Shown: in pieces, positions 1 through 64,000 of the stretch | Layout: the number at the start of each line of letters is the position of its first letter | Numbering within the stretch: the first letter of the stretch is position 1 | Source: Falsiroseomonas ponticola | Lineage (GTDB): Bacteria; Pseudomonadota; Alphaproteobacteria; Acetobacterales; Acetobacteraceae | DNA length: 64,000 bases | Direction of reading: 5' to 3' | NCBI RefSeq assembly: GCF_016805305.1 | Contig: NZ_JAERQN010000001.1 | Location: 620,001 to 684,000 of the forward strand | Position numbers and translations under genes: made by a program | The notes under the pieces: generated by a model | What the model was told of the DNA's origin: nothing | Seen by the model: the letters and a program-made list of their open reading frames with translations, nothing else | Databases searched by the model: none

Positions 1-31
1 CGCCGCTATACGGCCGGCCTCGCAAGACTGC

Positions 32-107
<76 letters not shown>

Positions 108-113
108 GTTCGA

Positions 114-146
114 AAGGGCGTCCGCCGGCCAGGCGGGCGCCCTTTT
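114..146 (+). terminator. Rho-independent terminator of tRNA-Ala
   Basis: An inverted repeat with arms 114-126 and 132-144 (13 bp, one G-T pair) and a five-base loop ends in a short T run at 143-146. It lies seven bases after the tRNA CCA end and has the shape of an intrinsic terminator. Confidence 0.8.
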
Positions 147-183
147 CACTTGGGGGGTATCTCCCCTTGGGGGAGGCGGGTCG

Positions 184-558
184 CTACCCGATCCCCACCA
201 CCCGCCACGCCGCTTCCGCCCCGCCGGGCTCGCGGATCGTCAGCACCTCGCCGGGCCGCGGCATGCCGAGGTGGAGGATGCGGTGCATCGGCGCGTCCGG
301 CGCGGCGGTGGCTTCGGCGAAGAAGCGCAGCGACCAGCCATCCTCGTCATGCGTCACATCGCCGCCCATCGGCGGCCTGCCGGGCGGCTCGTGGCGCGCG
401 GGCCAGGGGGCCGGGTCGGCCAGCCAGGCACCCGCGTCGGGCTGGCCCTGCCCGTCCAGCGCGATGGAGAAGACGATGCGCGCGGGCGCGTCCCCCGGCG
501 CCAAGTCCGGGCTCCAGGCTTTCACCAGCGTGACCTCAACCAGCCTGGCGGCGCTCAC
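184..558 (-). CDS. Hypothetical protein, 124 aa
   Basis: This is a small protein of unknown function. No signal peptide or membrane segment is visible; the protein is soluble-looking, with a proline/glycine-rich middle and an alternating hydrophobic C-terminus ending in WRVVGIG. The start is GTG at 556-558, chosen because an AGGAGGGG ribosome site lies nine bases upstream. It is 72 bases downstream of kup in the same direction, so it may be co-transcribed with it, but nothing in the sequence ties it to potassium uptake. I do not recognise the family; a conserved proteobacterial hypothetical protein is the best description. Confidence 0.7.
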   Translation of the reverse strand: MSAARLVEVTLVKAWSPDLAPGDAPARIVFSIALDGQGQPDAGAWLADPAPWPARHEPPGRPPMGGDVTHDEDGWSLRFFAEATAAPDAPMHRILHLGMPRPGEVLTIREPGGAEAAWRVVGIG

Positions 559-630
559 CCTCGATCCCCTCCTGGACGATCCCGAGGCGACGCGAACGCG
601 CGCCCCGGCCCGCGGTTCGACGCCGCGCCC

Positions 631-2505
631 TCAGATCGCGACGCGGACGCCGAGTTCCACCACCCGGTCCGACGGGATGCGGAAGAATTCCGTGGCCGGC
701 ACCGCATTCCGGCTGAGCAGCGTGAAGATCCATTGCCGCCAGCGTGGCATCTTCGGCACCGCCGCCGCCACCACCGTCTCCCGCCCCAGGAAATAGCTGG
801 CCTGCATCGGCTCGAAGGCGATGCCGATGTCGCGCAGCGCCTCCAGCTCCCGCGGGATGTGGGGGCTTTCCTGGAAGCCGTAGCGCAGGATCACGCGGTG
901 GATGTCGGGCGCCAGCTCCGTCACCTCCCGCCGCTGCTCCACGCGGGGAATGTCCTCGTTGATCACGGTCACGAACAGCACGCGCTCGTGCAGCACCTTG
1001 TTGTGCTTGAGGTTGTGCAGCAGCGCGCCGGGGACGAGGTCCGCCTGCCCGGTCATGAACACCGCGATCCCCGGCACGCGAATGGTGCGGGATTGCGGCA
1101 GGCGGGCGATGAAGGATTTCAGCGGCAGGCTGTCCTGGCGGAAGCGGGCAAACAGCAGGTCCCGACCCTGCCGCCAGGTCAGCATCAGCGTGAAGGTGGC
1201 GATGCCGAGCAGCAGCGGCACATAGCCGCCCTCGGGGATCTTCAGCGCGGTGGAGATGAAGTAGGCGAGGTCGAGCAGCAGCAGCGGCCCGAACACCGCC
1301 ACCACCAGCACCAGCGGCCAGCCATAGGCGCGGCGGAACACCAGCATCGCGAGGCAGGAGGTGGCCAGGAAGGTGCCCGTGACCGCCAGGCCATAGGCGG
1401 CGGCCAGGCTGTCGCTGTTCTTGAATTCCAGCACCAGGATGATGACGCCGATCAGCAGCATCATGTTGACCTGGGGCATGTAGATCTGGCCCTGCTCGGT
1501 CTCGCTGGTGTGGCGCACCTCCAGCCGCGGCACGAAGCCCAGCTGGACGCATTGCCGCGCGATGGAGAAGGCGCCGGAGATCATCGCCTGGCTGGCGATG
1601 ATGGTGGCGGCCGTCGCCAGGATCACCAGAGGCAGGCGAAGCCAGTCCGGCGCCAGCAGGAAGAAGGGGTTCTCGATCGCCTCGGGGTCGGACAGCAGCA
1701 GGGCGCCCTGGCCGAAATAGTTGAGCGCTAGCGCCGGCAGCACGAAGGCCACCCAGGCCAGCTGGATCGGCTTGCGGCCGAAATGGCCCATATCGGCGTA
1801 GAGCGCCTCCGCCCCCGTCACCGCCAGCACGACGGAGCCGAAGGCGATGAAGGCCGCCAGCTTGTAGTGCAGGCAGAAGGTGATGGCGTGGTGCGGCGAC
1901 AGCGCCACCAGCACCTCCGGCTCCCGCACCACCTCGATCAGGCCGAGCAGGCCGAGCACGCCGAACCACAGCGCGCAGACGGGCCCGAAGATCTTGCCCA
2001 TGCTGGCGGTGCCCCGCCACTGCACCAGGAAGAGCGCGACGAGGATGCCGAGCGCGATCGGCACCACCGCCTCCTCAAAGGCGGGCGAGATGATCTTCAG
2101 CCCCTCCACCGCCGAGAGGACGGAGATGGCGGGCGTGATGATGCCATCCCCGAAGAAGAGGCTGGCGCCGGTGATGCCGAGGATGGCGACGAAGGATCGC
2201 CCACGCGGCGTGCGGGCATGGCGCTGGGCCAGCGCCATCAGCGCCAGGATCCCGCCCTCTCCCCGGTTGTCGGCCCGCAAGACGAAGACGACGTATTTCA
2301 CCGTCACCGTCAGGACGAGCGACCAGAAGATCAGGCTCAGGATGCCCAGGATCTCCCACCGCTCGATCCCGTCGGCGGAGAAATGCAGCAGGGCGGCGCG
2401 AAGCGCGTAAAGCGGGCTGGTGCCGATGTCGCCATAGACGACGCCGAGGACACCGATCAGGGCGGCCAGCGTCATCGGACGGTCGGCCGCGGGGGAATGG
2501 CTCAA
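631..2505 (-). CDS. kup: Kup-type low-affinity potassium/proton symporter
   Basis: This 624-residue protein is a KUP/HAK/KT family inner-membrane potassium transporter. The N-terminal hallmark GDIGTSPLY is at residues 25-33 and ADNRGEGG at about 78-85. About twelve hydrophobic segments fill the first two thirds, and a hydrophilic cytoplasmic C-terminal domain follows, ending near [10 protein letters not shown]. The length matches the family (about 620-630). I chose the TTG at 2503-2505 because GGAGCG lies at ribosome-site distance; the ATG at 2473-2475 has no such site and would shorten the N-terminus by ten residues. The gene appears complete. Its orientation matches the amino-acid transporter genes upstream but 105 bases separate them. 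Confidence 0.95.
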
Positions 2506-2610
2506 GGATGCGCTCCGAAGGCGGAACGCGGCAAGGCATAGGCCCGGCGGGTGGGGGCACGCAAGCGCGCCGCCGCCCGCCGGGGCCGGGCCATCAGCGG
2601 CCGCCCCGCC

Positions 2611-3405
2611 TCAATGCCCGCGGAGGATCTGGCTGAGGAACAGCTTGAGGCGATCCGTCTTGGGGTCGTTGAACAGGGATTCCGGCTCCCCGCTCTCCAC
2701 GATCTCGCCGCGGTCCATGAATACCACGCGGTCGGCCACCTGCCGGGCGAAGCCCATCTCATGCGTCACGCAGATCATGGTCATGCCGGTCGCGGCCAGC
2801 ATCACCATGGTGTCCAGCACTTCCTTGATCATCTCGGGGTCGAGCGCCGAGGTCGGCTCGTCGAACAGCATGATCTTGGGCTTCATGCAGAGCGCGCGGG
2901 CGATGGCGACGCGCTGCTGCTGGCCGCCGGAAAGCTGGCCCGGATACTTCTTCGCCTGCTCCGGGATGCGCACCCGGGTCAGGTATTCCATCGCCAGCTC
3001 CTCGGCCTCCTTCTTCGGCATCCGGCGCACCCAGATCGGCGCCAGGGTGCAGTTCTCGAGGATCGTCAGGTGCGGGAAGAGGTTGAAGGACTGGAACACC
3101 ATGCCGACCTCGCGCCGGATCGCGTCCAGCGAGCGGAGGTCGTCCGACAGCTCGATCCCATCGACGATGATCTTGCCTTCCTGGTGCGTCTCCAGCCGGT
3201 TGATGCAGCGGATCAGGGTGGACTTGCCGGAGCCCGACGGCCCGCAGACCACGACGCGTTCGCCCGCGGCGACGGAGAGGTTGACGTCCCGCAGCACGTG
3301 CAGCGCGCCGAACCACTTGTTGACGCCTTCCAGCACGATCGCCGGCGGGGCGTCCGTGCGCATGGCGGAGGCGATCTGGGCCTCGGTCTCGATGGTCTCG
3401 CTCAT
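2611..3405 (-). CDS. aapP: ABC transporter ATP-binding protein for L-amino acids (AapP)
   Basis: This is the ATPase of a polar/general L-amino-acid ABC importer, acting on the cytoplasmic face with AapQ and AapM. Walker [10 protein letters not shown] is at residues 55-63, the Q-loop FQSFNLF near 104-110, the signature LSGGQQQR at 158-165, Walker [13 protein letters not shown] at 178-189 and the switch histidine in VTHEMG near 212-217. It is 264 residues long, close to the GlnQ/AapP norm. The open frame extends 53 codons upstream into aapM, but that part has no family similarity; the ATG at 3403-3405 has a GGGAAAG ribosome site. It follows aapM by 61 bases and is the last gene of the aap operon. 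Confidence 0.95.
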
Positions 3406-3466
3406 TGTGTCTTTCCCTGTCTTCCGGCTTCCGGCTTGGTCGGCATGGTGGCGCGGGCGATGCCTG

Positions 3467-4609
3467 CTACCGCCGCCGGTGCCGGTTGAGTTCGCGTTCC
3501 AGATCCTGGCTGTACTTCGACATGGCGAAGCAGAAGACCAGGTAGATGAGGCCGATGGTGACATAGACCTCGATCCCGAAGCCCTGCCAGGCGGGCTCGA
3601 CGATGGAGGTCTTGCCCGCCGTCAGCAGGTCGAAGATGCCGATGATCAGCACCAGCGAGGTGTCCTTGAAGAAGCCGATGAAGGTGTTCACCAGCGGCGG
3701 GATCACCAGCCGCAGCGCCTGCGGCAGGATGATGAAGCCCGTCTTCTGCCAGTAGGAGAGGCCGAGCGCATCCGCCGCCTCGTACTGCCCGCGCGGCAGC
3801 GTCTGCAGGCCCGCGCGCACGACTTCCGCCAGATAGGCGCCCGCGAAGAGCGTGATGGCGACCTGCGCGCGCAGGAGCTTATCGATGTTCATGCCTTCCG
3901 GCAGGAACAGGGGGAACATCACGCTCGCCATGAAGAGCAGGCTGATCAGCGGCACGCCGCGGATAAGCTCGACATAGAGCACGCAGAGCGTCTTGATCGC
4001 CGGCAGCTTCGACCGCCGGCCGAGCGCCACCAGCACCGCCAGCGGGAAGGCGAAGGCGAGGCCGAAGGTGGACAGGATCAGCGTGATGGGCAGCCCGCCC
4101 CAGCGTTCCTGCGGCACATAGGTCAGGCCGAAGACGCCGCCCCACATGAGGACGCCGATGACCGTCAGCGTCACGATCCAGATCGGGATCAGGCGCCAGT
4201 TCCAGAAGCGGCGGAGGGCGGAGACGATGTAGAGGCCCACGAACAGCACGCAGACCAGGAGCGGCCGCCAGTGCTGTTCATAGGGGTAGGTGCCGAACAG
4301 GATGAAGCGGTGCTTTTCCGTCACCACGGCCCAGCAGGCGCCCACCCCCTTGATCTCGCGGCAGGCCTGGGTCTGCGCCTGGCCGTTCACCACGGGCACG
4401 GACCAGATGGCGTTGAGGAAGGCCCAGTCGATGAAGCCGATCGTCCAGCGCACTACCAGATAGGCCAGCGCCAGGGTGATGGCGGTGTTGATCCAGGAGG
4501 AGAAGAGGTTCATCCGCGCCCAGGCGACGATGCCCGTGGTGGCGACGGGGGGCTGGCGGCGTTCGCTGCCGGCGGCGGCCGGCACGGCGTTGGCGGTGAT
4601 GTCGCTCAT
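3467..4609 (-). CDS. aapM: Amino-acid ABC transporter permease AapM
   Basis: This 380-residue inner-membrane permease belongs to the HEAAM subfamily. The N-terminus is cytoplasmic, followed by several hydrophobic segments and a C-terminal permease domain with the EAA-type loop ([28 protein letters not shown], near residues 270-297, where it contacts the ATPase). It pairs with AapQ to form the heterodimeric channel. The ATG at 4607-4609 is close behind a 30-codon ORF whose stop lies just upstream, so reinitiation is possible. Long, AapM-sized HEAAM permeases are typical of rhizobial aap systems, which supports the name over a generic glutamine permease. Confidence 0.93.
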
Positions 4610-4612
4610 GGC

Positions 4613-4705
4613 TCAGCGCTCCACCAAGGCAATGCTGGCGTTGCGCCGCAAGGCGCACGGGGAAACGTACAACGCGCGGCAACGCTTCATGTCTATCGGC
4701 TTCAT
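4613..4705 (-). CDS. Small ORF between aapQ and aapM, C-terminus copied from aapQ
   Basis: This 30-codon frame fills the aapQ-aapM gap exactly: the ATG (4703-4705) is five bases after the aapQ stop and the TGA lies three bases before the aapM ATG. Its last residues, NASIALVER, nearly repeat the AapQ C-terminus NARIALVER, and the DNA around the two stops is alike (ccaccaaggcaatgctggcg beside ccaccagcgcgatgcgcgcg). It reads as a duplicated, diverged end of aapQ. It could be a translated coupling peptide or simply a duplication scar; no function can be assigned. Confidence 0.35.
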
Positions 4706-4710
4706 GGGGC

Positions 4711-5916
4711 TCACCGCTCCACCAGCGCGATGCGCGCGTTGTACCAGTTCATGAACAGGCTGATCGACAGGCTGATCGTCAGGTAGACCAGCATGATGAT
4801 CGCGATGCCCTCGATCGCCTGGCCGGTCTGGTTCAGCGTCGTGTTCGCGATGCTGACGATGTCCTGGTAGCCGATCGCGACCGCGAGCGAGCTGTTCTTC
4901 GTCAGGTTCAGGTATTGCGAGGTCATGGGCGGCACGATCACGCGCAGCGCCTGGGGCAGCACGATGCGCTTCAGGATCTCCGCCCGCCGCAGGCCGAGCG
5001 CCTCCGCCGCCTCCCACTGCCCCTGGTTCACCGCCAGGATGCCGGCGCGGACGATCTCCGCGATGAAGCCCGCGGTGTAGGTGACGAGGCCGAGCAGCAG
5101 CGCGAAGTATTCGGGGCTGACGGTGACGCCACCGCGGAAGTTGAAGCCGCGCAGCACCGGGATGTCCGGCGTGAAGGGCGCGCCATGCGCCGCCCAGACC
5201 ACCAGCGGCAGGCCGACGATCAGCGCCAGGCCCGCCGGCCAGATCTTGCGCGGCTGGCCATCGGCATACTGCTTCTTCCGCATGGCGCGGGCATAGGCCC
5301 AGGTGCCGACGATCCCCGCCACCATCGCCAGCAGCGCCCAGCTATGCGCCGGCAGCCATTCGATCCAGGGCAGCTTCATGCCGCGGTTGGACAGGAAGAC
5401 GCCGTCCACCGGGTTCAGCGCCTGGCGCGGCCCGGGCAGGCCCTGGAGGATGGTGTACCAGAACAGCAGCTGCAGCAGCAGCGGCAGGTCGCGGATGACC
5501 TCGACATAGAAGCCCGCGAGCTTGGAGACGAGCCAGTTCTTCGACAGCCGGGCGATGCCGATCACCGTGCCGAGCAGGGTGGCGAGGATCACGCCCACCA
5601 CCGCCACCTTCAGCGTGTTCAGCACGCCGACGGTCAGGGCGCGCAGGTAGCTGTGGGTCGGGTCGTAGTCGATCAGCGATTCGCCGATCGGCAGCCCCGC
5701 CTCCCGGCTCAGGAAGCCGAAGCCGGTCGCGATCCGCCGGACCTCCAGGTTGTGCACCGTGTTGGACCACAGCCACCAGACGATGGCACCGACGATGCCG
5801 ACGACGATGACCTGCCAGACGATGGCGCGCAGCCGTTCATCCGACCAGGACAGGCGGATCGGGCGGCGCGGCGGGCCGGCGGAGGCCAGGCGCGGATCGG
5901 CGGTGGATGATGACAT
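4711..5916 (-). CDS. aapQ: Amino-acid ABC transporter permease AapQ
   Basis: This 401-residue permease is the second membrane subunit of the aap importer. A hydrophobic segment [15 protein letters not shown] near residues 36-50 precedes several further transmembrane stretches. The EAA loop [20 protein letters not shown] (about 316-335) is typical of polar amino-acid permeases. It is larger than GlnP-type permeases because of an extra periplasmic region, as known for AapQ. It lies 261 bases downstream of aapJ and shares its direction. The ATG at 5914-5916 has a GGGAAG ribosome site upstream. The gene is complete. Confidence 0.94.
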
Positions 5917-6149
5917 GAAGGCTTCCCTGGTGGATTGGCCCGGCGGGGTTGGCCCCGCTCCAGGCGGTCAGGCACGGCGTGAAGGTCTTCCAAGGGGTCC
6001 GGTGGCGGGGTGGCCCCGAGGGGGGCCCATGCAACGGGACCATGCAAGAGTGGGGCCGCATCAAGGCGTCCGCCGGCGGCGCGGCCCCCTCCTGGTCTTG
6101 CCCACCGGCCTTGCCCCTGGGCTCATGCCCCTGGGGCCCGGCGGGCAGC

Positions 6150-6168
6150 GGGGCGCCGCCGGCGCCCC
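6150..6168 (-). promoter_or_regulatory. Stem-loop between aapJ and aapQ
   Basis: An 8-bp perfect GC stem (6150-6157 with 6161-6168, loop GCC) lies nine bases after the aapJ stop and has no T run. Hairpins in this position behind binding-protein genes commonly stabilise the upstream mRNA or cause partial termination, so the receptor is made in excess over the permeases. That role is inferred from position. The rest of the 261-base gap is GC-rich and holds no other ORF I trust. Confidence 0.5.
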
Positions 6169-6177
6169 GCCGTCACC

Positions 6178-7233
6178 TCACCGGAAGGGCGGCGAGTACT
6201 GCAGGCCGCCATTCGTCCACAGCGCGTTCGGGCCGCGCTGCAGGCCGATCGGCGCCAGGTTGCGGTCGAAGATCTCCTGGTAGTTGCCGACGGTCCGGAT
6301 CACGTTGACCAGCCAGGCATTGTCCACCGTCAGCATCCGGCCCAGGTCGCCCGTGCGGCCCAGCATGCGCTGGACTTCCGGCCGCTGGTCGCTGGTCGCG
6401 GCCTGCGCCACGTTGGCGGCCGTGATGCCCAATTCCTCGGCACCGATCAGGCCGAAGTGGATCCAGCGCAGCAGGTCGGCGAAGCGCTGGTCGCCATGGC
6501 GCACCAGCGGGCCGAGCGGTTCCTTGCTGATCACGTCCGGCAGGATCACGTGTTCCTGCGGCCGCGGCTGGGCGGAGCGGGTGGAGGCGAGGCCGGAGAC
6601 GTCCGTCGTATAGGCGTCGCAGCGGCCGGAGACATAGGCCTGCACCACGTCGTTCAGCTGCTCGATCACCACCGGGGTGAACTGGATGCGGTTGGCGCGC
6701 GCCCAGTCGGTCAGGTTCTGTTCGGTGGTGGTGCCGGGCTGCACGCAGATGGTGGCGCCGTTCAGGTCCCGCGCCGTCCGCACGCCGGCGGAGGCCTTCA
6801 CCATGAAGCCCTGGCCGTCATAGAAGTTGATGCCGGTGAAGTCGAAGCCCAGCGAGGTGTCGCGCGACAGCGTCCAGGTCGTGTTGCGGGACAGCATGTC
6901 CACTTCGCCGGATTGCAGCGCGGTGAAGCGGTTCTGCGCCGTGGTCGGCACGTAGCGCACGCGGTTGGCGTCGTTCCACAGCGCGGCGGCGACGGCGCGG
7001 CAGTAATCCACGTCGAAGCCGCGCCACACGCCCTGGCTGTCCGGCTGGGCGAAGCCGGCCAGGCCGGTGTTCACGCCGCAGATCAGCGTCCCGCGGGCGC
7101 GGATCGCGTCCAGCGTCGCCGCGGTGCCGGCCGCCGGCGCGGCGGGCTGCTGCGCCGCCAGCGGGGCCGCCAGCGATGCCGCCAGGGCGGCGCCGCCCAG
7201 GGCGCGCGTCACAGAAAGGCGAAGCGCCTTCAT
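6178..7233 (-). CDS. aapJ: Periplasmic general L-amino-acid binding protein AapJ
   Basis: This 351-residue secreted receptor captures L-amino acids in the periplasm for the AapQMP channel. A signal peptide (MKALRLSVTRAL then an Ala-rich core ending in PLAAQ) is followed by a type 3 solute-binding domain: TLDAIRARGTLICGVN, FDVDYCRAVAAALW, RFTALQSGEVD, and a C-terminal NYQEIFDRNL segment, all typical of AapJ/BztA. The open frame runs 67 codons further upstream, but the ATG at 7231-7233 has a GAGGGAGA ribosome site and begins the signal peptide. It is the first gene of the aap operon, divergent from the cyclodeaminase-like gene. Confidence 0.95.
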   Translation of the reverse strand: MKALRLSVTRALGGAALAASLAAPLAAQQPAAPAAGTAATLDAIRARGTLICGVNTGLAGFAQPDSQGVWRGFDVDYCRAVAAALWNDANRVRYVPTTAQNRFTALQSGEVDMLSRNTTWTLSRDTSLGFDFTGINFYDGQGFMVKASAGVRTARDLNGATICVQPGTTTEQNLTDWARANRIQFTPVVIEQLNDVVQAYVSGRCDAYTTDVSGLASTRSAQPRPQEHVILPDVISKEPLGPLVRHGDQRFADLLRWIHFGLIGAEELGITAANVAQAATSDQRPEVQRMLGRTGDLGRMLTVDNAWLVNVIRTVGNYQEIFDRNLAPIGLQRGPNALWTNGGLQYSPPFR

Positions 7234-7405
7234 ACCGTCATCTCCCTCATGGGCCCGGTCCTTGCGGATCTCGGGCCGTTTCATTCCCGGTGCCACCGCG
7301 CCGCGCCACCGGCCCGGCAGGCCCACCCAGCATCCCTTCCCGTGGATGCTGCGCCAGCCGCCTGTCCGGATCAACGCGCATCTCGCGCCGTGCCCCCCGC
7401 CCACG

Positions 7406-7434
7406 CCCCTACGCATGCCGCAAGCCTCTGTCAA
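7406..7434 (-). promoter_or_regulatory. Candidate sigma-70 promoter for aapJ
   Basis: On the minus strand TTGACA (7434-7429) is followed after 17 bases by TAGGGG (7411-7406). The -35 box is perfect and the -10 box weak. It would give a leader of about 165 bases before the aapJ ATG. That leader contains a perfect 7-bp inverted repeat, AGCATCC (7329-7335) and GGATGCT (7344-7350), which may be an operator or a hairpin. The 290-base gap holds no credible ORF. Confidence 0.4.
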
Positions 7435-7523
7435 ACCGGGCGTTCGCTGAGCGCACGGGGATGGGCTTGGCGGTTCGGGCGCGGGATGCGACAGCAGGGC
7501 TGTCCCGCAGAAGGTCTTCCTCC

Positions 7524-8468
7524 ATGCGCATCGTCACCGCGGAACAGCTTCGCGCCGCCCTGCCCTGGGGCGCGCTGGAGGATGCGCTGGGGGCGATGTT
7601 CCGCCAGGGCTGCGCCGCGCCCCTCCGCCACCGCCACCCCCTGCCCCAGGCCGATGGCCAGCCGGAGGGCATGCTGCTGCTGATGCCCGCCTGGACCGGC
7701 CCGGCCACGGCGGATGGCTTCACCGGCGTCAAGATCGTCCATGTCCTGCCCGGCAATGGCGCGCGCGGCCTGCCGGCGGTGCAGGCGGTGTACCTGCTGT
7801 CGGATGGCGCCACCGGCCAGCCGCTCGCCATGCTGGATGGCGGGGAGTTGACGGATCGCCGCACCGCCGCCGCCAGCACGCTGGCCGGGCGCTACCTGGC
7901 GCGGCCCGACAGCCGCCGCCTGCTGGTGCTGGGCGCCGGCCGCGTCGCCACCACCCTGGCCGAGGCCTGGTGCGACCGCTTCCCGATCGAGGAGGTGGCG
8001 ATCTGGGCCCGGAAGCCCGACCAGGCGCAGGCGCTGGCCCGCCGCCTGGCCGATCACGGCCTGCCCGCCCGCGCCGCCGCCAGCCCGGACCCCGCGGGCT
8101 TCGACATCGTCTCCTGCGCCACCCTGTCGGAGGCGCCGCTGGTCCGCGGCGCGGCGGTCTCGCCCGGCACCCATGTGGACCTGGTCGGCGCCTTCCGCCC
8201 GACGATGCGGGAAAGCGACGGCGCCCTGCTGGCCCGCGCCACCGTGGTGGCGGATACCCGCGCCGGCGTGCTGGCGGAGGCCGGGGACGTGGTGCAGGCG
8301 ATCGCCGAGGGCGCGATCACGGAGGCCGCCGTCGTCGCCGACCTGGCTGGCCTGACGCGCGGCGCCCATCCCGGCCGGACGAGCGCCGAGGAGGTGACGC
8401 TGTTCAAATCGGTCGGCTGGGCCGGGGAGGACCTGGCCGCCGCCATCCTCGCCTACCGGGCGCGCTGA
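7524..8468 (+). CDS. Ornithine cyclodeaminase / mu-crystallin family protein
   Basis: This 314-residue protein belongs to the OCD/mu-crystallin family of NAD(P)-dependent enzymes. A Rossmann motif LVLGAGRVATTLAEAW is near residues 133-148. The substrate half carries LTDRRTAAASTLAGRYLARP (about 110-129), including the conserved RTAA segment, and GVKIVHVLPGNG near 69-80. The start ATG at 7524 follows AAGG at moderate distance; the frame runs much further upstream but lacks similarity there. Family members deaminate ornithine, or reduce cyclic imines or make amino acids such as Dap; the exact substrate cannot be read here. It is divergent from aapJ and its stop directly abuts that of the next gene. 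Confidence 0.88.
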   Translation: MRIVTAEQLRAALPWGALEDALGAMFRQGCAAPLRHRHPLPQADGQPEGMLLLMPAWTGPATADGFTGVKIVHVLPGNGARGLPAVQAVYLLSDGATGQPLAMLDGGELTDRRTAAASTLAGRYLARPDSRRLLVLGAGRVATTLAEAWCDRFPIEEVAIWARKPDQAQALARRLADHGLPARAAASPDPAGFDIVSCATLSEAPLVRGAAVSPGTHVDLVGAFRPTMRESDGALLARATVVADTRAGVLAEAGDVVQAIAEGAITEAAVVADLAGLTRGAHPGRTSAEEVTLFKSVGWAGEDLAAAILAYRAR

Positions 8469-9398
8469 TCAGATCCGGGCGCGCTCCGCCTGGTATTTCC
8501 GGAAGAGCTGCTCGGGCAGCAGCAACTCCTCCTCCAGCCGCTCCAGCGCCTCGTAATCCATCAGCGCCTTGATGTCGTCGATGGAGAAGAGAAGGTCGGG
8601 GCGGTCCACCGCCTCGCCCGTCTCGAGCGTGTGGCGCAGCAGGGCCAGCGCATTCTCCATGGCGCGCAGCGCGGCGGCGGGCAGCATGCGCGGCACGCTG
8701 ACGCGCCGGACGCCGAGCGCCTTCAGCCGCTTCACCGGGATCAGCGGCGTGGTCGGGCGGCTGCGGATGCCGAAGCCGATATTGATGCTGACGGGAATGT
8801 CCACGGCATCGACCAGGCGCTTGATGTCGTCCTCTCCCCTGACGGCATCGGGGAAGATCATGTCGGCGCCGGCGGCGGCATAGATCCGCGCGCGCTCCAC
8901 CGCGCCCTCGATCCCCTCCACGGCAATCGCATCGGTGCGGGCGTTGATGATGAAGTCGGGGTCGCGGCGGCCCTTCACCGCGGCCTCGATCTTCTTCGCC
9001 ATCTCGGCCGGGTGGATCAGCTCCTTCCCCTTCATGTGGCCGCAGCGCTTGGGGAATTCCTGGTCCTCGATGTTGATGCCGACGACGCCGGCATCCTCGA
9101 ACAGCCGCACCACGCCGAAGACCGTGACGGCATTGCCGTAGCCCGTATCGGCATCGGCCATGAGGGGAATATCCACCGATGCCGCCATGGCGCGGCAGGC
9201 ATCGACATTCTCGTGCAGCGACATCATGCCCGTGTCCTGCACGCCGAGCCTGGCATTCGCGATCCCCGCGCCGCTCGTGCTGGCCGCCTGGAAGCCCGCG
9301 CGCTGCGCCAGGCGAAGGCTGTAGCCGTCATAGACGCCCGGGGAGACCACCACCTCCTCCCCCGCCAGCAGCTGGCGCATGCGTGCCGTCTTCTTCAT
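8469..9398 (-). CDS. Isocitrate lyase / PEP mutase family enzyme
   Basis: This 309-residue cytosolic (beta/alpha)8 enzyme belongs to the ICL/PEPM superfamily that cleaves or rearranges C-C or P-C bonds of 2-oxo acids. Visible hallmarks are VVSPGVYDGYSLRLAQRAGF (substrate loop), the metal motif MADADTGYGN, the acidic IEDQEFPKRCG and the catalytic-loop cysteine in KRCGHMKGKEL. Possible activities include 2-methylisocitrate lyase, oxaloacetate decarboxylase or carboxyvinyl-phosphonate mutase, which the motifs do not separate. The ATG at 9396-9398 was chosen because the upstream extension overlaps the divergent HD gene and has no similarity. The stop codon is back to back with that of the cyclodeaminase gene. 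Confidence 0.88.
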   Translation of the reverse strand: MKKTARMRQLLAGEEVVVSPGVYDGYSLRLAQRAGFQAASTSGAGIANARLGVQDTGMMSLHENVDACRAMAASVDIPLMADADTGYGNAVTVFGVVRLFEDAGVVGINIEDQEFPKRCGHMKGKELIHPAEMAKKIEAAVKGRRDPDFIINARTDAIAVEGIEGAVERARIYAAAGADMIFPDAVRGEDDIKRLVDAVDIPVSINIGFGIRSRPTTPLIPVKRLKALGVRRVSVPRMLPAAALRAMENALALLRHTLETGEAVDRPDLLFSIDDIKALMDYEALERLEEELLLPEQLFRKYQAERARI

Positions 9399-9464
9399 CG
9401 CGCGATGGTCCCTGTGTCCCAAGGCATCTTGTCCATGCGCGCGAACCGCGCCTAGCCTTCGCGC

Positions 9465-10034
9465 ATGACGACAGCGCCGCGCCCGCCGCTCGACCTCGAT
9501 GCGCACTTCCCGGAAGTCGCTGACATCAGCGATGCCTCGCTGGCCGACAAGGTGCGCGCGGTGTGGCGCGACCTCTGGGCGCAATCATCCTTTGACGATC
9601 TGGCATCGGTGCCGACCTCCGGCGAGATCGCCTATCCCAACGTGCCGCATACCCGCAGCGTCACGGCGCTCGCGCTCTCCATCGCCGATGTGCTGGAACG
9701 CTTCCACGGCACGAGGATCGACCGGGACGTGCTGATCGCCGCCTGCCTGCTGCAGGATGCCTCCAAGCTGGTGGAGTACCAGCCCAAGCCAGGCGGTGGC
9801 GTGGAGAAGACGGCGATCGGCCGCGCCATGCCACATGCCTTCGAAGCCGCGCGCATCGCCGCCCAGCACGGCGTGCCGCTGCCCGTGCTGCACATCATCG
9901 CCACGCACAGCCCATCGGCCGCGAAGCTGCCGGAGACGCTGGAAGGCCGCATCGTCTACCTCGCGGACGAGATCGACGTCACCGCCATCCATGGCGACCA
10001 GTTCGTCAAGGAACAGATCCTGCGCCGCCGCTGA
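9465..10034 (+). CDS. HD-domain-like protein with an altered HD motif
   Basis: This 189-residue protein resembles HD-type metal-dependent phosphohydrolases. The spacing of the five metal-site positions is kept: H in PHTRSV (near 62), the doublet in ACLLQDASK (near 93-101), H in MPHAFEAA, H in IIATHSP and D in YLADEID. The doublet is QD instead of HD, so one metal ligand is replaced, which may abolish or change catalysis. It is divergent from the PEP-mutase-family gene (66-base gap) and ends 18 bases before a Bug receptor gene, so the two are probably co-transcribed. The substrate is unknown. Confidence 0.7.
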   Translation: MTTAPRPPLDLDAHFPEVADISDASLADKVRAVWRDLWAQSSFDDLASVPTSGEIAYPNVPHTRSVTALALSIADVLERFHGTRIDRDVLIAACLLQDASKLVEYQPKPGGGVEKTAIGRAMPHAFEAARIAAQHGVPLPVLHIIATHSPSAAKLPETLEGRIVYLADEIDVTAIHGDQFVKEQILRRR

Positions 10035-10052
10035 CGCCCCGGAGAGAACCGC

Positions 10053-11021
10053 ATGAAGATCACCCGCCGCGCGGCCCTCGCCGCGACACTCCTCGCGCCC
10101 GGGATCGCCCGTGCGCAGGGCGCCTATCCCAACCGCACCATCCGCCTCGTCGTGCCCTTCCCGCCAGGCGGCTCCACCGACGTGGTCGGGCGCCTGGCGG
10201 CGGAACGGCTCCAATCCGTGCTGGGGCAGTCGGTGGTGGTGGAGAACCGCGGCGGCGCCTCGGGCGGCGTCGGCTCCCAGGCCGTGGCGCGGATGGCGGC
10301 GGATGGCTATTCCCTCGTCGTCTCCGGCGTCGGCTCCCACGGCATCGTCCCCGCCGTCGTCGCCAACCCCGGCTACGACGCGCTGCGCGACTTCACCCAT
10401 GTCGGCATGCTCGGCCTGTTCCACTCCGTGCTCGTCGTGCACCCGAGCTTCCCGGCCCGCGACCTCGCGGGCTTCATCGCGGAAGCGAAGCGGCGGCCGG
10501 GCGCGGTGAACTACGCCACCTCCGGCAACGGGTCCTCCAACCACCTGATGGGGGAACTCATCAAGCTGGAAGCAGGGGTCGACATCGTCCACGTCCCCTA
10601 CCGCGGCGCCGGCCCCGCCCTGCAGGCCGTGCTGGCCAATGAGGTGCCGGCCATGTGCGACAGCCTGCCGAGCGCCGCGCCGCACATCCGCGCAGGCTCG
10701 CTGCGCGCCATCGCCATCTCCGCGCGCACGCGCCTGCCGACCATGCCGGAAATCCCTACCTTCGGTGAATCCGGCCTGCCGCGCGTCATCGTCGAGAACT
10801 GGTTCGGCATCGCCGGACCGGCCGGCATGCCGGCAGACGCGACGGCACGACTGAACCGCGCGATGGCGGAGGCGCTGGCCCAGCCGGAACTCGTCACGAA
10901 ATTCAGGGAGATCGGATTCGAGCCGCAGATCGTGGACCCGGCGGCGACGACGCGCTTCGTGGAAGAGAATATCGCCTTCTGGGCGGATGCGGTGAAGCGG
11001 GCGGGCGTCAGCAATCTTTGA
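10053..11021 (+). CDS. TctC/Bug-family periplasmic solute receptor
   Basis: This 322-residue secreted receptor belongs to the Bug (tripartite tricarboxylate receptor, TctC) family, which binds carboxylates and similar small solutes in the periplasm. It has a twin-arginine-like signal (MKITRRAALAATLLAPGIARAQ), then the family hallmarks YPNRTIRLVVPFPPGG, VVVENRGGASG, and DIVHVPYRGAGPALQAVLANEV. No TctA or TctB membrane gene lies nearby. It is 18 bases behind the HD-like gene with a GGAGAG ribosome site. The ligand cannot be predicted; the adjacent PEP-mutase-family gene hints at a carboxylate. A copy of the structured repeat follows its stop. Confidence 0.92.
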   Translation: MKITRRAALAATLLAPGIARAQGAYPNRTIRLVVPFPPGGSTDVVGRLAAERLQSVLGQSVVVENRGGASGGVGSQAVARMAADGYSLVVSGVGSHGIVPAVVANPGYDALRDFTHVGMLGLFHSVLVVHPSFPARDLAGFIAEAKRRPGAVNYATSGNGSSNHLMGELIKLEAGVDIVHVPYRGAGPALQAVLANEVPAMCDSLPSAAPHIRAGSLRAIAISARTRLPTMPEIPTFGESGLPRVIVENWFGIAGPAGMPADATARLNRAMAEALAQPELVTKFREIGFEPQIVDPAATTRFVEENIAFWADAVKRAGVSNL

Positions 11022-11029
11022 ACGGCAAT

Positions 11030-11084
11030 CGGGGAAGGCGTCGCCTTCCCCGAACCCCATCCACCAGGGGCGAGACGCCCCTGG
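11030..11084. repeat. Structured intergenic repeat, copy A (two hairpins)
   Basis: The short copy of the repeat family. Hairpin 1 pairs 11030-11040 with 11042-11052 (CGGGGAAGGCG type, tight loop). After a linker AACCCCATCCA, hairpin 2 pairs 11064-11072 (CCAGGGGCG) with 11076-11084 around loop AGA, and is followed by ACCGTCGTCA. It occupies the whole gap between two convergent genes, so it could terminate transcription from both sides. Confidence 0.85.
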
Positions 11085-11091
11085 ACCGTCG

Positions 11092-11355
11092 TCAGCCGCG
11101 GGTGACGGTGTCGCGGCGGGCGACCATGCGATAGACGACCAGGACGATGATGGCGCCGACCACCGCGCCGATCAGGCCCGCCCCCTCGCCGGCGCGATAC
11201 CAGCCGATCGCCTGGCCGAGCCACGTCGCCACCAGCGCACCGACGATGCCGAGCAGGATGGTGACGATGATGCCGCCGGGATCACGGCCGGGCATGATGA
11301 ACTTGGCGATCGCGCCCGCGATCAGCCCGATGATGATGGTCCAGATGAAACCCAT
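11092..11355 (-). CDS. GlsB/YeaQ/YmgE-family small membrane protein
   Basis: This 87-residue protein is almost wholly membrane-embedded, with three glycine-rich hydrophobic segments. The family signature is clear: MGFIWTIIIGLIAGAIAKFI, then MPGRDPGGIIVTILLGIVGA and a last segment ending VYRMVARR. GlsB/YeaQ/YmgE proteins are small inner-membrane proteins linked to stress and general stress regulons in other bacteria; the older name, transglycosylase-associated protein, does not imply enzymatic activity. The length fits the family (80-90). It stands alone on the minus strand between the repeat copy and the serine hydrolase gene. Confidence 0.9.
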   Translation of the reverse strand: MGFIWTIIIGLIAGAIAKFIMPGRDPGGIIVTILLGIVGALVATWLGQAIGWYRAGEGAGLIGAVVGAIIVLVVYRMVARRDTVTRG

Positions 11356-11424
11356 GGCGGCGCTCCTGCCTCTGCCGCGAGGTAAGCCACGGCAGAGGCC
11401 CGGGTTCCCGCCCTGTCGCGCTGT

Positions 11425-12705
11425 TCAGTTCAGCGCCTGGTAGGCCAGCGCGCGCAGCTGGAAGCGGAAGGGCAGCCGTGCCGTGGGGCTCTGCATCATC
11501 AGCACCACATACATCTCCTCCTTCGGATCGACCCAGAAATAGGTCCCGTGCGCCCCGCCCCAATAGGCATCGCCCGGGCTGCCCGGCAGCGGGTTGTGGC
11601 CCACCGTGTTGCGCACCGCGAAGCCCAGCCCGAAGCCCTGGCCCATCTCCGGCGTCGGCGCCAGCGGCCCGAAGCGGCCCTCCACCACGTCACGCGTCCG
11701 CGTGCCCGGCGGCAAATGGTCCGCCATCATGAGGTCGATCGTGGTCCGCGACACCAGCCGCGTGCCGTCCAGCTCCCCCTTGTTCAGCAGGAACTGGGAG
11801 AAGCGCGCATAGTCCCGCGCGGTGGAGACCATGCCGCCCGCGCCCGAATACCAGCCCGGCCGCTGCAGCGGGTTGGGCATCGAAGGCCGCTGCCCCGTCG
11901 CCGGATCCACCTGCGGATGCGCGAGGCGCTCCGCCGAACCCTCCGGCGCCACGAAGCCCGTATCCACCATGCCGAGCGGCCCGGTGATGCGGCTGCGCAC
12001 GAAGGTATCCAGGTCCTGGCCGCTGACGACCTCCACCAGGCGCCCGAGGATGTCGGTGGACCAGGAATACTCCCAGGTCGTGCCGGGCTGGTGCATCAGC
12101 GGCAGCGCGGCGACGCGGCGGCTCATCTCCTCCATCGAAATGCCGCGGTCCCGCGCGCCGGAAGCGCGATAGGCCGCCAGCACCGGATGGTCGCCCGGCG
12201 ATGAATCCGCGAGCCCCGAGGTGTGGCGCAGCAGGTCCTGGATGGTGATGGCGCGGCGCGCCGGCACCAGGGTCATCTGCCCGTCCCGCACCTCCGCCAC
12301 GCGCGGCGTCTCCCGCCATTCCGGCAGGTAGGTGCCGATGGGATAGGCGATGGACAGCCGCCCTTCCTCCGCCAGCATCATCACCGCCAGCGACACGATC
12401 GGCTTGGTCATGGAGGCGATGCGGAAGATGCTGTCGGGGCGCATCGGCGCCTGCGCCTCCCGGTCCCGGAAGCCGGCCGTCACCTCCTGCGCGATGCGGC
12501 CCTTGCGGCCGATGACGATGACGGCGCCGGGGATGAAGCCGCGCCGCACCTCCCCTTCCAGCCATTCGCCGAGGCGGGAGAGGCGTTCGCCGGAGAACCC
12601 CACCTCCTCGGCGCGCGAGGCGCGGGGCAGTTCGGCGGCGGTCACGGGCACGGCAAGGCCGGCCATCAGCCCGGCCGCGACGGCCAGGCGAAGCATGGGG
12701 CGCAT
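11425..12705 (-). CDS. Secreted serine hydrolase, beta-lactamase class C / esterase family
   Basis: This 426-residue protein has a signal peptide (MRPMLRLAVAAGLMAGLAVPVTAA) and a penicillin-binding-protein-like serine hydrolase fold. The catalytic SxxK motif is SMTK in FRIASMTKPIV near residue 95; LLRHTSGL and the Tyr-containing WEYSWSTDILGRLVE follow, with a late GGAHGTYFWVD in place of the KTG box. These fit the esterase/EstB or D-aminopeptidase-like branch better than a true beta-lactamase. The ATG at 12703-12705 has an ideal GGAGGAAA ribosome site; the 60-codon upstream extension is noise. The natural substrate is unknown. It is 70 bases downstream of the enolase-family gene and could be the operon's last gene. 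Confidence 0.88.
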   Translation of the reverse strand: MRPMLRLAVAAGLMAGLAVPVTAAELPRASRAEEVGFSGERLSRLGEWLEGEVRRGFIPGAVIVIGRKGRIAQEVTAGFRDREAQAPMRPDSIFRIASMTKPIVSLAVMMLAEEGRLSIAYPIGTYLPEWRETPRVAEVRDGQMTLVPARRAITIQDLLRHTSGLADSSPGDHPVLAAYRASGARDRGISMEEMSRRVAALPLMHQPGTTWEYSWSTDILGRLVEVVSGQDLDTFVRSRITGPLGMVDTGFVAPEGSAERLAHPQVDPATGQRPSMPNPLQRPGWYSGAGGMVSTARDYARFSQFLLNKGELDGTRLVSRTTIDLMMADHLPPGTRTRDVVEGRFGPLAPTPEMGQGFGLGFAVRNTVGHNPLPGSPGDAYWGGAHGTYFWVDPKEEMYVVLMMQSPTARLPFRFQLRALAYQALN

Positions 12706-12775
12706 GACATTTCCTCCAACGGCCCGCCTGTGGCGGCGGGTCCGGGGGAAGCCTCCGCCCACCGGGCCGGAACGG

Positions 12776-13990
12776 TCAAGCGCGGCGGAAGGCGGGGGCG
12801 CGGGGATGCCGCGGCTGCGCGTAGAGAGTCGCCTCCTCCGTCCCCTCCGGCCAGCCGCCGGCGGGCAGGCCGACATTGCGGACACTCGGATGCAGGGCCA
12901 CGAATGCCTCGTCGATATCGATGCCCAGCCCCGGCGCTTCCGGCACCATCAGATGGCCGTCGCGCAGTTCCGGCGTGGCGGTGACGCAGCGCGCGCGGCC
13001 TTCCCAGTCCGGGTCCATCTTCTCCAGGATCAGCGCGTTGGGGATGGCGGCCAGCACATGCAGCGCCGCGTATTCCGCGACGGGGCCGAGCGAGCCCGCA
13101 TGCGGCGCCACCGTCGCGAAACGGCTCTCGGCATGGATGGCGATCTTGCGCAGCCCCGTGATGCCGCCGCAGCGCCCCGCATCGGGCTGCACCACATCCA
13201 CCAGCCCCTCATGCAGCAGGGGCGCGATGCCCTGGAAGCCCGCATGGCGTTCGCCAGAAGCGAGCGGCACGTCGGTGGAACCGCGCAGCCGCCGGTAGCC
13301 CTCCAGATCCTCCGGCGCCAGCGGTTCCTCGACGAAGAGGGGCGAGAGCGGCGCCAGGGCGTGGCAGATGCCGATGGCGTCCGGCGCCGTCAGCCAGGGC
13401 GGACCATGGGCATCGATCATGATGTCCACGTCGTCGCCAACCGCGTCGCGGATCGCCGACGCCTTCGCCACCGGGTTCTTCACGCCCCCGGTCTTCAAGG
13501 CACGAAAACCCTTGGCGACGGCGGCGCGCGCCTGGTCGGGCGTGCTGGCATGGGCATAGGCGCGGATGCGGTCCCGCAGCCTGCCGCCCAGCAGCTGCCA
13601 CACCGGCACGCCCAGCGCCTTCCCCTTGATGTCCCACAGCGCCATGTCGATGGCGCCGATCGCGCCCTGCCCGACCACGCCGGACATGCCATGCCCCATC
13701 ATCGCGACGTTCATGCGCTGGGTCATGAGTTCGATGGCGAAGGCATCCTGCCCGATGACGACGGAAGACAGGTCGCGCACCGCGGCCTCCACCACGCGGG
13801 GCCAGCCGCTGCCCTCCCCGATGCCGGTGATGCCGTCCTCCGTCTCCACCTTCACGAACAGCCAGTTGCGCGTGCCCGTGGTGATGGAGTTGCGCACATC
13901 GGCGGCCCAGCCGGAGACGCCGAGCGGCCCCGCCTGCATGAGGAAGGTGCGGATGGCCGTGATGCGCGGGCCCTTGGTCAGGGAGGTCAT
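12776..13990 (-). CDS. Mandelate racemase / muconate lactonizing enzyme family dehydratase
   Basis: This 404-residue enolase-superfamily enzyme would abstract the alpha proton of a sugar acid or other carboxylate, usually dehydrating it. The N-terminal capping domain is followed by a TIM barrel with ligand motifs MIDAHG (Asp), FVEEPL (Glu), LASGERH (Glu), a candidate base lysine in ALKTGGVK, and PHAG with its histidine late in the barrel. This pattern suits the galactonate/gluconate dehydratase-like MR subgroup, but the substrate is not fixed by the motifs. Its ATG overlaps the stop of the Bug gene before it as ATGA, so translation is coupled. It is the last core gene of the GntR-led operon. 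Confidence 0.9.
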   Translation of the reverse strand: MTSLTKGPRITAIRTFLMQAGPLGVSGWAADVRNSITTGTRNWLFVKVETEDGITGIGEGSGWPRVVEAAVRDLSSVVIGQDAFAIELMTQRMNVAMMGHGMSGVVGQGAIGAIDMALWDIKGKALGVPVWQLLGGRLRDRIRAYAHASTPDQARAAVAKGFRALKTGGVKNPVAKASAIRDAVGDDVDIMIDAHGPPWLTAPDAIGICHALAPLSPLFVEEPLAPEDLEGYRRLRGSTDVPLASGERHAGFQGIAPLLHEGLVDVVQPDAGRCGGITGLRKIAIHAESRFATVAPHAGSLGPVAEYAALHVLAAIPNALILEKMDPDWEGRARCVTATPELRDGHLMVPEAPGLGIDIDEAFVALHPSVRNVGLPAGGWPEGTEEATLYAQPRHPRAPAFRRA

Positions 13991-14982
13991 TGTGCGGTGA
14001 TCCCGGCTTCGCGGATGACGCGGGTCCAGCGTTCCGTCTCCGCGGCGACGAAGCTGGCGAAATCGGCGGGGCTGGCGCTCGCGCGCGGCTCGATGCCGGC
14101 GCGGGCGAGCCCTTCGGTCAGGGCGGGGGTGCGCATCGCCTCCGTCACCGCCTCGAACCACCGTGCCTTCACGGCGGGCGGCCAGCCCGTGCGCATCATC
14201 ACCCCGTGCCAGGAGCTGATGAAGACCTCCGGCCCGAAGCCGGCCTCGGCGATGGCGGGGACGGAGGGCGCGGCAGGGATGCGCGCTTCCTGCATCACGG
14301 CGAGGCCCCTGATGCGGCCGCTGGCGACATTGCCGGGGATCGCGGCCTCCGCGACGGTGAAGGAGCAATCGACCTCCCCCTGCAGCAGCGCCTGCATGGA
14401 AGGCGCGCCGCCGCGGAAGGGCACATGGGTGAAGCGGAAGCCCGCCTGGCGGGAGAAGAGTTCCGCCGCGAGGTGGGAGGAGGTGCCGATGCCGCCGGAG
14501 GCGAAGTTCAGCTCCCCCGGCCGCGCGCGGCCCGCCGCCACCACATCCCGCACGCTGGCCAGGCCGCCCTTGAGGCTGGCCAGGAAATAGACCGGCACAT
14601 GGCCGGTCTGGGTCAGCATCTCGATATCCCGCGCCGGGTCGTAGCCCAGCGGCATCAGGGCGGGGTTGGCGGCCAGGTGGATGGCGGCGAAGCCGATGGC
14701 GTGGCCATCCGCCGGCATCCGCGCCAGCGCCTGGGTGGCGAGGTTGCCGGAGGCGCCCGTGCGGTTCTCCACCACCACGTTCTGGCCGAGCAGCGGCGCC
14801 AGCTCCCGCGCCAGCAGCCGGGCGACGTAGTCGATGACGCCGCCGGCGGGAAAGCCCACCAGGAAGGTGACGGCGCGGTCCGGCGACCAGCGCGCGGGCT
14901 GGCCGCGCGCCGGCAACGGGAGGGCCGGCAGGGCGAGGCCTGCCGAGGCCGCGCCCAGGGCGCGGCGCCTGGTGACGATCAT
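13987..14982 (-). CDS. TctC/Bug-family periplasmic receptor (second in operon)
   Basis: This 331-residue Bug receptor has the signal MIVTRRRALGAASAGLALPALPLPARGQ and family landmarks FLVGFPAGGVIDYVARLLAR, VVVENRTGASGNLATQ, FASGGIGTSSHLAAELF and FTHVPFRGGAPSMQALLQGE. It lies 22 bases downstream of the RraA-like gene and shares a 4-base ATGA overlap with the enolase gene. It is related to, but clearly diverged from, the other Bug gene in this operon; both end in the similar REAGIT sequence, which suggests an old duplication. It likely brings in, or senses, the carboxylate degraded by the operon. No TctAB genes are present. Confidence 0.92.
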   Translation of the reverse strand: MIVTRRRALGAASAGLALPALPLPARGQPARWSPDRAVTFLVGFPAGGVIDYVARLLARELAPLLGQNVVVENRTGASGNLATQALARMPADGHAIGFAAIHLAANPALMPLGYDPARDIEMLTQTGHVPVYFLASLKGGLASVRDVVAAGRARPGELNFASGGIGTSSHLAAELFSRQAGFRFTHVPFRGGAPSMQALLQGEVDCSFTVAEAAIPGNVASGRIRGLAVMQEARIPAAPSVPAIAEAGFGPEVFISSWHGVMMRTGWPPAVKARWFEAVTEAMRTPALTEGLARAGIEPRASASPADFASFVAAETERWTRVIREAGITAQ

Positions 14983-15004
14983 GCGTTCCCCCTCCGCCGG
15001 GCCT

Positions 15005-15760
15005 TCAGAAATAGCCGCCCTTGGCGCTGATCTCGGCGACGCTGTCGCCCTGCTCGATCCAGCCGAAGATGTCGCGTTCCAGCCCCAGGATCGCCTCCGC
15101 CCGTTCCAGCACGGGCAGGGCCAGGGCGCGCGGCACGATGATGACGCCGTCCATGTCGCCCACCACGATGTCGCCGGGATGGACGAGGACGCCGCCGATG
15201 CGCAGCGGCACCTGGTAGTGGGAGATCATGGCCCGGCCGAGCGCGGCGTTGGGGTGCCGGAAGCGGCAGAACAGCGGGAAATCCGCGTCCAGGATCTGGC
15301 GGATGTCCCGCGCGCCGCCATCGATCGCGGCGCCCCGCACGCCGCGCGCCTTGGCCGCCGCCGTCATCACCCCGCCCCAGGCCGTGCTGTCCTCCGCGCC
15401 CGAGCAGTCCCAGAGCACGAAGTCGCCCTCCCCCATCGCCTCCAGCATGGCGCTGCGCAGCGGCATCTCCCCGGTCAGCAGCGTGTGCGGCTGGCTCTTC
15501 ACCGTGAAGGCGAAACCGGCGGCGCAGCGTGTCTCCGCCCGCAGCGGCTGGATGCGGTGGGGCAGCGCCTGGTCCATCAGCCGGTGCTCGCGCAGCACGT
15601 CGCTGATGGCGCCGGTGTAGAGCCGCTCATACCGCGCCAGCAGCCCGGCCGGCGGCACGGGCAGGGGCGAGAGGGCGCGCGCCTCCCGCTCCTCCACCAG
15701 CCAGTCGAGCTTCATGGCCTTCACCTCGGCGCGGAGCCGGGCGGCGGGGTCGCCGCTCAT
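15005..15760 (-). CDS. RraA-like protein (HMG/CHA aldolase family)
   Basis: This 251-residue protein belongs to the RraA/4-hydroxy-4-methyl-2-oxoglutarate aldolase superfamily. It has YTGAISDVLREH near the N-terminus, the core GGVMTAAAKARGVRGAAIDGGARD with the catalytic Arg/Asp region, and GDIVVGDMDGVIIVPRALA near the C-terminus. Compared with the 160-residue RNase E regulator RraA it carries N- and C-terminal extensions usual for catabolic homologues. Such enzymes do retro-aldol cleavage or oxaloacetate decarboxylation with a divalent metal. Sitting between two Bug receptors and under a GntR regulator, it is most likely a catabolic aldolase, not an RNase regulator. Its ATG overlaps the preceding stop as ATGA. 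Confidence 0.88.
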   Translation of the reverse strand: MSGDPAARLRAEVKAMKLDWLVEEREARALSPLPVPPAGLLARYERLYTGAISDVLREHRLMDQALPHRIQPLRAETRCAAGFAFTVKSQPHTLLTGEMPLRSAMLEAMGEGDFVLWDCSGAEDSTAWGGVMTAAAKARGVRGAAIDGGARDIRQILDADFPLFCRFRHPNAALGRAMISHYQVPLRIGGVLVHPGDIVVGDMDGVIIVPRALALPVLERAEAILGLERDIFGWIEQGDSVAEISAKGGYF

Positions 15761-16740
15761 GTCACGGTGATCCCGGCCTCGCGGATCAGCGTCGTCCAGC
15801 GCTGCAGCTCCGCGCGGTACAGCGCCTCGAAGGCGGCGGGATCGGCGCTCTCGGCCGGCTCGATCGCCAGCGCCTTCATGCGGGACTGGAATTCGGCGGA
15901 GCGCACGGCGGCGCGCGTCGCCTCATGCAGCGCGGCGATGGCGGCGGGCGGCGCGCCGGCCTTCACGCAGATCCCCTGCCAGGACCGCATCATCGCGGCT
16001 TCCGGCAGCCCGGCCTCGCCGAAGGACCGCACCTCCGGCAGCCCCTCCGCCCGGCGCTGCTGCATCACGCCCAGCATGCGGATGCGCCCTTCCGCCGCCG
16101 CCGGCGCCTGGTAGCTGGCGACCAGGTCGAACATCATCTCCGTATCGCCGCTCATCAGCGCCTGGAAGGCGGGCGCGCCGCCGCGATACTGCACCGCCTC
16201 GAACTTTCCCGAGATGGCCCGGAACAGCAGCTCCGCGCCGAGGTGGGAGGAGGTGCCGACCCCCGCCGTGCCGATGGTCACGCCCGGGCCGCGGGCGCGC
16301 GCCACCGCCTCCTCGATGCTGGTGATGCCGGATCGCGCGCTGGCCATGACGACGACGGGCAGCGCCGTCAGCTGCCCCACCATGGCCAGGTCCCGCGCCG
16401 GATCGTAGCCGAGCTGCGGGATGAGGCCGGGATTGGTGACGAGCTGCAGCCCCGCCAGGGCCAGCGTCAGCCCATCCGCCGGCGCCTGCACCACCGCCTG
16501 CGTCGCGATGTTGCCGGAGGCGCCGGGCCGGTTCTCCACCACCACGGTCTGGCGCAGCGCGCGGCCCATCTCGGCGGCGGCCAGCCGCGCCACCAGGTCG
16601 GCCGCGCCGCCCGGCGCGAAGCCCACCACCAGGCGCAGCGGGCGCTCGGGCCAGGATTGCGCGCCGGCGATCCCGGGCAGGGCCAGGGACGTGGCCAGGG
16701 AAGCGGCGAGCGCGGTGCGGCGGGTGATGCCCGTCATCAT
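15757..16740 (-). CDS. TctC/Bug-family periplasmic receptor (first in operon)
   Basis: This 327-residue receptor has the signal MMTGITRRTALAASLATSLA ending at GAQ, then LRLVVGFAPGGAADLVARLAA, VVVENRPGASGNIATQ, GTAGVGTSSHLGAELLF and QYRGGAPAFQALMSGD, all characteristic of Bug proteins. I chose the first of two adjacent ATG codons (16738-16740) because it overlaps the GntR stop as ATGA and AAGGAA lies upstream. Its own stop overlaps the RraA-like start the same way. Being directly behind the regulator suggests that its ligand is the inducer or the substrate of the pathway; this is inference. Confidence 0.92.
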   Translation of the reverse strand: MMTGITRRTALAASLATSLALPGIAGAQSWPERPLRLVVGFAPGGAADLVARLAAAEMGRALRQTVVVENRPGASGNIATQAVVQAPADGLTLALAGLQLVTNPGLIPQLGYDPARDLAMVGQLTALPVVVMASARSGITSIEEAVARARGPGVTIGTAGVGTSSHLGAELLFRAISGKFEAVQYRGGAPAFQALMSGDTEMMFDLVASYQAPAAAEGRIRMLGVMQQRRAEGLPEVRSFGEAGLPEAAMMRSWQGICVKAGAPPAAIAALHEATRAAVRSAEFQSRMKALAIEPAESADPAAFEALYRAELQRWTTLIREAGITVT

Positions 16741-17396
16741 CGGTTTCCTTCCTCGAGGCGCGCGATCAGGTCGCGCTTGGCCGCCATGGCATGGGCGAAG
16801 GCCGCGGCGGCGGCGGCCTCCGGCTGCCGGGCCGCGATGGCGGCCAGGATGGCGCGGTGCTGCGCGGCGGCCTCCGCCATCCGCGCCTGGCCGAAGCCGA
16901 GGCGCAGCCGCACCGCATTCACGAAGGCGCTGCGCGCCTTGTAGAGGGCGGTCGCCTGCGGGTTGTCCGCCGCTTCCTCCAGCGCGTCGTGGAAGGCCTC
17001 GTTGGCGGCCAGCGCCGCGGCGGCATCGCCGGCTTCGGCCGCGGCGGCATAGGCGGCCTCGTGCCGCGCCATGGCGGCGATCTGCGGGGCCGTCGCTCGT
17101 TCGGCCGCGCGGCGCGCCAGCAGGGACTGCAGCGCGCCACGCAGGTCGTAGAGGTCGGCGAAGAGCTTGGCATCCAGCACCGGCACCACGGCGCCGCGAT
17201 GCTGGCGGATCTCGACCAGCCCCTCCCCCTCCAGCGCCAGCAGCGCCTCCCGCACCGGGGACATGGAGACGCCGTGCTCCGCGGCCAGCGCGCCGAGGGT
17301 GCGGTGCGTGCCGGGCGCCCAGGCGCCGCCCAGGATATCGGCCCGCAGGCGGTCCCGCAGGCGGGCATAGGCGGGGGTGGAGAGCGGTTCGGCCAT
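16737..17396 (-). CDS. GntR-family regulator (FadR/FCD subfamily)
   Basis: This 219-residue transcription factor has an N-terminal winged helix (residues 1-75: LRDRLRADILGGAWAPG, LAAEHGVSMSPVREALLALE, GLVEIRQHRGAVV) and an all-helical FCD effector domain with the metal-ligand-type pattern DLRGALQSLLARRAAE, NEAFHDALEEAADN and AAQHRAILAAI. Such regulators usually repress the adjacent catabolic operon until an organic acid binds. It is the first gene of the five-gene operon and divergent from aroE, so it probably binds the AT-rich dyad just upstream of its own start and controls itself. Confidence 0.93.
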   Translation of the reverse strand: MAEPLSTPAYARLRDRLRADILGGAWAPGTHRTLGALAAEHGVSMSPVREALLALEGEGLVEIRQHRGAVVPVLDAKLFADLYDLRGALQSLLARRAAERATAPQIAAMARHEAAYAAAAEAGDAAAALAANEAFHDALEEAADNPQATALYKARSAFVNAVRLRLGFGQARMAEAAAQHRAILAAIAARQPEAAAAAAFAHAMAAKRDLIARLEEGNR

Positions 17397-17408
17397 GGGT
17401 TGATTCTG

Positions 17409-17427
17409 TATAATCGATTTTCGAAAA
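17409..17427. promoter_or_regulatory. AT-rich dyad and -10-like box in the GntR/aroE intergenic region
   Basis: In a very GC-rich background this 98-base gap has an AT-rich island with TATAAT (17409-17414), ATCGAT (17413-17418) and the perfect palindrome TTTTCGAAAA (17418-17427). It lies 13-31 bases upstream of the GntR-gene ATG. A palindrome at this place is a plausible operator for the regulator, with promoter elements overlapping. No binding-site consensus for this subfamily was used, so the assignment rests on position and base composition. Confidence 0.45.
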
Positions 17428-17494
17428 CAGCAAGCGGAGAAGCTGGCGGTGGTGCCATTGACCCGGCGCGGGGCGATGCTTCACTGGCAAGGCC

Positions 17495-18352
17495 ATGGAA
17501 ACGCTTCCCCGCCCTGTCTTGTCCGGCAAGGCCCGCAAGGCGGGCGTGCTGGGCTGGCCCGTCGCCCATTCCCGATCGCCCCGCCTGCATGGCTGGTGGC
17601 TGGCGAAGCACGGCATCGATGGCGCCTACCTGCCCCTGCCGGTGCGGCCGCAGCGCTTCGAGGCGGCGGTGCGCGCGCTGGCCGATCTCGGCTTCGCCGG
17701 CGCCAACGTCACCATCCCCCACAAGGAAGCGGCCTATGCGCTGTGCGACGTGGTGGACCAAGTGGCGAAGCGCGCGGGGTCGGTGAACACGCTGGTCTTC
17801 GATGCCGATGGCCGCATCCATGGCACCAGCACCGATGGCTACGGTTTCCTCGAATCCATCCGCGAACAGGCGCCGGGATGGCACGCGGCGGATGGTCCTG
17901 CGGTGATCCTCGGCGCCGGCGGTGCGGTGCGGGCCGTGGCGGCCGCGCTGCTCGATGCCGGCTGCCCGCGCCTGGTGCTGGTCAACCGCACGCCGGCGCG
18001 GGCGGAGGCGCTGGCGCGGGACCTCGGCGGGCCGGTGGAGGTCGCGACGGCGGCGCCGCTGGCGGATGCCGCGCTGCTGGTGAACGGCACCAGCCTCGGC
18101 ATGCAGGGGGAACCGCCGCTGGAGATCGACCTGGCGCCCCTGCCCGCCACCGCCGTGGTGGCCGACATGGTCTATGTGCCGCTGGAGACGCCGCTGCTGG
18201 CCGCCGCCCGGGCGCGGGGGCTGCGCGGCGTGGACGGCCTCGGCATGCTGCTCCACCAGGCGCGCCCGGGCTTCCTGGCCTGGTTCGGCGTGGAGCCGCA
18301 GGTGGACCAGGCGCTGCGGGACTACGTCGCCCATGACATCCCGCGCGCATGA
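17495..18352 (+). CDS. aroE: Shikimate dehydrogenase AroE
   Basis: This 285-residue enzyme reduces 3-dehydroshikimate to shikimate with NADPH in aromatic amino-acid synthesis. Seen are the substrate motif GWPVAHSRSPRLHGWWL (residues 20-36), GANVTIPHKEAAY with the catalytic lysine, TDGYGF, the Rossmann GAGGAVRAVAAALL and the late DGLGMLLHQARPGF. The length is normal. It is the first of the aroE-coaE-dnaQ run typical of alphaproteobacteria, and its stop overlaps the coaE ATG as ATGA. The promoter must lie in the short gap shared with the divergent GntR gene. Confidence 0.96.
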   Translation: METLPRPVLSGKARKAGVLGWPVAHSRSPRLHGWWLAKHGIDGAYLPLPVRPQRFEAAVRALADLGFAGANVTIPHKEAAYALCDVVDQVAKRAGSVNTLVFDADGRIHGTSTDGYGFLESIREQAPGWHAADGPAVILGAGGAVRAVAAALLDAGCPRLVLVNRTPARAEALARDLGGPVEVATAAPLADAALLVNGTSLGMQGEPPLEIDLAPLPATAVVADMVYVPLETPLLAAARARGLRGVDGLGMLLHQARPGFLAWFGVEPQVDQALRDYVAHDIPRA

Positions 18353-18936
18353 AGGTGATCGGCCTGACGGGCAGCATCGGCATGGGCAAGTCCACCGCCG
18401 CCCGCGCCTTCCGGCGGCTGCGCGTGCCGGTCTTCGATGCCGATGCCGCCGTCCACCGCCTGCAGGCCCGGGGCGGCGCCGCGGTCCGCCCCATCGAGGC
18501 CGCCTTCCCCGGCACCACGCGTGACGGCCGCGTGGAGCGGGAGGCGCTGCGCACCCGCGTCCTTGGCGACCCCGCTGCGCTGCGCGTGCTGGAACGCATC
18601 GTCCATCCCCTGGTGCGGAAGGCCGAGCGCGCCTTCCTCGCCGCATGCCGACGCCGGGGCGACCGGATCGCGGTGCTGGACGTGCCCCTGCTGTTCGAGA
18701 CGAAGGGGGAGGGACGCGTCGATCAGGTCATCGTCGTCTCCGCCCCCGCCGCCACCCAGCGCGCGCGTGTCCTGGCCCGCGGCGGCATGACGCCGGAACG
18801 CCTCGCCGCCATCCTCGCCCGCCAGATGCCGGATGCCGAGAAGCGACGCCGCGCCGATCACGTGGTGCGCACGGGGCTTTCGAAGCACGCGGCGCAGCGC
18901 CAGATCAGGGCGATCGTGCGGGGCCTGTCGGGGTGA
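18349..18936 (+). CDS. coaE: Dephospho-CoA kinase CoaE
   Basis: This 195-residue kinase phosphorylates the 3'-hydroxyl of dephospho-CoA, the last step of coenzyme A synthesis. The P-loop GLTGSIGMGKSTAA is at residues 5-18, FDADAAVHRL at about 28-37, and the lid/substrate segments LDVPLLFE and RGGMTPERLAAILARQMP follow. Length and motif spacing are standard. It begins inside the aroE stop and its own stop overlaps the GTG of a membrane-protein gene, so three genes are translationally coupled. Confidence 0.96.
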   Translation: MKVIGLTGSIGMGKSTAARAFRRLRVPVFDADAAVHRLQARGGAAVRPIEAAFPGTTRDGRVEREALRTRVLGDPAALRVLERIVHPLVRKAERAFLAACRRRGDRIAVLDVPLLFETKGEGRVDQVIVVSAPAATQRARVLARGGMTPERLAAILARQMPDAEKRRRADHVVRTGLSKHAAQRQIRAIVRGLSG

Positions 18937-19334
18937 CCCTGCCGCCCTGGTACCGGATCCTGGAGGCCGTGGGTGGCCCATTCGCCACGCCCGCCGCCCC
19001 GATCCGCCTCCTCCTCGGCCTGCCGCTCCTGTTCATCGCCGCCGATACGGCCAATGCGGTGCTGGCGCCGGCCTGCGGGCCTGGCCTGGGCAACCGCACG
19101 GAAGGGCTCCTTGCGAGCTGCTACCCTTGGGGCTTCGAGGGCCCCTTCGACGATTTCTGGTTCTGGCGGTCGAAAGCGGCCTACCTGACCTGCAACGCCC
19201 TCCAGATCGGCTTCTGCGCTGGCGGCATCCTCGCAACCTTCTGGTGCCGGCCCCGCTGGCTCGGCATCGTCCTGGCCTGTATCGCCCTGGCCGCCGTGAT
19301 CCTGCTGCCCATCGCGGGCGCCACCTATTCCTGA
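18933..19334 (+). CDS. Small integral membrane protein, unknown
   Basis: This 133-residue protein has three hydrophobic segments (IRLLLGLPLLFIAADTANAV; CNALQIGFCAGGILATFW; LGIVLACIALAAVILLPIAG) with a cysteine-containing, aromatic-rich loop between the first two. I do not recognise the family. The start is GTG at 18933-18935, which overlaps the coaE TGA as GTGA; the open frame extends upstream but only within coaE. It ends seven bases before dnaQ and therefore sits inside an otherwise housekeeping operon. In most relatives coaE and dnaQ adjoin, so this is an inserted accessory gene. Confidence 0.65.
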   Translation: MTLPPWYRILEAVGGPFATPAAPIRLLLGLPLLFIAADTANAVLAPACGPGLGNRTEGLLASCYPWGFEGPFDDFWFWRSKAAYLTCNALQIGFCAGGILATFWCRPRWLGIVLACIALAAVILLPIAGATYS

Positions 19335-19341
19335 GGTCCCC

Positions 19342-20061
19342 ATGCGCCAGATCGTGCTCGACACCGAGACCACCGGCCTCGACCCCGCCACCGGCGATCG
19401 CGTCATCGAGGTCGCGGCCATCGAGATCTACAACTTCATGCCGACGGGACAGACCTTCCACGTCCTGATCGACCCGGAGCGCGACATCCCGGAGGAAGCG
19501 ACGCGCGTGCACGGCTTCACGGCGGAGATGCTGCGCGGCAAGCCGCTGTTCCGCGACATTGCCCAGCCCATGCTCGACTTCCTCGGCGACAGCGAGATCA
19601 TCGCCCACAACGCCCGCTTCGATTTCGGCTTCCTCGATGCCGAACTGGTCCGCGCCGGCCACAGGAAGCTGGACCGCGCGCGGATGGTGGACAGCCTGGA
19701 GATCGCCAAGCGCCGCTACCCCGGCCTGCCCAACAGCCTGGATGCGCTATGCCGCCGCCTCGGCGTCGACAACTCCATGCGCACCAGCCACAACGCGCTG
19801 CTGGACGTGAAGCTGCTGGCGGAAGTCTATCTGGAGCTGATGGGCGGCAAGCAGCCGGGCTTCGAGCTGGCGGCCGCCCAGGCCAAGCCCGCCCTGCCCG
19901 GCATCGTCATCGAGGCCCCGGTCGCCCGCACCCCGGTGCTGATCCAGCCGAGCGAGGCGGAGATCGCCACCCATGCCGCCTTCGTCACCAAGCGGCTCGC
20001 CAAGGGCGACCCCCTCTGGCTCAAGCCGCCCTTCGCGGAACCGGCGCCCGCCGAAGGCTGA
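19342..20061 (+). CDS. dnaQ: DNA polymerase III epsilon subunit (proofreading exonuclease)
   Basis: This 239-residue 3'-5' exonuclease proofreads for the replicative polymerase. The three DEDDh motifs are present: LDTETTGLD (Exo I, residues 6-14), IAHNARFDFGFLDAEL (Exo II) and RTSHNALLDVKLLAEVY (Exo III, with the catalytic His and Asp). The C-terminal tail (after about residue 180) is Ala/Pro-rich and would contact the polymerase alpha subunit. The length matches alphaproteobacterial DnaQ. It ends the aroE-coaE operon; lutA starts 38 bases later. Confidence 0.95.
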   Translation: MRQIVLDTETTGLDPATGDRVIEVAAIEIYNFMPTGQTFHVLIDPERDIPEEATRVHGFTAEMLRGKPLFRDIAQPMLDFLGDSEIIAHNARFDFGFLDAELVRAGHRKLDRARMVDSLEIAKRRYPGLPNSLDALCRRLGVDNSMRTSHNALLDVKLLAEVYLELMGGKQPGFELAAAQAKPALPGIVIEAPVARTPVLIQPSEAEIATHAAFVTKRLAKGDPLWLKPPFAEPAPAEG

Positions 20062-20099
20062 CCCTCCCGCATCGCGGGGGGTTGCCCTACATTGGGCGC

Positions 20100-20867
20100 A
20101 TGACCCCGCCCCGCCCCCGCGTCGCGCTCTTCGTCACCTGCCTGGTGGACCTCTATCGCCCCAGTGTCGGCTTCGCCGCGCTGAAGCTGCTGGAGGAGGC
20201 GGGCTGCGAGGTGGTGGTGCCGGACACCCAGACCTGCTGCGGCCAGCCCGCCTACAACAGCGGCGACCGCGCCACCGCCACCGACCTGGCCCGCGCCGTC
20301 GTCGATGCCTTCTACCCCTATGACTACACCGTGGTCCCGTCCGGCTCCTGCGCCGGCCAGATCGCGCACCACTACCCCGCGCTCTTCGCCGATGACCCGC
20401 ATTACCGCGGCAAGGCGGAGGCGCTGGGCGCCAAGACGCATGAGCTGACGAGCTTCCTCTTCGACGTGCTCGGCCTGAAGTCCGTCACCGCCCGCTACGA
20501 CGGCATCGCCACCTACCACGACAGCTGCTCGGGACTGCGCGAGCTCGGCGTGAAGGCCCAGCCCCGCGCGCTGCTGGCGAGCGTGGAGGGGCTCGCGGTG
20601 CGGGAGATGGCGGAACCCGAGATCTGCTGCGGCTTCGGCGGCACCTTCTGCGTGAAATACCCCGACATCTCCACCCGCATGGTCGGCGACAAGACGAAGG
20701 ACGTGGCGGCCACTGGTGCCGACACCCTGCTGGCCGGCGACCTCGGCTGCCTGCTGAACATGGCGGGGAAGCTCCGACGCGACGGATCGGCCGTGAAGGT
20801 GCGGCATGTCGCGGAGGTGCTGGCGGGCGTTACGGGCGATGTCGCGCCGATCGGGGAGGCGCGATAG
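20100..20867 (+). CDS. lutA: L-lactate utilisation protein LutA (cysteine-rich Fe-S oxidoreductase)
   Basis: This 255-residue protein has two CCG cysteine-rich domains, as in LutA/YkgE of the NAD-independent L-lactate dehydrogenase complex. The first has VTCLVDLYRP...DTQTCCGQPAYNSGD...SGSCAGQI, the second YHDSCSGLRELG...EICCGFGGTFCVKYP...DLGCLLNMAG. It would pass electrons from lactate together with LutB and LutC. I chose the ATG at 20100-20102; the frame extends back into dnaQ without similarity. Unlike the usual contiguous operon, about 1.1 kb with two minus-strand genes separates it from lutB. Confidence 0.9.
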   Translation: MTPPRPRVALFVTCLVDLYRPSVGFAALKLLEEAGCEVVVPDTQTCCGQPAYNSGDRATATDLARAVVDAFYPYDYTVVPSGSCAGQIAHHYPALFADDPHYRGKAEALGAKTHELTSFLFDVLGLKSVTARYDGIATYHDSCSGLRELGVKAQPRALLASVEGLAVREMAEPEICCGFGGTFCVKYPDISTRMVGDKTKDVAATGADTLLAGDLGCLLNMAGKLRRDGSAVKVRHVAEVLAGVTGDVAPIGEAR

Positions 20868-20871
20868 CGCC

Positions 20872-21501
20872 TCAACCCTGTGCGGCGATCCAGTGCGTCA
20901 GCCCTGGCGCCACGCTGCCATCGATGACGCGCCATGCGCCGCCCTCGCGCTTCTCCGCCAGGATCCGCATCTGCGGCTGATGGGTCGCGCGATCGGTCAG
21001 CGAATTGTCGATGACGAGGCCGGCATCGGCACGGCCGGCGAATTGCGGGAAGTTGTCGTGGGACGCATCGCGACGCGCCAGGATGCGTTCGCGCGGCACA
21101 TCGTGGCCGCCGAGCGCCACGCGATGGGCGACCCGGGCGACGTTCAGGTCAGCCAGCTCGACGGTGACGTAGATGATGCCGAAGCGGCGCCCGATCTGCC
21201 GCGCAAGGTCGATCAGGGCGAAGAACTTCGGAGAACTGCCCACGGTCTCCACCAGGACCGTGCGGCCCGCATGCACCGCCTCCTCCACCAGGGAATCGGA
21301 CAGGGTCTGCGCCGCCCTGACATAGGCGAATTCTGACGCCCCCGGAACGACAGGCGGCAGCAGCTTCGCGATGTCGTCTGGCGATTGGGCGACGGAGGGT
21401 ATCGACGGATGCCAAGCCTGCAGCGCCCCGCTGCGGGCGAGGGTCGACTTGCCGGAGCCATTGGGCCCCGCGATGATCCAGAGCCAGCCTTCCGCCGACA
21501 C
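20872..21501 (-). CDS. Zeta-toxin-like P-loop kinase
   Basis: This 209-residue protein belongs to the zeta toxin/COG4185 group. The Walker A motif IAGPNGSGKSTLARSG is at residues 9-24; VVPGASEFAYVRAA, HAGRTVLVETVGSS and GGHDVPRERILARR...NFPQFAGRADAGLVIDNS follow in the order typical for the group. Zeta toxins phosphorylate UDP-N-acetyl sugars, but many chromosomal members have no proven toxicity. The start is GTG at 21499-21501. It lies eight bases behind an 82-residue ORF in the same direction, which forms a two-gene unit convergent to lutA (four-base gap). Confidence 0.8.
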   Translation of the reverse strand: MSAEGWLWIIAGPNGSGKSTLARSGALQAWHPSIPSVAQSPDDIAKLLPPVVPGASEFAYVRAAQTLSDSLVEEAVHAGRTVLVETVGSSPKFFALIDLARQIGRRFGIIYVTVELADLNVARVAHRVALGGHDVPRERILARRDASHDNFPQFAGRADAGLVIDNSLTDRATHQPQMRILAEKREGGAWRVIDGSVAPGLTHWIAAQG

Positions 21502-21509
21502 GGGCCGGG

Positions 21510-21758
21510 TCAGGCCTTGGGCGAGGCGGGACTTGCTGCCAGGCGACGCGACCCGTCAGGATGCACCCAGACGACGCGGCCGGCTTCGAGGGTCGGATAG
21601 GGGGCGCCACGCGCCAGCCCCGCTTCAAGCTCCGCACCAGCGGCCGCGGCGAAGACGGTCGCGGCAGCCGCGGCTTCCGGCGACGGATCCTGCGTCGGGG
21701 CGGGCGCTGGCGTGTAGCTCAACGCGGCCCCCGTGCGGTAGCTGAGGACAATGGCCAT
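21510..21758 (-). CDS. Small protein upstream of the zeta-like kinase, possible antitoxin
   Basis: This 82-residue protein starts MAIVLSYRTGAALSYTP, has a Pro/Ala-rich middle, then a short C-terminal strand-like region VVWVHPDGSRRLAA. It has no recognisable epsilon-antitoxin helix bundle. The assignment as partner rests only on its position: same strand, eight bases before the kinase gene, and a size usual for antitoxins. The HPDGS turn could instead belong to an uncharacterised COG4185-associated family. The function is unknown. Confidence 0.5.
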   Translation of the reverse strand: MAIVLSYRTGAALSYTPAPAPTQDPSPEAAAAATVFAAAAGAELEAGLARGAPYPTLEAGRVVWVHPDGSRRLAASPASPKA

Positions 21759-21947
21759 GCCTTCACGGTAGGGGCGGCGCCACGCTGCAACAAGGTCATT
21801 GCTGCTTCGTTATCGATTACCCACCCAGGCGAGCATCGTATACTGGAAGCCTGTTGCCGAGAAGGCACAGGGTCGCGAGATCACCGCGCAGCCAAACCCC
21901 TGACCGATCGCGCCAGACGCGCTAGATTGGACGGGACAGGAGTTCCC

Positions 21948-23381
21948 ATGGTCCAGGTCACCTCCCCCGCCTTCAAGCGGAACGCCGCCGCGGCACTCGA
22001 CGACCCCGGCCTGCAGAAGGCGCTCGGCAAGGCCAAGGGCGCCTTCCTGCAGCGCCGCGCCGCCGCCGTCGCCGCCCTGCCGGAATTCGAGACGCTGCGG
22101 AACACCGGCCGCGACATCAAGAACCACACCCTCGCCAACCTCGACTTCTACCTCGAGACCTATGCCGCCAATGTCGAGCGCGCCGGCGGCCAGGTCCATT
22201 GGTGCTCGACCGCCGCCGATGCCCGCGCCGCCGTGCTCGACATCTGCCGCAAGGCCGGCGCGAAGACGGTCACCAAGGGCAAGTCGATGATCTCCGAGGA
22301 GATCGGCGTGAACGACCATCTGGAGGCCCATGGCATCCAGCCGGTCGAGACGGACCTCGGCGAGTACATCATCCAGCTCCGCCACGAACACCCGAGCCAC
22401 ATCATCGCCCCCGCCTTCCACCTGAACCGGGAGGATTGGGAAGCGCAGTTCCGGATGTCCCACACGGACCTGCCGAAGGACCGCGTCTTCAACGAACGCC
22501 GCGACATCCTGGCGGAGGCCCGCACACGCCTCCGCCAGAAATTCCTCGCCGCCGATGTCGGCATCACCGGCGCCAACTTCCTGATCGCGGAGACCGGCAG
22601 CAGCGTCATCGTGACGAATGAGGGCAATGGCGACCTGACCCAGACCCTGCCGCGCGTGCACATCGTCCTCGCCAGCATCGAGAAGGTGGTGCCGACGCTG
22701 GAGGACTGCACCAGCCTGCTGCGGCTGCTCGCACGCTCCGCCACCGGCCAGGATTTCTCGGTCTATACCACCTTCTCAACCGGCGCCCGCCGGCCCGCCG
22801 ACCTCGATGGGCCGGAGGAGTATCATGTGGTGCTCATCGACAATGGCCGGTCCAACATGATGGGGACCGACTTCCAGGAGATGCTGCGCTGCATCCGCTG
22901 CGCCGCCTGCATGAACCACTGCCCCGTCTATGGCGCGGTGGGCGGCCATGCCTATGGCTGGGTCTATCCCGGCCCCATGGGCAGCGTGCTGACGCCGACC
23001 CTGGTCGGCGTGGACAAGGCCGGCCACCTGCCCAATGCCAGCACCTTCTGCGGCAAGTGCGAAAGCGTCTGCCCCGTGAAGATCCCGCTGCCCAAGCTGA
23101 TGCGGCATTGGCGCGAACGGGAGTTCGAACGCCACCTGACGCCCCAGGGCGTCCGATCGAACCTGGCGCTCTGGGCCTGGTTCGCGCGGCGGCCTTCCGT
23201 CTATCGCCTGGCAACCCGCCTCGGCATCCGCGCGCTGTCGGCCCTGAGCCGCGGCAAGGGGGCCTTCCGCTGGCTGCCCTTCGCCGGCGGATGGACCGAA
23301 GGGCGTGACCTGCCGGCGCCGGAGCCCGGCGGCACCTTCATGGCCCGCTACCAGGCCCAGCAGAAGGGTGCCCGCCGATGA
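21948..23381 (+). CDS. lutB: L-lactate utilisation protein LutB (iron-sulfur protein)
   Basis: This 477-residue subunit of the lactate oxidation complex has an N-terminal LUD domain (KTVTKGKSMISEEIGVNDHL and NFLIAETGSSVIVTNEGNG) and a C-terminal dicluster ferredoxin region: CIRCAACMNHCPVYG near residues 314-328 and CGKCESVCPVKIP near 366-378, binding two 4Fe-4S clusters. The ATG at 21948-21950 has an ACAGGAG ribosome site; the frame extends upstream into the antitoxin-like region without similarity. The 189-base gap ahead must carry its own promoter, since lutA is cut off by the inverted gene pair. Its stop overlaps the next ATG as ATGA. Confidence 0.93.
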   Translation: MVQVTSPAFKRNAAAALDDPGLQKALGKAKGAFLQRRAAAVAALPEFETLRNTGRDIKNHTLANLDFYLETYAANVERAGGQVHWCSTAADARAAVLDICRKAGAKTVTKGKSMISEEIGVNDHLEAHGIQPVETDLGEYIIQLRHEHPSHIIAPAFHLNREDWEAQFRMSHTDLPKDRVFNERRDILAEARTRLRQKFLAADVGITGANFLIAETGSSVIVTNEGNGDLTQTLPRVHIVLASIEKVVPTLEDCTSLLRLLARSATGQDFSVYTTFSTGARRPADLDGPEEYHVVLIDNGRSNMMGTDFQEMLRCIRCAACMNHCPVYGAVGGHAYGWVYPGPMGSVLTPTLVGVDKAGHLPNASTFCGKCESVCPVKIPLPKLMRHWREREFERHLTPQGVRSNLALWAWFARRPSVYRLATRLGIRALSALSRGKGAFRWLPFAGGWTEGRDLPAPEPGGTFMARYQAQQKGARR

Positions 23382-23635
23382 GCGACCAGGAAGCCGAGCG
23401 CGTCTATGGCCAGCGCTTTCCCCAGAACCAGCCCGCCCGCGTGGCGCCCCGCCCGACCGGCACGCTGGCGGAGATCTACGCCGCCATCGATGCCGATACC
23501 CCCGCGGCGCGGCTGAACAACGACCTCGACCGCATCGAACGGTCGCTGGCCGTGCTGGAACAGGCGGTGCGGGAGGCCTTCGAGGCCGAGCAGGCCATCG
23601 CGCAGCAGGACGCTGACGAGGACCGGGGCGCATGA
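23378..23635 (+). CDS. Small protein inside the lut operon, unknown
   Basis: This 85-residue soluble protein is locked between lutB and lutC by ATGA overlaps at both ends, so it must be made with them. Residues 1-30 are basic and proline-containing; from DTPAARLNNDLDRIERSLAV onward it forms one long amphipathic, probably coiled-coil helix, and the tail is acidic. No cysteine is present, so it does not carry an Fe-S cluster. I do not recognise a family. A structural or assembly role for the lactate-oxidising complex is suggested only by its location. Confidence 0.72.
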   Translation: MSDQEAERVYGQRFPQNQPARVAPRPTGTLAEIYAAIDADTPAARLNNDLDRIERSLAVLEQAVREAFEAEQAIAQQDADEDRGA

Positions 23636-24399
23636 GCAAGGACGCCATCCTCGGCGCCATCCGCCGCGGGCTGAAGCGCGGCCCGCTGCCGGCCGACCAG
23701 CGCGCCATGCTGGAAGGGCGCCTCGCCACCCATCCGCGCCACCTGATCCCCGCCCGGTCCCGCCTGCCGCGGCCCGACCAGGTCGCGCTCTTCATCCGCA
23801 ACGTGGAGAAGGAATTCGGCACGGTGGAACGCGTGCCGGACCTGGCCGCCATCCCCGCCGCGGTGGCGGATTTCCTCGCTGCGCAGAACCTGCCCGCCCG
23901 CCTGGTCGTGGCGCCGCACCCCGAACTCGCCTCCATCGACTGGTCCGCCCGCCCGATGATCGAGCGCGAGGCACGCCGCGCGCGGGATGGCGACGTCGTC
24001 TCCCTCCAGCATGGCTGGGCCGGGGTGGCGGAGACGGGAACGATCCTCTTCCCTTCCGACCCTGTCCGCCCCGCGACGCTGAACCTGCTGCCGGAGACGG
24101 AGATCGTGGTGCTCCGCGCCTCCGCCGTGGTCGGCGCCTATGAGGAGGCCTGGGACCGCCTGCGGGCAGAGCGGCAGGACCCGACGACCGGCGGCTTCAT
24201 GCCGCGCAACCTGATGTTCGTGACCGGCCCGTCGCGCAGCGCCGATATCGAGCAGACGCTGGAACTCGGCGCCCACGGCCCCCGCCGCCTGCATGTGCTG
24301 CTGGTGGAGGACGAACCCGCCCCCCGCATGGCGACCCCCGCGGAGGCGCGGGCGGAGGCGCCCGTCCAACCCGGCCAGCCCGCCGCACCGGGGGACTGA
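23632..24399 (+). CDS. lutC: L-lactate utilisation protein LutC (LUD domain)
   Basis: This 255-residue protein is the LUD-domain subunit of the LutABC lactate-oxidising complex. Visible are MSKDAILGAIRRGL at the N-terminus and, in the LUD core, SLQHGWAGVAETGTILFPSD, LNLLPETEIVVLRASAVVGA and FVTGPSRSADIEQTLELGAHGPRRLHVLL, the last being the family's most conserved block. The C-terminal 30 residues are an Ala/Pro tail not usual in the family. Start and stop are well defined: the ATG overlaps the small ORF stop, and the smr gene begins nine bases after its end. Confidence 0.93.
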   Translation: MSKDAILGAIRRGLKRGPLPADQRAMLEGRLATHPRHLIPARSRLPRPDQVALFIRNVEKEFGTVERVPDLAAIPAAVADFLAAQNLPARLVVAPHPELASIDWSARPMIEREARRARDGDVVSLQHGWAGVAETGTILFPSDPVRPATLNLLPETEIVVLRASAVVGAYEEAWDRLRAERQDPTTGGFMPRNLMFVTGPSRSADIEQTLELGAHGPRRLHVLLVEDEPAPRMATPAEARAEAPVQPGQPAAPGD

Positions 24400-24408
24400 C
24401 CACCCCCC

Positions 24409-24963
24409 ATGCGACGCCTGCGACCGAAGGGGTTGAGCGGCACCGACCTCGCGCTGTGGCATGCCTACACGGCCGAGATCACGCCCCTCTTCGGCCGCCA
24501 GCGCCCCGCCGCGCCGGAAGCGCCGCCCCCGCCCCCGGTGCCGCCGGCGGAGCCCATCCTGGTGAAGCCGGCCCCCGCGAAGCCCGCCGGCCGGCCGCCC
24601 ATCCCGGAGATCCGGGTGGGGGAGGCGCCGAGCGGCCTCGACCGCAAGCGCTGGACAGCGCTGCGCCGCGGCGACATGCGCGCCGAACGGACGCTCGACC
24701 TGCATGGAAGGCGGGTGCAGGAGGCGCATGCGGCGCTGCGCGCCTTCATCCATGACGCGGCGGCGGATGGCATCCGCACCGTCACCGTCGTGACCGGCAA
24801 GGGCCCGCAGCCCGAGGGCGGCATCCTGCGGCGGGAGCTGCCGCACTGGCTGAACGCGCCGGACCTCCGCCCGCTGGTGCTGGGCGCGGCGCACCCCCAT
24901 CCCACCAATGCCGGGGCGGTGAACCTGCTGCTGCGGCGGGTGCATCGGGCGAAGGGGTGGTAG
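24409..24963 (+). CDS. Smr/MutS2-like domain protein
   Basis: This 184-residue protein has a C-terminal Smr domain (about residues 98-180) with TLDLHGRRVQEAHAALRAFI, VTVVTGKGPQPEGGILRREL and the final NAGAVNLLLRR. The LDLHG and TGKG motifs are the family signature; Smr domains are DNA or RNA nicking endonucleases. The first 90 residues are proline-rich linker with a short head LSGTDLALWHAYTAEITPL that is conserved in alphaproteobacterial homologues (DUF-type YdaL-like). It follows lutC and precedes an XRE regulator gene; that Smr-XRE pairing is common in alphaproteobacteria, although a repeat separates them here. Confidence 0.9.
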   Translation: MRRLRPKGLSGTDLALWHAYTAEITPLFGRQRPAAPEAPPPPPVPPAEPILVKPAPAKPAGRPPIPEIRVGEAPSGLDRKRWTALRRGDMRAERTLDLHGRRVQEAHAALRAFIHDAAADGIRTVTVVTGKGPQPEGGILRRELPHWLNAPDLRPLVLGAAHPHPTNAGAVNLLLRRVHRAKGW

Positions 24964-24973
24964 CGCGGGTTCG

Positions 24974-25107
24974 CCGGGGAAGGCGCTGCCTTCCCCGGAC
25001 CCCATCCGCCAGGGGGGAGACCCCCCTGGACCATCGTCAATTTGAGACGGTCCAGGGGCGGTTCGCCCCTGGCGTGGGGGGCATCGGGGGGAGCAGCGCT
25101 CCCCCCG
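24974..25107. repeat. Structured intergenic repeat, copy B (four hairpins)
   Basis: Four successive perfect hairpins: 24974-24984/24988-24998 (loop GCT), 25009-25017/25021-25029 (loop AGA), 25052-25060/25064-25072 (loop GTT) and 25085-25094/25098-25107 (loop AGC). Linkers CCCCATCCG and ACCATCGTCA match the other copies. The last arm ends eight bases before the XRE gene's ATG, so the element also forms that gene's leader and may hide its ribosome site. Confidence 0.9.
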
Positions 25108-25114
25108 GGCAGCC

Positions 25115-25510
25115 ATGACACCATTCGGCGCCCGCCTCCGCGCCCTCCGCCGCGCCCGCCGCGTCACGCTGAAGGACATGGCGGCCGCGCTGCAGGTCTC
25201 CTCCGCCTATCTCTCCGCGCTGGAGCACGGCCATCGCGGCCGCCCCTCCGCCGGCCTGGTCCACCAGGTGAACGAGTTCTTCGGCCTGATCTGGGACGAG
25301 GCGGAGGAGCTGTCGGAACTCGCCCGCCTCTCCCACCCCAAGGTCACGCTGGAGACGGGCGGGCTGACGCCGGAGGCGACGGCGCTCGCCAACCGCCTGT
25401 CGGACACGATCCACCGCCTCAGCCCGCAGACGGTGGCCGCCATGCACGCCCTGCTGGACCGGGAAGCGCCACCGGAGAAGCCCCGCCTGCGCCGCGCCGC
25501 CGGCCGGTAG
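25115..25510 (+). CDS. XRE-family DNA-binding protein
   Basis: This 131-residue regulator has an N-terminal Cro/C1-type helix-turn-helix (residues 3-60: LRALRRARRVTLKDMAAALQ, SSAYLSALEHGHRGRPS) and a helical C-terminal part containing LSDTIHRLSPQTVAAMHALL. Proteins of this length and layout are regularly found next to smr genes in alphaproteobacteria. The target is unknown. The start ATG at 25115-25117 follows directly on the last hairpin of repeat copy B; no clear ribosome site is free, so expression may depend on how the repeat folds. Confidence 0.85.
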   Translation: MTPFGARLRALRRARRVTLKDMAAALQVSSAYLSALEHGHRGRPSAGLVHQVNEFFGLIWDEAEELSELARLSHPKVTLETGGLTPEATALANRLSDTIHRLSPQTVAAMHALLDREAPPEKPRLRRAAGR

Positions 25511-25567
25511 ACGGCCCGTCCCCCCCGCGCTTTGATGACACTTCGATGACGGCGCGAAGGACCGGGC

Positions 25568-26404
25568 TTGTCCACTTCCGTGATGCTGCTGGTCCTGCTG
25601 GGTGCCGCCCTGCATGCAAGCTGGAACGCGCTGGTGAAGTCGGGCGGCGACAAGCTGCTGGACACCGCGCTGGTGGTCCTCGGCTCCGGCGCGCTGGCCG
25701 CCCTCGCGCTGCCCTTCCTGCCGCTGCCGCAGCCGGAATCCTGGGCCTTCGTCCTCGCCTCCGGCGTCATCCACCTGCTGTATTTCTGGCTGGTCGCCGC
25801 CGCCTATGGCAGCGGGGAGATGAGCCTCGCCTACCCCTTGATGCGCGGCACCGCGCCGCTGCTGGTGGCGCTGCTCAGCGGTTCCGTGCTGGGTGAGGCG
25901 CTGGGCCTGGCCGGCTGGGCGGGCGTGGTGCTGATCTGCGGCGGCGTGCTCGCCATGGCCTGGAAGCGGGGTGCCACGCCCGACCGCGCGACCATCGGCT
26001 TCGCGCTGGCGAATGCGCTGGTCATCGCGGTCTATACGCTGGTGGATGGCTCCGGCGCGCGGGCATCGGGCCATGCGGTGTCCTACACCCTCTGGGTCTT
26101 CCTGCTGACGGCGCTGTTCTTCGTGGGGCTGGTCGCCTGGCAGCGGCCGGCGGCGCTGGCGGGGCATGTGCGGCGGCGCTGGCGCATCGGGCTCGGCGCG
26201 GGGATGGCGACGCTCGGCTCCTATGCGCTGGCGCTCTGGGCCATGACGCAGGCGCCGATTGCCAGCGTGGCGGCTCTGCGGGAATCCTCCATCCTGTTCG
26301 GCGTGGCGCTGGCGGCCCTGCTGCTGGGGGAAAGGCCGGGCCTCTCCCGCCTCGCCGGCGCCATCGCCATCACCGGCGGCGCCTTCTGCCTCCGTCTCGC
26401 CTGA
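25568..26404 (+). CDS. EamA/DMT-family transporter
   Basis: This 278-residue protein has ten hydrophobic segments arranged as two five-helix EamA repeats (LLGAALHASWNALVKSGGDK at the start; YPLMRGTAPLLVALLSG and ALRESSILFGVALAALLLGE close each half). DMT transporters usually export amino acids or other metabolites. The start is uncertain: TTG at 25568 has AAGGA at a good distance, while GTG 25580 and ATG 25583 are alternatives. It ends 12 bases before an opine-dehydrogenase-like gene, suggesting that it moves the substrate or product of that enzyme. Confidence 0.88.
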   Translation: MSTSVMLLVLLGAALHASWNALVKSGGDKLLDTALVVLGSGALAALALPFLPLPQPESWAFVLASGVIHLLYFWLVAAAYGSGEMSLAYPLMRGTAPLLVALLSGSVLGEALGLAGWAGVVLICGGVLAMAWKRGATPDRATIGFALANALVIAVYTLVDGSGARASGHAVSYTLWVFLLTALFFVGLVAWQRPAALAGHVRRRWRIGLGAGMATLGSYALALWAMTQAPIASVAALRESSILFGVALAALLLGERPGLSRLAGAIAITGGAFCLRLA

Positions 26405-26416
26405 GGATTTTCGTCA

Positions 26417-27481
26417 GTGCACCTCGCCGTCCTGGGTGCGGGGGCCATCGGGCCCGCCGCCGCCGTCCTTGCGATCTCCCGCGGGCACAGCGCGATCCTC
26501 TGGTCGCCCTCGGGCGCCGGGATCGCGGGGATCGAGGGCACGATCCGGGCGGAGGGCCTGATCGAGGGCGCCTTCCCCCTGCCCACCACCACCAGCCTGG
26601 CAGAGGCCTTCGAGGGCGCGGATGCCGCCTTCCTCGCCGTCCCCGCCTATGCCTTCGCCGATGTGCTCCCCCGCATCGCGGCCAGCCTGCCCGCCCGCCT
26701 GCCCCTGCTGATCGCCCCCGCCGCGAGCCTGGCGCCGCTGGCGCTGGACGCGATGCTGGCGGCCCGGGGCGCGGACCCGCACCGCGCGCCGATCGGCGCC
26801 ATGGCCACCACCCCCGGCGGCGCGCGGCGCCTGGGGCCGGACAGGGTGAAGGTCGCGATGCTGCGCAGCGCGGTGGAGGTGGCCGCCATCCCCGCCGCCG
26901 CCGGCCCCGCCATGGCGGCGCTGGCCCATGACCTCTTCGGCCATGCCTGCCCGCCATCCCCCGATGCGCTGCATGCCAGCCTGCTCAACCTGAACCCCAT
27001 CGCCCATGCCGTGATGGCGCTGACCAACGTCACCCGCATGGAGAGGGCCGAGGCCTGGTCCCAATACGCCATGATGACCCCGGCCGCCTGCCGGATGATG
27101 GAGGCGATGGGCGCGGAGCGGGATGCGCTCGCCGCCCGCTTCGGCCATCGCCTCGACAGCCTGGCGAGTTTTCTCCAACGCGCCAATGGCGTGCCCCCTG
27201 CGCCACTCGCGGAAACCGCCGCCGCCATCGCGGCAAGGCGCCCGGACGTGCTGGGCCCGAAGACCATGGCGACCCGCTACGTGACGGAGGACGTGCCCTT
27301 CGGCCTCTCCTTCTACCTGGCGCTCGCCGGCGACACGCCCATGCCCGTCACATCCGCCGTGGTCACGGCGCTGGAGGCGCTGTGGGGCCGGGACCTGCGC
27401 GCCAACCCGGTCCTGGACGCCATCGACCTCGCCGACCTGCCCCGCGGCCTGCAATCGGGGATAGGCCGCGCCCCCTCATGA
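26417..27481 (+). CDS. NAD(P)-dependent opine-dehydrogenase-like protein, paralog 1
   Basis: This 354-residue protein belongs to the NAD/NADP octopine/nopaline dehydrogenase family. A Rossmann motif LAVLGAGAIGPAAAVLAISRGH opens the protein (written here in part: GAGAIGPAAA at residues 7-16); a helical C-terminal domain contains the catalytic-histidine region, with LLNLNPIAHAVMALTNVTRM near 192-211. Opine dehydrogenases reductively couple an amino acid with a 2-oxo acid, or run in reverse in catabolism. The start is GTG at 26417-26419. It is linked to the DMT transporter gene (12-base gap) and resembles the gene at 48124-49173 throughout. Confidence 0.83.
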   Translation: MHLAVLGAGAIGPAAAVLAISRGHSAILWSPSGAGIAGIEGTIRAEGLIEGAFPLPTTTSLAEAFEGADAAFLAVPAYAFADVLPRIAASLPARLPLLIAPAASLAPLALDAMLAARGADPHRAPIGAMATTPGGARRLGPDRVKVAMLRSAVEVAAIPAAAGPAMAALAHDLFGHACPPSPDALHASLLNLNPIAHAVMALTNVTRMERAEAWSQYAMMTPAACRMMEAMGAERDALAARFGHRLDSLASFLQRANGVPPAPLAETAAAIAARRPDVLGPKTMATRYVTEDVPFGLSFYLALAGDTPMPVTSAVVTALEALWGRDLRANPVLDAIDLADLPRGLQSGIGRAPS

Positions 27482-27559
27482 TCTTGCGCGGAACCCGCGC
27501 GCGGCTATGGTCCGCGCCGGTCTTCCCGGGCCGCCGCGCCCCATTCGCAAGGATCGTCC

Positions 27560-28243
27560 ATGGCCGACTACGTCGTTCCCCCGCCCGCCCAGGCGGCGCT
27601 GCCCGTCAAGGGCGGCGGCCTGTTCCCGGTGCGCCGCATCTTCTGCGTCGGCCGCAACTACGCCGAGCACGCGATCGAGATGGGTTCCGACCCGACGCGC
27701 GAGCCCCCCTTCTACTTCACCAAGCCCGCCGACGCCGTCGTCATCAACGACGCCGACATGCCCTACCCCTCCGTCACCAAGTCCCTGCACCATGAGATGG
27801 AGCTGGTCGTCGCCATCGGCACGGGCGGCGTGGACATCAAGATCGAGGACGCGCTGAAGCATGTCTGGGGCTACTGCTCCGGCCTCGACATGACCCGCCG
27901 CGACATTCAGAACGAGGCGAAGAAGACCGGCCGTCCCTGGGACATGGGCAAGGGCTTCGATCAGTCCGCGCCGATGGGCCTGCTGGTCCCCGCCGCCGGC
28001 ATCGATCCCTCCAAGGGCAAGATCGAGCTGAAGGTGAACGGCAAGGTCACGCAGACCTCCGACCTCTCCAAGCTCATCTGGTCCGTGCCGGAAGTGATCG
28101 CGAACCTCTCCGGCCTGGTGCGGCTGGAGCCGGGCGACCTGATCATGACGGGCACGCCGGAAGGCGTGGCCGCCGTGGTCCGCGGCGATGTCCTCGAGGG
28201 CTTCGTCGAGGGCGTCGGCACCGTGAAGACCAAGATCGTCTGA
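27560..28243 (+). CDS. Fumarylacetoacetate hydrolase family protein
   Basis: This 227-residue enzyme has the FAH C-terminal catalytic fold: [31 protein letters not shown], the metal site [12 protein letters not shown] with the conserved His and two Glu, [12 protein letters not shown], and the final [15 protein letters not shown]. The close match to fumarylpyruvate hydrolase-like FAH members suggests cleavage of a 2,4-dioxo acid from aromatic breakdown; oxaloacetate decarboxylase/acylpyruvase activity is the alternative. No aromatic catabolic genes lie nearby. It has its own start 79 bases after the previous stop and is followed by xth after six bases. Confidence 0.92.
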
Positions 28244-28249
28244 GGTCGC

Positions 28250-29149
28250 ATGGCGGGGCGGAAGAAGGGGGCTGAGGCCCCCGCGATCATCCCGGCGGCG
28301 ACAGCCGCGCCCGCGCTGGTAAGCCCGGCGCGGCCGCTGCGCATCGTCACCTGGAACATCAACTCCGTCCGCCTCCGCCTGCCCCTGCTGGCGGATCTCG
28401 TCGCGGCGCTCGATCCCGACGTGCTCTGCCTGCAGGAGACGAAGTGCCCCGACGAGCACTTCCCGCATGAGGGCGCCGCCGCGCTGGGTTTCACGCATCG
28501 CGCCATCCGCGGCATGAAGGGCTACAACGGCGTCGCCATCCTCTCGAAGCTGCCCTTCGCGACGCGCGACGGCGCCGATCCCGACTGGTGCGGCAAGGGC
28601 GATTGCCGCCATCTGGCGGTCGAGGTCGATGCCCCCGGCGGCGCGGTCGAGCTGCATGATTTCTACATCCCGGCCGGCGGCGACATCCCCGACCGCGCGA
28701 CGAACGTGAAGTTCGCGCACAAGCTGGATTTCGTGGCGGAAGCCACCGCCTGGTCCGCGAAGCGTAAGGCCGAGGGCGGCTTCCGGCGCGCGGTGCTGGT
28801 TGGCGACCTCAACATCGCCCCCCTCGAACACGATGTCTGGTCGCACAAGCAGCTGCTTGACGTGGTGTCCCACACGCCGGTGGAGACGCAGGCGCTGACG
28901 GCGATGATGGCGGCCGGGGAGTGGCATGACGCGCTCCGCCACTTCGTGCCCGCGGACCAGAAGCTCTACACATGGTGGTCCTACCGCGCCGCGGATTGGC
29001 GCGCCTCCGACCGCGGCCGGCGGCTGGATCATGTCTGGGTCTCGCCCGACCTCGCGGGCGGCCTTCGCAGCCACCGCGTCCTGAAGGATGCGCGGGACTG
29101 GCCCAAGGCCAGTGACCACGTGCCCGTGCTGGTCGAGGTCGCGACCTGA
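28250..29149 (+). CDS. xth: Exodeoxyribonuclease III / AP endonuclease
   Basis: This 299-residue exonuclease III-type enzyme cuts at abasic sites in base-excision repair. The EEP fold motifs are complete: IVTWNINSVRLRLPLL, CLQETKCPDEHFP, AVLVGDLNIAPLEHDVW, and the C-terminal LDHVWVS and ASDHVPVLVE with the catalytic Asp-His. About 30 Ala/Pro-rich N-terminal residues precede the fold and are unusual; the real start could lie downstream, but no later ATG fits. It is six bases behind the FAH gene and probably co-transcribed. Confidence 0.93.
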   Translation: MAGRKKGAEAPAIIPAATAAPALVSPARPLRIVTWNINSVRLRLPLLADLVAALDPDVLCLQETKCPDEHFPHEGAAALGFTHRAIRGMKGYNGVAILSKLPFATRDGADPDWCGKGDCRHLAVEVDAPGGAVELHDFYIPAGGDIPDRATNVKFAHKLDFVAEATAWSAKRKAEGGFRRAVLVGDLNIAPLEHDVWSHKQLLDVVSHTPVETQALTAMMAAGEWHDALRHFVPADQKLYTWWSYRAADWRASDRGRRLDHVWVSPDLAGGLRSHRVLKDARDWPKASDHVPVLVEVAT

Positions 29150-29208
29150 TCCGCCGCCTCCTCCACCGCCTCGGGCCGCTGCTCGGCGCCGTCCTGCTGC
29201 TGCAGACG

Positions 29209-29535
29209 GTGCTCGCGCCCTCGCTGTGCCTGGCGCGCGGCGCCGGCCATGCGGCGCTGGTGATGGAGATCTGCGGGCCGGATGGCCTGAAGCGCGTCGC
29301 CATCGGCGCCGATGGCCAGCTCGCGCCGCTGCCGGACCATGAACAGGCGGAACACGCGCCGGGCTTCTGCCCCGCCTGCCACGCTTTGCCCGCCATGGCG
29401 GCGCTCGACCCGCCGCTGCTGCCCGCGCCGCATTGGGTGCGGGTCGCGCAGGCCGACCCCATCCCCGAACCCGCCGCGCCGCGCCCGCCCATCCGCGGGC
29501 CGCCGCTCGGCGCCCAGGCGCCACCCCTCTCCTGA
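29209..29535 (+). CDS. DUF2946-like protein before a TonB receptor
   Basis: This short protein carries the DUF2946-type CxxC region GFCPACHALPAM near residues 52-63 and a proline-rich C-terminal tail. The GTG at 29209 is the first usual start, yet the frame is open upstream from 29116 and reads as a signal peptide (LIRRLLHRLGPLLGAVLLLQ beginning with CTG at 29146, inside the xth stop). The true start may therefore be non-standard, or a sequencing error may hide it. DUF2946 genes often neighbour TonB-dependent metal receptors, as here, which suggests a periplasmic metal-related role. Confidence 0.65.
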   Translation: MLAPSLCLARGAGHAALVMEICGPDGLKRVAIGADGQLAPLPDHEQAEHAPGFCPACHALPAMAALDPPLLPAPHWVRVAQADPIPEPAAPRPPIRGPPLGAQAPPLS

Positions 29536-29591
29536 CGGGCCGCGCGGCCCCGCGCCGCGCTTTCGCACACCCCATCAGGACAGGAATCATC

Positions 29592-31691
29592 ATGCGTATC
29601 CTCACGCGCTGCCGGCTGCTGGCCGGCACGGCGCTGCTCGCGCCCACGCTCGCCTTCGCCCAGCAGGCAACCCCGGACGCCACGCCGGGCATCGCCATCA
29701 CCGTCACCGCGCCGCCCATCCCGGCGGCCGCCGCGACACCCTCCAACGAACAGGCGCAGGAGGATGCCCGCCGCATCCCCGGCAACGTGTCCATCGTCCC
29801 GGCCGAGGCCTTCCTCGACCGCCCGGGCGCGACGACGCTGCGGCAGATGCTGGACCTCACGCCCGGCGTCTTCGCCCAGCCCAAATGGGGCGAGGATTCG
29901 CGCCTCTCGATCCGCGGCTCGGGCCTCGCGCGCAACTTCCACCTGCGCGGCGTGCGCCTGACGCTGGACGGCATGCCGCTGAACCAGGCCGATGGCAGCG
30001 GCGATTTCCAGGAACTGGATGCGCAGGTGCTGCAGCGGCTGGAGGTGTTCCGCGGCGGCAATGCCTTCGCGCTCGGCGCCAATACGCTGGGCGGGGCGCT
30101 CAACGCCGTCTCCCAGACCGCGCGCAGCAACCCCGGCGGCACGGTCAGGCTGGAGGCGGGCAGCGACGGCTTCGCGCGCGGCCTGCTGAGCTACGGCGCC
30201 GTGGCCGGCCAGGCCGATGCCTTCATCGCCTATTCGACCCTCAGCCAGGAAGGTTATCGCGACCACAGCGCCGGCCGCAGCCAGCGCGTCAACGGCAATG
30301 TCGGCTATCGCTGGTCGGACAACGCGGAGACACGCTTCTACGTCACCTACAACAACATCTGGCAGCAGATCCCCGGCGCCGTGACGCGCGACCAGGCGCT
30401 GCGGTCCCCCCGCAGCGCCGCCACCGCGAACCTGACCGGCGACTACATGCGCAACATCGAGAGCCTTCGCCTCGGCAGCCGCACGGCGGTCCGCCCGATG
30501 GAGGGCGTGCTGCTGGAAGCCGGCATCAGCCTGGTGCGGCGTGAACTGGACCACCCGATCTTCCAGTACATCGACCAGCGCAACGACGATGTCGGCGCCT
30601 ATGCCCGCGCCACGCTGGATGGCGTGATCGGCGGCATGGAGCATCGGCTGGTGGTCGGCGCCAATGCCGCTATCGGCGTCACCGACAGCAACCGCTACGT
30701 GAACATCGGCGGCAGGCCCGGCGCGCGCACCGCCTCCTCGCTCGACCGCGCCCGCACCAACGACCTCTACGCCGAAAGCACGCTGCGGGTGCGCCCCGAT
30801 GTCGCGATCATCACCGGCCTGCAGGCCGGGGAGGCCTACCGCTCATCCCGCGACCGCTTCCTGACGGAAGCCGTCACCGCCGCGGACCCCTTCCGCGACG
30901 ACAGCGGCAGCGGACGCTGGCAATGGGTGAATCCCCGCTTCGGCGCGATCTGGGACGTGACGGAGCAGGCGCAGCTCTTCGCCAACCTGACCTGGAGCAC
31001 GGAGCCGCCGACGCTCTCGGACCTGACGCCGCTCGTGGCCGTGGGCGGCTTCTCCCGCCTCGACGCGCAGCGCGCCGTCACGGCGGAATTCGGCGCGCGC
31101 GGGCGGCAGGGCGACCTCGGCTACGAGGTCACGCTCTACCGCTCCTGGATCCGGGACGAGATCCAGCTGCTGGCGGGGCCGACGGCCGGCTCCTCGCTGG
31201 CGCAGAACGTCGATCGCACCATCCACCAGGGGATCGAGGCCGGGGCCGACTGGCTGGCGGCGCGGGACTGGCTGGCGGCGGGCGACACGCTGCGCCTGCG
31301 CGGCGCCTATACCTTCAGCGATTTCCGCTTCGACGGCGACCGCAGCTATGGCGACAACGAATTGCCCGGCGCGCCGCGCCACCTGCTGCGGGCCGAGTTG
31401 CGTTATGCCCACCCCGCTGGGGGCTGGGTGGCGCCGAACCTGGACTGGGTGCCGCAGGCCTTCTACGCGGACAATGCGAATACGCTGAAGACCAGCAGCT
31501 ACGCCCTGTTCGGCCTGCGCGGCGGCTGGGACTTCGGCAACGGCGTGACGGCCTTCGCGGAGGCGCGGAACCTCGGCGACACCCGCTACATCGCCAGCAC
31601 CAGCGTCGCGACGGTGGCGGCCGCGAACAGCGCGCTGTTCGAACCGGGCTTCGGCCGCAGCGTCTTCGCGGGCGTGCAGTTCCGCTTCTGA
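29592..31691 (+). CDS. TonB-dependent outer-membrane receptor
   Basis: This 699-residue receptor has a signal peptide (MRILTRCRLLAGTALLAPTLAFAQ), a TonB-box-like GIAITVTAPP, a plug domain (residues about 60-190: RQMLDLTPGVFAQPKWGED, RLSIRGSGLARNFHLRG, LEVFRGGNAFALGANTLGG) and a beta barrel ending in the outer-membrane C-terminus VFAGVQFRF. The plug resembles the FecA/YncD group for ferric citrate or other metal chelates. The ATG at 29592 has CAGGA upstream. The only neighbour suggesting a substrate is the DUF2946 protein. No fecI/fecR regulators or ABC importer lie nearby. Confidence 0.93.
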   Translation: MRILTRCRLLAGTALLAPTLAFAQQATPDATPGIAITVTAPPIPAAAATPSNEQAQEDARRIPGNVSIVPAEAFLDRPGATTLRQMLDLTPGVFAQPKWGEDSRLSIRGSGLARNFHLRGVRLTLDGMPLNQADGSGDFQELDAQVLQRLEVFRGGNAFALGANTLGGALNAVSQTARSNPGGTVRLEAGSDGFARGLLSYGAVAGQADAFIAYSTLSQEGYRDHSAGRSQRVNGNVGYRWSDNAETRFYVTYNNIWQQIPGAVTRDQALRSPRSAATANLTGDYMRNIESLRLGSRTAVRPMEGVLLEAGISLVRRELDHPIFQYIDQRNDDVGAYARATLDGVIGGMEHRLVVGANAAIGVTDSNRYVNIGGRPGARTASSLDRARTNDLYAESTLRVRPDVAIITGLQAGEAYRSSRDRFLTEAVTAADPFRDDSGSGRWQWVNPRFGAIWDVTEQAQLFANLTWSTEPPTLSDLTPLVAVGGFSRLDAQRAVTAEFGARGRQGDLGYEVTLYRSWIRDEIQLLAGPTAGSSLAQNVDRTIHQGIEAGADWLAARDWLAAGDTLRLRGAYTFSDFRFDGDRSYGDNELPGAPRHLLRAELRYAHPAGGWVAPNLDWVPQAFYADNANTLKTSSYALFGLRGGWDFGNGVTAFAEARNLGDTRYIASTSVATVAAANSALFEPGFGRSVFAGVQFRF

Positions 31692-31734
31692 CGGGAAGGG
31701 GCCGCCGGATCGCGCCGGCGGCCCCCATCCCTGC

Positions 31735-32187
31735 TCAGCGGCGGTTGCCGCCGCCGCTGTTCTGCCCGCCCTTGCGGCCGGCTTCGGAGGCCTTCTCGCG
31801 ATCCTGCGCGAAGTTGCCCGAATTGCCCTGGGACCCGCCGCCGCCCTGGCTGTGCTGGCCGCCGGTGCGCCCGGCCTCGCTGGCCTTCTCCCGGTCATTG
31901 GCGAAATTGCCGGGGTTGTTTTCCTTCCCCTGGCTCTGCCCGCCCATGCGGCCGGCCTCGCTGGCCTTCTCCCGGTCATTGGCGAAGTTGCCCGGGTTGT
32001 TTTCCTTCCCCTGGTGCGTGCCGCCGACATGGCCGGCGCGCGCCGCCTTTTCCGGGTCGTTCGCGAAATTGCCCGGGTTGTTCTCCCGCCCCTGGTGCTG
32101 GCCGCCGGTGCGGCCGGCCTCGGCGGCCTTCTCGCGGTCATTCGCGAAATTGCCCGGGTTGGAGTTGCCCTGGTTGTTGCTGGCCAT
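31735..32187 (-). CDS. KGG/stress-induced acidophilic repeat protein
   Basis: This 150-residue, highly polar protein consists almost wholly of five copies of a KGG-type motif, NPGNFANDREKASEAGR plus xGGQ, repeated every 27 residues, with HQGKEN-like spacers. The last copy ends in the canonical GRKGGQ. Family members (con-10/GsiB-like) are disordered, water-binding proteins induced by desiccation, salt or the general stress response. The ATG at 32185-32187 has GGGAGAA upstream; a 45-codon upstream extension is not credible. It converges on the TonB receptor gene with a 43-base gap. Confidence 0.9.
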   Translation of the reverse strand: MASNNQGNSNPGNFANDREKAAEAGRTGGQHQGRENNPGNFANDPEKAARAGHVGGTHQGKENNPGNFANDREKASEAGRMGGQSQGKENNPGNFANDREKASEAGRTGGQHSQGGGGSQGNSGNFAQDREKASEAGRKGGQNSGGGNRR

Positions 32188-32534
32188 GGTGTCGTTCTCC
32201 CACTCTCTCTCGGTTGGGGCCCTTGTCCGGCCCATCCTCCGCCGTTCCAGAAGAACCGCGGCAGGGACGGCGGAAGAACGCCACCGGCCCGCGCCGGGAT
32301 GCCCGTCTTGCGCGGATTTCACGCGATGCGTTCGCGCAGCGGTGCTGAACCGTGCCGGTCAGGCGCCCCGGCCCGCGTGATCACGGCTTAGGAATCCTGG
32401 CCGGAACCGCAGCGCAGCATCCCGCGTTCTCGGCACATCCAGGACGTCCGGATGGTCCAGGGCAGCGGCGGTCCCGCCGCGCGGCAGGAAGCCGTGTGCC
32501 CGTCCATCCGCCCGCCTCACCGAAGGAGACCAGG
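32188..32534. other. Intergenic region, 347 bases
   Basis: This divergent gap between the KGG gene and the glycan cluster has no credible ORF. It holds a candidate EcfG-type promoter on the plus strand at 32403-32428, and a short inverted repeat CCGCCGTTCC / GGACGGCGG-like sequence near 32233-32270 ahead of the KGG gene. No clear promoter for the KGG gene was found by eye. Confidence 0.6.
32403..32428 (+). promoter_or_regulatory. Candidate EcfG-type (general stress) promoter
   Basis: GGAAC (32403-32407) and CGTT (32425-32428) are separated by exactly 17 bases, matching the -35/-10 consensus of alphaproteobacterial EcfG sigma factors. It would start transcription about 95-100 bases ahead of the glycosyltransferase ATG. 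A nine-base match with flexible spacing is expected roughly once in 64 kb by chance, so position is the main support. Confidence 0.45.
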
Positions 32535-33749
32535 ATGAACGAGGCCCCGCCTTGTGCCCCCATGCCGTGTGCGGCGGATGCGCGCCCCGTGCTGCTCTGC
32601 CTTTCGCATCTCCGCTGGGACTTCGTCTTCCAGCGCCCGCAGCACCTGATGACGCGCGCGGCGGCGGCGCATGAGGTGATCTTCCTGGAGGAGCCGCTCC
32701 ACCAGGACGTCCCCGCCCCGCGCCTCGACCTCTCCGCCCGTCCCGGCGGCGTCACCGTCGCGCAGCCCATCCTGCCGCATGGCACCGCGCCCGATGCCGC
32801 CGTCGCCGCGCAGCGCGCGCTGCTCGATGGGCTGCTCGCGCCCCGCGCCGGGCGCCGCCTCATCGCGTGGTTCTACACGCCGATGGCGCTGGCCTTCGCC
32901 GGCCACCTGCATCCTGACGTCACCGTCTATGACTGCATGGACGAACTCTCCGCCTTCCGCGGCGCGCCGCCCGCGATGCTGGAGATGGAACGCCGCCTGA
33001 TCGCGCGTGCGGACCTCGTCTTCACCGGCGGGCGCAGCCTCTATGAGGCGAAGCGAGGCCGGCATGCCCGCGTCCACTGCTTCCCCTCCTCCATCGATAC
33101 CGCGCATTTCGGCCAGGCGCGGCTCGGCCCGGCGGAGCCCGAGGCGATGCGCGGCCTGGCGCATCCGCGCCTCGGCTTCTTCGGCGTCATCGACGAACGG
33201 ATGGATATCGACCTCGTCGCCAAGCTGGCCGCGCTGCGCCCGGCCTGGTCCTTCGTGATGATCGGCCCGGTCGTGAAGATCGATGAAGCCGCGCTGCCGC
33301 GCGCCGCCAACATCCACTGGCTCGGCGGCCGCGACTATGCGGACCTGCCCGCGCATCTCGCGCATTGGGATGTCGGCTTCATGCCCTTCGCGCTGAACGA
33401 AAGCACGCGCTTCATCAGCCCGACCAAGACGCCGGAATTCCTCGCCGCCGGCCTGCCCGTCGTCTCCACCCCCGTCGTGGACGTGGTGCGGGACTATGGC
33501 GATGCCGGCCTGGTGGAGATCGCCGACGACGCCGCGGCCATGGCCGCGCGGGTGGAGATGATGCTGGCGCGCGACCGCGCGCCCTGGCTCGCCCGCGTCG
33601 ATGCGACGATCGCCCGCAATTCCTGGGACATCACCTGGGGCCGCATGGCGGGGCTGATCAGCGATGTCACCGCGCCGCAGGCGGCGCCGCGGGCGGGTGC
33701 GGGCCGTGCCTTCCAGACCATCCGAGCAGCGGGGGCGGCCCATGTTTGA
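32535..33749 (+). CDS. Glycosyltransferase (GT4-like)
   Basis: This 404-residue cytosolic glycosyltransferase has a GT-B fold. The N-terminal half starts LLCLSHLRWDFVFQRPQHLM, a common opening in this subfamily; YDCMDELSAFRGAPPAMLEM and ADLVFTGGRSLYEAKRGRH follow. The C-terminal half carries HWLGGRDYADLPAHLAHWDV, FISPTKTPEFLAAGLPVVST (donor-binding Glu region) and VEIADDAAAM. The start at 32535 has an AAGGAG ribosome site. Its last codons overlap the UDP-galactopyranose mutase ATG, so it probably transfers galactofuranose or a sugar of the same glycan. No membrane segment is visible. Confidence 0.88.
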   Translation: MNEAPPCAPMPCAADARPVLLCLSHLRWDFVFQRPQHLMTRAAAAHEVIFLEEPLHQDVPAPRLDLSARPGGVTVAQPILPHGTAPDAAVAAQRALLDGLLAPRAGRRLIAWFYTPMALAFAGHLHPDVTVYDCMDELSAFRGAPPAMLEMERRLIARADLVFTGGRSLYEAKRGRHARVHCFPSSIDTAHFGQARLGPAEPEAMRGLAHPRLGFFGVIDERMDIDLVAKLAALRPAWSFVMIGPVVKIDEAALPRAANIHWLGGRDYADLPAHLAHWDVGFMPFALNESTRFISPTKTPEFLAAGLPVVSTPVVDVVRDYGDAGLVEIADDAAAMAARVEMMLARDRAPWLARVDATIARNSWDITWGRMAGLISDVTAPQAAPRAGAGRAFQTIRAAGAAHV

Positions 33750-34911
33750 CTGGCTCATCGTCGGCGCCGGCTTCGCCGGCTCCGTCCTCGCGGAACGGCT
33801 CGCGACCCAGCGCGGCGACAAGGTGCTGGTCATCGACCGGCGCGACCACATCGCCGGCAATGCCTATGACCACCTGGACGAGGCGGGGGTGCTGATCCAC
33901 CGCTACGGCCCGCACATCTTCCACACGAACAGCGAGGCGGTGTTCGGCCACCTCTCGAAGTTCACGGCCTGGCGCCCCTACGAGCATCGCGTGCTGGCGG
34001 AGGTGGTGAGCCCCACCACCGGCCGGACGGTGCAGGTGCCGATGCCCATCAACCTCGACACCATCAACACCCTCTACGGCCTGTCGCTGACGGAGGAGGA
34101 GGTGGAGGGCTGGATGGCGGCGCGGGCGGAGAAGCCCGACCAGATCCGCACCAGCGAGGATGTGGTGGTCGCGAAGGTGGGGCGGGAGCTCTACGAACTC
34201 TTCTTCCGCGGCTACACGCGCAAGCAATGGGCGCTCGACCCCAGCGAACTGGACAAATCCGTCACCGCCCGCGTGCCGACGCGCACCAACACGGATGACC
34301 GCTACTTCACCGACCGCTTCCAGGCGATGCCGCGGGATGGCTACACCGCGATGTTCGCCCGCATGCTGGACCAGCCCGGCATCACGGTCCGCACCGGGAT
34401 GGATTTCGCGGAGGCGCGCCGGCGCTTCAGCTTCCGCCGCATCATCTGGACCGGGCCGGTCGATGAATATTTCGGCTTCCGCTACGGCAAGCTGCCCTAT
34501 CGCAGCCTGAAGTTCCGGCATGAGACGCTGGACCGCGAATGGGCGCTGCCGACCGGCACGGTGAACCACCCGGCGGAGGCGACGCCCTTCACCCGCGTCT
34601 CCGAATACAAGTGGATCACGGGCCAGCAGCATCCGCGCACCAGCGTGACCTACGAATTCCCCTCCGCGGAGGGCGACCCCTACTACCCGATCCCCCGGCC
34701 GGAGAATGCCGCGCTCTACAAGCGGTACGAGGCGCTGGCCGATGCGGAGCAGGACACCTGGTTCGTCGGTCGCCTCGCCACCTATCGCTACTACAACATG
34801 GACCAGGTGGTGGGGCAGGCGCTGGCGACCTTCGAGCGGATCCAGAAGGTGGTGCCGCCGGCCTTCGCCAATGACGACAGCCGCGTGGTCCGCGCCGGAA
34901 CCGCCGATTGA
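33742..34911 (+). CDS. glf: UDP-galactopyranose mutase
   Basis: This 389-residue flavoenzyme converts UDP-galactopyranose to UDP-galactofuranose, the donor for galactofuranose-containing surface glycans. The FAD motif WLIVGAGFAGSVLAERLA is at residues 4-21, then RRDHIAGNAYDH, RYGPHIFHTNSEAVF, the substrate segment FFRGYTRKQWALDPSEL and FVGRLATYRYYNMDQVVGQA near the end, all family signatures. The ATG at 33742 lies inside the glycosyltransferase gene (8-base overlap) and gives the correct N-terminus. The pairing implies a surface polysaccharide containing galactofuranose. Confidence 0.95.
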   Translation: MFDWLIVGAGFAGSVLAERLATQRGDKVLVIDRRDHIAGNAYDHLDEAGVLIHRYGPHIFHTNSEAVFGHLSKFTAWRPYEHRVLAEVVSPTTGRTVQVPMPINLDTINTLYGLSLTEEEVEGWMAARAEKPDQIRTSEDVVVAKVGRELYELFFRGYTRKQWALDPSELDKSVTARVPTRTNTDDRYFTDRFQAMPRDGYTAMFARMLDQPGITVRTGMDFAEARRRFSFRRIIWTGPVDEYFGFRYGKLPYRSLKFRHETLDREWALPTGTVNHPAEATPFTRVSEYKWITGQQHPRTSVTYEFPSAEGDPYYPIPRPENAALYKRYEALADAEQDTWFVGRLATYRYYNMDQVVGQALATFERIQKVVPPAFANDDSRVVRAGTAD

Positions 34912-35013
34912 GCCGGCGGCCCCGGATGAAGGGGGCGTAAGCGGGTTGAAAGGTGGCGGGGCTAGGGTCGGCCCCGGCCCATCCCGCCGCCCGCCCGCTT
35001 CACGAGGTGCCGC

Positions 35014-35799
35014 TTGCCCCTGTCCCGCATGCTGCTTCGGCTGGAGCTGGCGCTCTGGCGCCGGGCGGGCCGGCGGCCCGTCCTGTGGTGGCGCGACGAT
35101 GACGCGCGGGCGGACACGCCGGCGCTGCGGCGCCTCCTCGCCCTGTCCGGCCGCCATGCGGCGCCGGTCACGCTCGGCGTGATTCCGGGGGCGGAGGTCG
35201 CCTCGCTCGCCGCCCTGCTCGCCACCGCGCCGCTGGCGGCGGTCGCGCAGCACGGCATCACCCATCGCAACACCGCCCTGCCCGGGGAACCGGCCTCGGA
35301 CGTGCCGCGCGTCACCGGCCTCGCCTCCCTGGCGGCGGAGGTCGGCCGCGCCGCCGCGATGCTGGACGGGCTGCCGAACCGCCTGCCGGTCTTCATCCCC
35401 GCCTGGAACCGCCTGACCCCCGCCCTGGCCGCCGCCGTCGCCAAGGCGGGCGTCGCGGCGCTGTCGGGGCATGCGCGCCATGCCCCCGGCCTGGCGCCGC
35501 TGCCGCGGCTCGATGTCCATCTCGACCTGATGCGATGGGGGGCGGAGCCGCGCTTCCGCGGCCGGCTGCGCCTGACGATGCGGCTGGTGGCGCTGCTGCG
35601 CGAACGCCGGCGGGAAGGGCGCTGGCAGGCGCCGATCGGCATCCTGACGCATCACCTTGCGCATGACGAAGCCGCCTGGCGCTACCTGGACGGGCTGCTG
35701 GCCGCGCTTCGCCCCCACGCCACCATCCAGCCCCTCGCCACGCTGCTGGACCTGTGCCCGGCCGGGGCCGCGCCCCGCATCCCGGCCGCGGCGGCCTGA
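35014..35799 (+). CDS. Polysaccharide-deacetylase-like protein
   Basis: This 261-residue protein looks like a divergent NodB-type (beta/alpha) deacetylase. It has RRPVLWWRDDDARADTPALR near residues 20-39 (Asp-Asp metal motif), APVTLGVIPG, AVAQHGITHRN (HxxxH-type metal ligands), PVFIPAWNRLTPAL and the late ILTHHLAHDEAAWR. The usual start is TTG at 35014-35016 with GAGGT upstream; ATG 35029 would remove five residues. No signal peptide is seen, so it may act in the cytoplasm. It follows glf by 102 bases and probably modifies the same glycan. Confidence 0.72.
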   Translation: MPLSRMLLRLELALWRRAGRRPVLWWRDDDARADTPALRRLLALSGRHAAPVTLGVIPGAEVASLAALLATAPLAAVAQHGITHRNTALPGEPASDVPRVTGLASLAAEVGRAAAMLDGLPNRLPVFIPAWNRLTPALAAAVAKAGVAALSGHARHAPGLAPLPRLDVHLDLMRWGAEPRFRGRLRLTMRLVALLRERRREGRWQAPIGILTHHLAHDEAAWRYLDGLLAALRPHATIQPLATLLDLCPAGAAPRIPAAAA

Positions 35800-35814
35800 C
35801 CGGCTGGGCCGCCG

Positions 35815-36729
35815 TCAGGGCCCGCCATGGTCGCTCAGCGCCGGGTCCAGCCGGAATTCCGCCGCCAGGTGGTCCACCACCGCGCGCACCCGGGTCGGCA
35901 CCTGCCGCCGCGTCGGGAAGACGGCCTGGATGGGCAGCAGCGTCGGCGTCCAGCCCGGCATCACCGCCACCACGCGGCCATCCCGCAACTCCTCCGCCAG
36001 CAGCCATAGCGGCGCCAGATAGAGCCCCATCCCCGCCAGCACGGCGGCGCGCACCGCCTCGCTCGAACTCGCGCGGAAGCGGCCCCGCACGGGCACCAGC
36101 ACCGGGCCGTCCGGCCCCTGGAAGGGCCAGGCCTCCCCGCTCGCGAGGCCGGTGAAGATCAGGCATTCGTGCCGCGCCAGATCCTCCGGCCGTTCCGGCG
36201 TGCCGGCGCGGGCCAGGTAGTCCGGCGTCGCCACCACGGCGCGGCGCGTCAGCCCGATGCGCCGCGCCACCACGGCGGGGTCGGTGATGGTGCCGATGCG
36301 GATCGTCGCATCCAGCCCCTCCTCCACCAGGTCCGCGGCCCGGTCGCCGAGTTGGAGATCGACGGAAAGCGCGGGATGCCGTGCCAGCAGCGCCGGCAGC
36401 CGCGGCACCACCTGCAGCCGCCCGAAGGCGACGCCGGCGCCGAGCCTGACGCGGCCCGCGACCTCGCCGCGCCGGTCCCCCACCGTGCCGATCGCCGCCT
36501 CCGCCGCCTCCAGCGCCGCCCGCGCCCGGGGCAGCAGCGCCAGCCCATCCTCCGTCAGCGCGACGCCGGTGGAGGAGCGGTGCAGCAGCCGGGCGCCGAG
36601 CCGCGCCTCGAGATCCGCCACCTGCCGCGAGACGGCGGGCTGGGAGGTGTTGAGCGCCCGCGCGGCGGCGGAGAAGCCGCCGAGTTCGGCCACGCGCAGG
36701 AAGGATCGGAAATGCAGCAGCAGGTCCAT
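35815..36729 (-). CDS. LysR-family transcriptional regulator
   Basis: This 304-residue LysR regulator has the N-terminal winged helix FLRVAELGGFSAAARALNTS then QPAVSRQVADLEARLGARLL (residues 8-50) and a periplasmic-binding-like effector domain with GRVRLGAGVAFGRLQVVP, GLDATIRIGTITDP and GMGLYLAPLWLLAEEL. It is a normal length. The ATG at 36727-36729 was chosen; upstream the frame runs into the AhpD-like gene. It is divergent from the AhpD-like/peroxiredoxin-like pair (145-base gap) and most likely regulates them, as LysR proteins normally control the divergent neighbour. Confidence 0.92.
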   Translation of the reverse strand: MDLLLHFRSFLRVAELGGFSAAARALNTSQPAVSRQVADLEARLGARLLHRSSTGVALTEDGLALLPRARAALEAAEAAIGTVGDRRGEVAGRVRLGAGVAFGRLQVVPRLPALLARHPALSVDLQLGDRAADLVEEGLDATIRIGTITDPAVVARRIGLTRRAVVATPDYLARAGTPERPEDLARHECLIFTGLASGEAWPFQGPDGPVLVPVRGRFRASSSEAVRAAVLAGMGLYLAPLWLLAEELRDGRVVAVMPGWTPTLLPIQAVFPTRRQVPTRVRAVVDHLAAEFRLDPALSDHGGP

Positions 36730-36874
36730 GGCGCGCGATCCTGCCAAGGCCCGCGCGCGCCGCCCATACGGAAACCGGATGGCCCCGAGCCGGTCGCGCC
36801 GCGATCCGCCCGCGCCGCCTGCCCGGCACTCTCCCCTCACCGGCAAGCACGCCGACCCGAGAGGAGAGACCCCG

Positions 36875-37450
36875 ATGGCCCATTTCCCGACCCACACCGC
36901 CGACACCGCGCCGGAGGCCGCGCGCCCGACCCTCGCCGCCATCAAGGCGGGCTGGGGCTTCGTGCCCAATCTGCATGCCGGCCTGGCGGAGGCCCCGGTG
37001 GCGCTGGAGGCCTATGGCACGCTGTTCGACATGGTCGGCCGCAGCAGCTTCACCCCCGCGGAGCAGCAAATCGCCTTCCTCACCGTCTCCGCCATCCATG
37101 AATGCGAATACTGCGTCTCCGGCCATTCCATGCTGGCCGGCAAGGCCGGGCTGGACGCGCGGAGCATCGCGGCGCTGCGGGAAGGCGGCGCCCTGCCGGA
37201 TGGGAGGCAGCAGGCGCTGCGGGCCTTCACCGCCTCCCTCGTCCTGAACCGCGGCCGCGTGCCGCCCGGGGAGGTCGAGGCCTTTCTCGCCGCCGGCTAC
37301 ACGGAAGCGCAGGCGCTGGAGCTGCTGGTGGTGATCGCCGCCAAGACGATCAGCAACTACGCCAACCACCTGGCCGGCACGAAGCTCGACGGCTTCATGG
37401 CGAAGACCGCCTGGGTCGCCCCCTCCCGCCGCGCCAAGGTGGCCGCGTGA
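36875..37450 (+). CDS. Carboxymuconolactone decarboxylase / AhpD-like protein
   Basis: This 191-residue protein has the AhpD-like fold with the redox active motif AIHECEYCVSGHSMLAGKAG (CxxC followed by His) near residues 76-95, the diagnostic pattern of CMD-family peroxidases. The N-terminal part IKAGWGFVPNLHAGLAEAP and the C-terminal helix VIAAKTISNYANHLAGTKLD fit uncharacterised peroxidase-related enzymes. It would reduce peroxides or serve as a thiol reductant. A GAGGAGAG ribosome site precedes the ATG at 36875. Its TGA overlaps the next ATG by one base (TGATG), so both are made together. Confidence 0.9.
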   Translation: MAHFPTHTADTAPEAARPTLAAIKAGWGFVPNLHAGLAEAPVALEAYGTLFDMVGRSSFTPAEQQIAFLTVSAIHECEYCVSGHSMLAGKAGLDARSIAALREGGALPDGRQQALRAFTASLVLNRGRVPPGEVEAFLAAGYTEAQALELLVVIAAKTISNYANHLAGTKLDGFMAKTAWVAPSRRAKVAA

Positions 37451-38103
37451 TGGGCGCGCTGCAGAGCGACCTCGATGCCTTCCGCGCCGAATGGGCGCGG
37501 AAGGCCCCCGCGGAGGCACAGGCGCTGATCGCCGGGCAGATCGCGGCGCTGGAACAGGATGGCGCCGAGGACCGCATCCTCGCGGAAGGCGCGATGCTGC
37601 CCGACCTCGTGCTGCCCGATGCCAGCTTCCGCCCCCGGCGGCTGCGCGACTTCGGCGCGGCGGTCATCGTCTTCTACCGCGGCGGCTGGTGCCCCTATTG
37701 CAACCTCCAGCTCCGCGCCTGGCAGAAGCGCCTGCCGGACCTGGCCGCGCGCGGCCTCGCTTTGGTCGCGATCAGTCCGCAGCGTCCCGATGGCTCGCTT
37801 TCCACCGCGGAGCGCAATGCGCTCACCTTCCCGGTGCTGTCGGACAGCGAGGATCGCGCCGGCCAGGCCTTCGGCGTCAGCTTCGCCCTGCCCGCCGAGC
37901 TGATCGCGCTCTACCAGCGCTTCGGCCATGATCTGCCGGCGGTGAACGGCCCGGCCGGCTGGCGCCTGCCCATGCCGGCGACCTTCCTGGTCGGCACCGA
38001 TGGCCGGATCCGCTTCGCCCGGGCGGAGGCCGATTACCGCCGGCGCGTCGATCCCGAGGCGGTGCTGGCGCTGGTGGAACCCCTGGCGGAGGCGGTGGCA
38101 TGA
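37450..38103 (+). CDS. Peroxiredoxin-like (AhpC/TSA) protein
   Basis: This 217-residue thioredoxin-fold protein has an AhpC/TSA domain with VIVFYRGGWCPYCNLQLRAW near residues 75-94, a CxxC motif where typical peroxiredoxins have a single peroxidatic cysteine. It also has ALVAISPQRPDGS, LTFPVLSDSEDRAGQAFGV and a late PATFLVGTDGRIRFA. This subtype is often called peroxiredoxin-like and accompanies AhpD-like proteins. It probably detoxifies peroxides in the cytoplasm. Translation is coupled to the AhpD-like gene upstream (TGATG) and to the DMT transporter gene downstream (ATGA). Confidence 0.9.
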   Translation: MGALQSDLDAFRAEWARKAPAEAQALIAGQIAALEQDGAEDRILAEGAMLPDLVLPDASFRPRRLRDFGAAVIVFYRGGWCPYCNLQLRAWQKRLPDLAARGLALVAISPQRPDGSLSTAERNALTFPVLSDSEDRAGQAFGVSFALPAELIALYQRFGHDLPAVNGPAGWRLPMPATFLVGTDGRIRFARAEADYRRRVDPEAVLALVEPLAEAVA

Positions 38104-39017
38104 GCGCGACGGTCATGAAGGCCCATGGCCTGGCGCTGACGCCCACCCTGCGCGGCCTGCTCTGGGGGCTGACCGCGGCGGTGATCTGGGGCGGCTACCT
38201 CGCCTTCGCCCGCGCGGGCATCACGGGCGGCCTCGCGCCGCTCGACTTCGCGCTGCTGCGCTACGGCACCGCTGCGCTGCTGGTCCTGCCGCTGCTGCCG
38301 CGGATCGGGATGCGCGACCTGGGCGGCATCGGCTGGGGGAGGGGGGCGGTGCTGGCGCTGCTGGCCGGGCCGGCCTTCATCCTGCTCGGCACCTGGGGCT
38401 ACCGCTTCGCACCCCTCGCCCATGGCGCGGTGGTGCAGCCCGCCACCGTCACCATCGCCACCATGGCGCTGGCCATGCTGGTGCTGCGCGAGCGGATCGC
38501 GCGGCAGCGCTGGATCGGCGTCGCCATCGTCATCGGCGGCCTGGCGCTGGTCTCCGGCGCCGGCATGGCCCAGGGGGAGGCCTGGAAGGGCGACCTGATC
38601 TTCGCCGCGGCGGGCCTTCTCTGGGCGCTCTTCACCATCGCGTCGCGCCGCTGGAAGGTGGATGCCTGGCGCGCGACGATCGCGGTGGCGGTGATCGGCG
38701 GCGCCGCGGCCCTGCCGCTCTGGCTCGCCTTCGGCGATGGCCCGGCGCTGCTGGCCCAGGGCTGGCGCGTGATCGGCACCCAGGCGCTGGTGCAGGGCGC
38801 GCTCTCCGGCCTGCTGGCCGTGCATGCCTTCGGCCGGGCGGCGGCGCTGCTGGGCCCGGCGCGGGCGGCGATCTTCCCCGCCATGGTGCCGGCCCTCGCC
38901 GTGCTGGCCGGCATCCCGGTGGCCGGGGAATGGCCGGAACCCGTCCAATGGCTGGGCCTCGCGACCGTGCTGGCGGGGCTGCCCCTGGCCATGGGGTTGT
39001 ATCGCGCCAGGCCCTGA
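38100..39017 (+). CDS. EamA/DMT-family transporter
   Basis: This 305-residue inner-membrane protein has two EamA repeats of five helices each: GLLWGLTAAVIWGGYLAFAR, FALLRYGTAALLVLPLL, HGAVVQPATVTIATMALAML in the first half; GLLWALFTIASRRWK, FGRAAALLGPARAAIFPAMV and AVLAGIPVAGEWPEP in the second. It would export or import small metabolites. The ATG overlaps the peroxiredoxin-like stop as ATGA, which places it in the LysR-controlled unit; a link to redox stress, for example thiol export, is possible but only contextual. Confidence 0.9.
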   Translation: MSATVMKAHGLALTPTLRGLLWGLTAAVIWGGYLAFARAGITGGLAPLDFALLRYGTAALLVLPLLPRIGMRDLGGIGWGRGAVLALLAGPAFILLGTWGYRFAPLAHGAVVQPATVTIATMALAMLVLRERIARQRWIGVAIVIGGLALVSGAGMAQGEAWKGDLIFAAAGLLWALFTIASRRWKVDAWRATIAVAVIGGAAALPLWLAFGDGPALLAQGWRVIGTQALVQGALSGLLAVHAFGRAAALLGPARAAIFPAMVPALAVLAGIPVAGEWPEPVQWLGLATVLAGLPLAMGLYRARP

Positions 39018-39025
39018 CACGCCTG

Positions 39026-39125
39026 GCGTGCCGACAAGGCACGCAGTTGTGTAGGCGCCGCCATGGCAAATCAACGGGTTACGAAAACAGCAATGGTTCG
39101 TAACCCAAGATTCCGCCATTCTTGG
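39026..39125. promoter_or_regulatory. Three inverted repeats ahead of the DUF1800/DUF1501 operon
   Basis: The 124-base gap holds three dyads: GCGTGCC/GGCACGC (39026-39032/39038-39044), which may end the previous transcript; the perfect 10-bp GGGTTACGAA/TTCGTAACCC (39076-39085/39097-39106, 11-base loop); and CCAAGA/TCTTGG (39105-39110/39120-39125) touching the second. The middle one is AT-richer than its surroundings, a typical operator look. Start of the next gene is at 39142. Confidence 0.55.
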
Positions 39126-39141
39126 GTCGGAGGCTCCCGCC

Positions 39142-40443
39142 ATGAGCATCACGCCCCACCTCGCCGTCCACCGGTTCGGTCTCGGGCCCCGTGCGGCCCT
39201 TCCCGCCGATCCTCTCGCCTGGCTCGACGCCCAGACCACCGGCGCCGGCCCTCCCATCCCGCCGCCGGAGGGCCGGGACGCCGCCTTCGCCCTCGCCGAA
39301 GGCTACGCCGCCTGGCGGGAGCATGACGCAACGCCACCCCCCGCCGGCCAGCCCAGCCCCGTCACCCGCCTGTTCCGCGCGGAGCAGGAGGCCTGGACGA
39401 AGCATCTCCTCACCGCGGAGGAGCCCTTCCGCGAACGCCTGGTGATGTTCTGGCTGAACCACTTCACGGTGGCGGAGCGCGGCGGCTTCGGCGTGACCAC
39501 CGCCTATGCCGGCTTCCTGCGGGACGTGGTGCGCCCCCGCATCACCGGCCGCTTCGCCGACCTGCTGGTGGCGGTCTCGACCTCGCCCTCCATGCTCTAC
39601 TACCTCGACCAGGTCGCCTCGGTCGGCCCCAACAGCACCTTCGGCCGCCGCAGCGGGCGCGGGCTGAACGAGAATTTGGCGCGGGAGATCCTGGAGCTTC
39701 ACAGCCTGTCGCCCGCATCAGGCTACACCCAGGCCGACGTCACCGAATTCGCCCGGCTGATGACGGGCTGGGGCGTGGAGCGGATGCGGGAGCCCTTCGG
39801 CACCATCTTCCGCCCCGCCAACCACGAACCCGGCGCCAAGACGGTGATGGGCAAGCGGTTCGAGGAAGGGCCCGCCGCCTATGAGGAGGCGCTGCGCTTC
39901 CTGGCCACCCACCCCGCCACGCTCCGCCACCTCGCCTTCAAGCTGGTCCGCCACTTCATCGCCGATGACCCGCCGCCCGGGGCGGTGGCCGCGATCGAAC
40001 AGGTGCTGCGCGACACCGGCGGCGACCTCGGCGCCGCCTCCCGCGCCCTGCTCCGCCTGCCCCAGGCCGCCGATCCGAAGCTGGCAAAGCTGCGGAGCCC
40101 GATGGAATGGGTGCTCGCCATCCACCGCGCCGGCGGCACCACGGACCCGCGCCCCGTCATGGGCGGCATGGCGGCCCTGGCGCAGCCCCTGTGGAACGCG
40201 CCCCAGCCCAATGGCTGGCCCGACACCGCGCAGGGCTGGGCGGGGCCGGAGGGCGTGATGCAGCGCCTCGACCTCGCCTATGACGTCGCCGGCCGCTTCG
40301 CCCGGCAGGACCCGCGCATGCTGCTCGATGCCACGCTCGGCCCCCTGGCCGGCGCCGCCACGCGCCGCGCCGTCACCGGCGCCGGCAGCGCGCGCGACGC
40401 CATCGCCCTTCTCTTCGCCAGCCAGGAGATGCAGCGCCGATGA
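39142..40443 (+). CDS. DUF1800-family protein
   Basis: This 433-residue protein matches the DUF1800 family (putative secreted cellulose/peptidoglycan-associated proteins of unknown activity). Diagnostic blocks are HLAVHRFGLGPRA at the start, MFWLNHFTVAERGG, GLNENLAREILELHSLSPAS, GYTQADVTEFARLMTGWGV and NAPQPNGWPDTAQGW near the end. No clear signal peptide is seen. DUF1800 and DUF1501 genes are nearly always adjacent and in this order; here they share an ATGA overlap, so the products very likely act together. The biochemical role remains unknown. Confidence 0.93.
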   Translation: MSITPHLAVHRFGLGPRAALPADPLAWLDAQTTGAGPPIPPPEGRDAAFALAEGYAAWREHDATPPPAGQPSPVTRLFRAEQEAWTKHLLTAEEPFRERLVMFWLNHFTVAERGGFGVTTAYAGFLRDVVRPRITGRFADLLVAVSTSPSMLYYLDQVASVGPNSTFGRRSGRGLNENLAREILELHSLSPASGYTQADVTEFARLMTGWGVERMREPFGTIFRPANHEPGAKTVMGKRFEEGPAAYEEALRFLATHPATLRHLAFKLVRHFIADDPPPGAVAAIEQVLRDTGGDLGAASRALLRLPQAADPKLAKLRSPMEWVLAIHRAGGTTDPRPVMGGMAALAQPLWNAPQPNGWPDTAQGWAGPEGVMQRLDLAYDVAGRFARQDPRMLLDATLGPLAGAATRRAVTGAGSARDAIALLFASQEMQRR

Positions 40444-41636
40444 CCCACCTCCCGAAGCTCGGCCGCCGCGGCTTCCTGCTCGGCCTCGGCGCCGTCGCCA
40501 CCCTCGGCCATGCCCGCCTGGCCCTGGCCGATACCGCGCCCGGCGAGGCGCGCCTCGTCATCATCCTGCTGCGCGGTGCCATGGATGGGCTGCACGCCCT
40601 CGCTCCCTATGGCGATGCCGACTACGCCGGGCTGCGCGGCCCCCTCGCCCTGCCCCAGCCGGGGCAGGAGGGCGGCGTGCTCGACCTCGGCGGCTTCTTC
40701 GGCCTGCATCCGGCCCTCTCCGCGATGCACGGGATGTATGGCGAAGGCGCGCTGCTGCCCATCCACGCCGTCGCCGGCCCCTACCGCACCCGCAGCCATT
40801 TCGATGGCCAGGATTTGCTGGAAGGCGGCAGCGACCAGCGCCTGACCTCCGGCTGGCTCAACCGCGCCCTGGCCGCCGCCGCGCTGCGGGAAGGCAAGGC
40901 CCGGCGCGGCCTGGCGCTCGGCATCGACCTGCCGCTGATCCTGCGCGGCAGCCAGCCCGTCGGCATGTGGGCCCCGCCCCGCCCCACCCGGCCCGACCCC
41001 GCGCTCTACCTCCGCATGGCGGAGCTGCTGCATGACGATCCGCTGCTCGGCCCCGGCGTGGCGGAAGGCCTGCGCGGCCGCGGCTTCGCGACCGATGCGC
41101 TGTCCATGGGCGCGCCACTTCCCGCCAACCAGGGCGGCTTCCTGCGCCTGGCCGGCGCCGCGGGCCGCCTGCTGGCCGCGCCCGATGGCCCCCGGATCGC
41201 CGCCATGGAAATCGGCGGCTGGGACACCCACGCCGCCCAGGCGGACCGCATGCTGCCGGCGCTCCGCCAGCTCGATGGCGGGCTCGCCGCGCTGCGCGCC
41301 GAACTCGGCACCGCCTGGGCCCGCACCGCCGTGCTCTGCATCACCGAATTCGGCCGCACCGCCCGCGTCAACGGGAACGGCGGCACGGACCACGGCACCG
41401 CCAGCGCCGCCTTCCTGGCCGGCGGCGCCATCCAGGGCGGCCGCGTGCTGGCCGACTGGCCGGGCCTCGGCCAGGGCAAGCTCTTCGAGAACCGGGACGT
41501 CCAACCCACCCGCGACCTGCGCGCCATCGCCAAGGGCCTGCTGCGCGACCACCTGCGCCTGCCGCCACAGGCCGTCGCGGCGGCGTTCCCGGGGAGCGAG
41601 GCGGTCGAGGCGGAGGGCGGGATGGTGCGCGGGTGA
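40440..41636 (+). CDS. DUF1501-family protein with Tat signal
   Basis: This 398-residue protein begins with a twin-arginine signal (LGRRGFLLGLGAVATLGHAR near residues 7-26), so it should be folded in the cytoplasm and exported. The DUF1501 fold is alkaline-phosphatase-like: VIILLRGAMDGLHALAPYGD, YRTRSHFDGQDLLEGGS, AMEIGGWDTHAAQADRML, VLCITEFGRTARVNGNGGTDHG with putative metal ligands. The substrate is unknown. It is coupled to DUF1800 by an ATGA overlap and followed by repeat copy C, which probably ends the transcript. Confidence 0.93.
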   Translation: MTHLPKLGRRGFLLGLGAVATLGHARLALADTAPGEARLVIILLRGAMDGLHALAPYGDADYAGLRGPLALPQPGQEGGVLDLGGFFGLHPALSAMHGMYGEGALLPIHAVAGPYRTRSHFDGQDLLEGGSDQRLTSGWLNRALAAAALREGKARRGLALGIDLPLILRGSQPVGMWAPPRPTRPDPALYLRMAELLHDDPLLGPGVAEGLRGRGFATDALSMGAPLPANQGGFLRLAGAAGRLLAAPDGPRIAAMEIGGWDTHAAQADRMLPALRQLDGGLAALRAELGTAWARTAVLCITEFGRTARVNGNGGTDHGTASAAFLAGGAIQGGRVLADWPGLGQGKLFENRDVQPTRDLRAIAKGLLRDHLRLPPQAVAAAFPGSEAVEAEGGMVRG

Positions 41637-41638
41637 TT

Positions 41639-41820
41639 CCGGGGGAACGCTGTTCCCCCGGACCCCCATGCCAGGGTCCAACGGGACCCTGGACCGCGGG
41701 CATAACGACGAAGGGGGAGGGGGCACTTCGGCCCCCTCCCCCTTCGTCGTTGTATCTCATGGGTTCCCAAGGGCCCGCTGGCCCTTGGCGGGGGGTGCAG
41801 GGGGGCAGCGCCCCCCTGCA
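41639..41820. repeat. Structured intergenic repeat, copy C (five hairpins)
   Basis: Five perfect hairpins: 41639-41648/41652-41661 (loop GCT), 41671-41679/41684-41692, a 21-bp stem 41704-41724/41731-41751 with six-base loop, 41767-41775/41780-41788 and 41796-41806/41810-41820 (loop AGC). The order and outer stems match copies B and D, while the long central stem is special to this copy. It fills the gap between two convergent genes and may terminate both. Confidence 0.9.
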
Positions 41821-41831
41821 AGCAACCCGCG

Positions 41832-42749
41832 CTACTCCGCCGCCTGCTTCGCCGGCTCCGTCCCCGGCATCCGCACCCGCAGTCGCCGGATGCGCCGCGG
41901 GTCCGCGTCCAGCACCCGGAATTCGAGGCCGGAGGGGTGCGAGATCAGTTCGCCCCGCGCCGGCACGCGGCCCGCGAGGGTGAAGACCAGGCCGCCGACG
42001 GTATCGATGTCGGAGTGGCGTTCCTCCTCCGTCAGCACGGTGCCGAACTTGGCCTCGAAGGCCTCGACGGTCGTGCGGGCGTCCAGTTCCACCGTGCCGT
42101 CCGGCCGGTCCTGCATGGTGACGGGCGTGATCTCGTCATGTTCGTCGGCGATGTCGCCGACGATGGTCTCGACCAGATCCTCGATCGTCACCAGCCCGTC
42201 GATGCCGCCGTATTCGTCCACCACCAGCGCCATGTGGATCCGGGCGGCGCGCATCTGCAGCAGCAGGTCCAGCACCGGCACCGTCGGCACCACGAAGAGC
42301 GGCCGGCGCAGGATCCCCTTCAGGGAGAAGCTGGCGGGGTCCCGGCCCACGGAGGCGAAGACGTCCTTGATGTGCACCATCCCCACGATGTCATCGAGGT
42401 TCTGGCGATAGACCGGGAAGCGGCTATGGCCTTCGCGCTGGATCAGCCGGATCGCCTGGTCGAGCGTCAGGTCTTCCGGCATCGCCAGGATGTCGGCGCG
42501 CGGCACCATGACGTCATAGGCCGTCTTGTCCCGCAGCAGCAGGACGTTGGACAGCAGCAGGCGTTCGTTGAGGTCGAGCCCGCTGTCGTCATCGGCGGCG
42601 GCGCGGTTGGCGCGCTCCTCCTCCCGGCTTTCCAGCAGTTCCTCGACCCGGTCGCGGACGCTTTCATTCTCCCGCCGCCCGAGCAGGGTCTGGAGGCGGC
42701 CGAAGAAGCTGTTCCGGCGGTCATGGCCGTTGCCGTTGCCCCCGCTCAT
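41832..42749 (-). CDS. corC: CorC/HlyC-type CBS-domain protein
   Basis: This 305-residue protein has an N-terminal segment with LNERLLLSNVLLLRDKTAYD, a pair of CBS domains (about residues 75-205: VMVPRADILAMPEDLTLDQA and the second ending HMALVVDEYGGIDGLVTIED) and a CorC_HlyC domain to the end (VGGLVFTLAGRVPARGEL). Such proteins are cytoplasmic magnesium/cobalt homeostasis factors. It lacks the DUF21 membrane domain found in larger relatives. It closes the miaB-phoH-ybeY operon, a conserved order, and its ATG overlaps the ybeY stop as ATGA. Confidence 0.93.
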   Translation of the reverse strand: MSGGNGNGHDRRNSFFGRLQTLLGRRENESVRDRVEELLESREEERANRAAADDDSGLDLNERLLLSNVLLLRDKTAYDVMVPRADILAMPEDLTLDQAIRLIQREGHSRFPVYRQNLDDIVGMVHIKDVFASVGRDPASFSLKGILRRPLFVVPTVPVLDLLLQMRAARIHMALVVDEYGGIDGLVTIEDLVETIVGDIADEHDEITPVTMQDRPDGTVELDARTTVEAFEAKFGTVLTEEERHSDIDTVGGLVFTLAGRVPARGELISHPSGLEFRVLDADPRRIRRLRVRMPGTEPAKQAAE

Positions 42750-43291
42750 GGCGCGAAGCGCGCCCGCGTCGCCGCGGCACCCTCCTTCCAGGGATTCGGC
42801 CGGCCGAGCCGGCGCATGACGCGGGCCTCCGCCTGCTCCATGCGTCGGGCCTCGCCGGCTTCCAGGTGGTCATGCCCCACGAGGTGCAGGGCGCCATGGG
42901 CGACCAGGTGGGCCAGGTGGTCGGCCGGGCGGCGGCCGTTCTGCCGTGCCTCCCGCCGCACCACGCCGAGCGCGAGGGCGATGTCGCCGAGATGCCCCGG
43001 CATGCCGCCCGGGAAGGACAACACGTTGGTGGGCTTGGCTTTCGATCGGTGATCGCTGTTGAGGCGCCGCACCGTGGCGTCATCCGCCAGCAGTACCGTG
43101 ACCGCCCCTTCGGCCCCCGCTTCGCGCAAGGCGGCCATGGCGGCCTGCCTGGCGAGTGCCTCAGGCCGCTTCACGGCGGCGCGCCATCCGGGCGCCGCGA
43201 GGACGACGGTGATCTCCGCCGCCCCATTCCCGATCCCAGCGCCACCGGAGACATCTCCAGCCGCGCCGGGCGGTCTACTTAACGGTTCCAT
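42746..43291 (-). CDS. ybeY: Endoribonuclease YbeY (16S rRNA maturation)
   Basis: This 181-residue metal-dependent endoribonuclease matures the 16S rRNA 3' end and takes part in ribosome quality control. The zinc motif HGALHLVGHDH (H-x3-H-x5-H) is present near residues 130-140, and LNSDHRSKAKPTNVLSFPGG is the second conserved block. I chose the ATG at 43289-43291, which has an AGAAGGAGAAGG ribosome site and lies inside the 3' end of phoH (17-base overlap). The upstream frame extension is discarded. The order phoH-ybeY-corC is the usual one. Confidence 0.95.
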   Translation of the reverse strand: MEPLSRPPGAAGDVSGGAGIGNGAAEITVVLAAPGWRAAVKRPEALARQAAMAALREAGAEGAVTVLLADDATVRRLNSDHRSKAKPTNVLSFPGGMPGHLGDIALALGVVRREARQNGRRPADHLAHLVAHGALHLVGHDHLEAGEARRMEQAEARVMRRLGRPNPWKEGAAATRARFAP

Positions 43292-44369
43292 CCTTCTCCT
43301 TCTGCCCCCGGCCCCTCTGGGCGGCCTCATCCAGGCGCCCATAGGCCGCGACGATCCGTGCCACGAGGGGATGCCTTACCACATCCCGTTCCGCAAATCG
43401 CGCCACCGCGATGCCATCCACCCCATCAAGAATCGACAGGGCCTCGGCAAGCCCGGATTTCTGCCCGGGCGGCAGGTCGATCTGGGTGGGGTCGCCGGTC
43501 ACCACCATCCGGCTGCCATGCCCCATGCGCGTCAGGAACATCTTCATCTGGGCCGGCGTGGTGTTCTGCGCCTCGTCCAGGATGGCGTAGCAATGGGCCA
43601 GCGTCCGGCCGCGCATGAAGGCCAGCGGCGCGACCTCGATCTCCCCCGCCTCGATCCGGCGCTTCACCTGTTCGGCCGGCATCATGTCGTGCAGCGCGTC
43701 ATAGAGGGGGCGGAGATAGGGATCGACCTTCTCCTTCATGTCGCCGGGCAGGAAGCCCAGGCGCTCCCCCGCCTCCACCGCCGGGCGCGACAGCACGATG
43801 CGGTCCACGCGCCCGGCCTGGAGCAGCGCCACGCCCTGTGCCACGGCGAGATAGGTCTTGCCGGTGCCGGCGGGGCCGATGCCGAAGACCATGTCGTTGC
43901 GGGCCAGCATGTCGATATAGGCGGCCTGGGCGGGGGTGCGGGGCGCGATGGCGCCCTTCCGCGTCCGGATCGCCGGGATGTCCTGCAGCGGCAGGCGCGG
44001 ATCGGCTTCCTGCACGCCCTCGGCCATCCGCATCGCCGCCTCCACCTCCGCCGAACCCACGGCCTCGCCCTTCTGCAATCGTCGCCACAGCGCGCCCAGC
44101 GCCGCTTCCGCCACTTCCGTCCGCTCCGGCGTCCCCGTCACGGTCAGCCGGTTGCCCCGGCTGTTCAGCCTGATACCCAGCCGGACCTCGATCCGCGCCA
44201 GGTTGCGGTCATGCTCCCCGTAGAGGAGCGGGACCAGCGCATTGTCGTCGAACTGCATCGTGACGACGCGCTGGGCGGGCTGGTCGGCGGAGGCGAGGCG
44301 CTGTCGCGCGACGGGCTCGGCGACCCGGCCGGGGGGGAGGATGGAAAGCGCGGCGGGCGTTGTGTTCAA
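43275..44369 (-). CDS. phoH: PhoH-like ATPase
   Basis: This 364-residue PhoH/YbeZ-type ATPase has an N-terminal KH-like region (about 45-90, [15 protein letters not shown]), then the P-loop [17 protein letters not shown] near residues 160-176, [16 protein letters not shown] and Walker [18 protein letters not shown] with GDPTQIDLP. YbeZ works with YbeY on rRNA or RNA turnover. The TTG at 44367-44369 overlaps the miaB stop as TTGA; the first ATG in frame would be at MQFDDN, 37 codons later, so the exact start is uncertain. Confidence 0.93.
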
Positions 44370-45814
44370 GCGGCGGCCTTCTCCTGACAGGGGGGTTGGG
44401 GGCTGCTCTCGGGCGGTCCGTTCCCCGCGGGCCGCTCAAGGGAAGGGGGGGCAAGGGGACGCACGGAAAGGGAGTTGGGGTGGGCGGCCAGGATCTCCAC
44501 CGCCACCAGGTCGCCAGGCTGCTGGCCCCCGCCCTCGAAATGCACGGGCTGGAGCCAGGGCGACCGCGCCGCGAGCTGGCCGGGATGCCGGGCGGGCCCG
44601 GTCACCAGCACCTCGCAGTGTCGCCCCACGCAGGAACGATTGAACCCGTCCTGCTGTTCCCGCAGCAGCGCCTGGATTTCCTGCAGGCGGCGGTCCTTCT
44701 CGGCCTCCGGCACCTGCATGGTCGCCCCCGCGGCCGGCGTGCCGGGGCGGGGCGAATACTTGAAGGAATAGGCGAGCGCGAAGCCGACATCGCGGATCAG
44801 CGCCATGGTCGCCTGGTGGTCGGCCTCGCTCTCCCCGGGATGGCCGGCGATGAAGTCGGAGGAGAGGGCGATGTCCGGCCGCGCCGCGCGCAGCTTCTCC
44901 GCGATCCGCCGGTATTCATCCGCCTTGTGGCCGCGATTCATGGCCTGGAGGATGCGGTCCGAGCCCGACTGCACCGGCAGGTGCAGGAAGGGCATCAGGG
45001 CCGGGATCTCCCCATGGGCGGCGATCAGCTCGTCATCCATGTCGCGGGGGTGGCTGGTGGTGTAGCGCAGCCGGGCCACGCCCTCGATCCCGGCCAGCTC
45101 CCGCAGCAGCCGGGCCAGGTTCCAGGTCTTCCCGTCCAGCCCCTCGCCATGCCAGGCATTCACGTTCTGGCCGAGCAGCGCGATCTCCCGGCTCCCCTGG
45201 GCGGCGAGGCGCCGCGCCTCCGCGATGATGGTGGCGGCGGAGCGCGAGTATTCGGACCCGCGCGTGTAGGGGACGACGCAGAAGGAGCAGAACTTGTCGC
45301 AGCCTTCCTGGATGGTCAGGAAGGCGGTCACGCCCTGCGGCGTCGTGCTGTCCGGCAGGAAGTCGAATTTTTCTTCCGCTGGGAAATCCGTCTCGATCAC
45401 CGCGCCGGCCGCCCGCGTCGCGCGGGCCACCATCTCCGGCAGGCGATGATAGGTCTGCGGGCCGAGCACGAGGTCCACGTAAGGCGCGCGGGCCGTGATC
45501 TCCGCCCCCTCCGCCTGCGCCACGCAGCCGGCGACGGCCAGGATCATGCGGTCGCCCCCCTGTTCCTTCGCCTGCTTCAGCACGCGCAGCCGGCCGAGCT
45601 CGGAGAACAGCTTCTCCGACGCCTTCTCCCGGATATGGCAGGTGTTCAGCACCACCATGTCGGCGTCTTCCGGCGCCTCCGCCGGCGCATAGCCGAGGGG
45701 GGCCAGCACATCCGCCATGCGGGCGCTGTCATAGACATTCATCTGGCAGCCCCAGGTGCGGATGAAGAGCCGCTTCAGGGGGCGAGAGCTGGGGGCGTTC
45801 ACCGGTGAAAACAC
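44366..45814 (-). CDS. miaB: tRNA-2-methylthio-N6-dimethylallyladenosine synthase MiaB
   Basis: This 482-residue radical-SAM enzyme adds the methylthio group to i6A37 of tRNAs. The UPF0004 domain starts [20 protein letters not shown] with its three cluster cysteines; the radical-SAM motif [15 protein letters not shown] is near residue 170; a TRAM domain lies at about 375-440. The C-terminal 30 residues are a Pro/Ser extension. The start is GTG at 45812-45814. It leads the phoH-ybeY-corC run, with plsC 156 bases upstream in the same direction. Confidence 0.96.
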
Positions 45815-45970
45815 TCCGCCGCCCCGCCGGGCAGACGGCGGGGGGAAGCGGGGGATGTGCGCAGGCGCCGCGCCCGGGTCAAGCGACCCGAGGCGCCGCG
45901 CTGTCCGAAGGACATGCGGCCGGAGGGATGATCGCCATGCCGGCAGGCTGCGGGACGCCGCCGCGCCGGG

Positions 45971-46894
45971 TCAAGCGGGAATGCGGGCACGCAGCGGCAC
46001 GACGGGCCGGTTCTGCCGCATGGTGGCGCAGGCCCGCGCGATCACCGCCGAACAGGCGGCCGCCAGGGCCTTGCGGTCCGGGTAGTCCGCGGGGTCCACG
46101 GGATCATGCAGCACGATCGTCGCCCGCCCGCCGGGGTGGCGCGCCAGGCGCCAGAAATGGGTGAAGATGTCGGTATCCCCGTACCAGGCGAACAGCGGCC
46201 GGTCCCGCCGGCAGGCCGGCAGGCCGCCCAGCCGGTCGAACACCACGGAAACCGGCTGCACCTGCCGCGCATGGTCCGCGACCGAGAGGAAGGCGCTGCG
46301 GAAGGGCAGCACGCGGCCGCCATCGCTGGTCGTGCCCTCCGGGAACAGGATCACGCTGTCCCCCTGGCCCATGCGTTCGCGGATCACGCCAGCCTCCCCC
46401 TTCGTCGCCGTGCGGGTGCGGCTGACGAAGAGCGTGCGCCCCAGCCGCGCGACGGTGCGGATCAGCGGCCATTGCCCGACCTCCGCCTTCGCCACGAAGC
46501 AGGCATCGAGCGTGGTGCCCAGCGCCAGCACGTCGAGCCAGGAGGAATGGTTGGAGACGAAAAGCACCGGCGCCTGGCGCGATGCCTCCCCCACCACCCG
46601 CACCTTCATGCCGATCAGCCAGCACAGCACGCGGAAATAGACCTGCCCGAAGGCGACATTGGCGCGCCCCGGCAGCACCAGCAGCAGCGCCTGGATCGGG
46701 ATGGCGATGACCGTCCAAAGCAGGATCGTCACCAGGCGGCGGGAGGCGCGGAACCGCCCGCCAAGGCGTCGGAACCCCAGCACATCCCCCCACAACCCCT
46801 CGGGATCGGCGGAGGAGAACTGGATCGGGGACTTCCGGAGCAGGCGGCGGGGCCGCAGCGCGTCGGAAGCGGTCAGGCGGGCGGTGGCTTCCAT
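45971..46894 (-). CDS. plsC: 1-acyl-sn-glycerol-3-phosphate acyltransferase (PlsC family)
   Basis: This 307-residue membrane-associated acyltransferase makes phosphatidic acid from lysophosphatidate. A hydrophobic anchor (LVTILLWTVIAIPIQALLLV near residues 54-73) precedes the HX4D motif SNHSSWLDVL and the FPEGTTSDGG motif, with DRLGG and a later WRLA region as in the family. It is the first gene of the plsC-miaB-phoH-ybeY-corC series typical of alphaproteobacteria. The 156-base gap to miaB contains two short inverted repeats, such as CGGGTCAAGCGACCCG near 45886, but no ORF. Confidence 0.92.
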   Translation of the reverse strand: MEATARLTASDALRPRRLLRKSPIQFSSADPEGLWGDVLGFRRLGGRFRASRRLVTILLWTVIAIPIQALLLVLPGRANVAFGQVYFRVLCWLIGMKVRVVGEASRQAPVLFVSNHSSWLDVLALGTTLDACFVAKAEVGQWPLIRTVARLGRTLFVSRTRTATKGEAGVIRERMGQGDSVILFPEGTTSDGGRVLPFRSAFLSVADHARQVQPVSVVFDRLGGLPACRRDRPLFAWYGDTDIFTHFWRLARHPGGRATIVLHDPVDPADYPDRKALAAACSAVIARACATMRQNRPVVPLRARIPA

Positions 46895-47139
46895 GGGCGG
46901 GGATTAACGCCGCGATCCGCGACATGGCAATGAAAGCCGCGCGACCATCGCGTGACGATTGGTTGCACCGCCGGTGGCGGGAAGCGGCGCCATGTGAAGA
47001 CCGACGCGCGACCCCTTGGCGGGGAACAAATCACCCCGTGCCGGTTGCGCATTGTGCCGGGCACAAGGACTCGCGTTGTGCGAAGGCCCCGGGCGAGGCA
47101 GGGTGGGGCATGGACCGAACCCGCGAAAAGGCCACCACC

Positions 47140-48114
47140 ATGCTGCCTCGCCGCTCCCTGCTCGGCGCCGGCCTCGCCGCGCCCTTCCTGGCGACCCCGG
47201 CGCGCGCCCAGGCCCCCTGGTCGCCCGACCGGCCCGTGCGCCTCATCGTCCCCTTCGCCCCGGGCGGCAGCCAGGACGTGCTCGGCCGCCTCTTCGCCCA
47301 GGCGGTGTCGCAGTCCGTCGGCCAGAACATGGTGATCGAGAACCGCGCCGGCGCCGGCGGCATCATCGGCGCGCAGGAAACCGCGCGCGCCGCGCCGGAT
47401 GGCCTGACCCTGCTGCTGGCCACCGCCGGGCAGCTCACCATCGCCAAGGCGGTCGGCCGCCGGCTCGCCTATGACCCGGTGGCCGATTTCGCCCCCATCA
47501 TCCACCTCTCCGACAGCCCCGTGGCGCTGGCCACGGCGCCCAGCCTGCCGGTGAACAACACGCGGGAGCTGATCGCCTACTGCAAGGCCGCCCGCACGCC
47601 CGTCCCCTACGGCTCCACCGGCATCGGCACCAACACCCACCTGATCATGGAAGACCTGAAGGCGCGGGAGGGGCTGAATGTCGAGCACATCCCCTATCGC
47701 GGCGCCGCCGCCGCCTTCAACGACCTGGCGGCGGGGCGGATCGGGCTGATGTTCATCTCCGTCGCCTCCGTCCTGGCCGTCTCCGGCGCGCAGATGAAGG
47801 TGCTCGGCGTCTCGTCGCGCGAACGCTTCCCCCCCACCCCGGACGTGCCGACCCTGATCGAGGGCGGGCTCGCGGCGTTCGAGGCCTCCATCTGGACCGG
47901 CATCGCCGCCCCGGCCGCGACGCCGGCGCCGATCGTGGAGCGCTGGCGCGCCGAATTCGCCAAGGCGCTGGAGACGGACCTCGTGAAATCCCGCCTGCCC
48001 GCGCTGGGCTCCACCGCCAATGGCAGCGGCCCGGCCGAATTCGGCCGCCTGCTGCGCGAAGACCTGGAGCGCTGGACCCGCGTCGCGGCGCCGCTCTCCA
48101 TCTCGCTGGAGTAG
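47140..48114 (+). CDS. TctC/Bug-family periplasmic receptor
   Basis: This 324-residue receptor has a signal peptide (MLPRRSLLGAGLAAPFLATP ending ARAQ) and Bug hallmarks: VRLIVPFAPGGSQDVLGRL, MVIENRAGAGGIIGAQETA, YGSTGIGTNTHLIMEDL and EHIPYRGAAAAFNDLAAG. The ATG at 47140 was chosen over the one at 47110 because it opens directly with the arginine-containing signal; both are possible. It is divergent from plsC and ends nine bases before an opine-dehydrogenase-like gene, so the receptor probably serves that enzyme's substrate. No TctAB genes are present. Confidence 0.9.
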   Translation: MLPRRSLLGAGLAAPFLATPARAQAPWSPDRPVRLIVPFAPGGSQDVLGRLFAQAVSQSVGQNMVIENRAGAGGIIGAQETARAAPDGLTLLLATAGQLTIAKAVGRRLAYDPVADFAPIIHLSDSPVALATAPSLPVNNTRELIAYCKAARTPVPYGSTGIGTNTHLIMEDLKAREGLNVEHIPYRGAAAAFNDLAAGRIGLMFISVASVLAVSGAQMKVLGVSSRERFPPTPDVPTLIEGGLAAFEASIWTGIAAPAATPAPIVERWRAEFAKALETDLVKSRLPALGSTANGSGPAEFGRLLREDLERWTRVAAPLSISLE

Positions 48115-48123
48115 GCCGCGCCC

Positions 48124-49173
48124 ATGCGCTTGGCCGTGCTGGGTGCGGGGTCGGTCGGGCCGGGGGCGGCGGCGCTGGCCGTCAGCCGCGGCCATTCCGT
48201 GGCGCTCTGGTCCCCCCGCGGCGGCGGCACCCATGGCATCGGCGCGAGCCTGCGGGTGGAGGGCATCATCGCTGGCACCGCCCGCGTCGATGTCGCCGTC
48301 GATGTCTCCCGCGCGCTCTGGCAGGCGGAGGCGGTGCTGGTCTCCGTCCCGCCCCACGCGCTCGGCCCCGTGCTGCGGCGCGTCGCGCCCATGCTGCATG
48401 ACGGCGTGCCGGTGCTGCTGGCGCCGAGCCATTCCCTCGCCGCGCTGCTGCTGGACCGGCTGCTGGCGAGCCTCGGCCGCGGCGCGCCGATCGGCGCCAT
48501 GGCGACGCCGCCGCTGCAGGCGGTGCGGGAAGCCGGCGACCTGGTCCGCATCACCGCCTTGCGGGAGGGGGTGGAGATCGCCGCCGTCCCCGCCGCCGCG
48601 GCATCCGGCCTGGCGCGGCTGGCCGCCGACCTCTTCGGCATCCCCTTCCGCCCGCTGCCCGATGCGGTGGGCGCGGCGCTGGCCAACCACGACGCCGTGC
48701 TCCAGGCCGCGCTCGCCATCGCCAATGCCACGCGGATCGAGGGCGCGGAGCCCTGGGACATCCATGAACGCCTGACCCCCGCCGTCTGCCGCCTGGCGGA
48801 GCGGCTGGATGCGGAGCGCCTGCACCTCGCCCACGCGCTGGGCCATGCCATCACGCCCCTGCCCACCGCGCTGGCGCGCGCCCATGGGCTGGAGGAAGCG
48901 CCGCTGTCCCGCCTGGCGGCCGCGCTGGCCGCGAAGGCGCCCGCCCCCGGCCCGCTGGGGCTGGACGCCACCCACCTGGCGGAGAGCGTGACCTATGGCC
49001 TGGCGCTGTGGCTGCGCCTGGCGGAGGCGCGGGGCCTGGCGATGCCGCTGACCGCCGCGGCGGTGTCGGTGCTGGAAGCGCTGTGGGGCAGCGCGCTGTC
49101 GGGCGATGACCTGCTGGAGGGGCTGGACCTGGCGCAGCTGCCCACCCTGATGCGGGACGGGCATCCGCGGTAG
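48124..49173 (+). CDS. NAD(P)-dependent opine-dehydrogenase-like protein, paralog 2
   Basis: This 349-residue protein matches the gene at 26417-27481 along its whole length: the opening GAGSVGPGAAALAVSRGH (residues 7-24), SPRGGGTHGIGASLRVEGII, PIGAMATPPLQAV, and a C-terminal region with SVTYGLALWLRLAEARGLAM and AVSVLEALWGSALSGDD. The paralog has the corresponding DVPFGLSFYLALAGDTPMPV and TALEALWGRDLRAN. The expected activity is reductive amine formation or its reverse. It is nine bases behind the Bug receptor gene and should be translated from the same mRNA. Confidence 0.82.
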   Translation: MRLAVLGAGSVGPGAAALAVSRGHSVALWSPRGGGTHGIGASLRVEGIIAGTARVDVAVDVSRALWQAEAVLVSVPPHALGPVLRRVAPMLHDGVPVLLAPSHSLAALLLDRLLASLGRGAPIGAMATPPLQAVREAGDLVRITALREGVEIAAVPAAAASGLARLAADLFGIPFRPLPDAVGAALANHDAVLQAALAIANATRIEGAEPWDIHERLTPAVCRLAERLDAERLHLAHALGHAITPLPTALARAHGLEEAPLSRLAAALAAKAPAPGPLGLDATHLAESVTYGLALWLRLAEARGLAMPLTAAAVSVLEALWGSALSGDDLLEGLDLAQLPTLMRDGHPR

Positions 49174-49183
49174 CGGGAGGGCC

Positions 49184-49591
49184 TCACCGCCCCATCGACA
49201 GGCACTGCCCCCCGCTGCAGACGCCGGAATAGCCGCCGGAGCGATAGCCGGTGACGCGGTTGTTGAGCGCGCCGGAGCAGGCGATGCCGGGGTTGGCCAG
49301 GCAGTTCCGCTGGCCACCCGCCGCCCCCCCGCCGGTTGCCGGCTGCGCCGCGGCGAAGGCGCCGTTCACCTGGGTGATGAGCTGCGCCTGGGCGGCGCTG
49401 ACGCGCTGCATCGACCGCGTCATCCCATCCACGAAGATGTATTCGCCGCCGATCTCCTCGCAGAGCGAGCCGCCGCTGGCCGGCAGCGCCGTGCAGCGCC
49501 CGAGCTGCGCGTTCTGCACATACTGCCCGCAGGCCGCGAGGTTGACGGAGGCGGCGAGGGTCAGGCCGGCGAGGGTGAGGAAGCGGGGCAT
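49184..49591 (-). CDS. Cysteine-rich putative lipoprotein
   Basis: This 135-residue exported protein has a signal with a lipobox-like end (TLAASVNLAAC, Cys at residue 21), so it may be lipid-anchored. Four to five further cysteines are distributed through the protein (GRCTAL, SLCEEI, RNCLANPGIACSGAL, VCSGGQCLS), enough for two disulfides in the periplasm. A Gly/Ala-rich linker lies in the middle. I do not recognise the family. It converges on the opine-dehydrogenase gene with a 10-base gap. Confidence 0.7.
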   Translation of the reverse strand: MPRFLTLAGLTLAASVNLAACGQYVQNAQLGRCTALPASGGSLCEEIGGEYIFVDGMTRSMQRVSAAQAQLITQVNGAFAAAQPATGGGAAGGQRNCLANPGIACSGALNNRVTGYRSGGYSGVCSGGQCLSMGR

Positions 49592-49690
49592 CGGCGGGGC
49601 TCCTTGCTGGGATTGGCTGGCAAGGCGGAGTGAAGCCCGGCCGGGCGCCGTTCCGGTGTTCCCGGGGTGACAGGACGGGCGCGGCTCGAT

Positions 49691-49872
49691 GCGGGGAAGG
49701 CGCTGCCTTCCCCGCGCCCCATCCGCCAGGCCCGAGACGGGCCTGGACCGTCATCAGCTTGATATTGAACCAAAACCTCCCGGTCCAGGGTCCGGCTGGA
49801 CCCTGGCGGGGGTTGCAGGGGGGCGGAGCCCCCCTGCGGGCTATGGTTGGTGCAGGGGGCAGCGCCCCCTGC
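49691..49872. repeat. Structured intergenic repeat, copy D (five hairpins)
   Basis: Five perfect hairpins: 49691-49701/49705-49715 (loop GCT), 49726-49734/49738-49746 (loop AGA), 49785-49793/49798-49806, 49815-49824/49828-49837 (loop GGA) and 49852-49860/49864-49872 (loop AGC). The linker ACCGTCATCA after hairpin 2 matches copies A and B. The last arm ends two bases before the gshB stop codon on the minus strand, so the element is the gshB 3' end. Confidence 0.9.
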
Positions 49873-49874
49873 GG

Positions 49875-50825
49875 CTACCGCGAGACCTTCGCCTCGATCG
49901 CGTCCCAGATCGCGCGCTCCAGATACACCCCGTCGAACCGCGCCAGCTCCTGCAGCCCGGTGGGGGAGGTGACGTTGATCTCCGTCAGGTAGTCCCCGAT
50001 CACGTCGATGCCCACGAAGATCAGCCCGCGGTCGCGCAGCGCGGGCCCGATGGCGGCGCAGATCTCGCGCTCCCGGTCCGTGAGCTTCGTCGGTTCCGGC
50101 CGCCCGCCGACATGCATGTTGGACCGCGCCTCGCCAGAGGCCGGCACGCGGTTGATGGCGCCCATGGCGATGCCGTCCACCAGGATGATGCGCTTGTCGC
50201 CCTGCCGCACGGCGGGCAGGTAGCGCTGGATCATCAGCGGCTCCCGCGACCGCTCCGTGAACATCTCCACCAGCGCGTTCATGTTGGGATCGTCGGGGCG
50301 CAGGTGGAAGACGCCGGCGCCGCCATTGCCGAACAGCGGCTTGATGATGATGTCGCCGTGCTTCTCCCGGAATTTCCGGATCTGCCGGACATCGGCGGTC
50401 ACGAGCGTTTCCGGCATCAGCTCCGGGAAGTGCGTGACGAAGAGCTTCTCCGGCGCGTTCCGCACGCTGGCGGGGTCGTTCACCACCAGCGTCTTCGGGT
50501 GGATGTGTTCCAGGATGTGGGTCGCCGTGATGTAGGCCATGTCGAAGGGCGGGTCCTGGCGCATCAGCACCACGTCCACCTGGCCGAGGTCCAGCTCCTC
50601 CTCCGCCCCCAGCGTGAAGTGGTCCCCCTTCACCCGCTGCACCGTCACGGGCTGCGCGCGGGCGATCACGCGCCCGCCCTGCAGCGCCAGGTCCCGCACA
50701 TGGTAGTGCCACAGCGCATGGCCGCGGGACTGGGCTTCGAGCATCAGGGCGAAGGTGCTGTCGCCATCGATGTTGATCGAGGAGATCGGGTCCATCTGGA
50801 CCGCGACCTTGAGGCTGCGGGTCAT
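49875..50825 (-). CDS. gshB: Glutathione synthetase GshB
   Basis: This 316-residue ATP-grasp enzyme joins gamma-glutamylcysteine and glycine. Family blocks are [20 protein letters not shown] (residues 7-26), [39 protein letters not shown] (ATP grasp), [19 protein letters not shown] and [20 protein letters not shown]. The length agrees with E. coli GshB. The ATG at 50823-50825 is in the expected place; a GTG-like extension upstream is noise. The gene is followed on its mRNA by repeat copy D, which may act as its terminator. Confidence 0.96.
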
Positions 50826-50883
50826 GGGGTGGCGCTCCGCTACGGGTTGGCGCTCCCGTGGCACGGCGCGGCGCGGCGGGGAA

Positions 50884-50907
50884 GGGGGGCCTGGTTCGGC
50901 GCCCCCC
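50884..50907 (-). terminator. Possible stem-loop after the 85-aa gene
   Basis: GGGGGG (50884-50889) can pair with the C run 50902-50907 across a 12-base loop, directly after the stop of the small hydrophilic gene on the minus strand. There is no T run, and C/G runs are frequent here, so this is a weak call. Confidence 0.25.
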
Positions 50908-50917
50908 CCGGCCCCCC

Positions 50918-51175
50918 TCAGTCCCCCTTGGGCTCGGGATGGACCGCCCAGGGCCCCTTGGCGGCATCGCCCGGCACCGGCGCCTCGTTATCCTTCGGCA
51001 CCGTGCTGTCGATGGTCAGGCCGCGCGCATCCTTCTCCCCGGCCATGGATTGCCCCTTGCCCCCCTGGCGCACGCCGGTGTCCTCCGTCTGGGTGCGGGC
51101 GCCGCCGCGGTAGCCGGGCTTGTCGGAGGCCGTGGCCCCCTCCGTGTCGTCGGGCGTCTGCTGGCGATTGGCCAT
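50918..51175 (-). CDS. Small hydrophilic protein, possibly stress-related
   Basis: This 85-residue protein is highly polar, lacks cysteine and has almost no hydrophobic stretch, so it is probably disordered. It contains [20 protein letters not shown] near the middle and ends in AVHPEPKGD. Such small polar proteins are often general-stress proteins, and a near-consensus EcfG-type promoter lies 29-54 bases ahead of the ATG. The start (51173-51175) has GGGAGAG upstream. The family is not recognised. Confidence 0.65.
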
Positions 51176-51203
51176 CTCGTTCTCTCCCTTGCCGAGGGAG
51201 CAG

Positions 51204-51229
51204 AACGTGGCGCCACGCGCCGGGGTTCA
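51204..51229 (-). promoter_or_regulatory. Near-consensus EcfG-type promoter
   Basis: On the minus strand TGAAC (51229-51225) is followed after 17 bases by CGTT (51207-51204). It differs from the GGAAC-N17-CGTT consensus by one base and would place the transcript start about 20 bases before the ribosome site of the 85-aa gene. Spacing to the gene is right; the single mismatch keeps confidence low. Confidence 0.35.
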
Positions 51230-51934
51230 GCCCGCGATCACGTCGATGTACTGCGCCAGGTAGCCGTAGCTGTCGGCGTTGCGGAGCGCCTTCTTCCTGT
51301 CCGTCATCGGCGTGGTCCGCGACACGAAATCGGGCGGGTCGAAGTCGAGGTACCGGTAATCCCCGGTGCCGGCGTATTTGTGCGACGCCTCATGCACCAG
51401 GTTGCGGATCGGCGTGGTCCCGGTCACGGCCTGGCGGGTCAGGCGGATGGCACCCGTCGCGGCTATCCAGGTGCTGGACTGGAACAAGCCTGGATTGGGG
51501 TCGAAGGCCTGGACGATGGTGGTGTAGGGCTTGGCGGCGCGCTTGCTGTGCGCCGGGCGGAACATCACGGCGCCTTCGGAGCGATCGTCATCCTCCTTGC
51601 CGATCACGGTGCCGATCTTCAGCGTCACGTCGCTGTTCAGCCCGTTATGGATCAGGGTGAAGGTCGCCTTGATGTGCTGCAGGTCCTCATCCGCGATGCG
51701 GGCGGCGTCGGTCAGGAACAGCTGGCGCGCGACCCGCGCCAGGCGTGGATGCCGGCCCGGGTCGCCCAGCACGGCGGAAACCAGGGTCAGGGCGGCGCGC
51801 GCCTCCTCCAGCAGGCCGGGCAGGGCGGCGATGGCCCGGAGCACCGCGGGGTCGCCGGCCTCCTCCGGCCGGCTCATGATCGTCAGCGCATGCCCGCCGA
51901 CATCGGTGGTGGTGCTCGTGCTGAACCGGGTCAT
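51227..51934 (-). CDS. Aspzincin (M35-like) metalloprotease-domain protein
   Basis: This 235-residue protein has the aspzincin pattern of M35-like peptidases: HEASH at residues 181-185 (two His zinc ligands and catalytic Glu), then AGTGDYRY at 188-195 supplying the third ligand Asp in a GTxD motif, and a NADSYGYLAQYI segment near 219-230. The first 175 residues hold helices and a SDVTLKIGTVIGK strand region. No signal peptide or pro-segment is seen, unlike fungal deuterolysins, so it stays in the cytoplasm or leaves by a specialised route. Its neighbours give no functional hint. Confidence 0.72.
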   Translation of the reverse strand: MTRFSTSTTTDVGGHALTIMSRPEEAGDPAVLRAIAALPGLLEEARAALTLVSAVLGDPGRHPRLARVARQLFLTDAARIADEDLQHIKATFTLIHNGLNSDVTLKIGTVIGKEDDDRSEGAVMFRPAHSKRAAKPYTTIVQAFDPNPGLFQSSTWIAATGAIRLTRQAVTGTTPIRNLVHEASHKYAGTGDYRYLDFDPPDFVSRTTPMTDRKKALRNADSYGYLAQYIDVIAG

Positions 51935-52033
51935 CCGCCGCTCGTTCCCAGCCGTCTCCTGCGGGCTGACCGTGGTCGAACCGGGCCGCGCCCGTCAACC
52001 GGACGATGAGCGGGGAGGGCCCCGCCACAACCC

Positions 52034-52759
52034 TCAGCGGCAGGCGGCGCCCTGCCCTGCGAGGAAATCCGCGAGGCAGGCGCCGAAGATCGCGTCGAAT
52101 TCCGGCGCCTGCACCCCGCCATGGCCTGTCGGCGCCGGCGGCCGGTCGAGCAGCAGCGAATCCCAGCCGAGCCGCGCCATGGCCGCGCGGAACAACGCCG
52201 CCCGGGCGGCGGGATCGGGGTCCCAGCCATCATCCTCGAACAGCAGCAGCGCCAGGCGCCGCAGCGCATCCGGCGCCGCCCGGTCCAGCGCCGCGGCGAA
52301 ATCGGCCAGCGCCTGGGGCCGCCTTTCGGGCCGCCGCCCATGCGCGGCCGGCGCGGCCAGCGCCGCCGCATCCGCCAGGCCCGGCACGCGAAGCGCCGCC
52401 AGCACCAGGAAGGCGCCCCGGCTTTCGCCGACCAGCACCACCTGCCGGTAGCCGCGCGCCCGCAGCGCCGCCGTGCCCGCCGCCAGCTCCTCCACCCAGC
52501 CCGTCAGCGGCGGCACCGGCCCGCCGGTCGGCCGGTCATGCCGCCAGCCATCCCAGCCCCGCGCCGCCAGCCGCGCCATGAAGGCGGGGGCCTCGGGCGG
52601 CGGACCCTCGGTGTAATGGGGGTGCAGCCAGACCATGGCGCCCGTCGCCGCGCCGTCCCGCGGCACCACCCCCGCTTCCGTCACCAGCGGCCCCGCCTGC
52701 TCCGCCGCCGCCGCCATCGGCAGCAGCAACGCCAGCAGCAGGGCCGCCCGCCGGATCAC
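52034..52759 (-). CDS. Secreted alpha/beta-hydrolase
   Basis: This 241-residue protein has a signal peptide ([21 protein letters not shown]) and an alpha/beta-hydrolase fold with nucleophile elbow [15 protein letters not shown] (GESRG, Ser near residue 113). [20 protein letters not shown] looks like the oxyanion strand, and HGG near residue 214 could hold the catalytic His. The substrate is unknown; esterase or dienelactone-hydrolase-like activity is possible. The start is GTG at 52757-52759 and overlaps the rdgB stop as GTGA, so it is the third gene of the rph-rdgB unit, where hemW is more usual. Confidence 0.8.
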
Positions 52760-53367
52760 AGCGGCGGCAGGCAGGCCGCGGAGAGCTGCCGGAAGGCGTC
52801 CGCGCGGTGGCTGATGGCGTGCTTGGCTTCCGGCGTCATCTCCCCGAAGGTTTCCGCCCCACCCTTCGGCACGAACATCGGGTCATAGCCGAAGCCATTG
52901 GCGCCCCGCGGCGGCCAGACCCATTGCCCATGCGCCTCGCCCAGGAAGCCCTCGGTATGCCCATCCGGCCAGGCGATCACGAGCGCGCAGGAGAACCAGG
53001 CCCCGCGATCCGCGGCATGCCGGGCCAGCTTCTCCACCTTGCCCATGGCCATGGCGTAGTCGCGGCCGGTGGGCGTCTCCGCCCAATCCGCCGTCCGCAC
53101 CCCCGGCGCGCCGTCCAGCGCGGCCACGCTGAACCCGCTGTCATCCGCCAGGGCCGGCAGGCCGGAAGCGGTCGCCGCCGCCAGCGCCTTGATCCGCGCA
53201 TTGCCGAGGAAATCTTCCTCAGTTTCCGCCGGCTCCGGCAAACCGAGTTCCCCGGCCGCCGCCACCTCGAACCCCCAGGGCGCGAGCAGCGCCGCCACCT
53301 CCCTCACCTTGCCCTTGTTGTGCGTGGCGAGGACCAGCTTCGGCCCGGTGAGGATCCGGTGGCTCAT
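52756..53367 (-). CDS. rdgB: XTP/dITP diphosphatase RdgB
   Basis: This 203-residue Ham1-family pyrophosphatase removes deaminated purine nucleotides (dITP, XTP) from the pool. The substrate motif [19 protein letters not shown] is at residues 9-27, then [34 protein letters not shown] (metal-binding Asp pair) and [13 protein letters not shown], with AISHRADAF near the end. I chose the ATG at 53365-53367, which overlaps the rph stop as ATGA; the frame extends upstream without similarity. The rph-rdgB order is conserved in proteobacteria. Confidence 0.96.
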
Positions 53368-54116
53368 CCCCGCACCGCGGCCTTCTGCAGCTCGAACAGC
53401 TTCGCCGTCCCCGCCCGCGCCAGGCCGAGCAGCTGCAGCAGCTCGGTCTCGGAGAAGGGCGCGCCCTCCGCCGTCGCCTGGATCTCCACGATCCCGCCGG
53501 AGCCCGTCATGATGAAATTGCCATCCGTCTCCGCCTTGCTGTCCTCGGCATAGTCGAGGTCCAGCACCGGCGTGCCGTTCCAGATGCCGCAGGAAATCGC
53601 GGCGACCTGATCCTTCAGCGGGTTGGTCTTCAGCACGTTCATCTTCATGCAGTGCTGGAACGCGAGATGCAGCGCCACCCAGGCGCCGGTGATGCTGGCG
53701 CAGCGCGTGCCGCCATCGGCCGTCAGCACGTCGCAATCCACGACGACCGACATCTCCCCCATCGCCTTGAGGTCCGTCACGGCACGGAGGCTGCGCCCGA
53801 TCAGCCGCTGGATCTCCTGCGTCCGCCCGGACTGCTTGCCCCGCGCGGCCTCACGATCGCCCCGCGTATGGGTCGCGCGCGGCAGCATGCCGTACTCCGC
53901 CGTCACCCAGCCCTGGCCCGTATTGCGGAGGAAAGGCGGCACCTTGCTCTCGACACTGGCGGTGCAGAGCACCTCCGTCACCCCGAAGCGAATGAGGCAG
54001 GACCCCTCCGCATGCCGGGCCTGGCCCGGGGTGAGCGTGACCTCCCGCATGACATCGGCGACGCGGCCGGAGGGACGGACGAAGGGGGCTTTGAAGCCGG
54101 CGGGGAAATCGATCAT
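53364..54116 (-). CDS. rph: Ribonuclease PH
   Basis: This 250-residue phosphorolytic exonuclease trims tRNA 3' ends. Family blocks seen are [18 protein letters not shown] (near residues 14-31), [59 protein letters not shown] and [20 protein letters not shown] with the phosphate-binding residues. The ATG at 54114-54116 gives the usual N-terminus, slightly longer than in E. coli. It is divergent from the TPR gene; in many alphaproteobacteria the divergent neighbour is hrcA, which here lies 3.7 kb away. Confidence 0.96.
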
Positions 54117-54146
54117 GGGGCGGGGGGGTAACACGGGAAGGAAGAG

Positions 54147-54182
54147 CGGGGGAGTGAACTCCCCCGTGCCCCCTCCTTTTTT
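54147..54182 (+). terminator. Terminator-shaped hairpin in the rph/TPR intergenic region
   Basis: Arms CGGGGGAG (54147-54154) and CTCCCCCG (54159-54166) with loop TGAA are followed by a six-T run at 54177-54182, in plus orientation. No plus-strand gene ends upstream, so it may attenuate the TPR transcript or stop antisense transcription from the rph promoter region. Its stem also lies in the rph 5' leader. Confidence 0.5.
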
Positions 54183-54251
54183 CGGATTTCCGCCAGACGA
54201 GGGGGACAGAACGGAGCCGGAAAGGTAGCCTCCGCTGGGAAGGGGGATGGG

Positions 54252-56729
54252 ATGGCGATTCCGATCATCTCGGGCGTGCTGGGCGCCTTCGGCGTCGAGG
54301 CCGCCAAGGAAATGGCCGGCGCGGCGGATGAGGTGCTGGGCGCCCTCTTCGGCAAGCGCGCCTCCGAGGTTCTGGAAGAGGTCGGCGCCCGCCTCCGCGG
54401 CTATGCGGGCGAAATCCCCCCGAACCACGATCTGGAACGCACCCTCCGCCTGATTCAGCTCAGCACCAACCTCTACCTCCTCCGCGACTACCAGGGCTGG
54501 GACGAAGCGGACCGCTTCGACACCCGCACCGCCACCCCACCCCCCTTCATCACCGACGCCCACGCCTGGCTGCGCAACCAGATCGGCCTCTGCCCCCGCA
54601 TGACCGTGGTGGAGAACGCACCCCTGGTGGCGGAAATGGAACGCGCCCTCGACGCCCTGCTCCGCAGCGGCAACCCTACCGAGGCCGCCCTTTCCCGCAT
54701 CGCCGCCATGGAAACCGCCGCCTGGGACGAACTCGTCACCGGCGCCGGCACCCCCCCACCCGATTTCCGCGCCCGCTTCTTCGGCGAGGTCGAAGGCACC
54801 CCCGCCTGGCGCGACATCCTCCGCGCCTTCCTCCGCGAAGCCCTGAAGGACAAGCCCCGCGTCAAGATCGCCTTCGACATCTCCCGCCTCGCCGCGTTGC
54901 GAGAGGACACGACCGCCATCGGCCACGCCGTCGCGGCGCTTGCCGGCGATACCGCCGCGATGCGCGCGACCATGGAGGCCATCCAGGCCGAGTTGCGCGA
55001 ACTGCGCCTGCTGGTGGACCGCCTGACCCGCGATCTCTCCATGTCCGAGAGCGAGAAGCGCGCCTTGGTCAGCGACCTCGCCCGCGTCCAGGCGGAGCAG
55101 CAGGGCACGCTGGCGCTGGTCACCGGCTTCCTCGAAACCATGGTCGGCCGCCAAATCCCGCCCGAGCAATTCCCCGCCACCCTCTTCGCTATCGCGCGGG
55201 ATTGGCGCCAGGCCGGCGAACGCATCGACGCCCTCTCCACCTCCCGCAACCTCTCCCCCCGCGCGGAGGCCCTGCGCGACCAGGCCCGCATCGCCCACGC
55301 CGCCGGCCGCCTGGACGATGCCCGCCAGGCCCTGGCCGCCATGGCCGCGGAGGAAGAGGCAGCGCTGACGCGGCTGGAAGCGCATGCCGCGGAGATCGAA
55401 GCCGAGCGCCGCACGCGCCGCACGAGCCTGGCGGAGACCAAGGCCGCGCAGGCCGCGGTAGAAAAGGCCGGTTTGCGCTACCGGGAAGCCGCGGCGCTGT
55501 ACCAGGAAGCATCAGCCCTGGTCACCTTCGATCCGCGCGAGGCTTGGCAATGGTTGCTCTTGTCGGCCGACGTGCTGGAAGATCACGGGCGGGAATATGG
55601 CGACAATGCTGCGCTAAACGAGACTATCGCCCGTTATCGCGAAGCCCTCGCCCTCGCCCCCCGCGACCGCGTCCCGCTCGACTGGGCCATGACGCAAAAC
55701 AACCTCGGCATTGCCTTGACGACGCTCGGGGAGCGGGAGAGCGGCACGGCCCGGCTGGAGGAGGCCGTCGCCACCTATCGCCTCGCCTTGGAGGAATGCC
55801 GCCGCGACCGCGTCCCGCTCGACTGGGCCACCACGCAGAACAACCTCGGCAATGCCTTGGGGACGCTCGGGGAGCGGGAGAGCGGCACGGCCCGGCTGGA
55901 GGAAGCCGTCGCCGCCCATCGCCTCGCCCTGGAGGAAGTCCGCCGCGACCGCGTCCCGCTCGACTGGGCCATGACACAGAACAACCTTGGCATTGCCCTG
56001 GCGGCGCTCGGCGAGCGGGAGAGCGCCACGGCCCGGCTGGACGAGGCCGTCGCCGCCTATCGCCTCGCCTTGGAGGAACGCCACCGCAACCGTGTCCCGC
56101 TCGCCTGGGCCACCACGCAGAACAACCTCGGCAATGCCTTGCTAGCGCTCGGGGAGCGGGAGAGCGGTTCGGCCCGGCTGGAGGAGGCCCTCGCAGCCTA
56201 TCGCCTCGCCTTGGAGGAACGCCGTCGCGACCGCGTCCCGCTCGACTGGGCCGCCACGCAGCACAACCTCGGCCTCGCCTTGTGGACGCTCGGGGAGCGG
56301 GAGGGCGGCACCTGCCGGCTGGAAGAGGCTGTCGCCGCCTATCGCCTCGCCTTGGAGGAATACCGCCGCGACCGCGTCCCACTCGACTGGGCCATGACGC
56401 AGAACAACCTCGGCAATGCCTTGGCGACGCTCGGGGAGCGGGAGAGCGGCACCGCCCGGCTGGAGGAGGCCGTCGCCGCCTATCGCCTTGCCTTGGAGGA
56501 ATACCACCGCGGCCGCGTGCCCTTTCTCTGGGCACAGACGGTGGAGAATATGGCGCGGGCCAAGGAAACGTTGGGCGCCCGCGAAACACCACGCCTGCAC
56601 TGGCAATCCGCTCTGGAACACGCCAAGGCCGCGCTCGAAGAATACACTCGCGCGGGCGCCCAATACGACATCGCCCGCGCCACCGCCCTCCGCGACCGCC
56701 TCCTCACCCGCCTCGCCTCTCTCCCCTAA
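54252..56729 (+). CDS. Large TPR-repeat protein, unknown function
   Basis: This 825-residue protein has three parts. Residues 1-210 form an unrecognised globular domain beginning [20 protein letters not shown]; about 215-450 are long charged helices with coiled-coil character ([40 protein letters not shown]). Residues 471-752 hold six 47-residue tetratricopeptide-like units with the core [17 protein letters not shown] and [14 protein letters not shown], and a degenerate seventh follows. The last 30 residues are basic. Such arrays bind protein partners. It may be a signalling or conflict-type protein, but there is no visible enzyme domain. The start has GGGATGGG upstream. Confidence 0.8.
55662..56507 (+). 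repeat. Six 141-bp tandem coding repeats in the TPR gene
   Basis: Units begin at 55662, 55803, 55944, 56085, 56226 and 56367, each exactly 141 bases, with a degenerate seventh at 56508. Long stretches are identical between units at the DNA level, for example the GCTCGGGGAGCGGGAGAGCG segment, which points to recent unequal exchange or gene conversion. Copy number probably varies between strains. Confidence 0.9.
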
Positions 56730-57352
56730 CCCCTGCACACCACCCGCGGCCGTCCATTCGGCGCCACCAGCATCGCCGCCCGCAGCCCCGGCGCGCACAG
56801 CCCCCGCAGCGCCCCCGGCGCCGAGAGCGCCACGCCGCCCGCCACCCGCGTCACCGTCACCCGCGCATGGTACGCCATCCCCCGCCCCGCCTCGCCGGAG
56901 TGGTACCCCGCCACCGCCTCCGCCCAATTCCCATTCCGCGCCCGCAAATCCCGCAGGAAGCGCACGGCATAGGCCACGTTCAGCGCCGGATCGAACCCCG
57001 CCTCCAGCCCCGGAAAGGCATCCGGGTGGTGGAACAGGTTCACCTGCATGCAGCCCACATCGATGCTGGTGATGCCCCGCGCCCGCAGCGCCTCCACCAT
57101 CGCGACCGCCGCCGCCCGCGTCTCCGGGAAGCGCCCCGTCCCCTCCGCAGTGATCGCGAACGGCCAGGGCGCCACCCCACCCCCCGGCGCCGCCCGCCCG
57201 CTTTCCACCTGCGCGATGGCCAGCAGCAGCCCGGCGGGGATCCCGCTCCCCCGCTCCGCCGCCGCGATCGCCTGGCGGCAGGCGCTCCATGCCCCCTCCG
57301 CCCGCGCGGCAGCTGGGACCAGCAGCGCCAGCAGGACCAGGACATGCCGCAT
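56726..57352 (-). CDS. Lytic transglycosylase (SLT domain)
   Basis: This 208-residue exported enzyme would cleave peptidoglycan between MurNAc and GlcNAc. After a signal peptide (MRHVLVLLALLVPAAARAEG) comes an SLT domain: GIPAGLLLAIAQVESGRAAP with the catalytic Glu in QVESG (near residue 46), ITSIDVGCMQVNLFHHPDAF, DPALNVAYAVRFLRDLRARN and WAEAVAGYHSGEAGRG. The ATG at 57350-57352 has GGGGTGGG upstream; an upstream extension of 12 codons is not needed. Its stop overlaps the TPR gene's stop on the other strand by four bases. Two tiny ORFs lie directly upstream in the same direction. Confidence 0.9.
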   Translation of the reverse strand: MRHVLVLLALLVPAAARAEGAWSACRQAIAAAERGSGIPAGLLLAIAQVESGRAAPGGGVAPWPFAITAEGTGRFPETRAAAVAMVEALRARGITSIDVGCMQVNLFHHPDAFPGLEAGFDPALNVAYAVRFLRDLRARNGNWAEAVAGYHSGEAGRGMAYHARVTVTRVAGGVALSAPGALRGLCAPGLRAAMLVAPNGRPRVVCRG

Positions 57353-57384
57353 GCCCCACCCCTGCCGCCCGCCAGCCGGCCGCG

Positions 57385-57606
57385 TCAACCAACCAGCGCG
57401 CGAACCGCCACCAGCCCCGTCAGCAGGAACTCATCCCCCTCCGGCGGCCCCGCGATCAGCAGCAGCCCCACCCCCACCGCCAGCGCCGAGACCATCAGCA
57501 GCGCCGCCAGCCGGAAGGCGCCCCGCACCGGCGACAGCATCAGGGACGTCATCATCCCCGCACCCCCCGCCAGCATCAGCGACGCCGCCGCGAACACCGC
57601 CGTCAC
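57385..57606 (-). CDS. Small two-helix membrane protein
   Basis: This 73-residue protein has two hydrophobic helices (VFAAASLMLAGGAGMMTSLM and LAALLMVSALAVGVGLLLIA) separated by a short basic loop SPVRGAFR. It starts with GTG at 57604-57606, overlapping the stop of a 24-codon ORF as GTGA, and ends 32 bases before the lytic transglycosylase ATG. Holin-like size and position before a peptidoglycan-cutting enzyme are suggestive, but the enzyme has its own signal peptide, so no holin is needed. The family is not recognised. Confidence 0.5.
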   Translation of the reverse strand: MTAVFAAASLMLAGGAGMMTSLMLSPVRGAFRLAALLMVSALAVGVGLLLIAGPPEGDEFLLTGLVAVRALVG

Positions 57607-57677
57607 GCCCGGCTTCCGCCGCCCAGCCACCAGGCCAGCGCCGCCGGCCACAGCCCGGCCCCATCCTTCGCGCCCAT
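57603..57677 (-). CDS. Leader-like 24-codon ORF
   Basis: A short frame starts with ATG at 57675-57677 behind a strong AAGGGGAGA ribosome site and encodes MGAKDGAGLWPAALAWWLGG plus four residues, with three tryptophans. Its TGA overlaps the GTG of the membrane-protein gene as GTGA, so it could serve to load ribosomes for the downstream gene. The good ribosome site belongs to this ORF, not to the next one, which is the main reason to list it. Confidence 0.45.
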   Translation of the reverse strand: MGAKDGAGLWPAALAWWLGGGSRA

Positions 57678-57804
57678 CGGGGTCTCCCCTTGTCCCTGTC
57701 CTGACCCCACATGGGGGGAGGACGGTAACGCCGGCATGGCGCGCTTGTGTCGAAACCTTGCCGGTGGCGCCCGCCGCGTGACAGGCGCCGCCGAAAGGCG
57801 CCGA

Positions 57805-57833
57805 TTGACCGGCGATGCCCCCGCCCCCTAGCG
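57805..57833 (+). promoter_or_regulatory. Candidate promoter of hrcA
   Basis: TTGACC (57805-57810) and CTAGCG (57828-57833) are separated by 17 bases and lie 36 bases before the first hrcA ATG. The -35 box is good and the -10 box weak, as usual in GC-rich alphaproteobacteria. No CIRCE element (TTAGCACTC-N9-GAGTGCTAA) was found near, so HrcA is not seen to control itself here. Confidence 0.45.
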
Positions 57834-57868
57834 TTCCACCCCAAGAAAACGGTCCGGGACACTGACCC

Positions 57869-58972
57869 ATGGGTCCACTCACCAGGCCGCCGCGTCCGAC
57901 GGGGGCCCCCAACATGACGGTGGCAGGGACGACCATCCCCCTGCCGCCCAACCTCGATGACCGCAGCGCCGCCATCCTGCGGGAGCTGGTGGAGATCTAC
58001 GTCCAGACCGGGGAGCCCGTGGGCTCCCGCACCCTCTCCCGCCGCCTGCCCCAGGCGCTCTCGCCGGCCACCATCCGCAACGTGATGGCGGATCTGGAGG
58101 ATGCCGGCCTGCTCTTCGCCCCCCATACCTCCGCCGGCCGCCTGCCGACCGAACGCGGGCTCCGCCTCTTCGTCGATGGCCTGCTGCAATTCGGCGCCCT
58201 GGCGGAGGAGGAGCGCGACGCCATCGCCGCCCGCTGCGCCTCCGGCGGCCGCAGCCTCCAGGAAACCCTGGGGGAGGCCGGCCAGATGCTCTCCGGCCTC
58301 GCCGGCGCCGCCGGCCTGGTCGTGGCCCCGAAGCGGGAGGCGCCGGTCCGCCACATCGAATTCGTGGCCCTCGGCCCCGGCCGCGCTTTGGTCGTGCTGG
58401 TCACGGCCGATGGCCAGGTGGAGAACCGGGTCATCGAGGTTCCGGCCGGCCTCCCCCCCTCCGCCCTGCAGCAGGCCAGCAACTACCTCAATGCCCGCCT
58501 CTCCGGCCGCACGCTGGATGAGACGCGCGGCACCGTGGCGCAGGAGATCGCCGCCAACCGCACCGCCCTCGATGCCCTGACCAACCAGGTGATCGAGGCC
58601 GGGCTCGGCACCTGGTCCGGCGGCAGCGGCGGCAGCCTCATCCTCCGCGGCCAGGCCAAGCTGCTGCAGAACCTCGACCATGTGCAGAAGGTGACGGAGA
58701 TCCAGGCGCTGTTCGAGCGGCTGGAGGCGCAGGAGACGATGCTGCGGCTGCTCGACCTCGCCCAGCGCGGCGAAGGCGTGCAGATCTTCATCGGCGCGGA
58801 GAGCGGCCTCTTCGACAGCGCCGGCCTCTCCATGGTCGTGGCGCCCTTCCGCAACGGGCAGGAGAAGATCGTGGGCGCCATCGGCGTCATCGGCCCCACG
58901 CGGATCAATTACGGCCGCATCATCCCGGTGGTGGACTACACCGCGCGCGTGATCGGCCGCCTGCTGGGTTAG
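57869..58972 (+). CDS. hrcA: Heat-inducible transcription repressor HrcA
   Basis: This 367-residue repressor binds CIRCE operators of groESL/dnaK genes. It has the N-terminal winged helix (residues 30-105: LDDRSAAILRELVEIYVQTG, EPVGSRTLSRRLPQALSPAT, IRNVMADLEDAGLL, HTSAGRLPTERG), a GAF-like core (EFVALGPGRALVVLVTADGQ) and the C-terminal IGVIGPTRINYGRIIPVVDY. Two ATGs are possible, 57869 and 57914; the second would give a more typical N-terminus but has no better ribosome site. Its usual neighbours rph and grpE are displaced. Its stop overlaps that of the binding-protein gene by three to four bases. Confidence 0.94.
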   Translation: MGPLTRPPRPTGAPNMTVAGTTIPLPPNLDDRSAAILRELVEIYVQTGEPVGSRTLSRRLPQALSPATIRNVMADLEDAGLLFAPHTSAGRLPTERGLRLFVDGLLQFGALAEEERDAIAARCASGGRSLQETLGEAGQMLSGLAGAAGLVVAPKREAPVRHIEFVALGPGRALVVLVTADGQVENRVIEVPAGLPPSALQQASNYLNARLSGRTLDETRGTVAQEIAANRTALDALTNQVIEAGLGTWSGGSGGSLILRGQAKLLQNLDHVQKVTEIQALFERLEAQETMLRLLDLAQRGEGVQIFIGAESGLFDSAGLSMVVAPFRNGQEKIVGAIGVIGPTRINYGRIIPVVDYTARVIGRLLG

Positions 58973-60543
58973 GCCCTGCGGACGTTCCACGGATAGGGCG
59001 AGGACCCCGGCAGGATCCCCGTGATGTCCCGCCGGAACGCCGTGCGGATCACGAACTGGCCGAGCGGCACGAAGGCCGCCTCATCCAGCGCATGCCGCCC
59101 GAGCTCGGAGGCCAGCGCCCGCTGGCGCCCCTCATCCGGCGCGTTCAGCCAGGCCTCGGCCAGCTCCTCCGCCCGGTCGGATTTCCACCAGCCGAACCAC
59201 CCATTCGCCCCCTGCCCGCGCACGAGGAAGGAGGTCGCCGGGTTCGCCCAGGCGGAGGCGCCGCCCGTGGTGTGCAGGATCGACCAGCCGCCGCGATCCG
59301 TGGGTTCGCGATTGGCGCGGCGCTGCACCACCGTCCCCCAGTCGCTCTCCGACAGCTCGACGTTCATCCCCGCCCGCTTCAGCCGGTCCGCCGTCACCTG
59401 GCCGAGCGGCCCGATATCCGGGAAGTCGGTCGGGTTGATGATGACGACCTTCTGCCCGGCATAGCCGGCCTCCCGCAGCGCCGCCCGCGCGCGGTCAAGG
59501 TCGCCCGGCATCACCTCCGCGCCCAGATCCTCGAAATAGGGGGTGTGGCGCGGCCAGAGGCTGCGGCCCACCGACCAGTCCCGCATGTCGTCGCCGCGCG
59601 ACGCCCGCATGTATTCGTCCTGCGCCACGGAAAGCCGCACGGCGCGCCGCACCCGCACATCGTCGAAGGGCGGCTGGAGGTTGTTCATCCGCAGCACCGC
59701 CATGCGGCCCGTGGGGTCCGTCACCTCCCGCCGCACGTCGCGGGACCGGGCGAGGAGCTGCTGCAGGTCCGGATGCGGCCGTTCCCACCAGTCGATCTCG
59801 CCGGCCTGCAGGGCCGCCGCCGCCGTCGCGGGGTCGGGCAGGATGTGCCACTCGATCCGCCGGAAATGCGCGACCTTGGCGCCGGAGGTCCAGGTGGGCG
59901 CCTCCTGCCGCGGCACATAGCCGTCGAACTTCTCATAGACCACGCGGCTGCCGGAATTGAACTCGCTGGCGATGAAGCGGTAGGGCCCCGATCCCACCAT
60001 CTCCGTCACGGCGCGGGAGGGATCGGTCGCCGCCAGGCGGGCCGGCATGATGAAGGGGCTGGCGGCGTCGGGCTTGGCCAGCGCGTCCAGCATCAGCGGG
60101 AAGGGGCGGCGCAGGCGGATGACCATGGTGCGGTCATCGGCGGCGATCCATTCCTCCGCGACGCGGGCCAGCAGCTGCCCGAAGGGTTCGCGGGCGCACC
60201 AGCGGCGGATGGAGGCGATGCAGTCCACCGCCCGGACGGGTTCGCCATCATGGAAGCGAAGCCCCTCCCGCAGCCGGATGCGCCAGGTCAGCCCATCGGC
60301 GGAGACCTCATGCCCCTCCGCCATCTGCGGCGTCGGCCGCAGCTGCGCATCCACGCCATAGAGCGTGTCGAAGACGTAGAAGCCGTGGTTGCCGGTGACG
60401 GTCGCGGTGGTGAAGACCGGGTCCAGCACGCTGAGATTGGCCTGCGGCGCCATGCGCAGCGTGGTGGCACGGCTGTTCTGCGCGACAGCCGGCGCGGCAA
60501 CCGCAAGGGCCGCGCCCGCGGCGAAAAGGTCCCGACGACGCAT
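58969..60543 (-). CDS. Family 5 ABC transporter substrate-binding protein
   Basis: This 524-residue periplasmic receptor has a twin-arginine-like signal (MRRRDLFAAGAALAVAAPAV) and the SBP_bac_5 fold used for peptides, nickel or other solutes: FYVFDTLYGVDAQLRPTPQM, LREGLRFHDGEPVRAVDCIA, MVGSGPYRFIASEFNSGSRV and late FRRDITGILPGSSPYPWNVR. Alphaproteobacterial homologues like this are usually annotated as dipeptide or glutathione-type binding proteins. No permease or ATPase genes are adjacent, so it is an orphan receptor. It is divergent from mutS, with 123 bases between them. Confidence 0.92.
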   Translation of the reverse strand: MRRRDLFAAGAALAVAAPAVAQNSRATTLRMAPQANLSVLDPVFTTATVTGNHGFYVFDTLYGVDAQLRPTPQMAEGHEVSADGLTWRIRLREGLRFHDGEPVRAVDCIASIRRWCAREPFGQLLARVAEEWIAADDRTMVIRLRRPFPLMLDALAKPDAASPFIMPARLAATDPSRAVTEMVGSGPYRFIASEFNSGSRVVYEKFDGYVPRQEAPTWTSGAKVAHFRRIEWHILPDPATAAAALQAGEIDWWERPHPDLQQLLARSRDVRREVTDPTGRMAVLRMNNLQPPFDDVRVRRAVRLSVAQDEYMRASRGDDMRDWSVGRSLWPRHTPYFEDLGAEVMPGDLDRARAALREAGYAGQKVVIINPTDFPDIGPLGQVTADRLKRAGMNVELSESDWGTVVQRRANREPTDRGGWSILHTTGGASAWANPATSFLVRGQGANGWFGWWKSDRAEELAEAWLNAPDEGRQRALASELGRHALDEAAFVPLGQFVIRTAFRRDITGILPGSSPYPWNVRRA

Positions 60544-60666
60544 GATGCTAGCTCCCCGACCCCGCGGCGCTGACCGGCCGCTGTGGCGGGCAGGCTAGGG
60601 CCGGCTGTCACGACCCGGCAAGCCATCCGGTTCCGCGCCGGGCGGGCCTGCTGTAGCATCGGGCCG

Positions 60667-63369
60667 GTGACGGACAGCATTCCCCCCGCCGAGGGCGCGA
60701 CCCCCGCCCTTGCCCAATGGTTCGCCGCCAAGGCCCAGCACCCCGATGCGCTGGTGTTCTTCCGGATGGGCGACTTCTTCGAGCTTTTCTTCAACGATGC
60801 CGAACGCGCCGCCCCGGTGCTGGACATCGCGGTGGCCCATCGGGGCGAGCATCGCGGCCAGCCCGTGCCCATGGCGGGCGTGCCCGTCCATGCCTGGGAA
60901 GCCTACCTCGCCCGGCTGATCCGCGCCGGCTTCCGCGTTGCCGTCTGCGACCAGATGGAGACGCCGGAACAGGCCAAGGCCCGGAAGGCGAGCACCATCC
61001 GGCGGGAGGTGGTGCGCGTCGTCACGCCCTCCACCGTGACGGAGGACGGGCTGCTGGAGGCCACCCGCCCCGCCTGGCTGCTGGCCCTCGCGGAAACCGA
61101 CGGCGCCTTCGCCTGCGCCTGGCTGGATGTCTCGACCGGCGGCTTCGAGACGATGGCCCTGCCCAAGGGCGATCTCGGCGCGCTGCTGGCCCGGCTGGAG
61201 CCGGTGGAGGCGGTGGCGGAGCGGGATCTCGCGGAACTGCCCGAGCTGCTCGCCCGCCTGCCCGGCCGCATCGCCCATCGCGTGAAGCCCCGCGACCCCG
61301 CCCGGCTGCTGCGGGAGGCCTTCGGCGTCGCCACCCTGGAAGGCTTCGGCGTCTTCACGGAGGCCGAGCTGGCCGCCGCCGCCCAGGCCCTGTCCTATGT
61401 GCGGGAAACGCAGGCCGGCGCCCTGCCGCGCCTCGACCCGCCGCGCCCCCAGGCGGGTGCGGCCGGCACGCTGGCGCTGGATGCCGCCACGCGCCGCAGC
61501 CTGGAGATCCTGCGCGACCAGCGCGGCGGGGACCAGGCGACGCTGTTCGGCGCGGTCAACGCCACGCTGACCGCCGCCGGCGCGCGCGAACTCGCCGGCC
61601 GCCTGGCCGCGCCGCTGGCGGAGGCCGAGGCCGTCTCCGCCCGCCACGATGCCGTCGCCTTCCTGCTGGGGGCGGAGGCGACGCGGGGCGCGATCCGCGC
61701 GAGCCTGAAGGGCGCCCCGGACATGGCCCGCGCGCTGGCGCGGCTGGCGCTCGATCGCTTCGCGCCGCGGGATCTGGCGGCGCTGCTGGCGGGGCTGCGG
61801 ATCGCCGCGATGGTGCGGGATGCCGTGCTGTCAGCGGTGCTGCCCCCGCCCGCCCTGCTGGCGGAGGCGGCGGTCGCATTGGCGGTCGAGGCCTCGCTGG
61901 AGGCCGAACTCTCCCGGGCGCTGAATGTACAAAAACTGCCGGCGAGGCTGGAGGATGGGGGGGTGATCGCCCCCGGCTATGATGGGGAGCTGGATGCGCT
62001 GCGGCGGCTGCGCGATGGCGGGCGGGACGCGATCGCGGCCCTGCAGCAGGACCTGGCCCAGGCCTGGGGCATCGCCAGCGTCAAGATCCGCCACCACCAG
62101 CAATTCGGCTTCCTGGCGGAGGTGCCGGCGGCGCCGGCCGAGAAGCTGCTCCGCGCCTCTCCCGTCCCGGCCGGCCAGCCCCTGGCGCCGATCCATCGCC
62201 AGACCATGGCCAATGCCGTCCGCTTCACCTGCGCCGCGCTCGCCGACCTCGACCGCAAGGTGGCGGAAGCGGGCGACCGCGCCGCGGCGCGGGAGCGTGC
62301 CTGCATCGCCCATCTCAAGCGCCTGGTGCTGGCGCAGGGCGATGCCATCGCGCGGGCGGCGCGCGCGCTGGCGGAGGTCGATGTCCATGCCGCCAGCGCG
62401 CATCTGGCCGCGGAAGGCGGCTGGTGCCGGCCGCAACTGACGGAACGCGCGGAATTCTGCATCGTGGCCGGCCGCCACCCGGTGGTGGAGGCGATGCAGA
62501 AGCGCGCCCGCGGCGCCGCCTTCGTGCCGAATGATTGCGACCTCTCGCCCGGCCGGCGCCTCTGCCTGCTGACCGGCCCCAACATGGCGGGCAAGTCCAC
62601 CTGGCTGCGGCAGAACGCGCTGATGGTGGTCCTCGCCCAGGCCGGGATGTTCGTCCCCGCCCAATCCGCCCGCATCGGCCTGGTGGACCGGCTCTTCTCC
62701 CGTGTCGGCGGCGGGGACGACATCGCCGGCGGCCGGTCCACCTTCATGGTGGAGATGGCGGAAACCGCCGCCATCCTGAACCAGGCAACAGCCCGTTCAC
62801 TGGTTGTGTTGGATGAAGTGGGCCGTGGGACCGCGACCTGGGATGGGCTGGCCATCGCCTGGGCGGTGCTGGAGGCGCTGCATGACCGCATCCGCTGCCG
62901 GGCCATCTTCGCGACCCATTTCCATGAACTCACGGCGCTGGCCGGGCGCCTGCCGGATGTGGCGCTCGCCTCCATGAAGGTGCGGGAATGGCGGGGGGAG
63001 GTCGTGTTCCAGCACCTCGTCGGCCCCGGCGCCTCCGAACGCAGCTGGGGCGTGCATGTGGCGCGCCTGGCCGGCGTGCCGCGCCCCGTGCTGGCGCGGG
63101 CGAACCAGGTGCTGCAGGCGCTGGAAGCCCGCGCGCGCGGCGGCGGGCCGGATGCGCTGGCGGAGGAACTGCCCCTCTTCGCGCAGCGCGTGTCCGCACC
63201 GCGCCGCACACTCTCCCCGATTGAAAGCGCACTGGCGGAGATGGACCTGGACGCGTTGTCCCCGCGGGAAGCACAGGAAGCGCTCTACCGGCTGAAGGCG
63301 CTCTCGGTGGAAGTTGACGCAGCGCAGCAAGAGAACCCTGTTGCGCGCCCAGGTGACACGGTAGTGTGA
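60667..63369 (+). CDS. mutS: DNA mismatch repair protein MutS
   Basis: This 900-residue protein recognises mismatches and starts repair. The mismatch-contact motif FFRMGDFFELFFNDAE (Phe-x-Glu) is near residues 35-50; connector, lever and clamp domains follow; the ATPase region has the P-loop LLTGPNMAGKSTWLRQN, RVGGGDDIAGGRSTFMVEMA, Walker B SLVVLDEVGRGTATWDGLAI and FATHFHELTALA. I chose the GTG at 60667-60669, which gives the standard N-terminus; the frame is open 28 codons further upstream. The glnD ATG is five bases after its stop, a linkage seen in many alphaproteobacteria. Confidence 0.97.
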   Translation: MTDSIPPAEGATPALAQWFAAKAQHPDALVFFRMGDFFELFFNDAERAAPVLDIAVAHRGEHRGQPVPMAGVPVHAWEAYLARLIRAGFRVAVCDQMETPEQAKARKASTIRREVVRVVTPSTVTEDGLLEATRPAWLLALAETDGAFACAWLDVSTGGFETMALPKGDLGALLARLEPVEAVAERDLAELPELLARLPGRIAHRVKPRDPARLLREAFGVATLEGFGVFTEAELAAAAQALSYVRETQAGALPRLDPPRPQAGAAGTLALDAATRRSLEILRDQRGGDQATLFGAVNATLTAAGARELAGRLAAPLAEAEAVSARHDAVAFLLGAEATRGAIRASLKGAPDMARALARLALDRFAPRDLAALLAGLRIAAMVRDAVLSAVLPPPALLAEAAVALAVEASLEAELSRALNVQKLPARLEDGGVIAPGYDGELDALRRLRDGGRDAIAALQQDLAQAWGIASVKIRHHQQFGFLAEVPAAPAEKLLRASPVPAGQPLAPIHRQTMANAVRFTCAALADLDRKVAEAGDRAAARERACIAHLKRLVLAQGDAIARAARALAEVDVHAASAHLAAEGGWCRPQLTERAEFCIVAGRHPVVEAMQKRARGAAFVPNDCDLSPGRRLCLLTGPNMAGKSTWLRQNALMVVLAQAGMFVPAQSARIGLVDRLFSRVGGGDDIAGGRSTFMVEMAETAAILNQATARSLVVLDEVGRGTATWDGLAIAWAVLEALHDRIRCRAIFATHFHELTALAGRLPDVALASMKVREWRGEVVFQHLVGPGASERSWGVHVARLAGVPRPVLARANQVLQALEARARGGGPDALAEELPLFAQRVSAPRRTLSPIESALAEMDLDALSPREAQEALYRLKALSVEVDAAQQENPVARPGDTVV

Positions 63370-63374
63370 CACGG

Positions 63375-64000
63375 ATGACAGTCAGCCTCGGCCAACCGCC
63401 CGCCTCGGCGGCCGCTTCCGCGCTGCCACCCGCCGAGCCACCCGAGGTCCTGCCGGACCTGATCGCGGGGCTCGTCGAGGGCGGCCGGCCCGTCGCCCGC
63501 GACATCGCGCTCGGCCAGCTGCGACGGCAGTTGGGCCGCGTCCAGGGCCGCGTGCAGCGCGCCTTCGAAGCGCATGACCTCTCCGGCCTCGGCGCCGCGC
63601 GCTGGCTGGCAGCCCTCACGGACGGCATCGTCGGCGCCATCCACACCTACACCCTCGCCCAGGTGCCGCCGCAGGAACCCGGCGGCGCGGCGGAGGAGAC
63701 CTTCTCCCTCATCGCGACGGGCGGCTATGGCCGCGGCGTGCTGGCGCCCTATTCGGACATCGACCTGCTCTTCCTGTCGGAAGCGCCGCTCGGCCCGCAG
63801 GGGCGCCGCGCGGTGGAATTTCTCCTGTATCTGCTCTGGGATCTCGGCCTGAAGGTCGGCCACGCCACGCGCACCATCGATGAATGCATCGAGGATGCGC
63901 GCGGCGACGTCACCATCCAGACGGCGCTGATCGATGCCCGCTACCTCGCCGGCAACCGCGCCGTGCATGACCGCTTCCAGGACACCTTCGCCGCCGCCCG
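63375..64000 (+). CDS. glnD: Bifunctional PII uridylyltransferase/uridylyl-removing enzyme GlnD, N-terminal part
   Basis: This gene is cut by the end of the window after 208 codons. The visible part begins MTVSLGQPPASAAASALPPA and contains the nucleotidyltransferase motif ATGGYGRGVLAPYSDIDLLF (Gly-Gly and the two metal-binding Asp) near residues 115-134, then LWDLGLKVGHATRTIDECIE and TALIDARYLAGNRAVHDRF, all typical of GlnD. The full protein, about 900 residues, modifies PII proteins with UMP in response to glutamine and so sets nitrogen regulation. The ATG is five bases after mutS, so the two are probably co-transcribed. Confidence 0.92.
   Translation, partial: MTVSLGQPPASAAASALPPAEPPEVLPDLIAGLVEGGRPVARDIALGQLRRQLGRVQGRVQRAFEAHDLSGLGAARWLAALTDGIVGAIHTYTLAQVPPQEPGGAAEETFSLIATGGYGRGVLAPYSDIDLLFLSEAPLGPQGRRAVEFLLYLLWDLGLKVGHATRTIDECIEDARGDVTIQTALIDARYLAGNRAVHDRFQDTFAAA

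What the first reader, a model, noticed from the sequence alone, without database searches (positions are those of the whole stretch)
11030..49872. A family of multi-hairpin intergenic repeats with co-varying stems
Four intergenic elements (11030-11084, 24974-25107, 41639-41820, 49691-49872) share one plan: hairpin 1 (GGGGAAGGC or GGGGGAAC type), a CCCCATCC-like linker, a CCAGG...CCTGG hairpin followed by ACC(G/A)TC(G/A)TCA, then, in the longer copies, further CCAGG/CCAAG...CCTGG/CTTGG and GCAGGGGG...CCCCCTGC-type hairpins. Arms differ between copies but always change on both sides (for example CCAGGGGCG, CCAGGGGGG, CCAGGCCCG, CCAGGGTCC with their exact complements), while loops such as AGA, GCT and AGC are kept. 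That is evidence for selected RNA or DNA structure, not mere homology. They sit directly at gene 3' ends. A new REP-like or terminator family is likely.
Basis: partly seen in the sequence, partly recalled or inferred. Interest (0 to 1): 0.8.

Follow-up and report, generated by a model that had tools for sequence, protein, structure and literature searches.

The report
Triple-helix-forming DNA repeats at gene ends
These short hairpin repeats, scattered in well over a hundred copies at gene ends in a group of bacteria, carry a third stretch that matches each hairpin as a triple helix would require, which suggests that evolution keeps a three-stranded DNA shape there.

Summary
The four elements belong to a family with at least 146 model matches (121 sites) in this Falsiroseomonas-like genome and relatives in 36 of 102 sampled genera of its family. 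The linker after hairpin 1 is the parallel complement (mirror image) of the hairpin arm, as an intrastrand triple helix requires. Over 90 distinct arm/linker combinations the match is 0.90 in register against 0.63 shuffled (z 19), and nearly lost one base out of register. The linker's last base covaries with the middle base of the hairpin loop (C/G 233, T/A 28, exceptions 5 of 266). Opposite A-T pairs the third strand uses A and T equally, which fits the DNA-only purine motif on the complementary strand. Hairpin 2 shows a weaker version. Elements abut stop codons (median 6 nt), mostly between convergent or same-direction genes, rarely with a T-tract, without clear strand bias. No RAYT domain was found in ten carrier genomes. 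The closest known kind is the PIT/BoxC intrastrand triplex repeat; this is a two-hairpin variant with another strand order and evolutionary evidence for the third strand. Function and spread remain inferred.

The parts
11029..11053 (+). Element 1, hairpin 1: TC-GGGGAAGGC gtc GCCTTCCCC-GA
11055..11063 (+). Element 1, third-strand linker CCCCATCC-A (parallel complement of GGGGAAGG; last A matches the T in the middle of loop gtc)
11064..11084 (+). Element 1, hairpin 2: CCAGGGGCG aga CGCCCCTGG
11085..11094 (+). Element 1, tail ACCGTCGTCA; last TCA is the stop codon of the convergent minus-strand gene called at 11092-11355
24974..24998 (+). Element 2, first half, hairpin 1
25000..25008 (+). Element 2, first half, third-strand linker CCCCATCC-G
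25009..25029 (+). Element 2, first half, hairpin 2; tail ACCATCGTCA 25030-25039
25052..25072 (-). Element 2, second (inverted) half, hairpin 2
25073..25084 (-). Element 2, second half, linker ATG-CCCCCCACG (arm GGGGGGAGC)
25085..25107 (-). Element 2, second half, hairpin 1 (CGGGGGGAGC gct GCTCCCCCCG)
41638..41662 (+). Element 3, first half, hairpin 1 (TCCGGGGGAAC gct GTTCCCCCGGA)
41663..41670 (+). Element 3, third-strand linker CCCCCATG (arm GGGGGAAC)
41671..41692 (+). Element 3, hairpin 2 (CCAGGGTCC aacg GGACCCTGG), tail ACCGCGGGC
41704..41751 (.). Element 3, central 21-bp hairpin; inside the cassette that is inverted in F. algicola
41767..41788 (-). Element 3, second (inverted) half, hairpin 2 (CCAAGGGCC agcg GGCCCTTGG on the minus strand)
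41789..41795 (-). Element 3, second half, linker CCCCCCG
41796..41820 (-). Element 3, second half, hairpin 1 (TGCAGGGGGGC gct GCCCCCCTGCA)
49691..49715 (+). Element 4, first half, hairpin 1
49717..49725 (+). Element 4, third-strand linker CCCCATCC-G
49726..49746 (+). Element 4, hairpin 2 (CCAGGCCCG aga CGGGCCTGG), tail 49747-49756
49785..49806 (-). Element 4, second (inverted) half, hairpin 2 (CCAGGGTCC agcc GGACCCTGG)
49807..49814 (-). Element 4, second half, linker AACCCCCG (one C short of a full match to the arm)
49815..49837 (-). Element 4, second half, hairpin 1 (GCAGGGGGGC tcc GCCCCCCTGC)
49852..49872 (.). Element 4, extra hairpin GCAGGGGGC agc GCCCCCTGC with no hairpin 2 of its own

Best explanation
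These are dispersed DNA elements selected for an intrastrand triple helix, placed at gene ends. Each unit is two hairpins in a row. After hairpin 1 (purine arm, 3-nt loop, pyrimidine arm) comes a linker, usually 6-12 nt, that is the mirror image of the pyrimidine arm. On the complementary strand this reads as reverse-Hoogsteen strand, purine arm, pyrimidine arm (class I, purine motif: G.G-C, A.A-T, T.A-T). The strand can fold so that the third stretch lies in the groove of the hairpin and its end pairs with the middle base of the loop. Hairpin 2 has a shorter, weaker version of the same (tail tracks CCAGG/CCAAGG, tail pairs with the loop). SHOWN by covariation: stems, third-strand match, loop contact; shown by mapping: position at stop codons, inverted pairing of units. 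INFERRED: that the fold forms in the cell, probably transiently when the strand is single (replication, supercoiling behind or between converging polymerases), and that it serves as a two-way boundary at the junction of two genes: a supercoil sink or polymerase obstacle that needs no strand orientation and is tolerated only outside coding sequence. Copies spread by an unknown route without RAYT and are rewritten module by module. My confidence is about 0.75 in the selected DNA triplex and about 0.35 in the boundary role.
For: Mirror match: 0.914 vs 0.657 shuffled in the first set (53 unique combinations, the shortest left out), z 14; 0.899 vs 0.634 over 90 combinations, z 19.2, neighbouring registers 0.54 and 0.58 with z 1.8 and 3.0; 35 distinct arms z 12, own genome alone 13 arms 0.987 vs 0.62, 20 arms from other genera z 8.2. 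Opposite G: C in 466 of 499; opposite A: T 62, A 59 of 131, as the purine motif allows. Loop-linker pair: 261 of 266 C/G or T/A; it switched jointly in 4 of 4 orthologous pairs with a switch, at 3 own sites. Triple changes at one site: +1 base in all three strands of element 3 in relative G013; in L212 vs L062 an arm G-C to A-T change goes with the linker C to T. 91 of 99 types have 6 or more triads counted from the loop (one mismatch allowed), and 90 of these 91 have a spacer of 0-5 nt. Tail of hairpin 2: z 8.1; loop 2-tail pairing z 4.9. Gene ends: 31 convergent, 27 codirectional, 3 divergent, 2 at stretch edges, of 63 sites; none inside a gene; median 6 nt to a stop codon. A relaxed BoxC/PIT pattern occurs in the same genome, 12 against 0 for the reversed pattern.
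Against: No physical measurement was made here and I found none for this family. For the related E. coli TM_ECO, in-vivo DMS footprinting gave no support for a stable triplex, and PIT elements showed no promoter or terminator activity (PMC4666352). The two bases outside the triplex part also pair and covary, which leaves little spacer unless they open. In R. acroporae the match is weaker (8 arms, 0.814 vs 0.627, 6 of 5000 shuffles reach it). The third strand of hairpin 2 is only 3-4 bases in most copies, and other readings of the tail also score (parallel register 3 z 4.8, antiparallel register 4 z 7.1). In element 2 the plain fold pairs the two halves with each other. Combinations are not phylogenetically independent, and many loci were fetched with patterns or models that contain the type A linker. 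The boundary role rests on position alone.
Confidence: 0.55

Rival explanations
1. Selfish structure-recognised repeat (MITE/REP-like): the fold is kept because an unknown enzyme that copies or moves the element must recognise it; gene ends are only where insertions survive.
Against: No RAYT/Y1 domain in 10 of 10 carrier genomes (other transposases were not searched); the type A core has 0 matches in viral contigs and element 2 has none in plasmids; units at orthologous positions mostly keep compensated stems, though some are decayed or truncated (L082). No target duplication was established: one clear empty site only.
Confidence: 0.3
2. RNA-level element: either strand's transcript ends in stable hairpins that terminate transcription (with Rho or otherwise) or shield the 3' end; the third strand would be a pyrimidine-motif RNA triplex (C+.G-C, U.A-U).
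For: Position right after stop codons, often filling the gap between two convergent stops; near-symmetric hairpins would serve both directions; pyrimidine-motif triplexes can form in RNA (stated in PMC4666352).
Against: T-tracts are rare (2 of 266 after hairpin 2; 21 of 266 after hairpin 1 on the other strand); the third-strand base opposite A-U is A about as often as U (59 vs 62), and A.A-U is not a canonical pyrimidine-motif triad; single elements between codirectional genes lie either way (7 same, 13 opposite). Related PIT elements had no terminator activity (as cited in PMC4666352).
Confidence: 0.2
3. No selection on shape: palindromes are perfected by hairpin-templated repair (quasipalindrome template switching, recalled) and modules are shuffled by gene conversion among the many copies, which gives two-sided changes without function.
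For: No half-changed pair among 32 hairpin 2 changes in the filtered orthologous set, flank identity 78-95%, and few among 130 cores; many changes are CG to GC flips. This looks like wholesale rewriting rather than slow compensation.
Against: Template switching copies antiparallel complements; it cannot make the linker follow the arm as a mirror image, nor tie loop base to linker base.
Confidence: 0.1

Closest known systems
PIT / BoxC / TM_ECO intrastrand triplex repeats (Holder et al. 2015, PMC4666352; Hoyne and Maher, cited there)
   Same: Dispersed intergenic GC-rich repeats in which a hairpin and a third strand match as purine-motif triads; a short spacer before the third strand; inverted A+B pairs; both strand orientations; no known mover.
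   Different: Strand order is class I (third strand, purine arm, pyrimidine arm), not TM_ECO's class II; two consecutive hairpins per unit with a tail; loop-third strand base pair; many arm types that covary with the linker; strong placement at stop codons, whereas TM_ECO was reported more often upstream of ORFs and at no fixed distance. A relaxed TM_ECO pattern also occurs in this genome (12 matches).
REP/BIME elements with RAYT
   Same: Short extragenic palindromes, many copies, inverted pairs, gene 3' ends.
   Different: No GTAG tag in the type A consensus, no RAYT in ten carriers, mirror-image linker.
CGTC-tagged REPs of alphaproteobacteria (PMC3733652)
   Same: Alphaproteobacterial palindromes with no known transposase, often paired; CGTC occurs in the tail ACCGTC.
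   Different: First stem pairs, loop and tag position do not fit; that paper reports CGTC REPs as missing in Acetobacteraceae.
H-DNA mirror repeats
   Same: Linker plus right arm is a mirror repeat of a purine/pyrimidine tract.
   Different: Here the tract is joined to a palindromic arm, so a single strand alone can form the triplex.

Membership tests
Intrastrand triplex, class I purine motif (definition of PMC4666352) | Three stems of 6-15 nt in order RH-R-Y, loops 1-6 nt, triads AAT/GGC/TAT, at most one mismatch | tested here: met
   Type A on the complementary strand: GGATGGGG, 3 nt, GGGGAAGG, 5 nt, CCTTCCCC; all 8 triads canonical (sequences, judged by eye against the rule). Wider set.
Intrastrand triplex, class I purine motif (definition of PMC4666352) | Triplex forms in vitro (CD, NMR) | not testable with these tools
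TM_ECO (BoxC) sequence family | CCCTCNCCC N3-6 GGGNGAGGG N3 GGGNGAGGG | tested here: not met
   The window elements have another strand order and sequence; a relaxed form of the pattern occurs elsewhere in the genome, 12 times
REP with RAYT | Y1 transposase (PF01797) in the genome | tested here: not met
   0 of 10 genomes; 5 of 14 controls positive
REP with RAYT | GTAG tag at one end | tested here: not met
   Type A consensus ends in ACCGTCGTCA; no GTAG in it (ten copies)
CGTC REP | 8-9 bp stem starting with A-T pairs, 4-5 nt loop, CGTC at one end, CCA at the other (PMC3733652) | tested here: not met
   Stem 2 is about 9 bp but starts CCAGG or CCAAG, loops are mostly 3-4 nt, CGTC lies 2 nt off the stem
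Intrinsic terminator | T-rich tract right after the stem | tested here: not met
   2 of 266 after hairpin 2, 21 of 266 on the other strand; elements 3 and 4 not flagged
MITE / insertion element | Target site duplication at filled versus empty sites | tested here: inconclusive
   One clear empty site; no duplication could be assigned
Rfam RNA family | Match at gathering score | tested here: not met
   Only a tRNA in the window; element 4 has sub-threshold hits only

The most novel reading that the evidence does not exclude
This is the first evolutionary (covariation) evidence that a DNA intrastrand triple helix is kept by selection in living cells: a two-hairpin 'triplex pseudoknot' repeat in which three strands and a loop contact evolve together, used as punctuation at gene ends. 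'First' rests only on the paper searches (open-licence PMC papers).
Probability: 0.5. Interest if true: 0.88.

Novelty: new variant of a known kind. Interest (0 to 1): 0.74.

Why it matters
Whether bacterial intrastrand triplex repeats ever form or matter in the cell has stayed open: in-vitro data are good, while in-vivo footprints and reporter tests in E. coli were negative as reported in PMC4666352. A family with many copies in which arm, partner arm, third strand and loop change together gives natural mutants and natural rescues. The question can now be tested by changing only the linker, then restoring the match by changing the arms.

Tried and rejected
Rfam gathering scan of the window: only a tRNA; lax scan of element 4: two sub-threshold hits, judged chance. 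Plasmid search with element 2 (distant mode): no match. Viral contig scan with the type A core pattern: 0. RAYT as mover: 0 of 10 genomes. Ordinary antiparallel pairing of linker with arm: 0.547 vs 0.505 shuffled (sd 0.013), above chance but far below the parallel reading. Flip of the hairpin 2 inner part as cause of two-sided changes: rejected by reasoning, since a flip would change only the loop. Replication-strand bias: only looked at by eye from hit strands (48 plus and 48 minus single sites), no polarity seen, not tested formally. Class search with R2: 2 of 240 genomes, the own genome and G085; G085 (L157) shows the same plan. The search tool scored only 22-150 candidates per genome, so copy numbers are lower bounds and weak relatives may be missed.

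Limits: genes were called by a home-made codon-usage caller, not checked against annotation. Orthologous comparisons used loci fetched mostly because they carry the type A core, so presence at orthologous sites is over-counted. One search gives 23 pairs but several share one own site, so its counts are not independent, and its filter (8 of 11 and 7 of 9 paired) leaves out strongly decayed copies, without that filter, shows that half-changed stems do occur (for example L111, L106, L133). G000 is 29 contigs with 6.83% contamination. Dropped rows: one element with an aberrant arm (L087) was left out of alignment A3 (50 listed, 49 aligned); one search kept 266 of 293 scanned places (3-nt loop 1, fitting tail); one stretch (L213) gave no site for because it lies at a contig end. 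The clade split rests on locus numbers sorted by hand.

Full report
WHAT WAS CHECKED. The window has 30 hairpins with stems of 9 bp or more, against 8-15 in five simulated windows. The core unit reads NN-GGGGAAGGC-gct-GCCTTCCCC-NN, n, CCCCATCC-R, CCAGG-nnnn-aga-nnnn-CCTGG, ACCGTCGTCA. The second half of elements 2-4 is the same plan inverted, with other arms. In ten copies from this genome the stems pair in 99.5% of cells, with 21 two-sided changes against 7.2 expected from shuffles.

FAMILY SIZE. A covariance model of ten type A copies (R1) finds 135 places at E<=1 in the own genome. A broader model from 49 diverse copies (R2) finds 146 at E<=0.001 with only 150 candidates scored, so this is a lower bound. 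They form 121 sites. Of these, 25 hold two units, always plus then minus, so the tails face each other. R1 matches 21 of 59 genomes in a sample of genus, family and class that includes the own genome. R2 matches 41 of 120 genomes and 36 of 102 genera of the family, own included, but only 2 of 240 in the class sample, one of them the own genome. Contig lengths indicate that G004 is F. stagni DSM 19981, G012 F. algicola PeD5 and G013 the MAG D4_MAG_00010, so the window's genus is Falsiroseomonas or its GTDB equivalent (inference).

THE THIRD STRAND. Across arm types, the linker is the parallel complement of the left arm of hairpin 1, which is the mirror image of the right arm. Examples: GGGGAAGGC/CCCCATCCG, GGGGAGGGC/CCCCACCCG, GGAGAGGGC/CCTCACCCG, GAGAGGGGC/CTCTCCCCG, AAGGAGGGC/ATCCTCCCG, GGGGGAAC/CCCCCATG, GAGGGGGAC/CTCCCCCTG. 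In 90 unique combinations the match (G to C, A to T or A, C to G) is 0.899 against 0.634 when linkers are shuffled among arms (z 19.2). One base out of register it is 0.54 and 0.58 (z 1.8 and 3.0). With one linker per distinct arm and the loop-proximal base left out, 35 arms give z 12. The own genome alone gives 0.987 against 0.62 (13 arms), other genera 0.905 against 0.624 (20 arms), R. acroporae a weaker 0.814 against 0.627 (8 arms). Among 548 hairpins (both strands counted) in 362 kb of this genome, 96 are followed by a mirror third strand, against 21 +/- 4 when downstream sequences are shuffled; most of this sequence was fetched around elements. No copying mechanism known to me makes mirror images, so this points to selection on a three-stranded shape.

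DNA OR RNA, WHICH STRAND. Opposite G the linker has C in 466 of 499 cases; opposite A it has T 62 and A 59 of 131. Read on the complementary strand this is the antiparallel purine motif, where A.A-T and T.A-T are both canonical. Read on the given strand it would be the pyrimidine motif, where A opposite A-T is a mismatch. Purine-motif triplexes are stated not to form in RNA (PMC4666352). The pattern therefore favours DNA.

LOOP CONTACT. The middle base of loop 1 and the last linker base are C/G in 233 and T/A in 28 of 266 elements, with 5 exceptions. In type A the flanking loop bases vary within both groups. In orthologous pairs the two bases switched jointly in 4 of 4 pairs that show a switch, at 3 own sites. 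This fits the end of the third strand pairing with the loop. The tail of hairpin 2 behaves likewise but more weakly: parallel register 2 z 8.1, with an antiparallel register at z 7.1 and parallel register 3 at z 4.8; pairing of loop 2 with tail bases 3-7 z 4.9.

ORTHOLOGOUS SITES. In 23 orthologous pairs of type A units (flank identity 78-95%; 8 of 11 and 7 of 9 paired required), hairpin 2 changed at 32 base pairs, every time on both sides and paired in both. Hairpin 1 changed at 17, of which 10 compensated and 7 broken. Without that filter, 121 of 130 type A cores have a perfect hairpin 2, 8 a near-perfect one and 1 is broken. At element 3 the D4_MAG copy has one more base in all three strands. 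In F. algicola the inner cassette of element 3 is inverted (alignment score 264 direct, 369.5 after inversion). At element 2 half or all of the unit is replaced by another type in F. algicola and F. stagni, and it is absent in D4_MAG. One site filled here (C23:205811) is empty in D4_MAG, where the two convergent genes almost touch. So positions are partly stable while modules are rewritten; the rarity of half-changed pairs suggests replacement or hairpin-templated repair rather than slow compensation.

POSITION. Of 63 sites in 60 stretches drawn at random from 116 sites, plus the window, 31 lie between convergent genes, 27 between codirectional genes, 3 between divergent genes and 2 at stretch edges. 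Element-free gaps of 60 bp or more in the same DNA are 12, 49 and 45. The median distance to a stop codon is 6 nt (91 distances). Single units between codirectional genes point either way, 7 same and 13 opposite. Genes come from a home-made caller.

WHAT IT IS NOT. No RAYT domain in 10 of 10 carrier genomes; T-tracts in 2 of 266 after hairpin 2 and 21 of 266 on the other strand; no Rfam family at gathering score; no viral contig with the type A core.

NEAREST KNOWN KIND. PMC4666352 (abstract, introduction, part of methods, four result sections and first part of the discussion read) describes intrastrand triplex repeats (BoxC = PIT = TM_ECO): GC-rich, intergenic, some in inverted A+B pairs, triplex in vitro by CD and NMR, no stable triplex by in-vivo footprint, no terminator activity in earlier work. 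A relaxed TM_ECO pattern occurs 12 times in the own genome and in 11 of the 12 genomes of the genus in that search, 0 for the reversed pattern; at one orthologous place a BoxC-like hairpin stands where this genome has our element (L093). The window elements share the principle but have class I strand order, a second hairpin with tail, the loop contact and the stop-codon placement. PMC3733652 (abstract and passages) covers CGTC REPs, which it reports missing from Acetobacteraceae and whose rules are not met. Paper searches that listed no description of this family: (open-licence PMC papers only; listings, not full texts).

VERDICT. A real, new variant of a known kind, with unusually direct evolutionary support for a third DNA strand. 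Structure is the strong part; function as a two-way boundary at gene ends and the route of spread are inference.

Noticed in passing
L144 versus window 41671-41788: The inner cassette of element 3 (hairpin 2, central hairpin, opposite hairpin 2) is inverted in F. algicola relative to this genome, between the outer hairpins.
   Followed up: partly
window 11085-11094 and similar tails: The consensus tail ends in TCA, which serves as the stop codon (TGA) of the convergent gene in element 1; many other sites end within a few nt of a stop.
   Followed up: partly
G000, 12 places listed (for example C3:163621): BoxC/TM_ECO-type class II triplex repeats coexist in this genome and genus.
   Followed up: partly
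L137, opposite strand, near base 2888 of the reverse complement: Clean empty site for element C23:205811: convergent genes with nearly touching stop codons.
   Followed up: partly
L157:1501-1563: One unit of the same plan in a genome of another alphaproteobacterial family (G085).
   Followed up: partly
G000 C2:159354, C6:16761, C11:337210 (L208, L215, L226): Larger composites of about 220 bp: two inverted units around a long central hairpin, with the two kinds of half in either order.
   Followed up: no
window 24295-24389: ARAGORN reports a tRNA with a four-base anticodon (ccgc) inside a called gene; probably a false positive.
   Followed up: no
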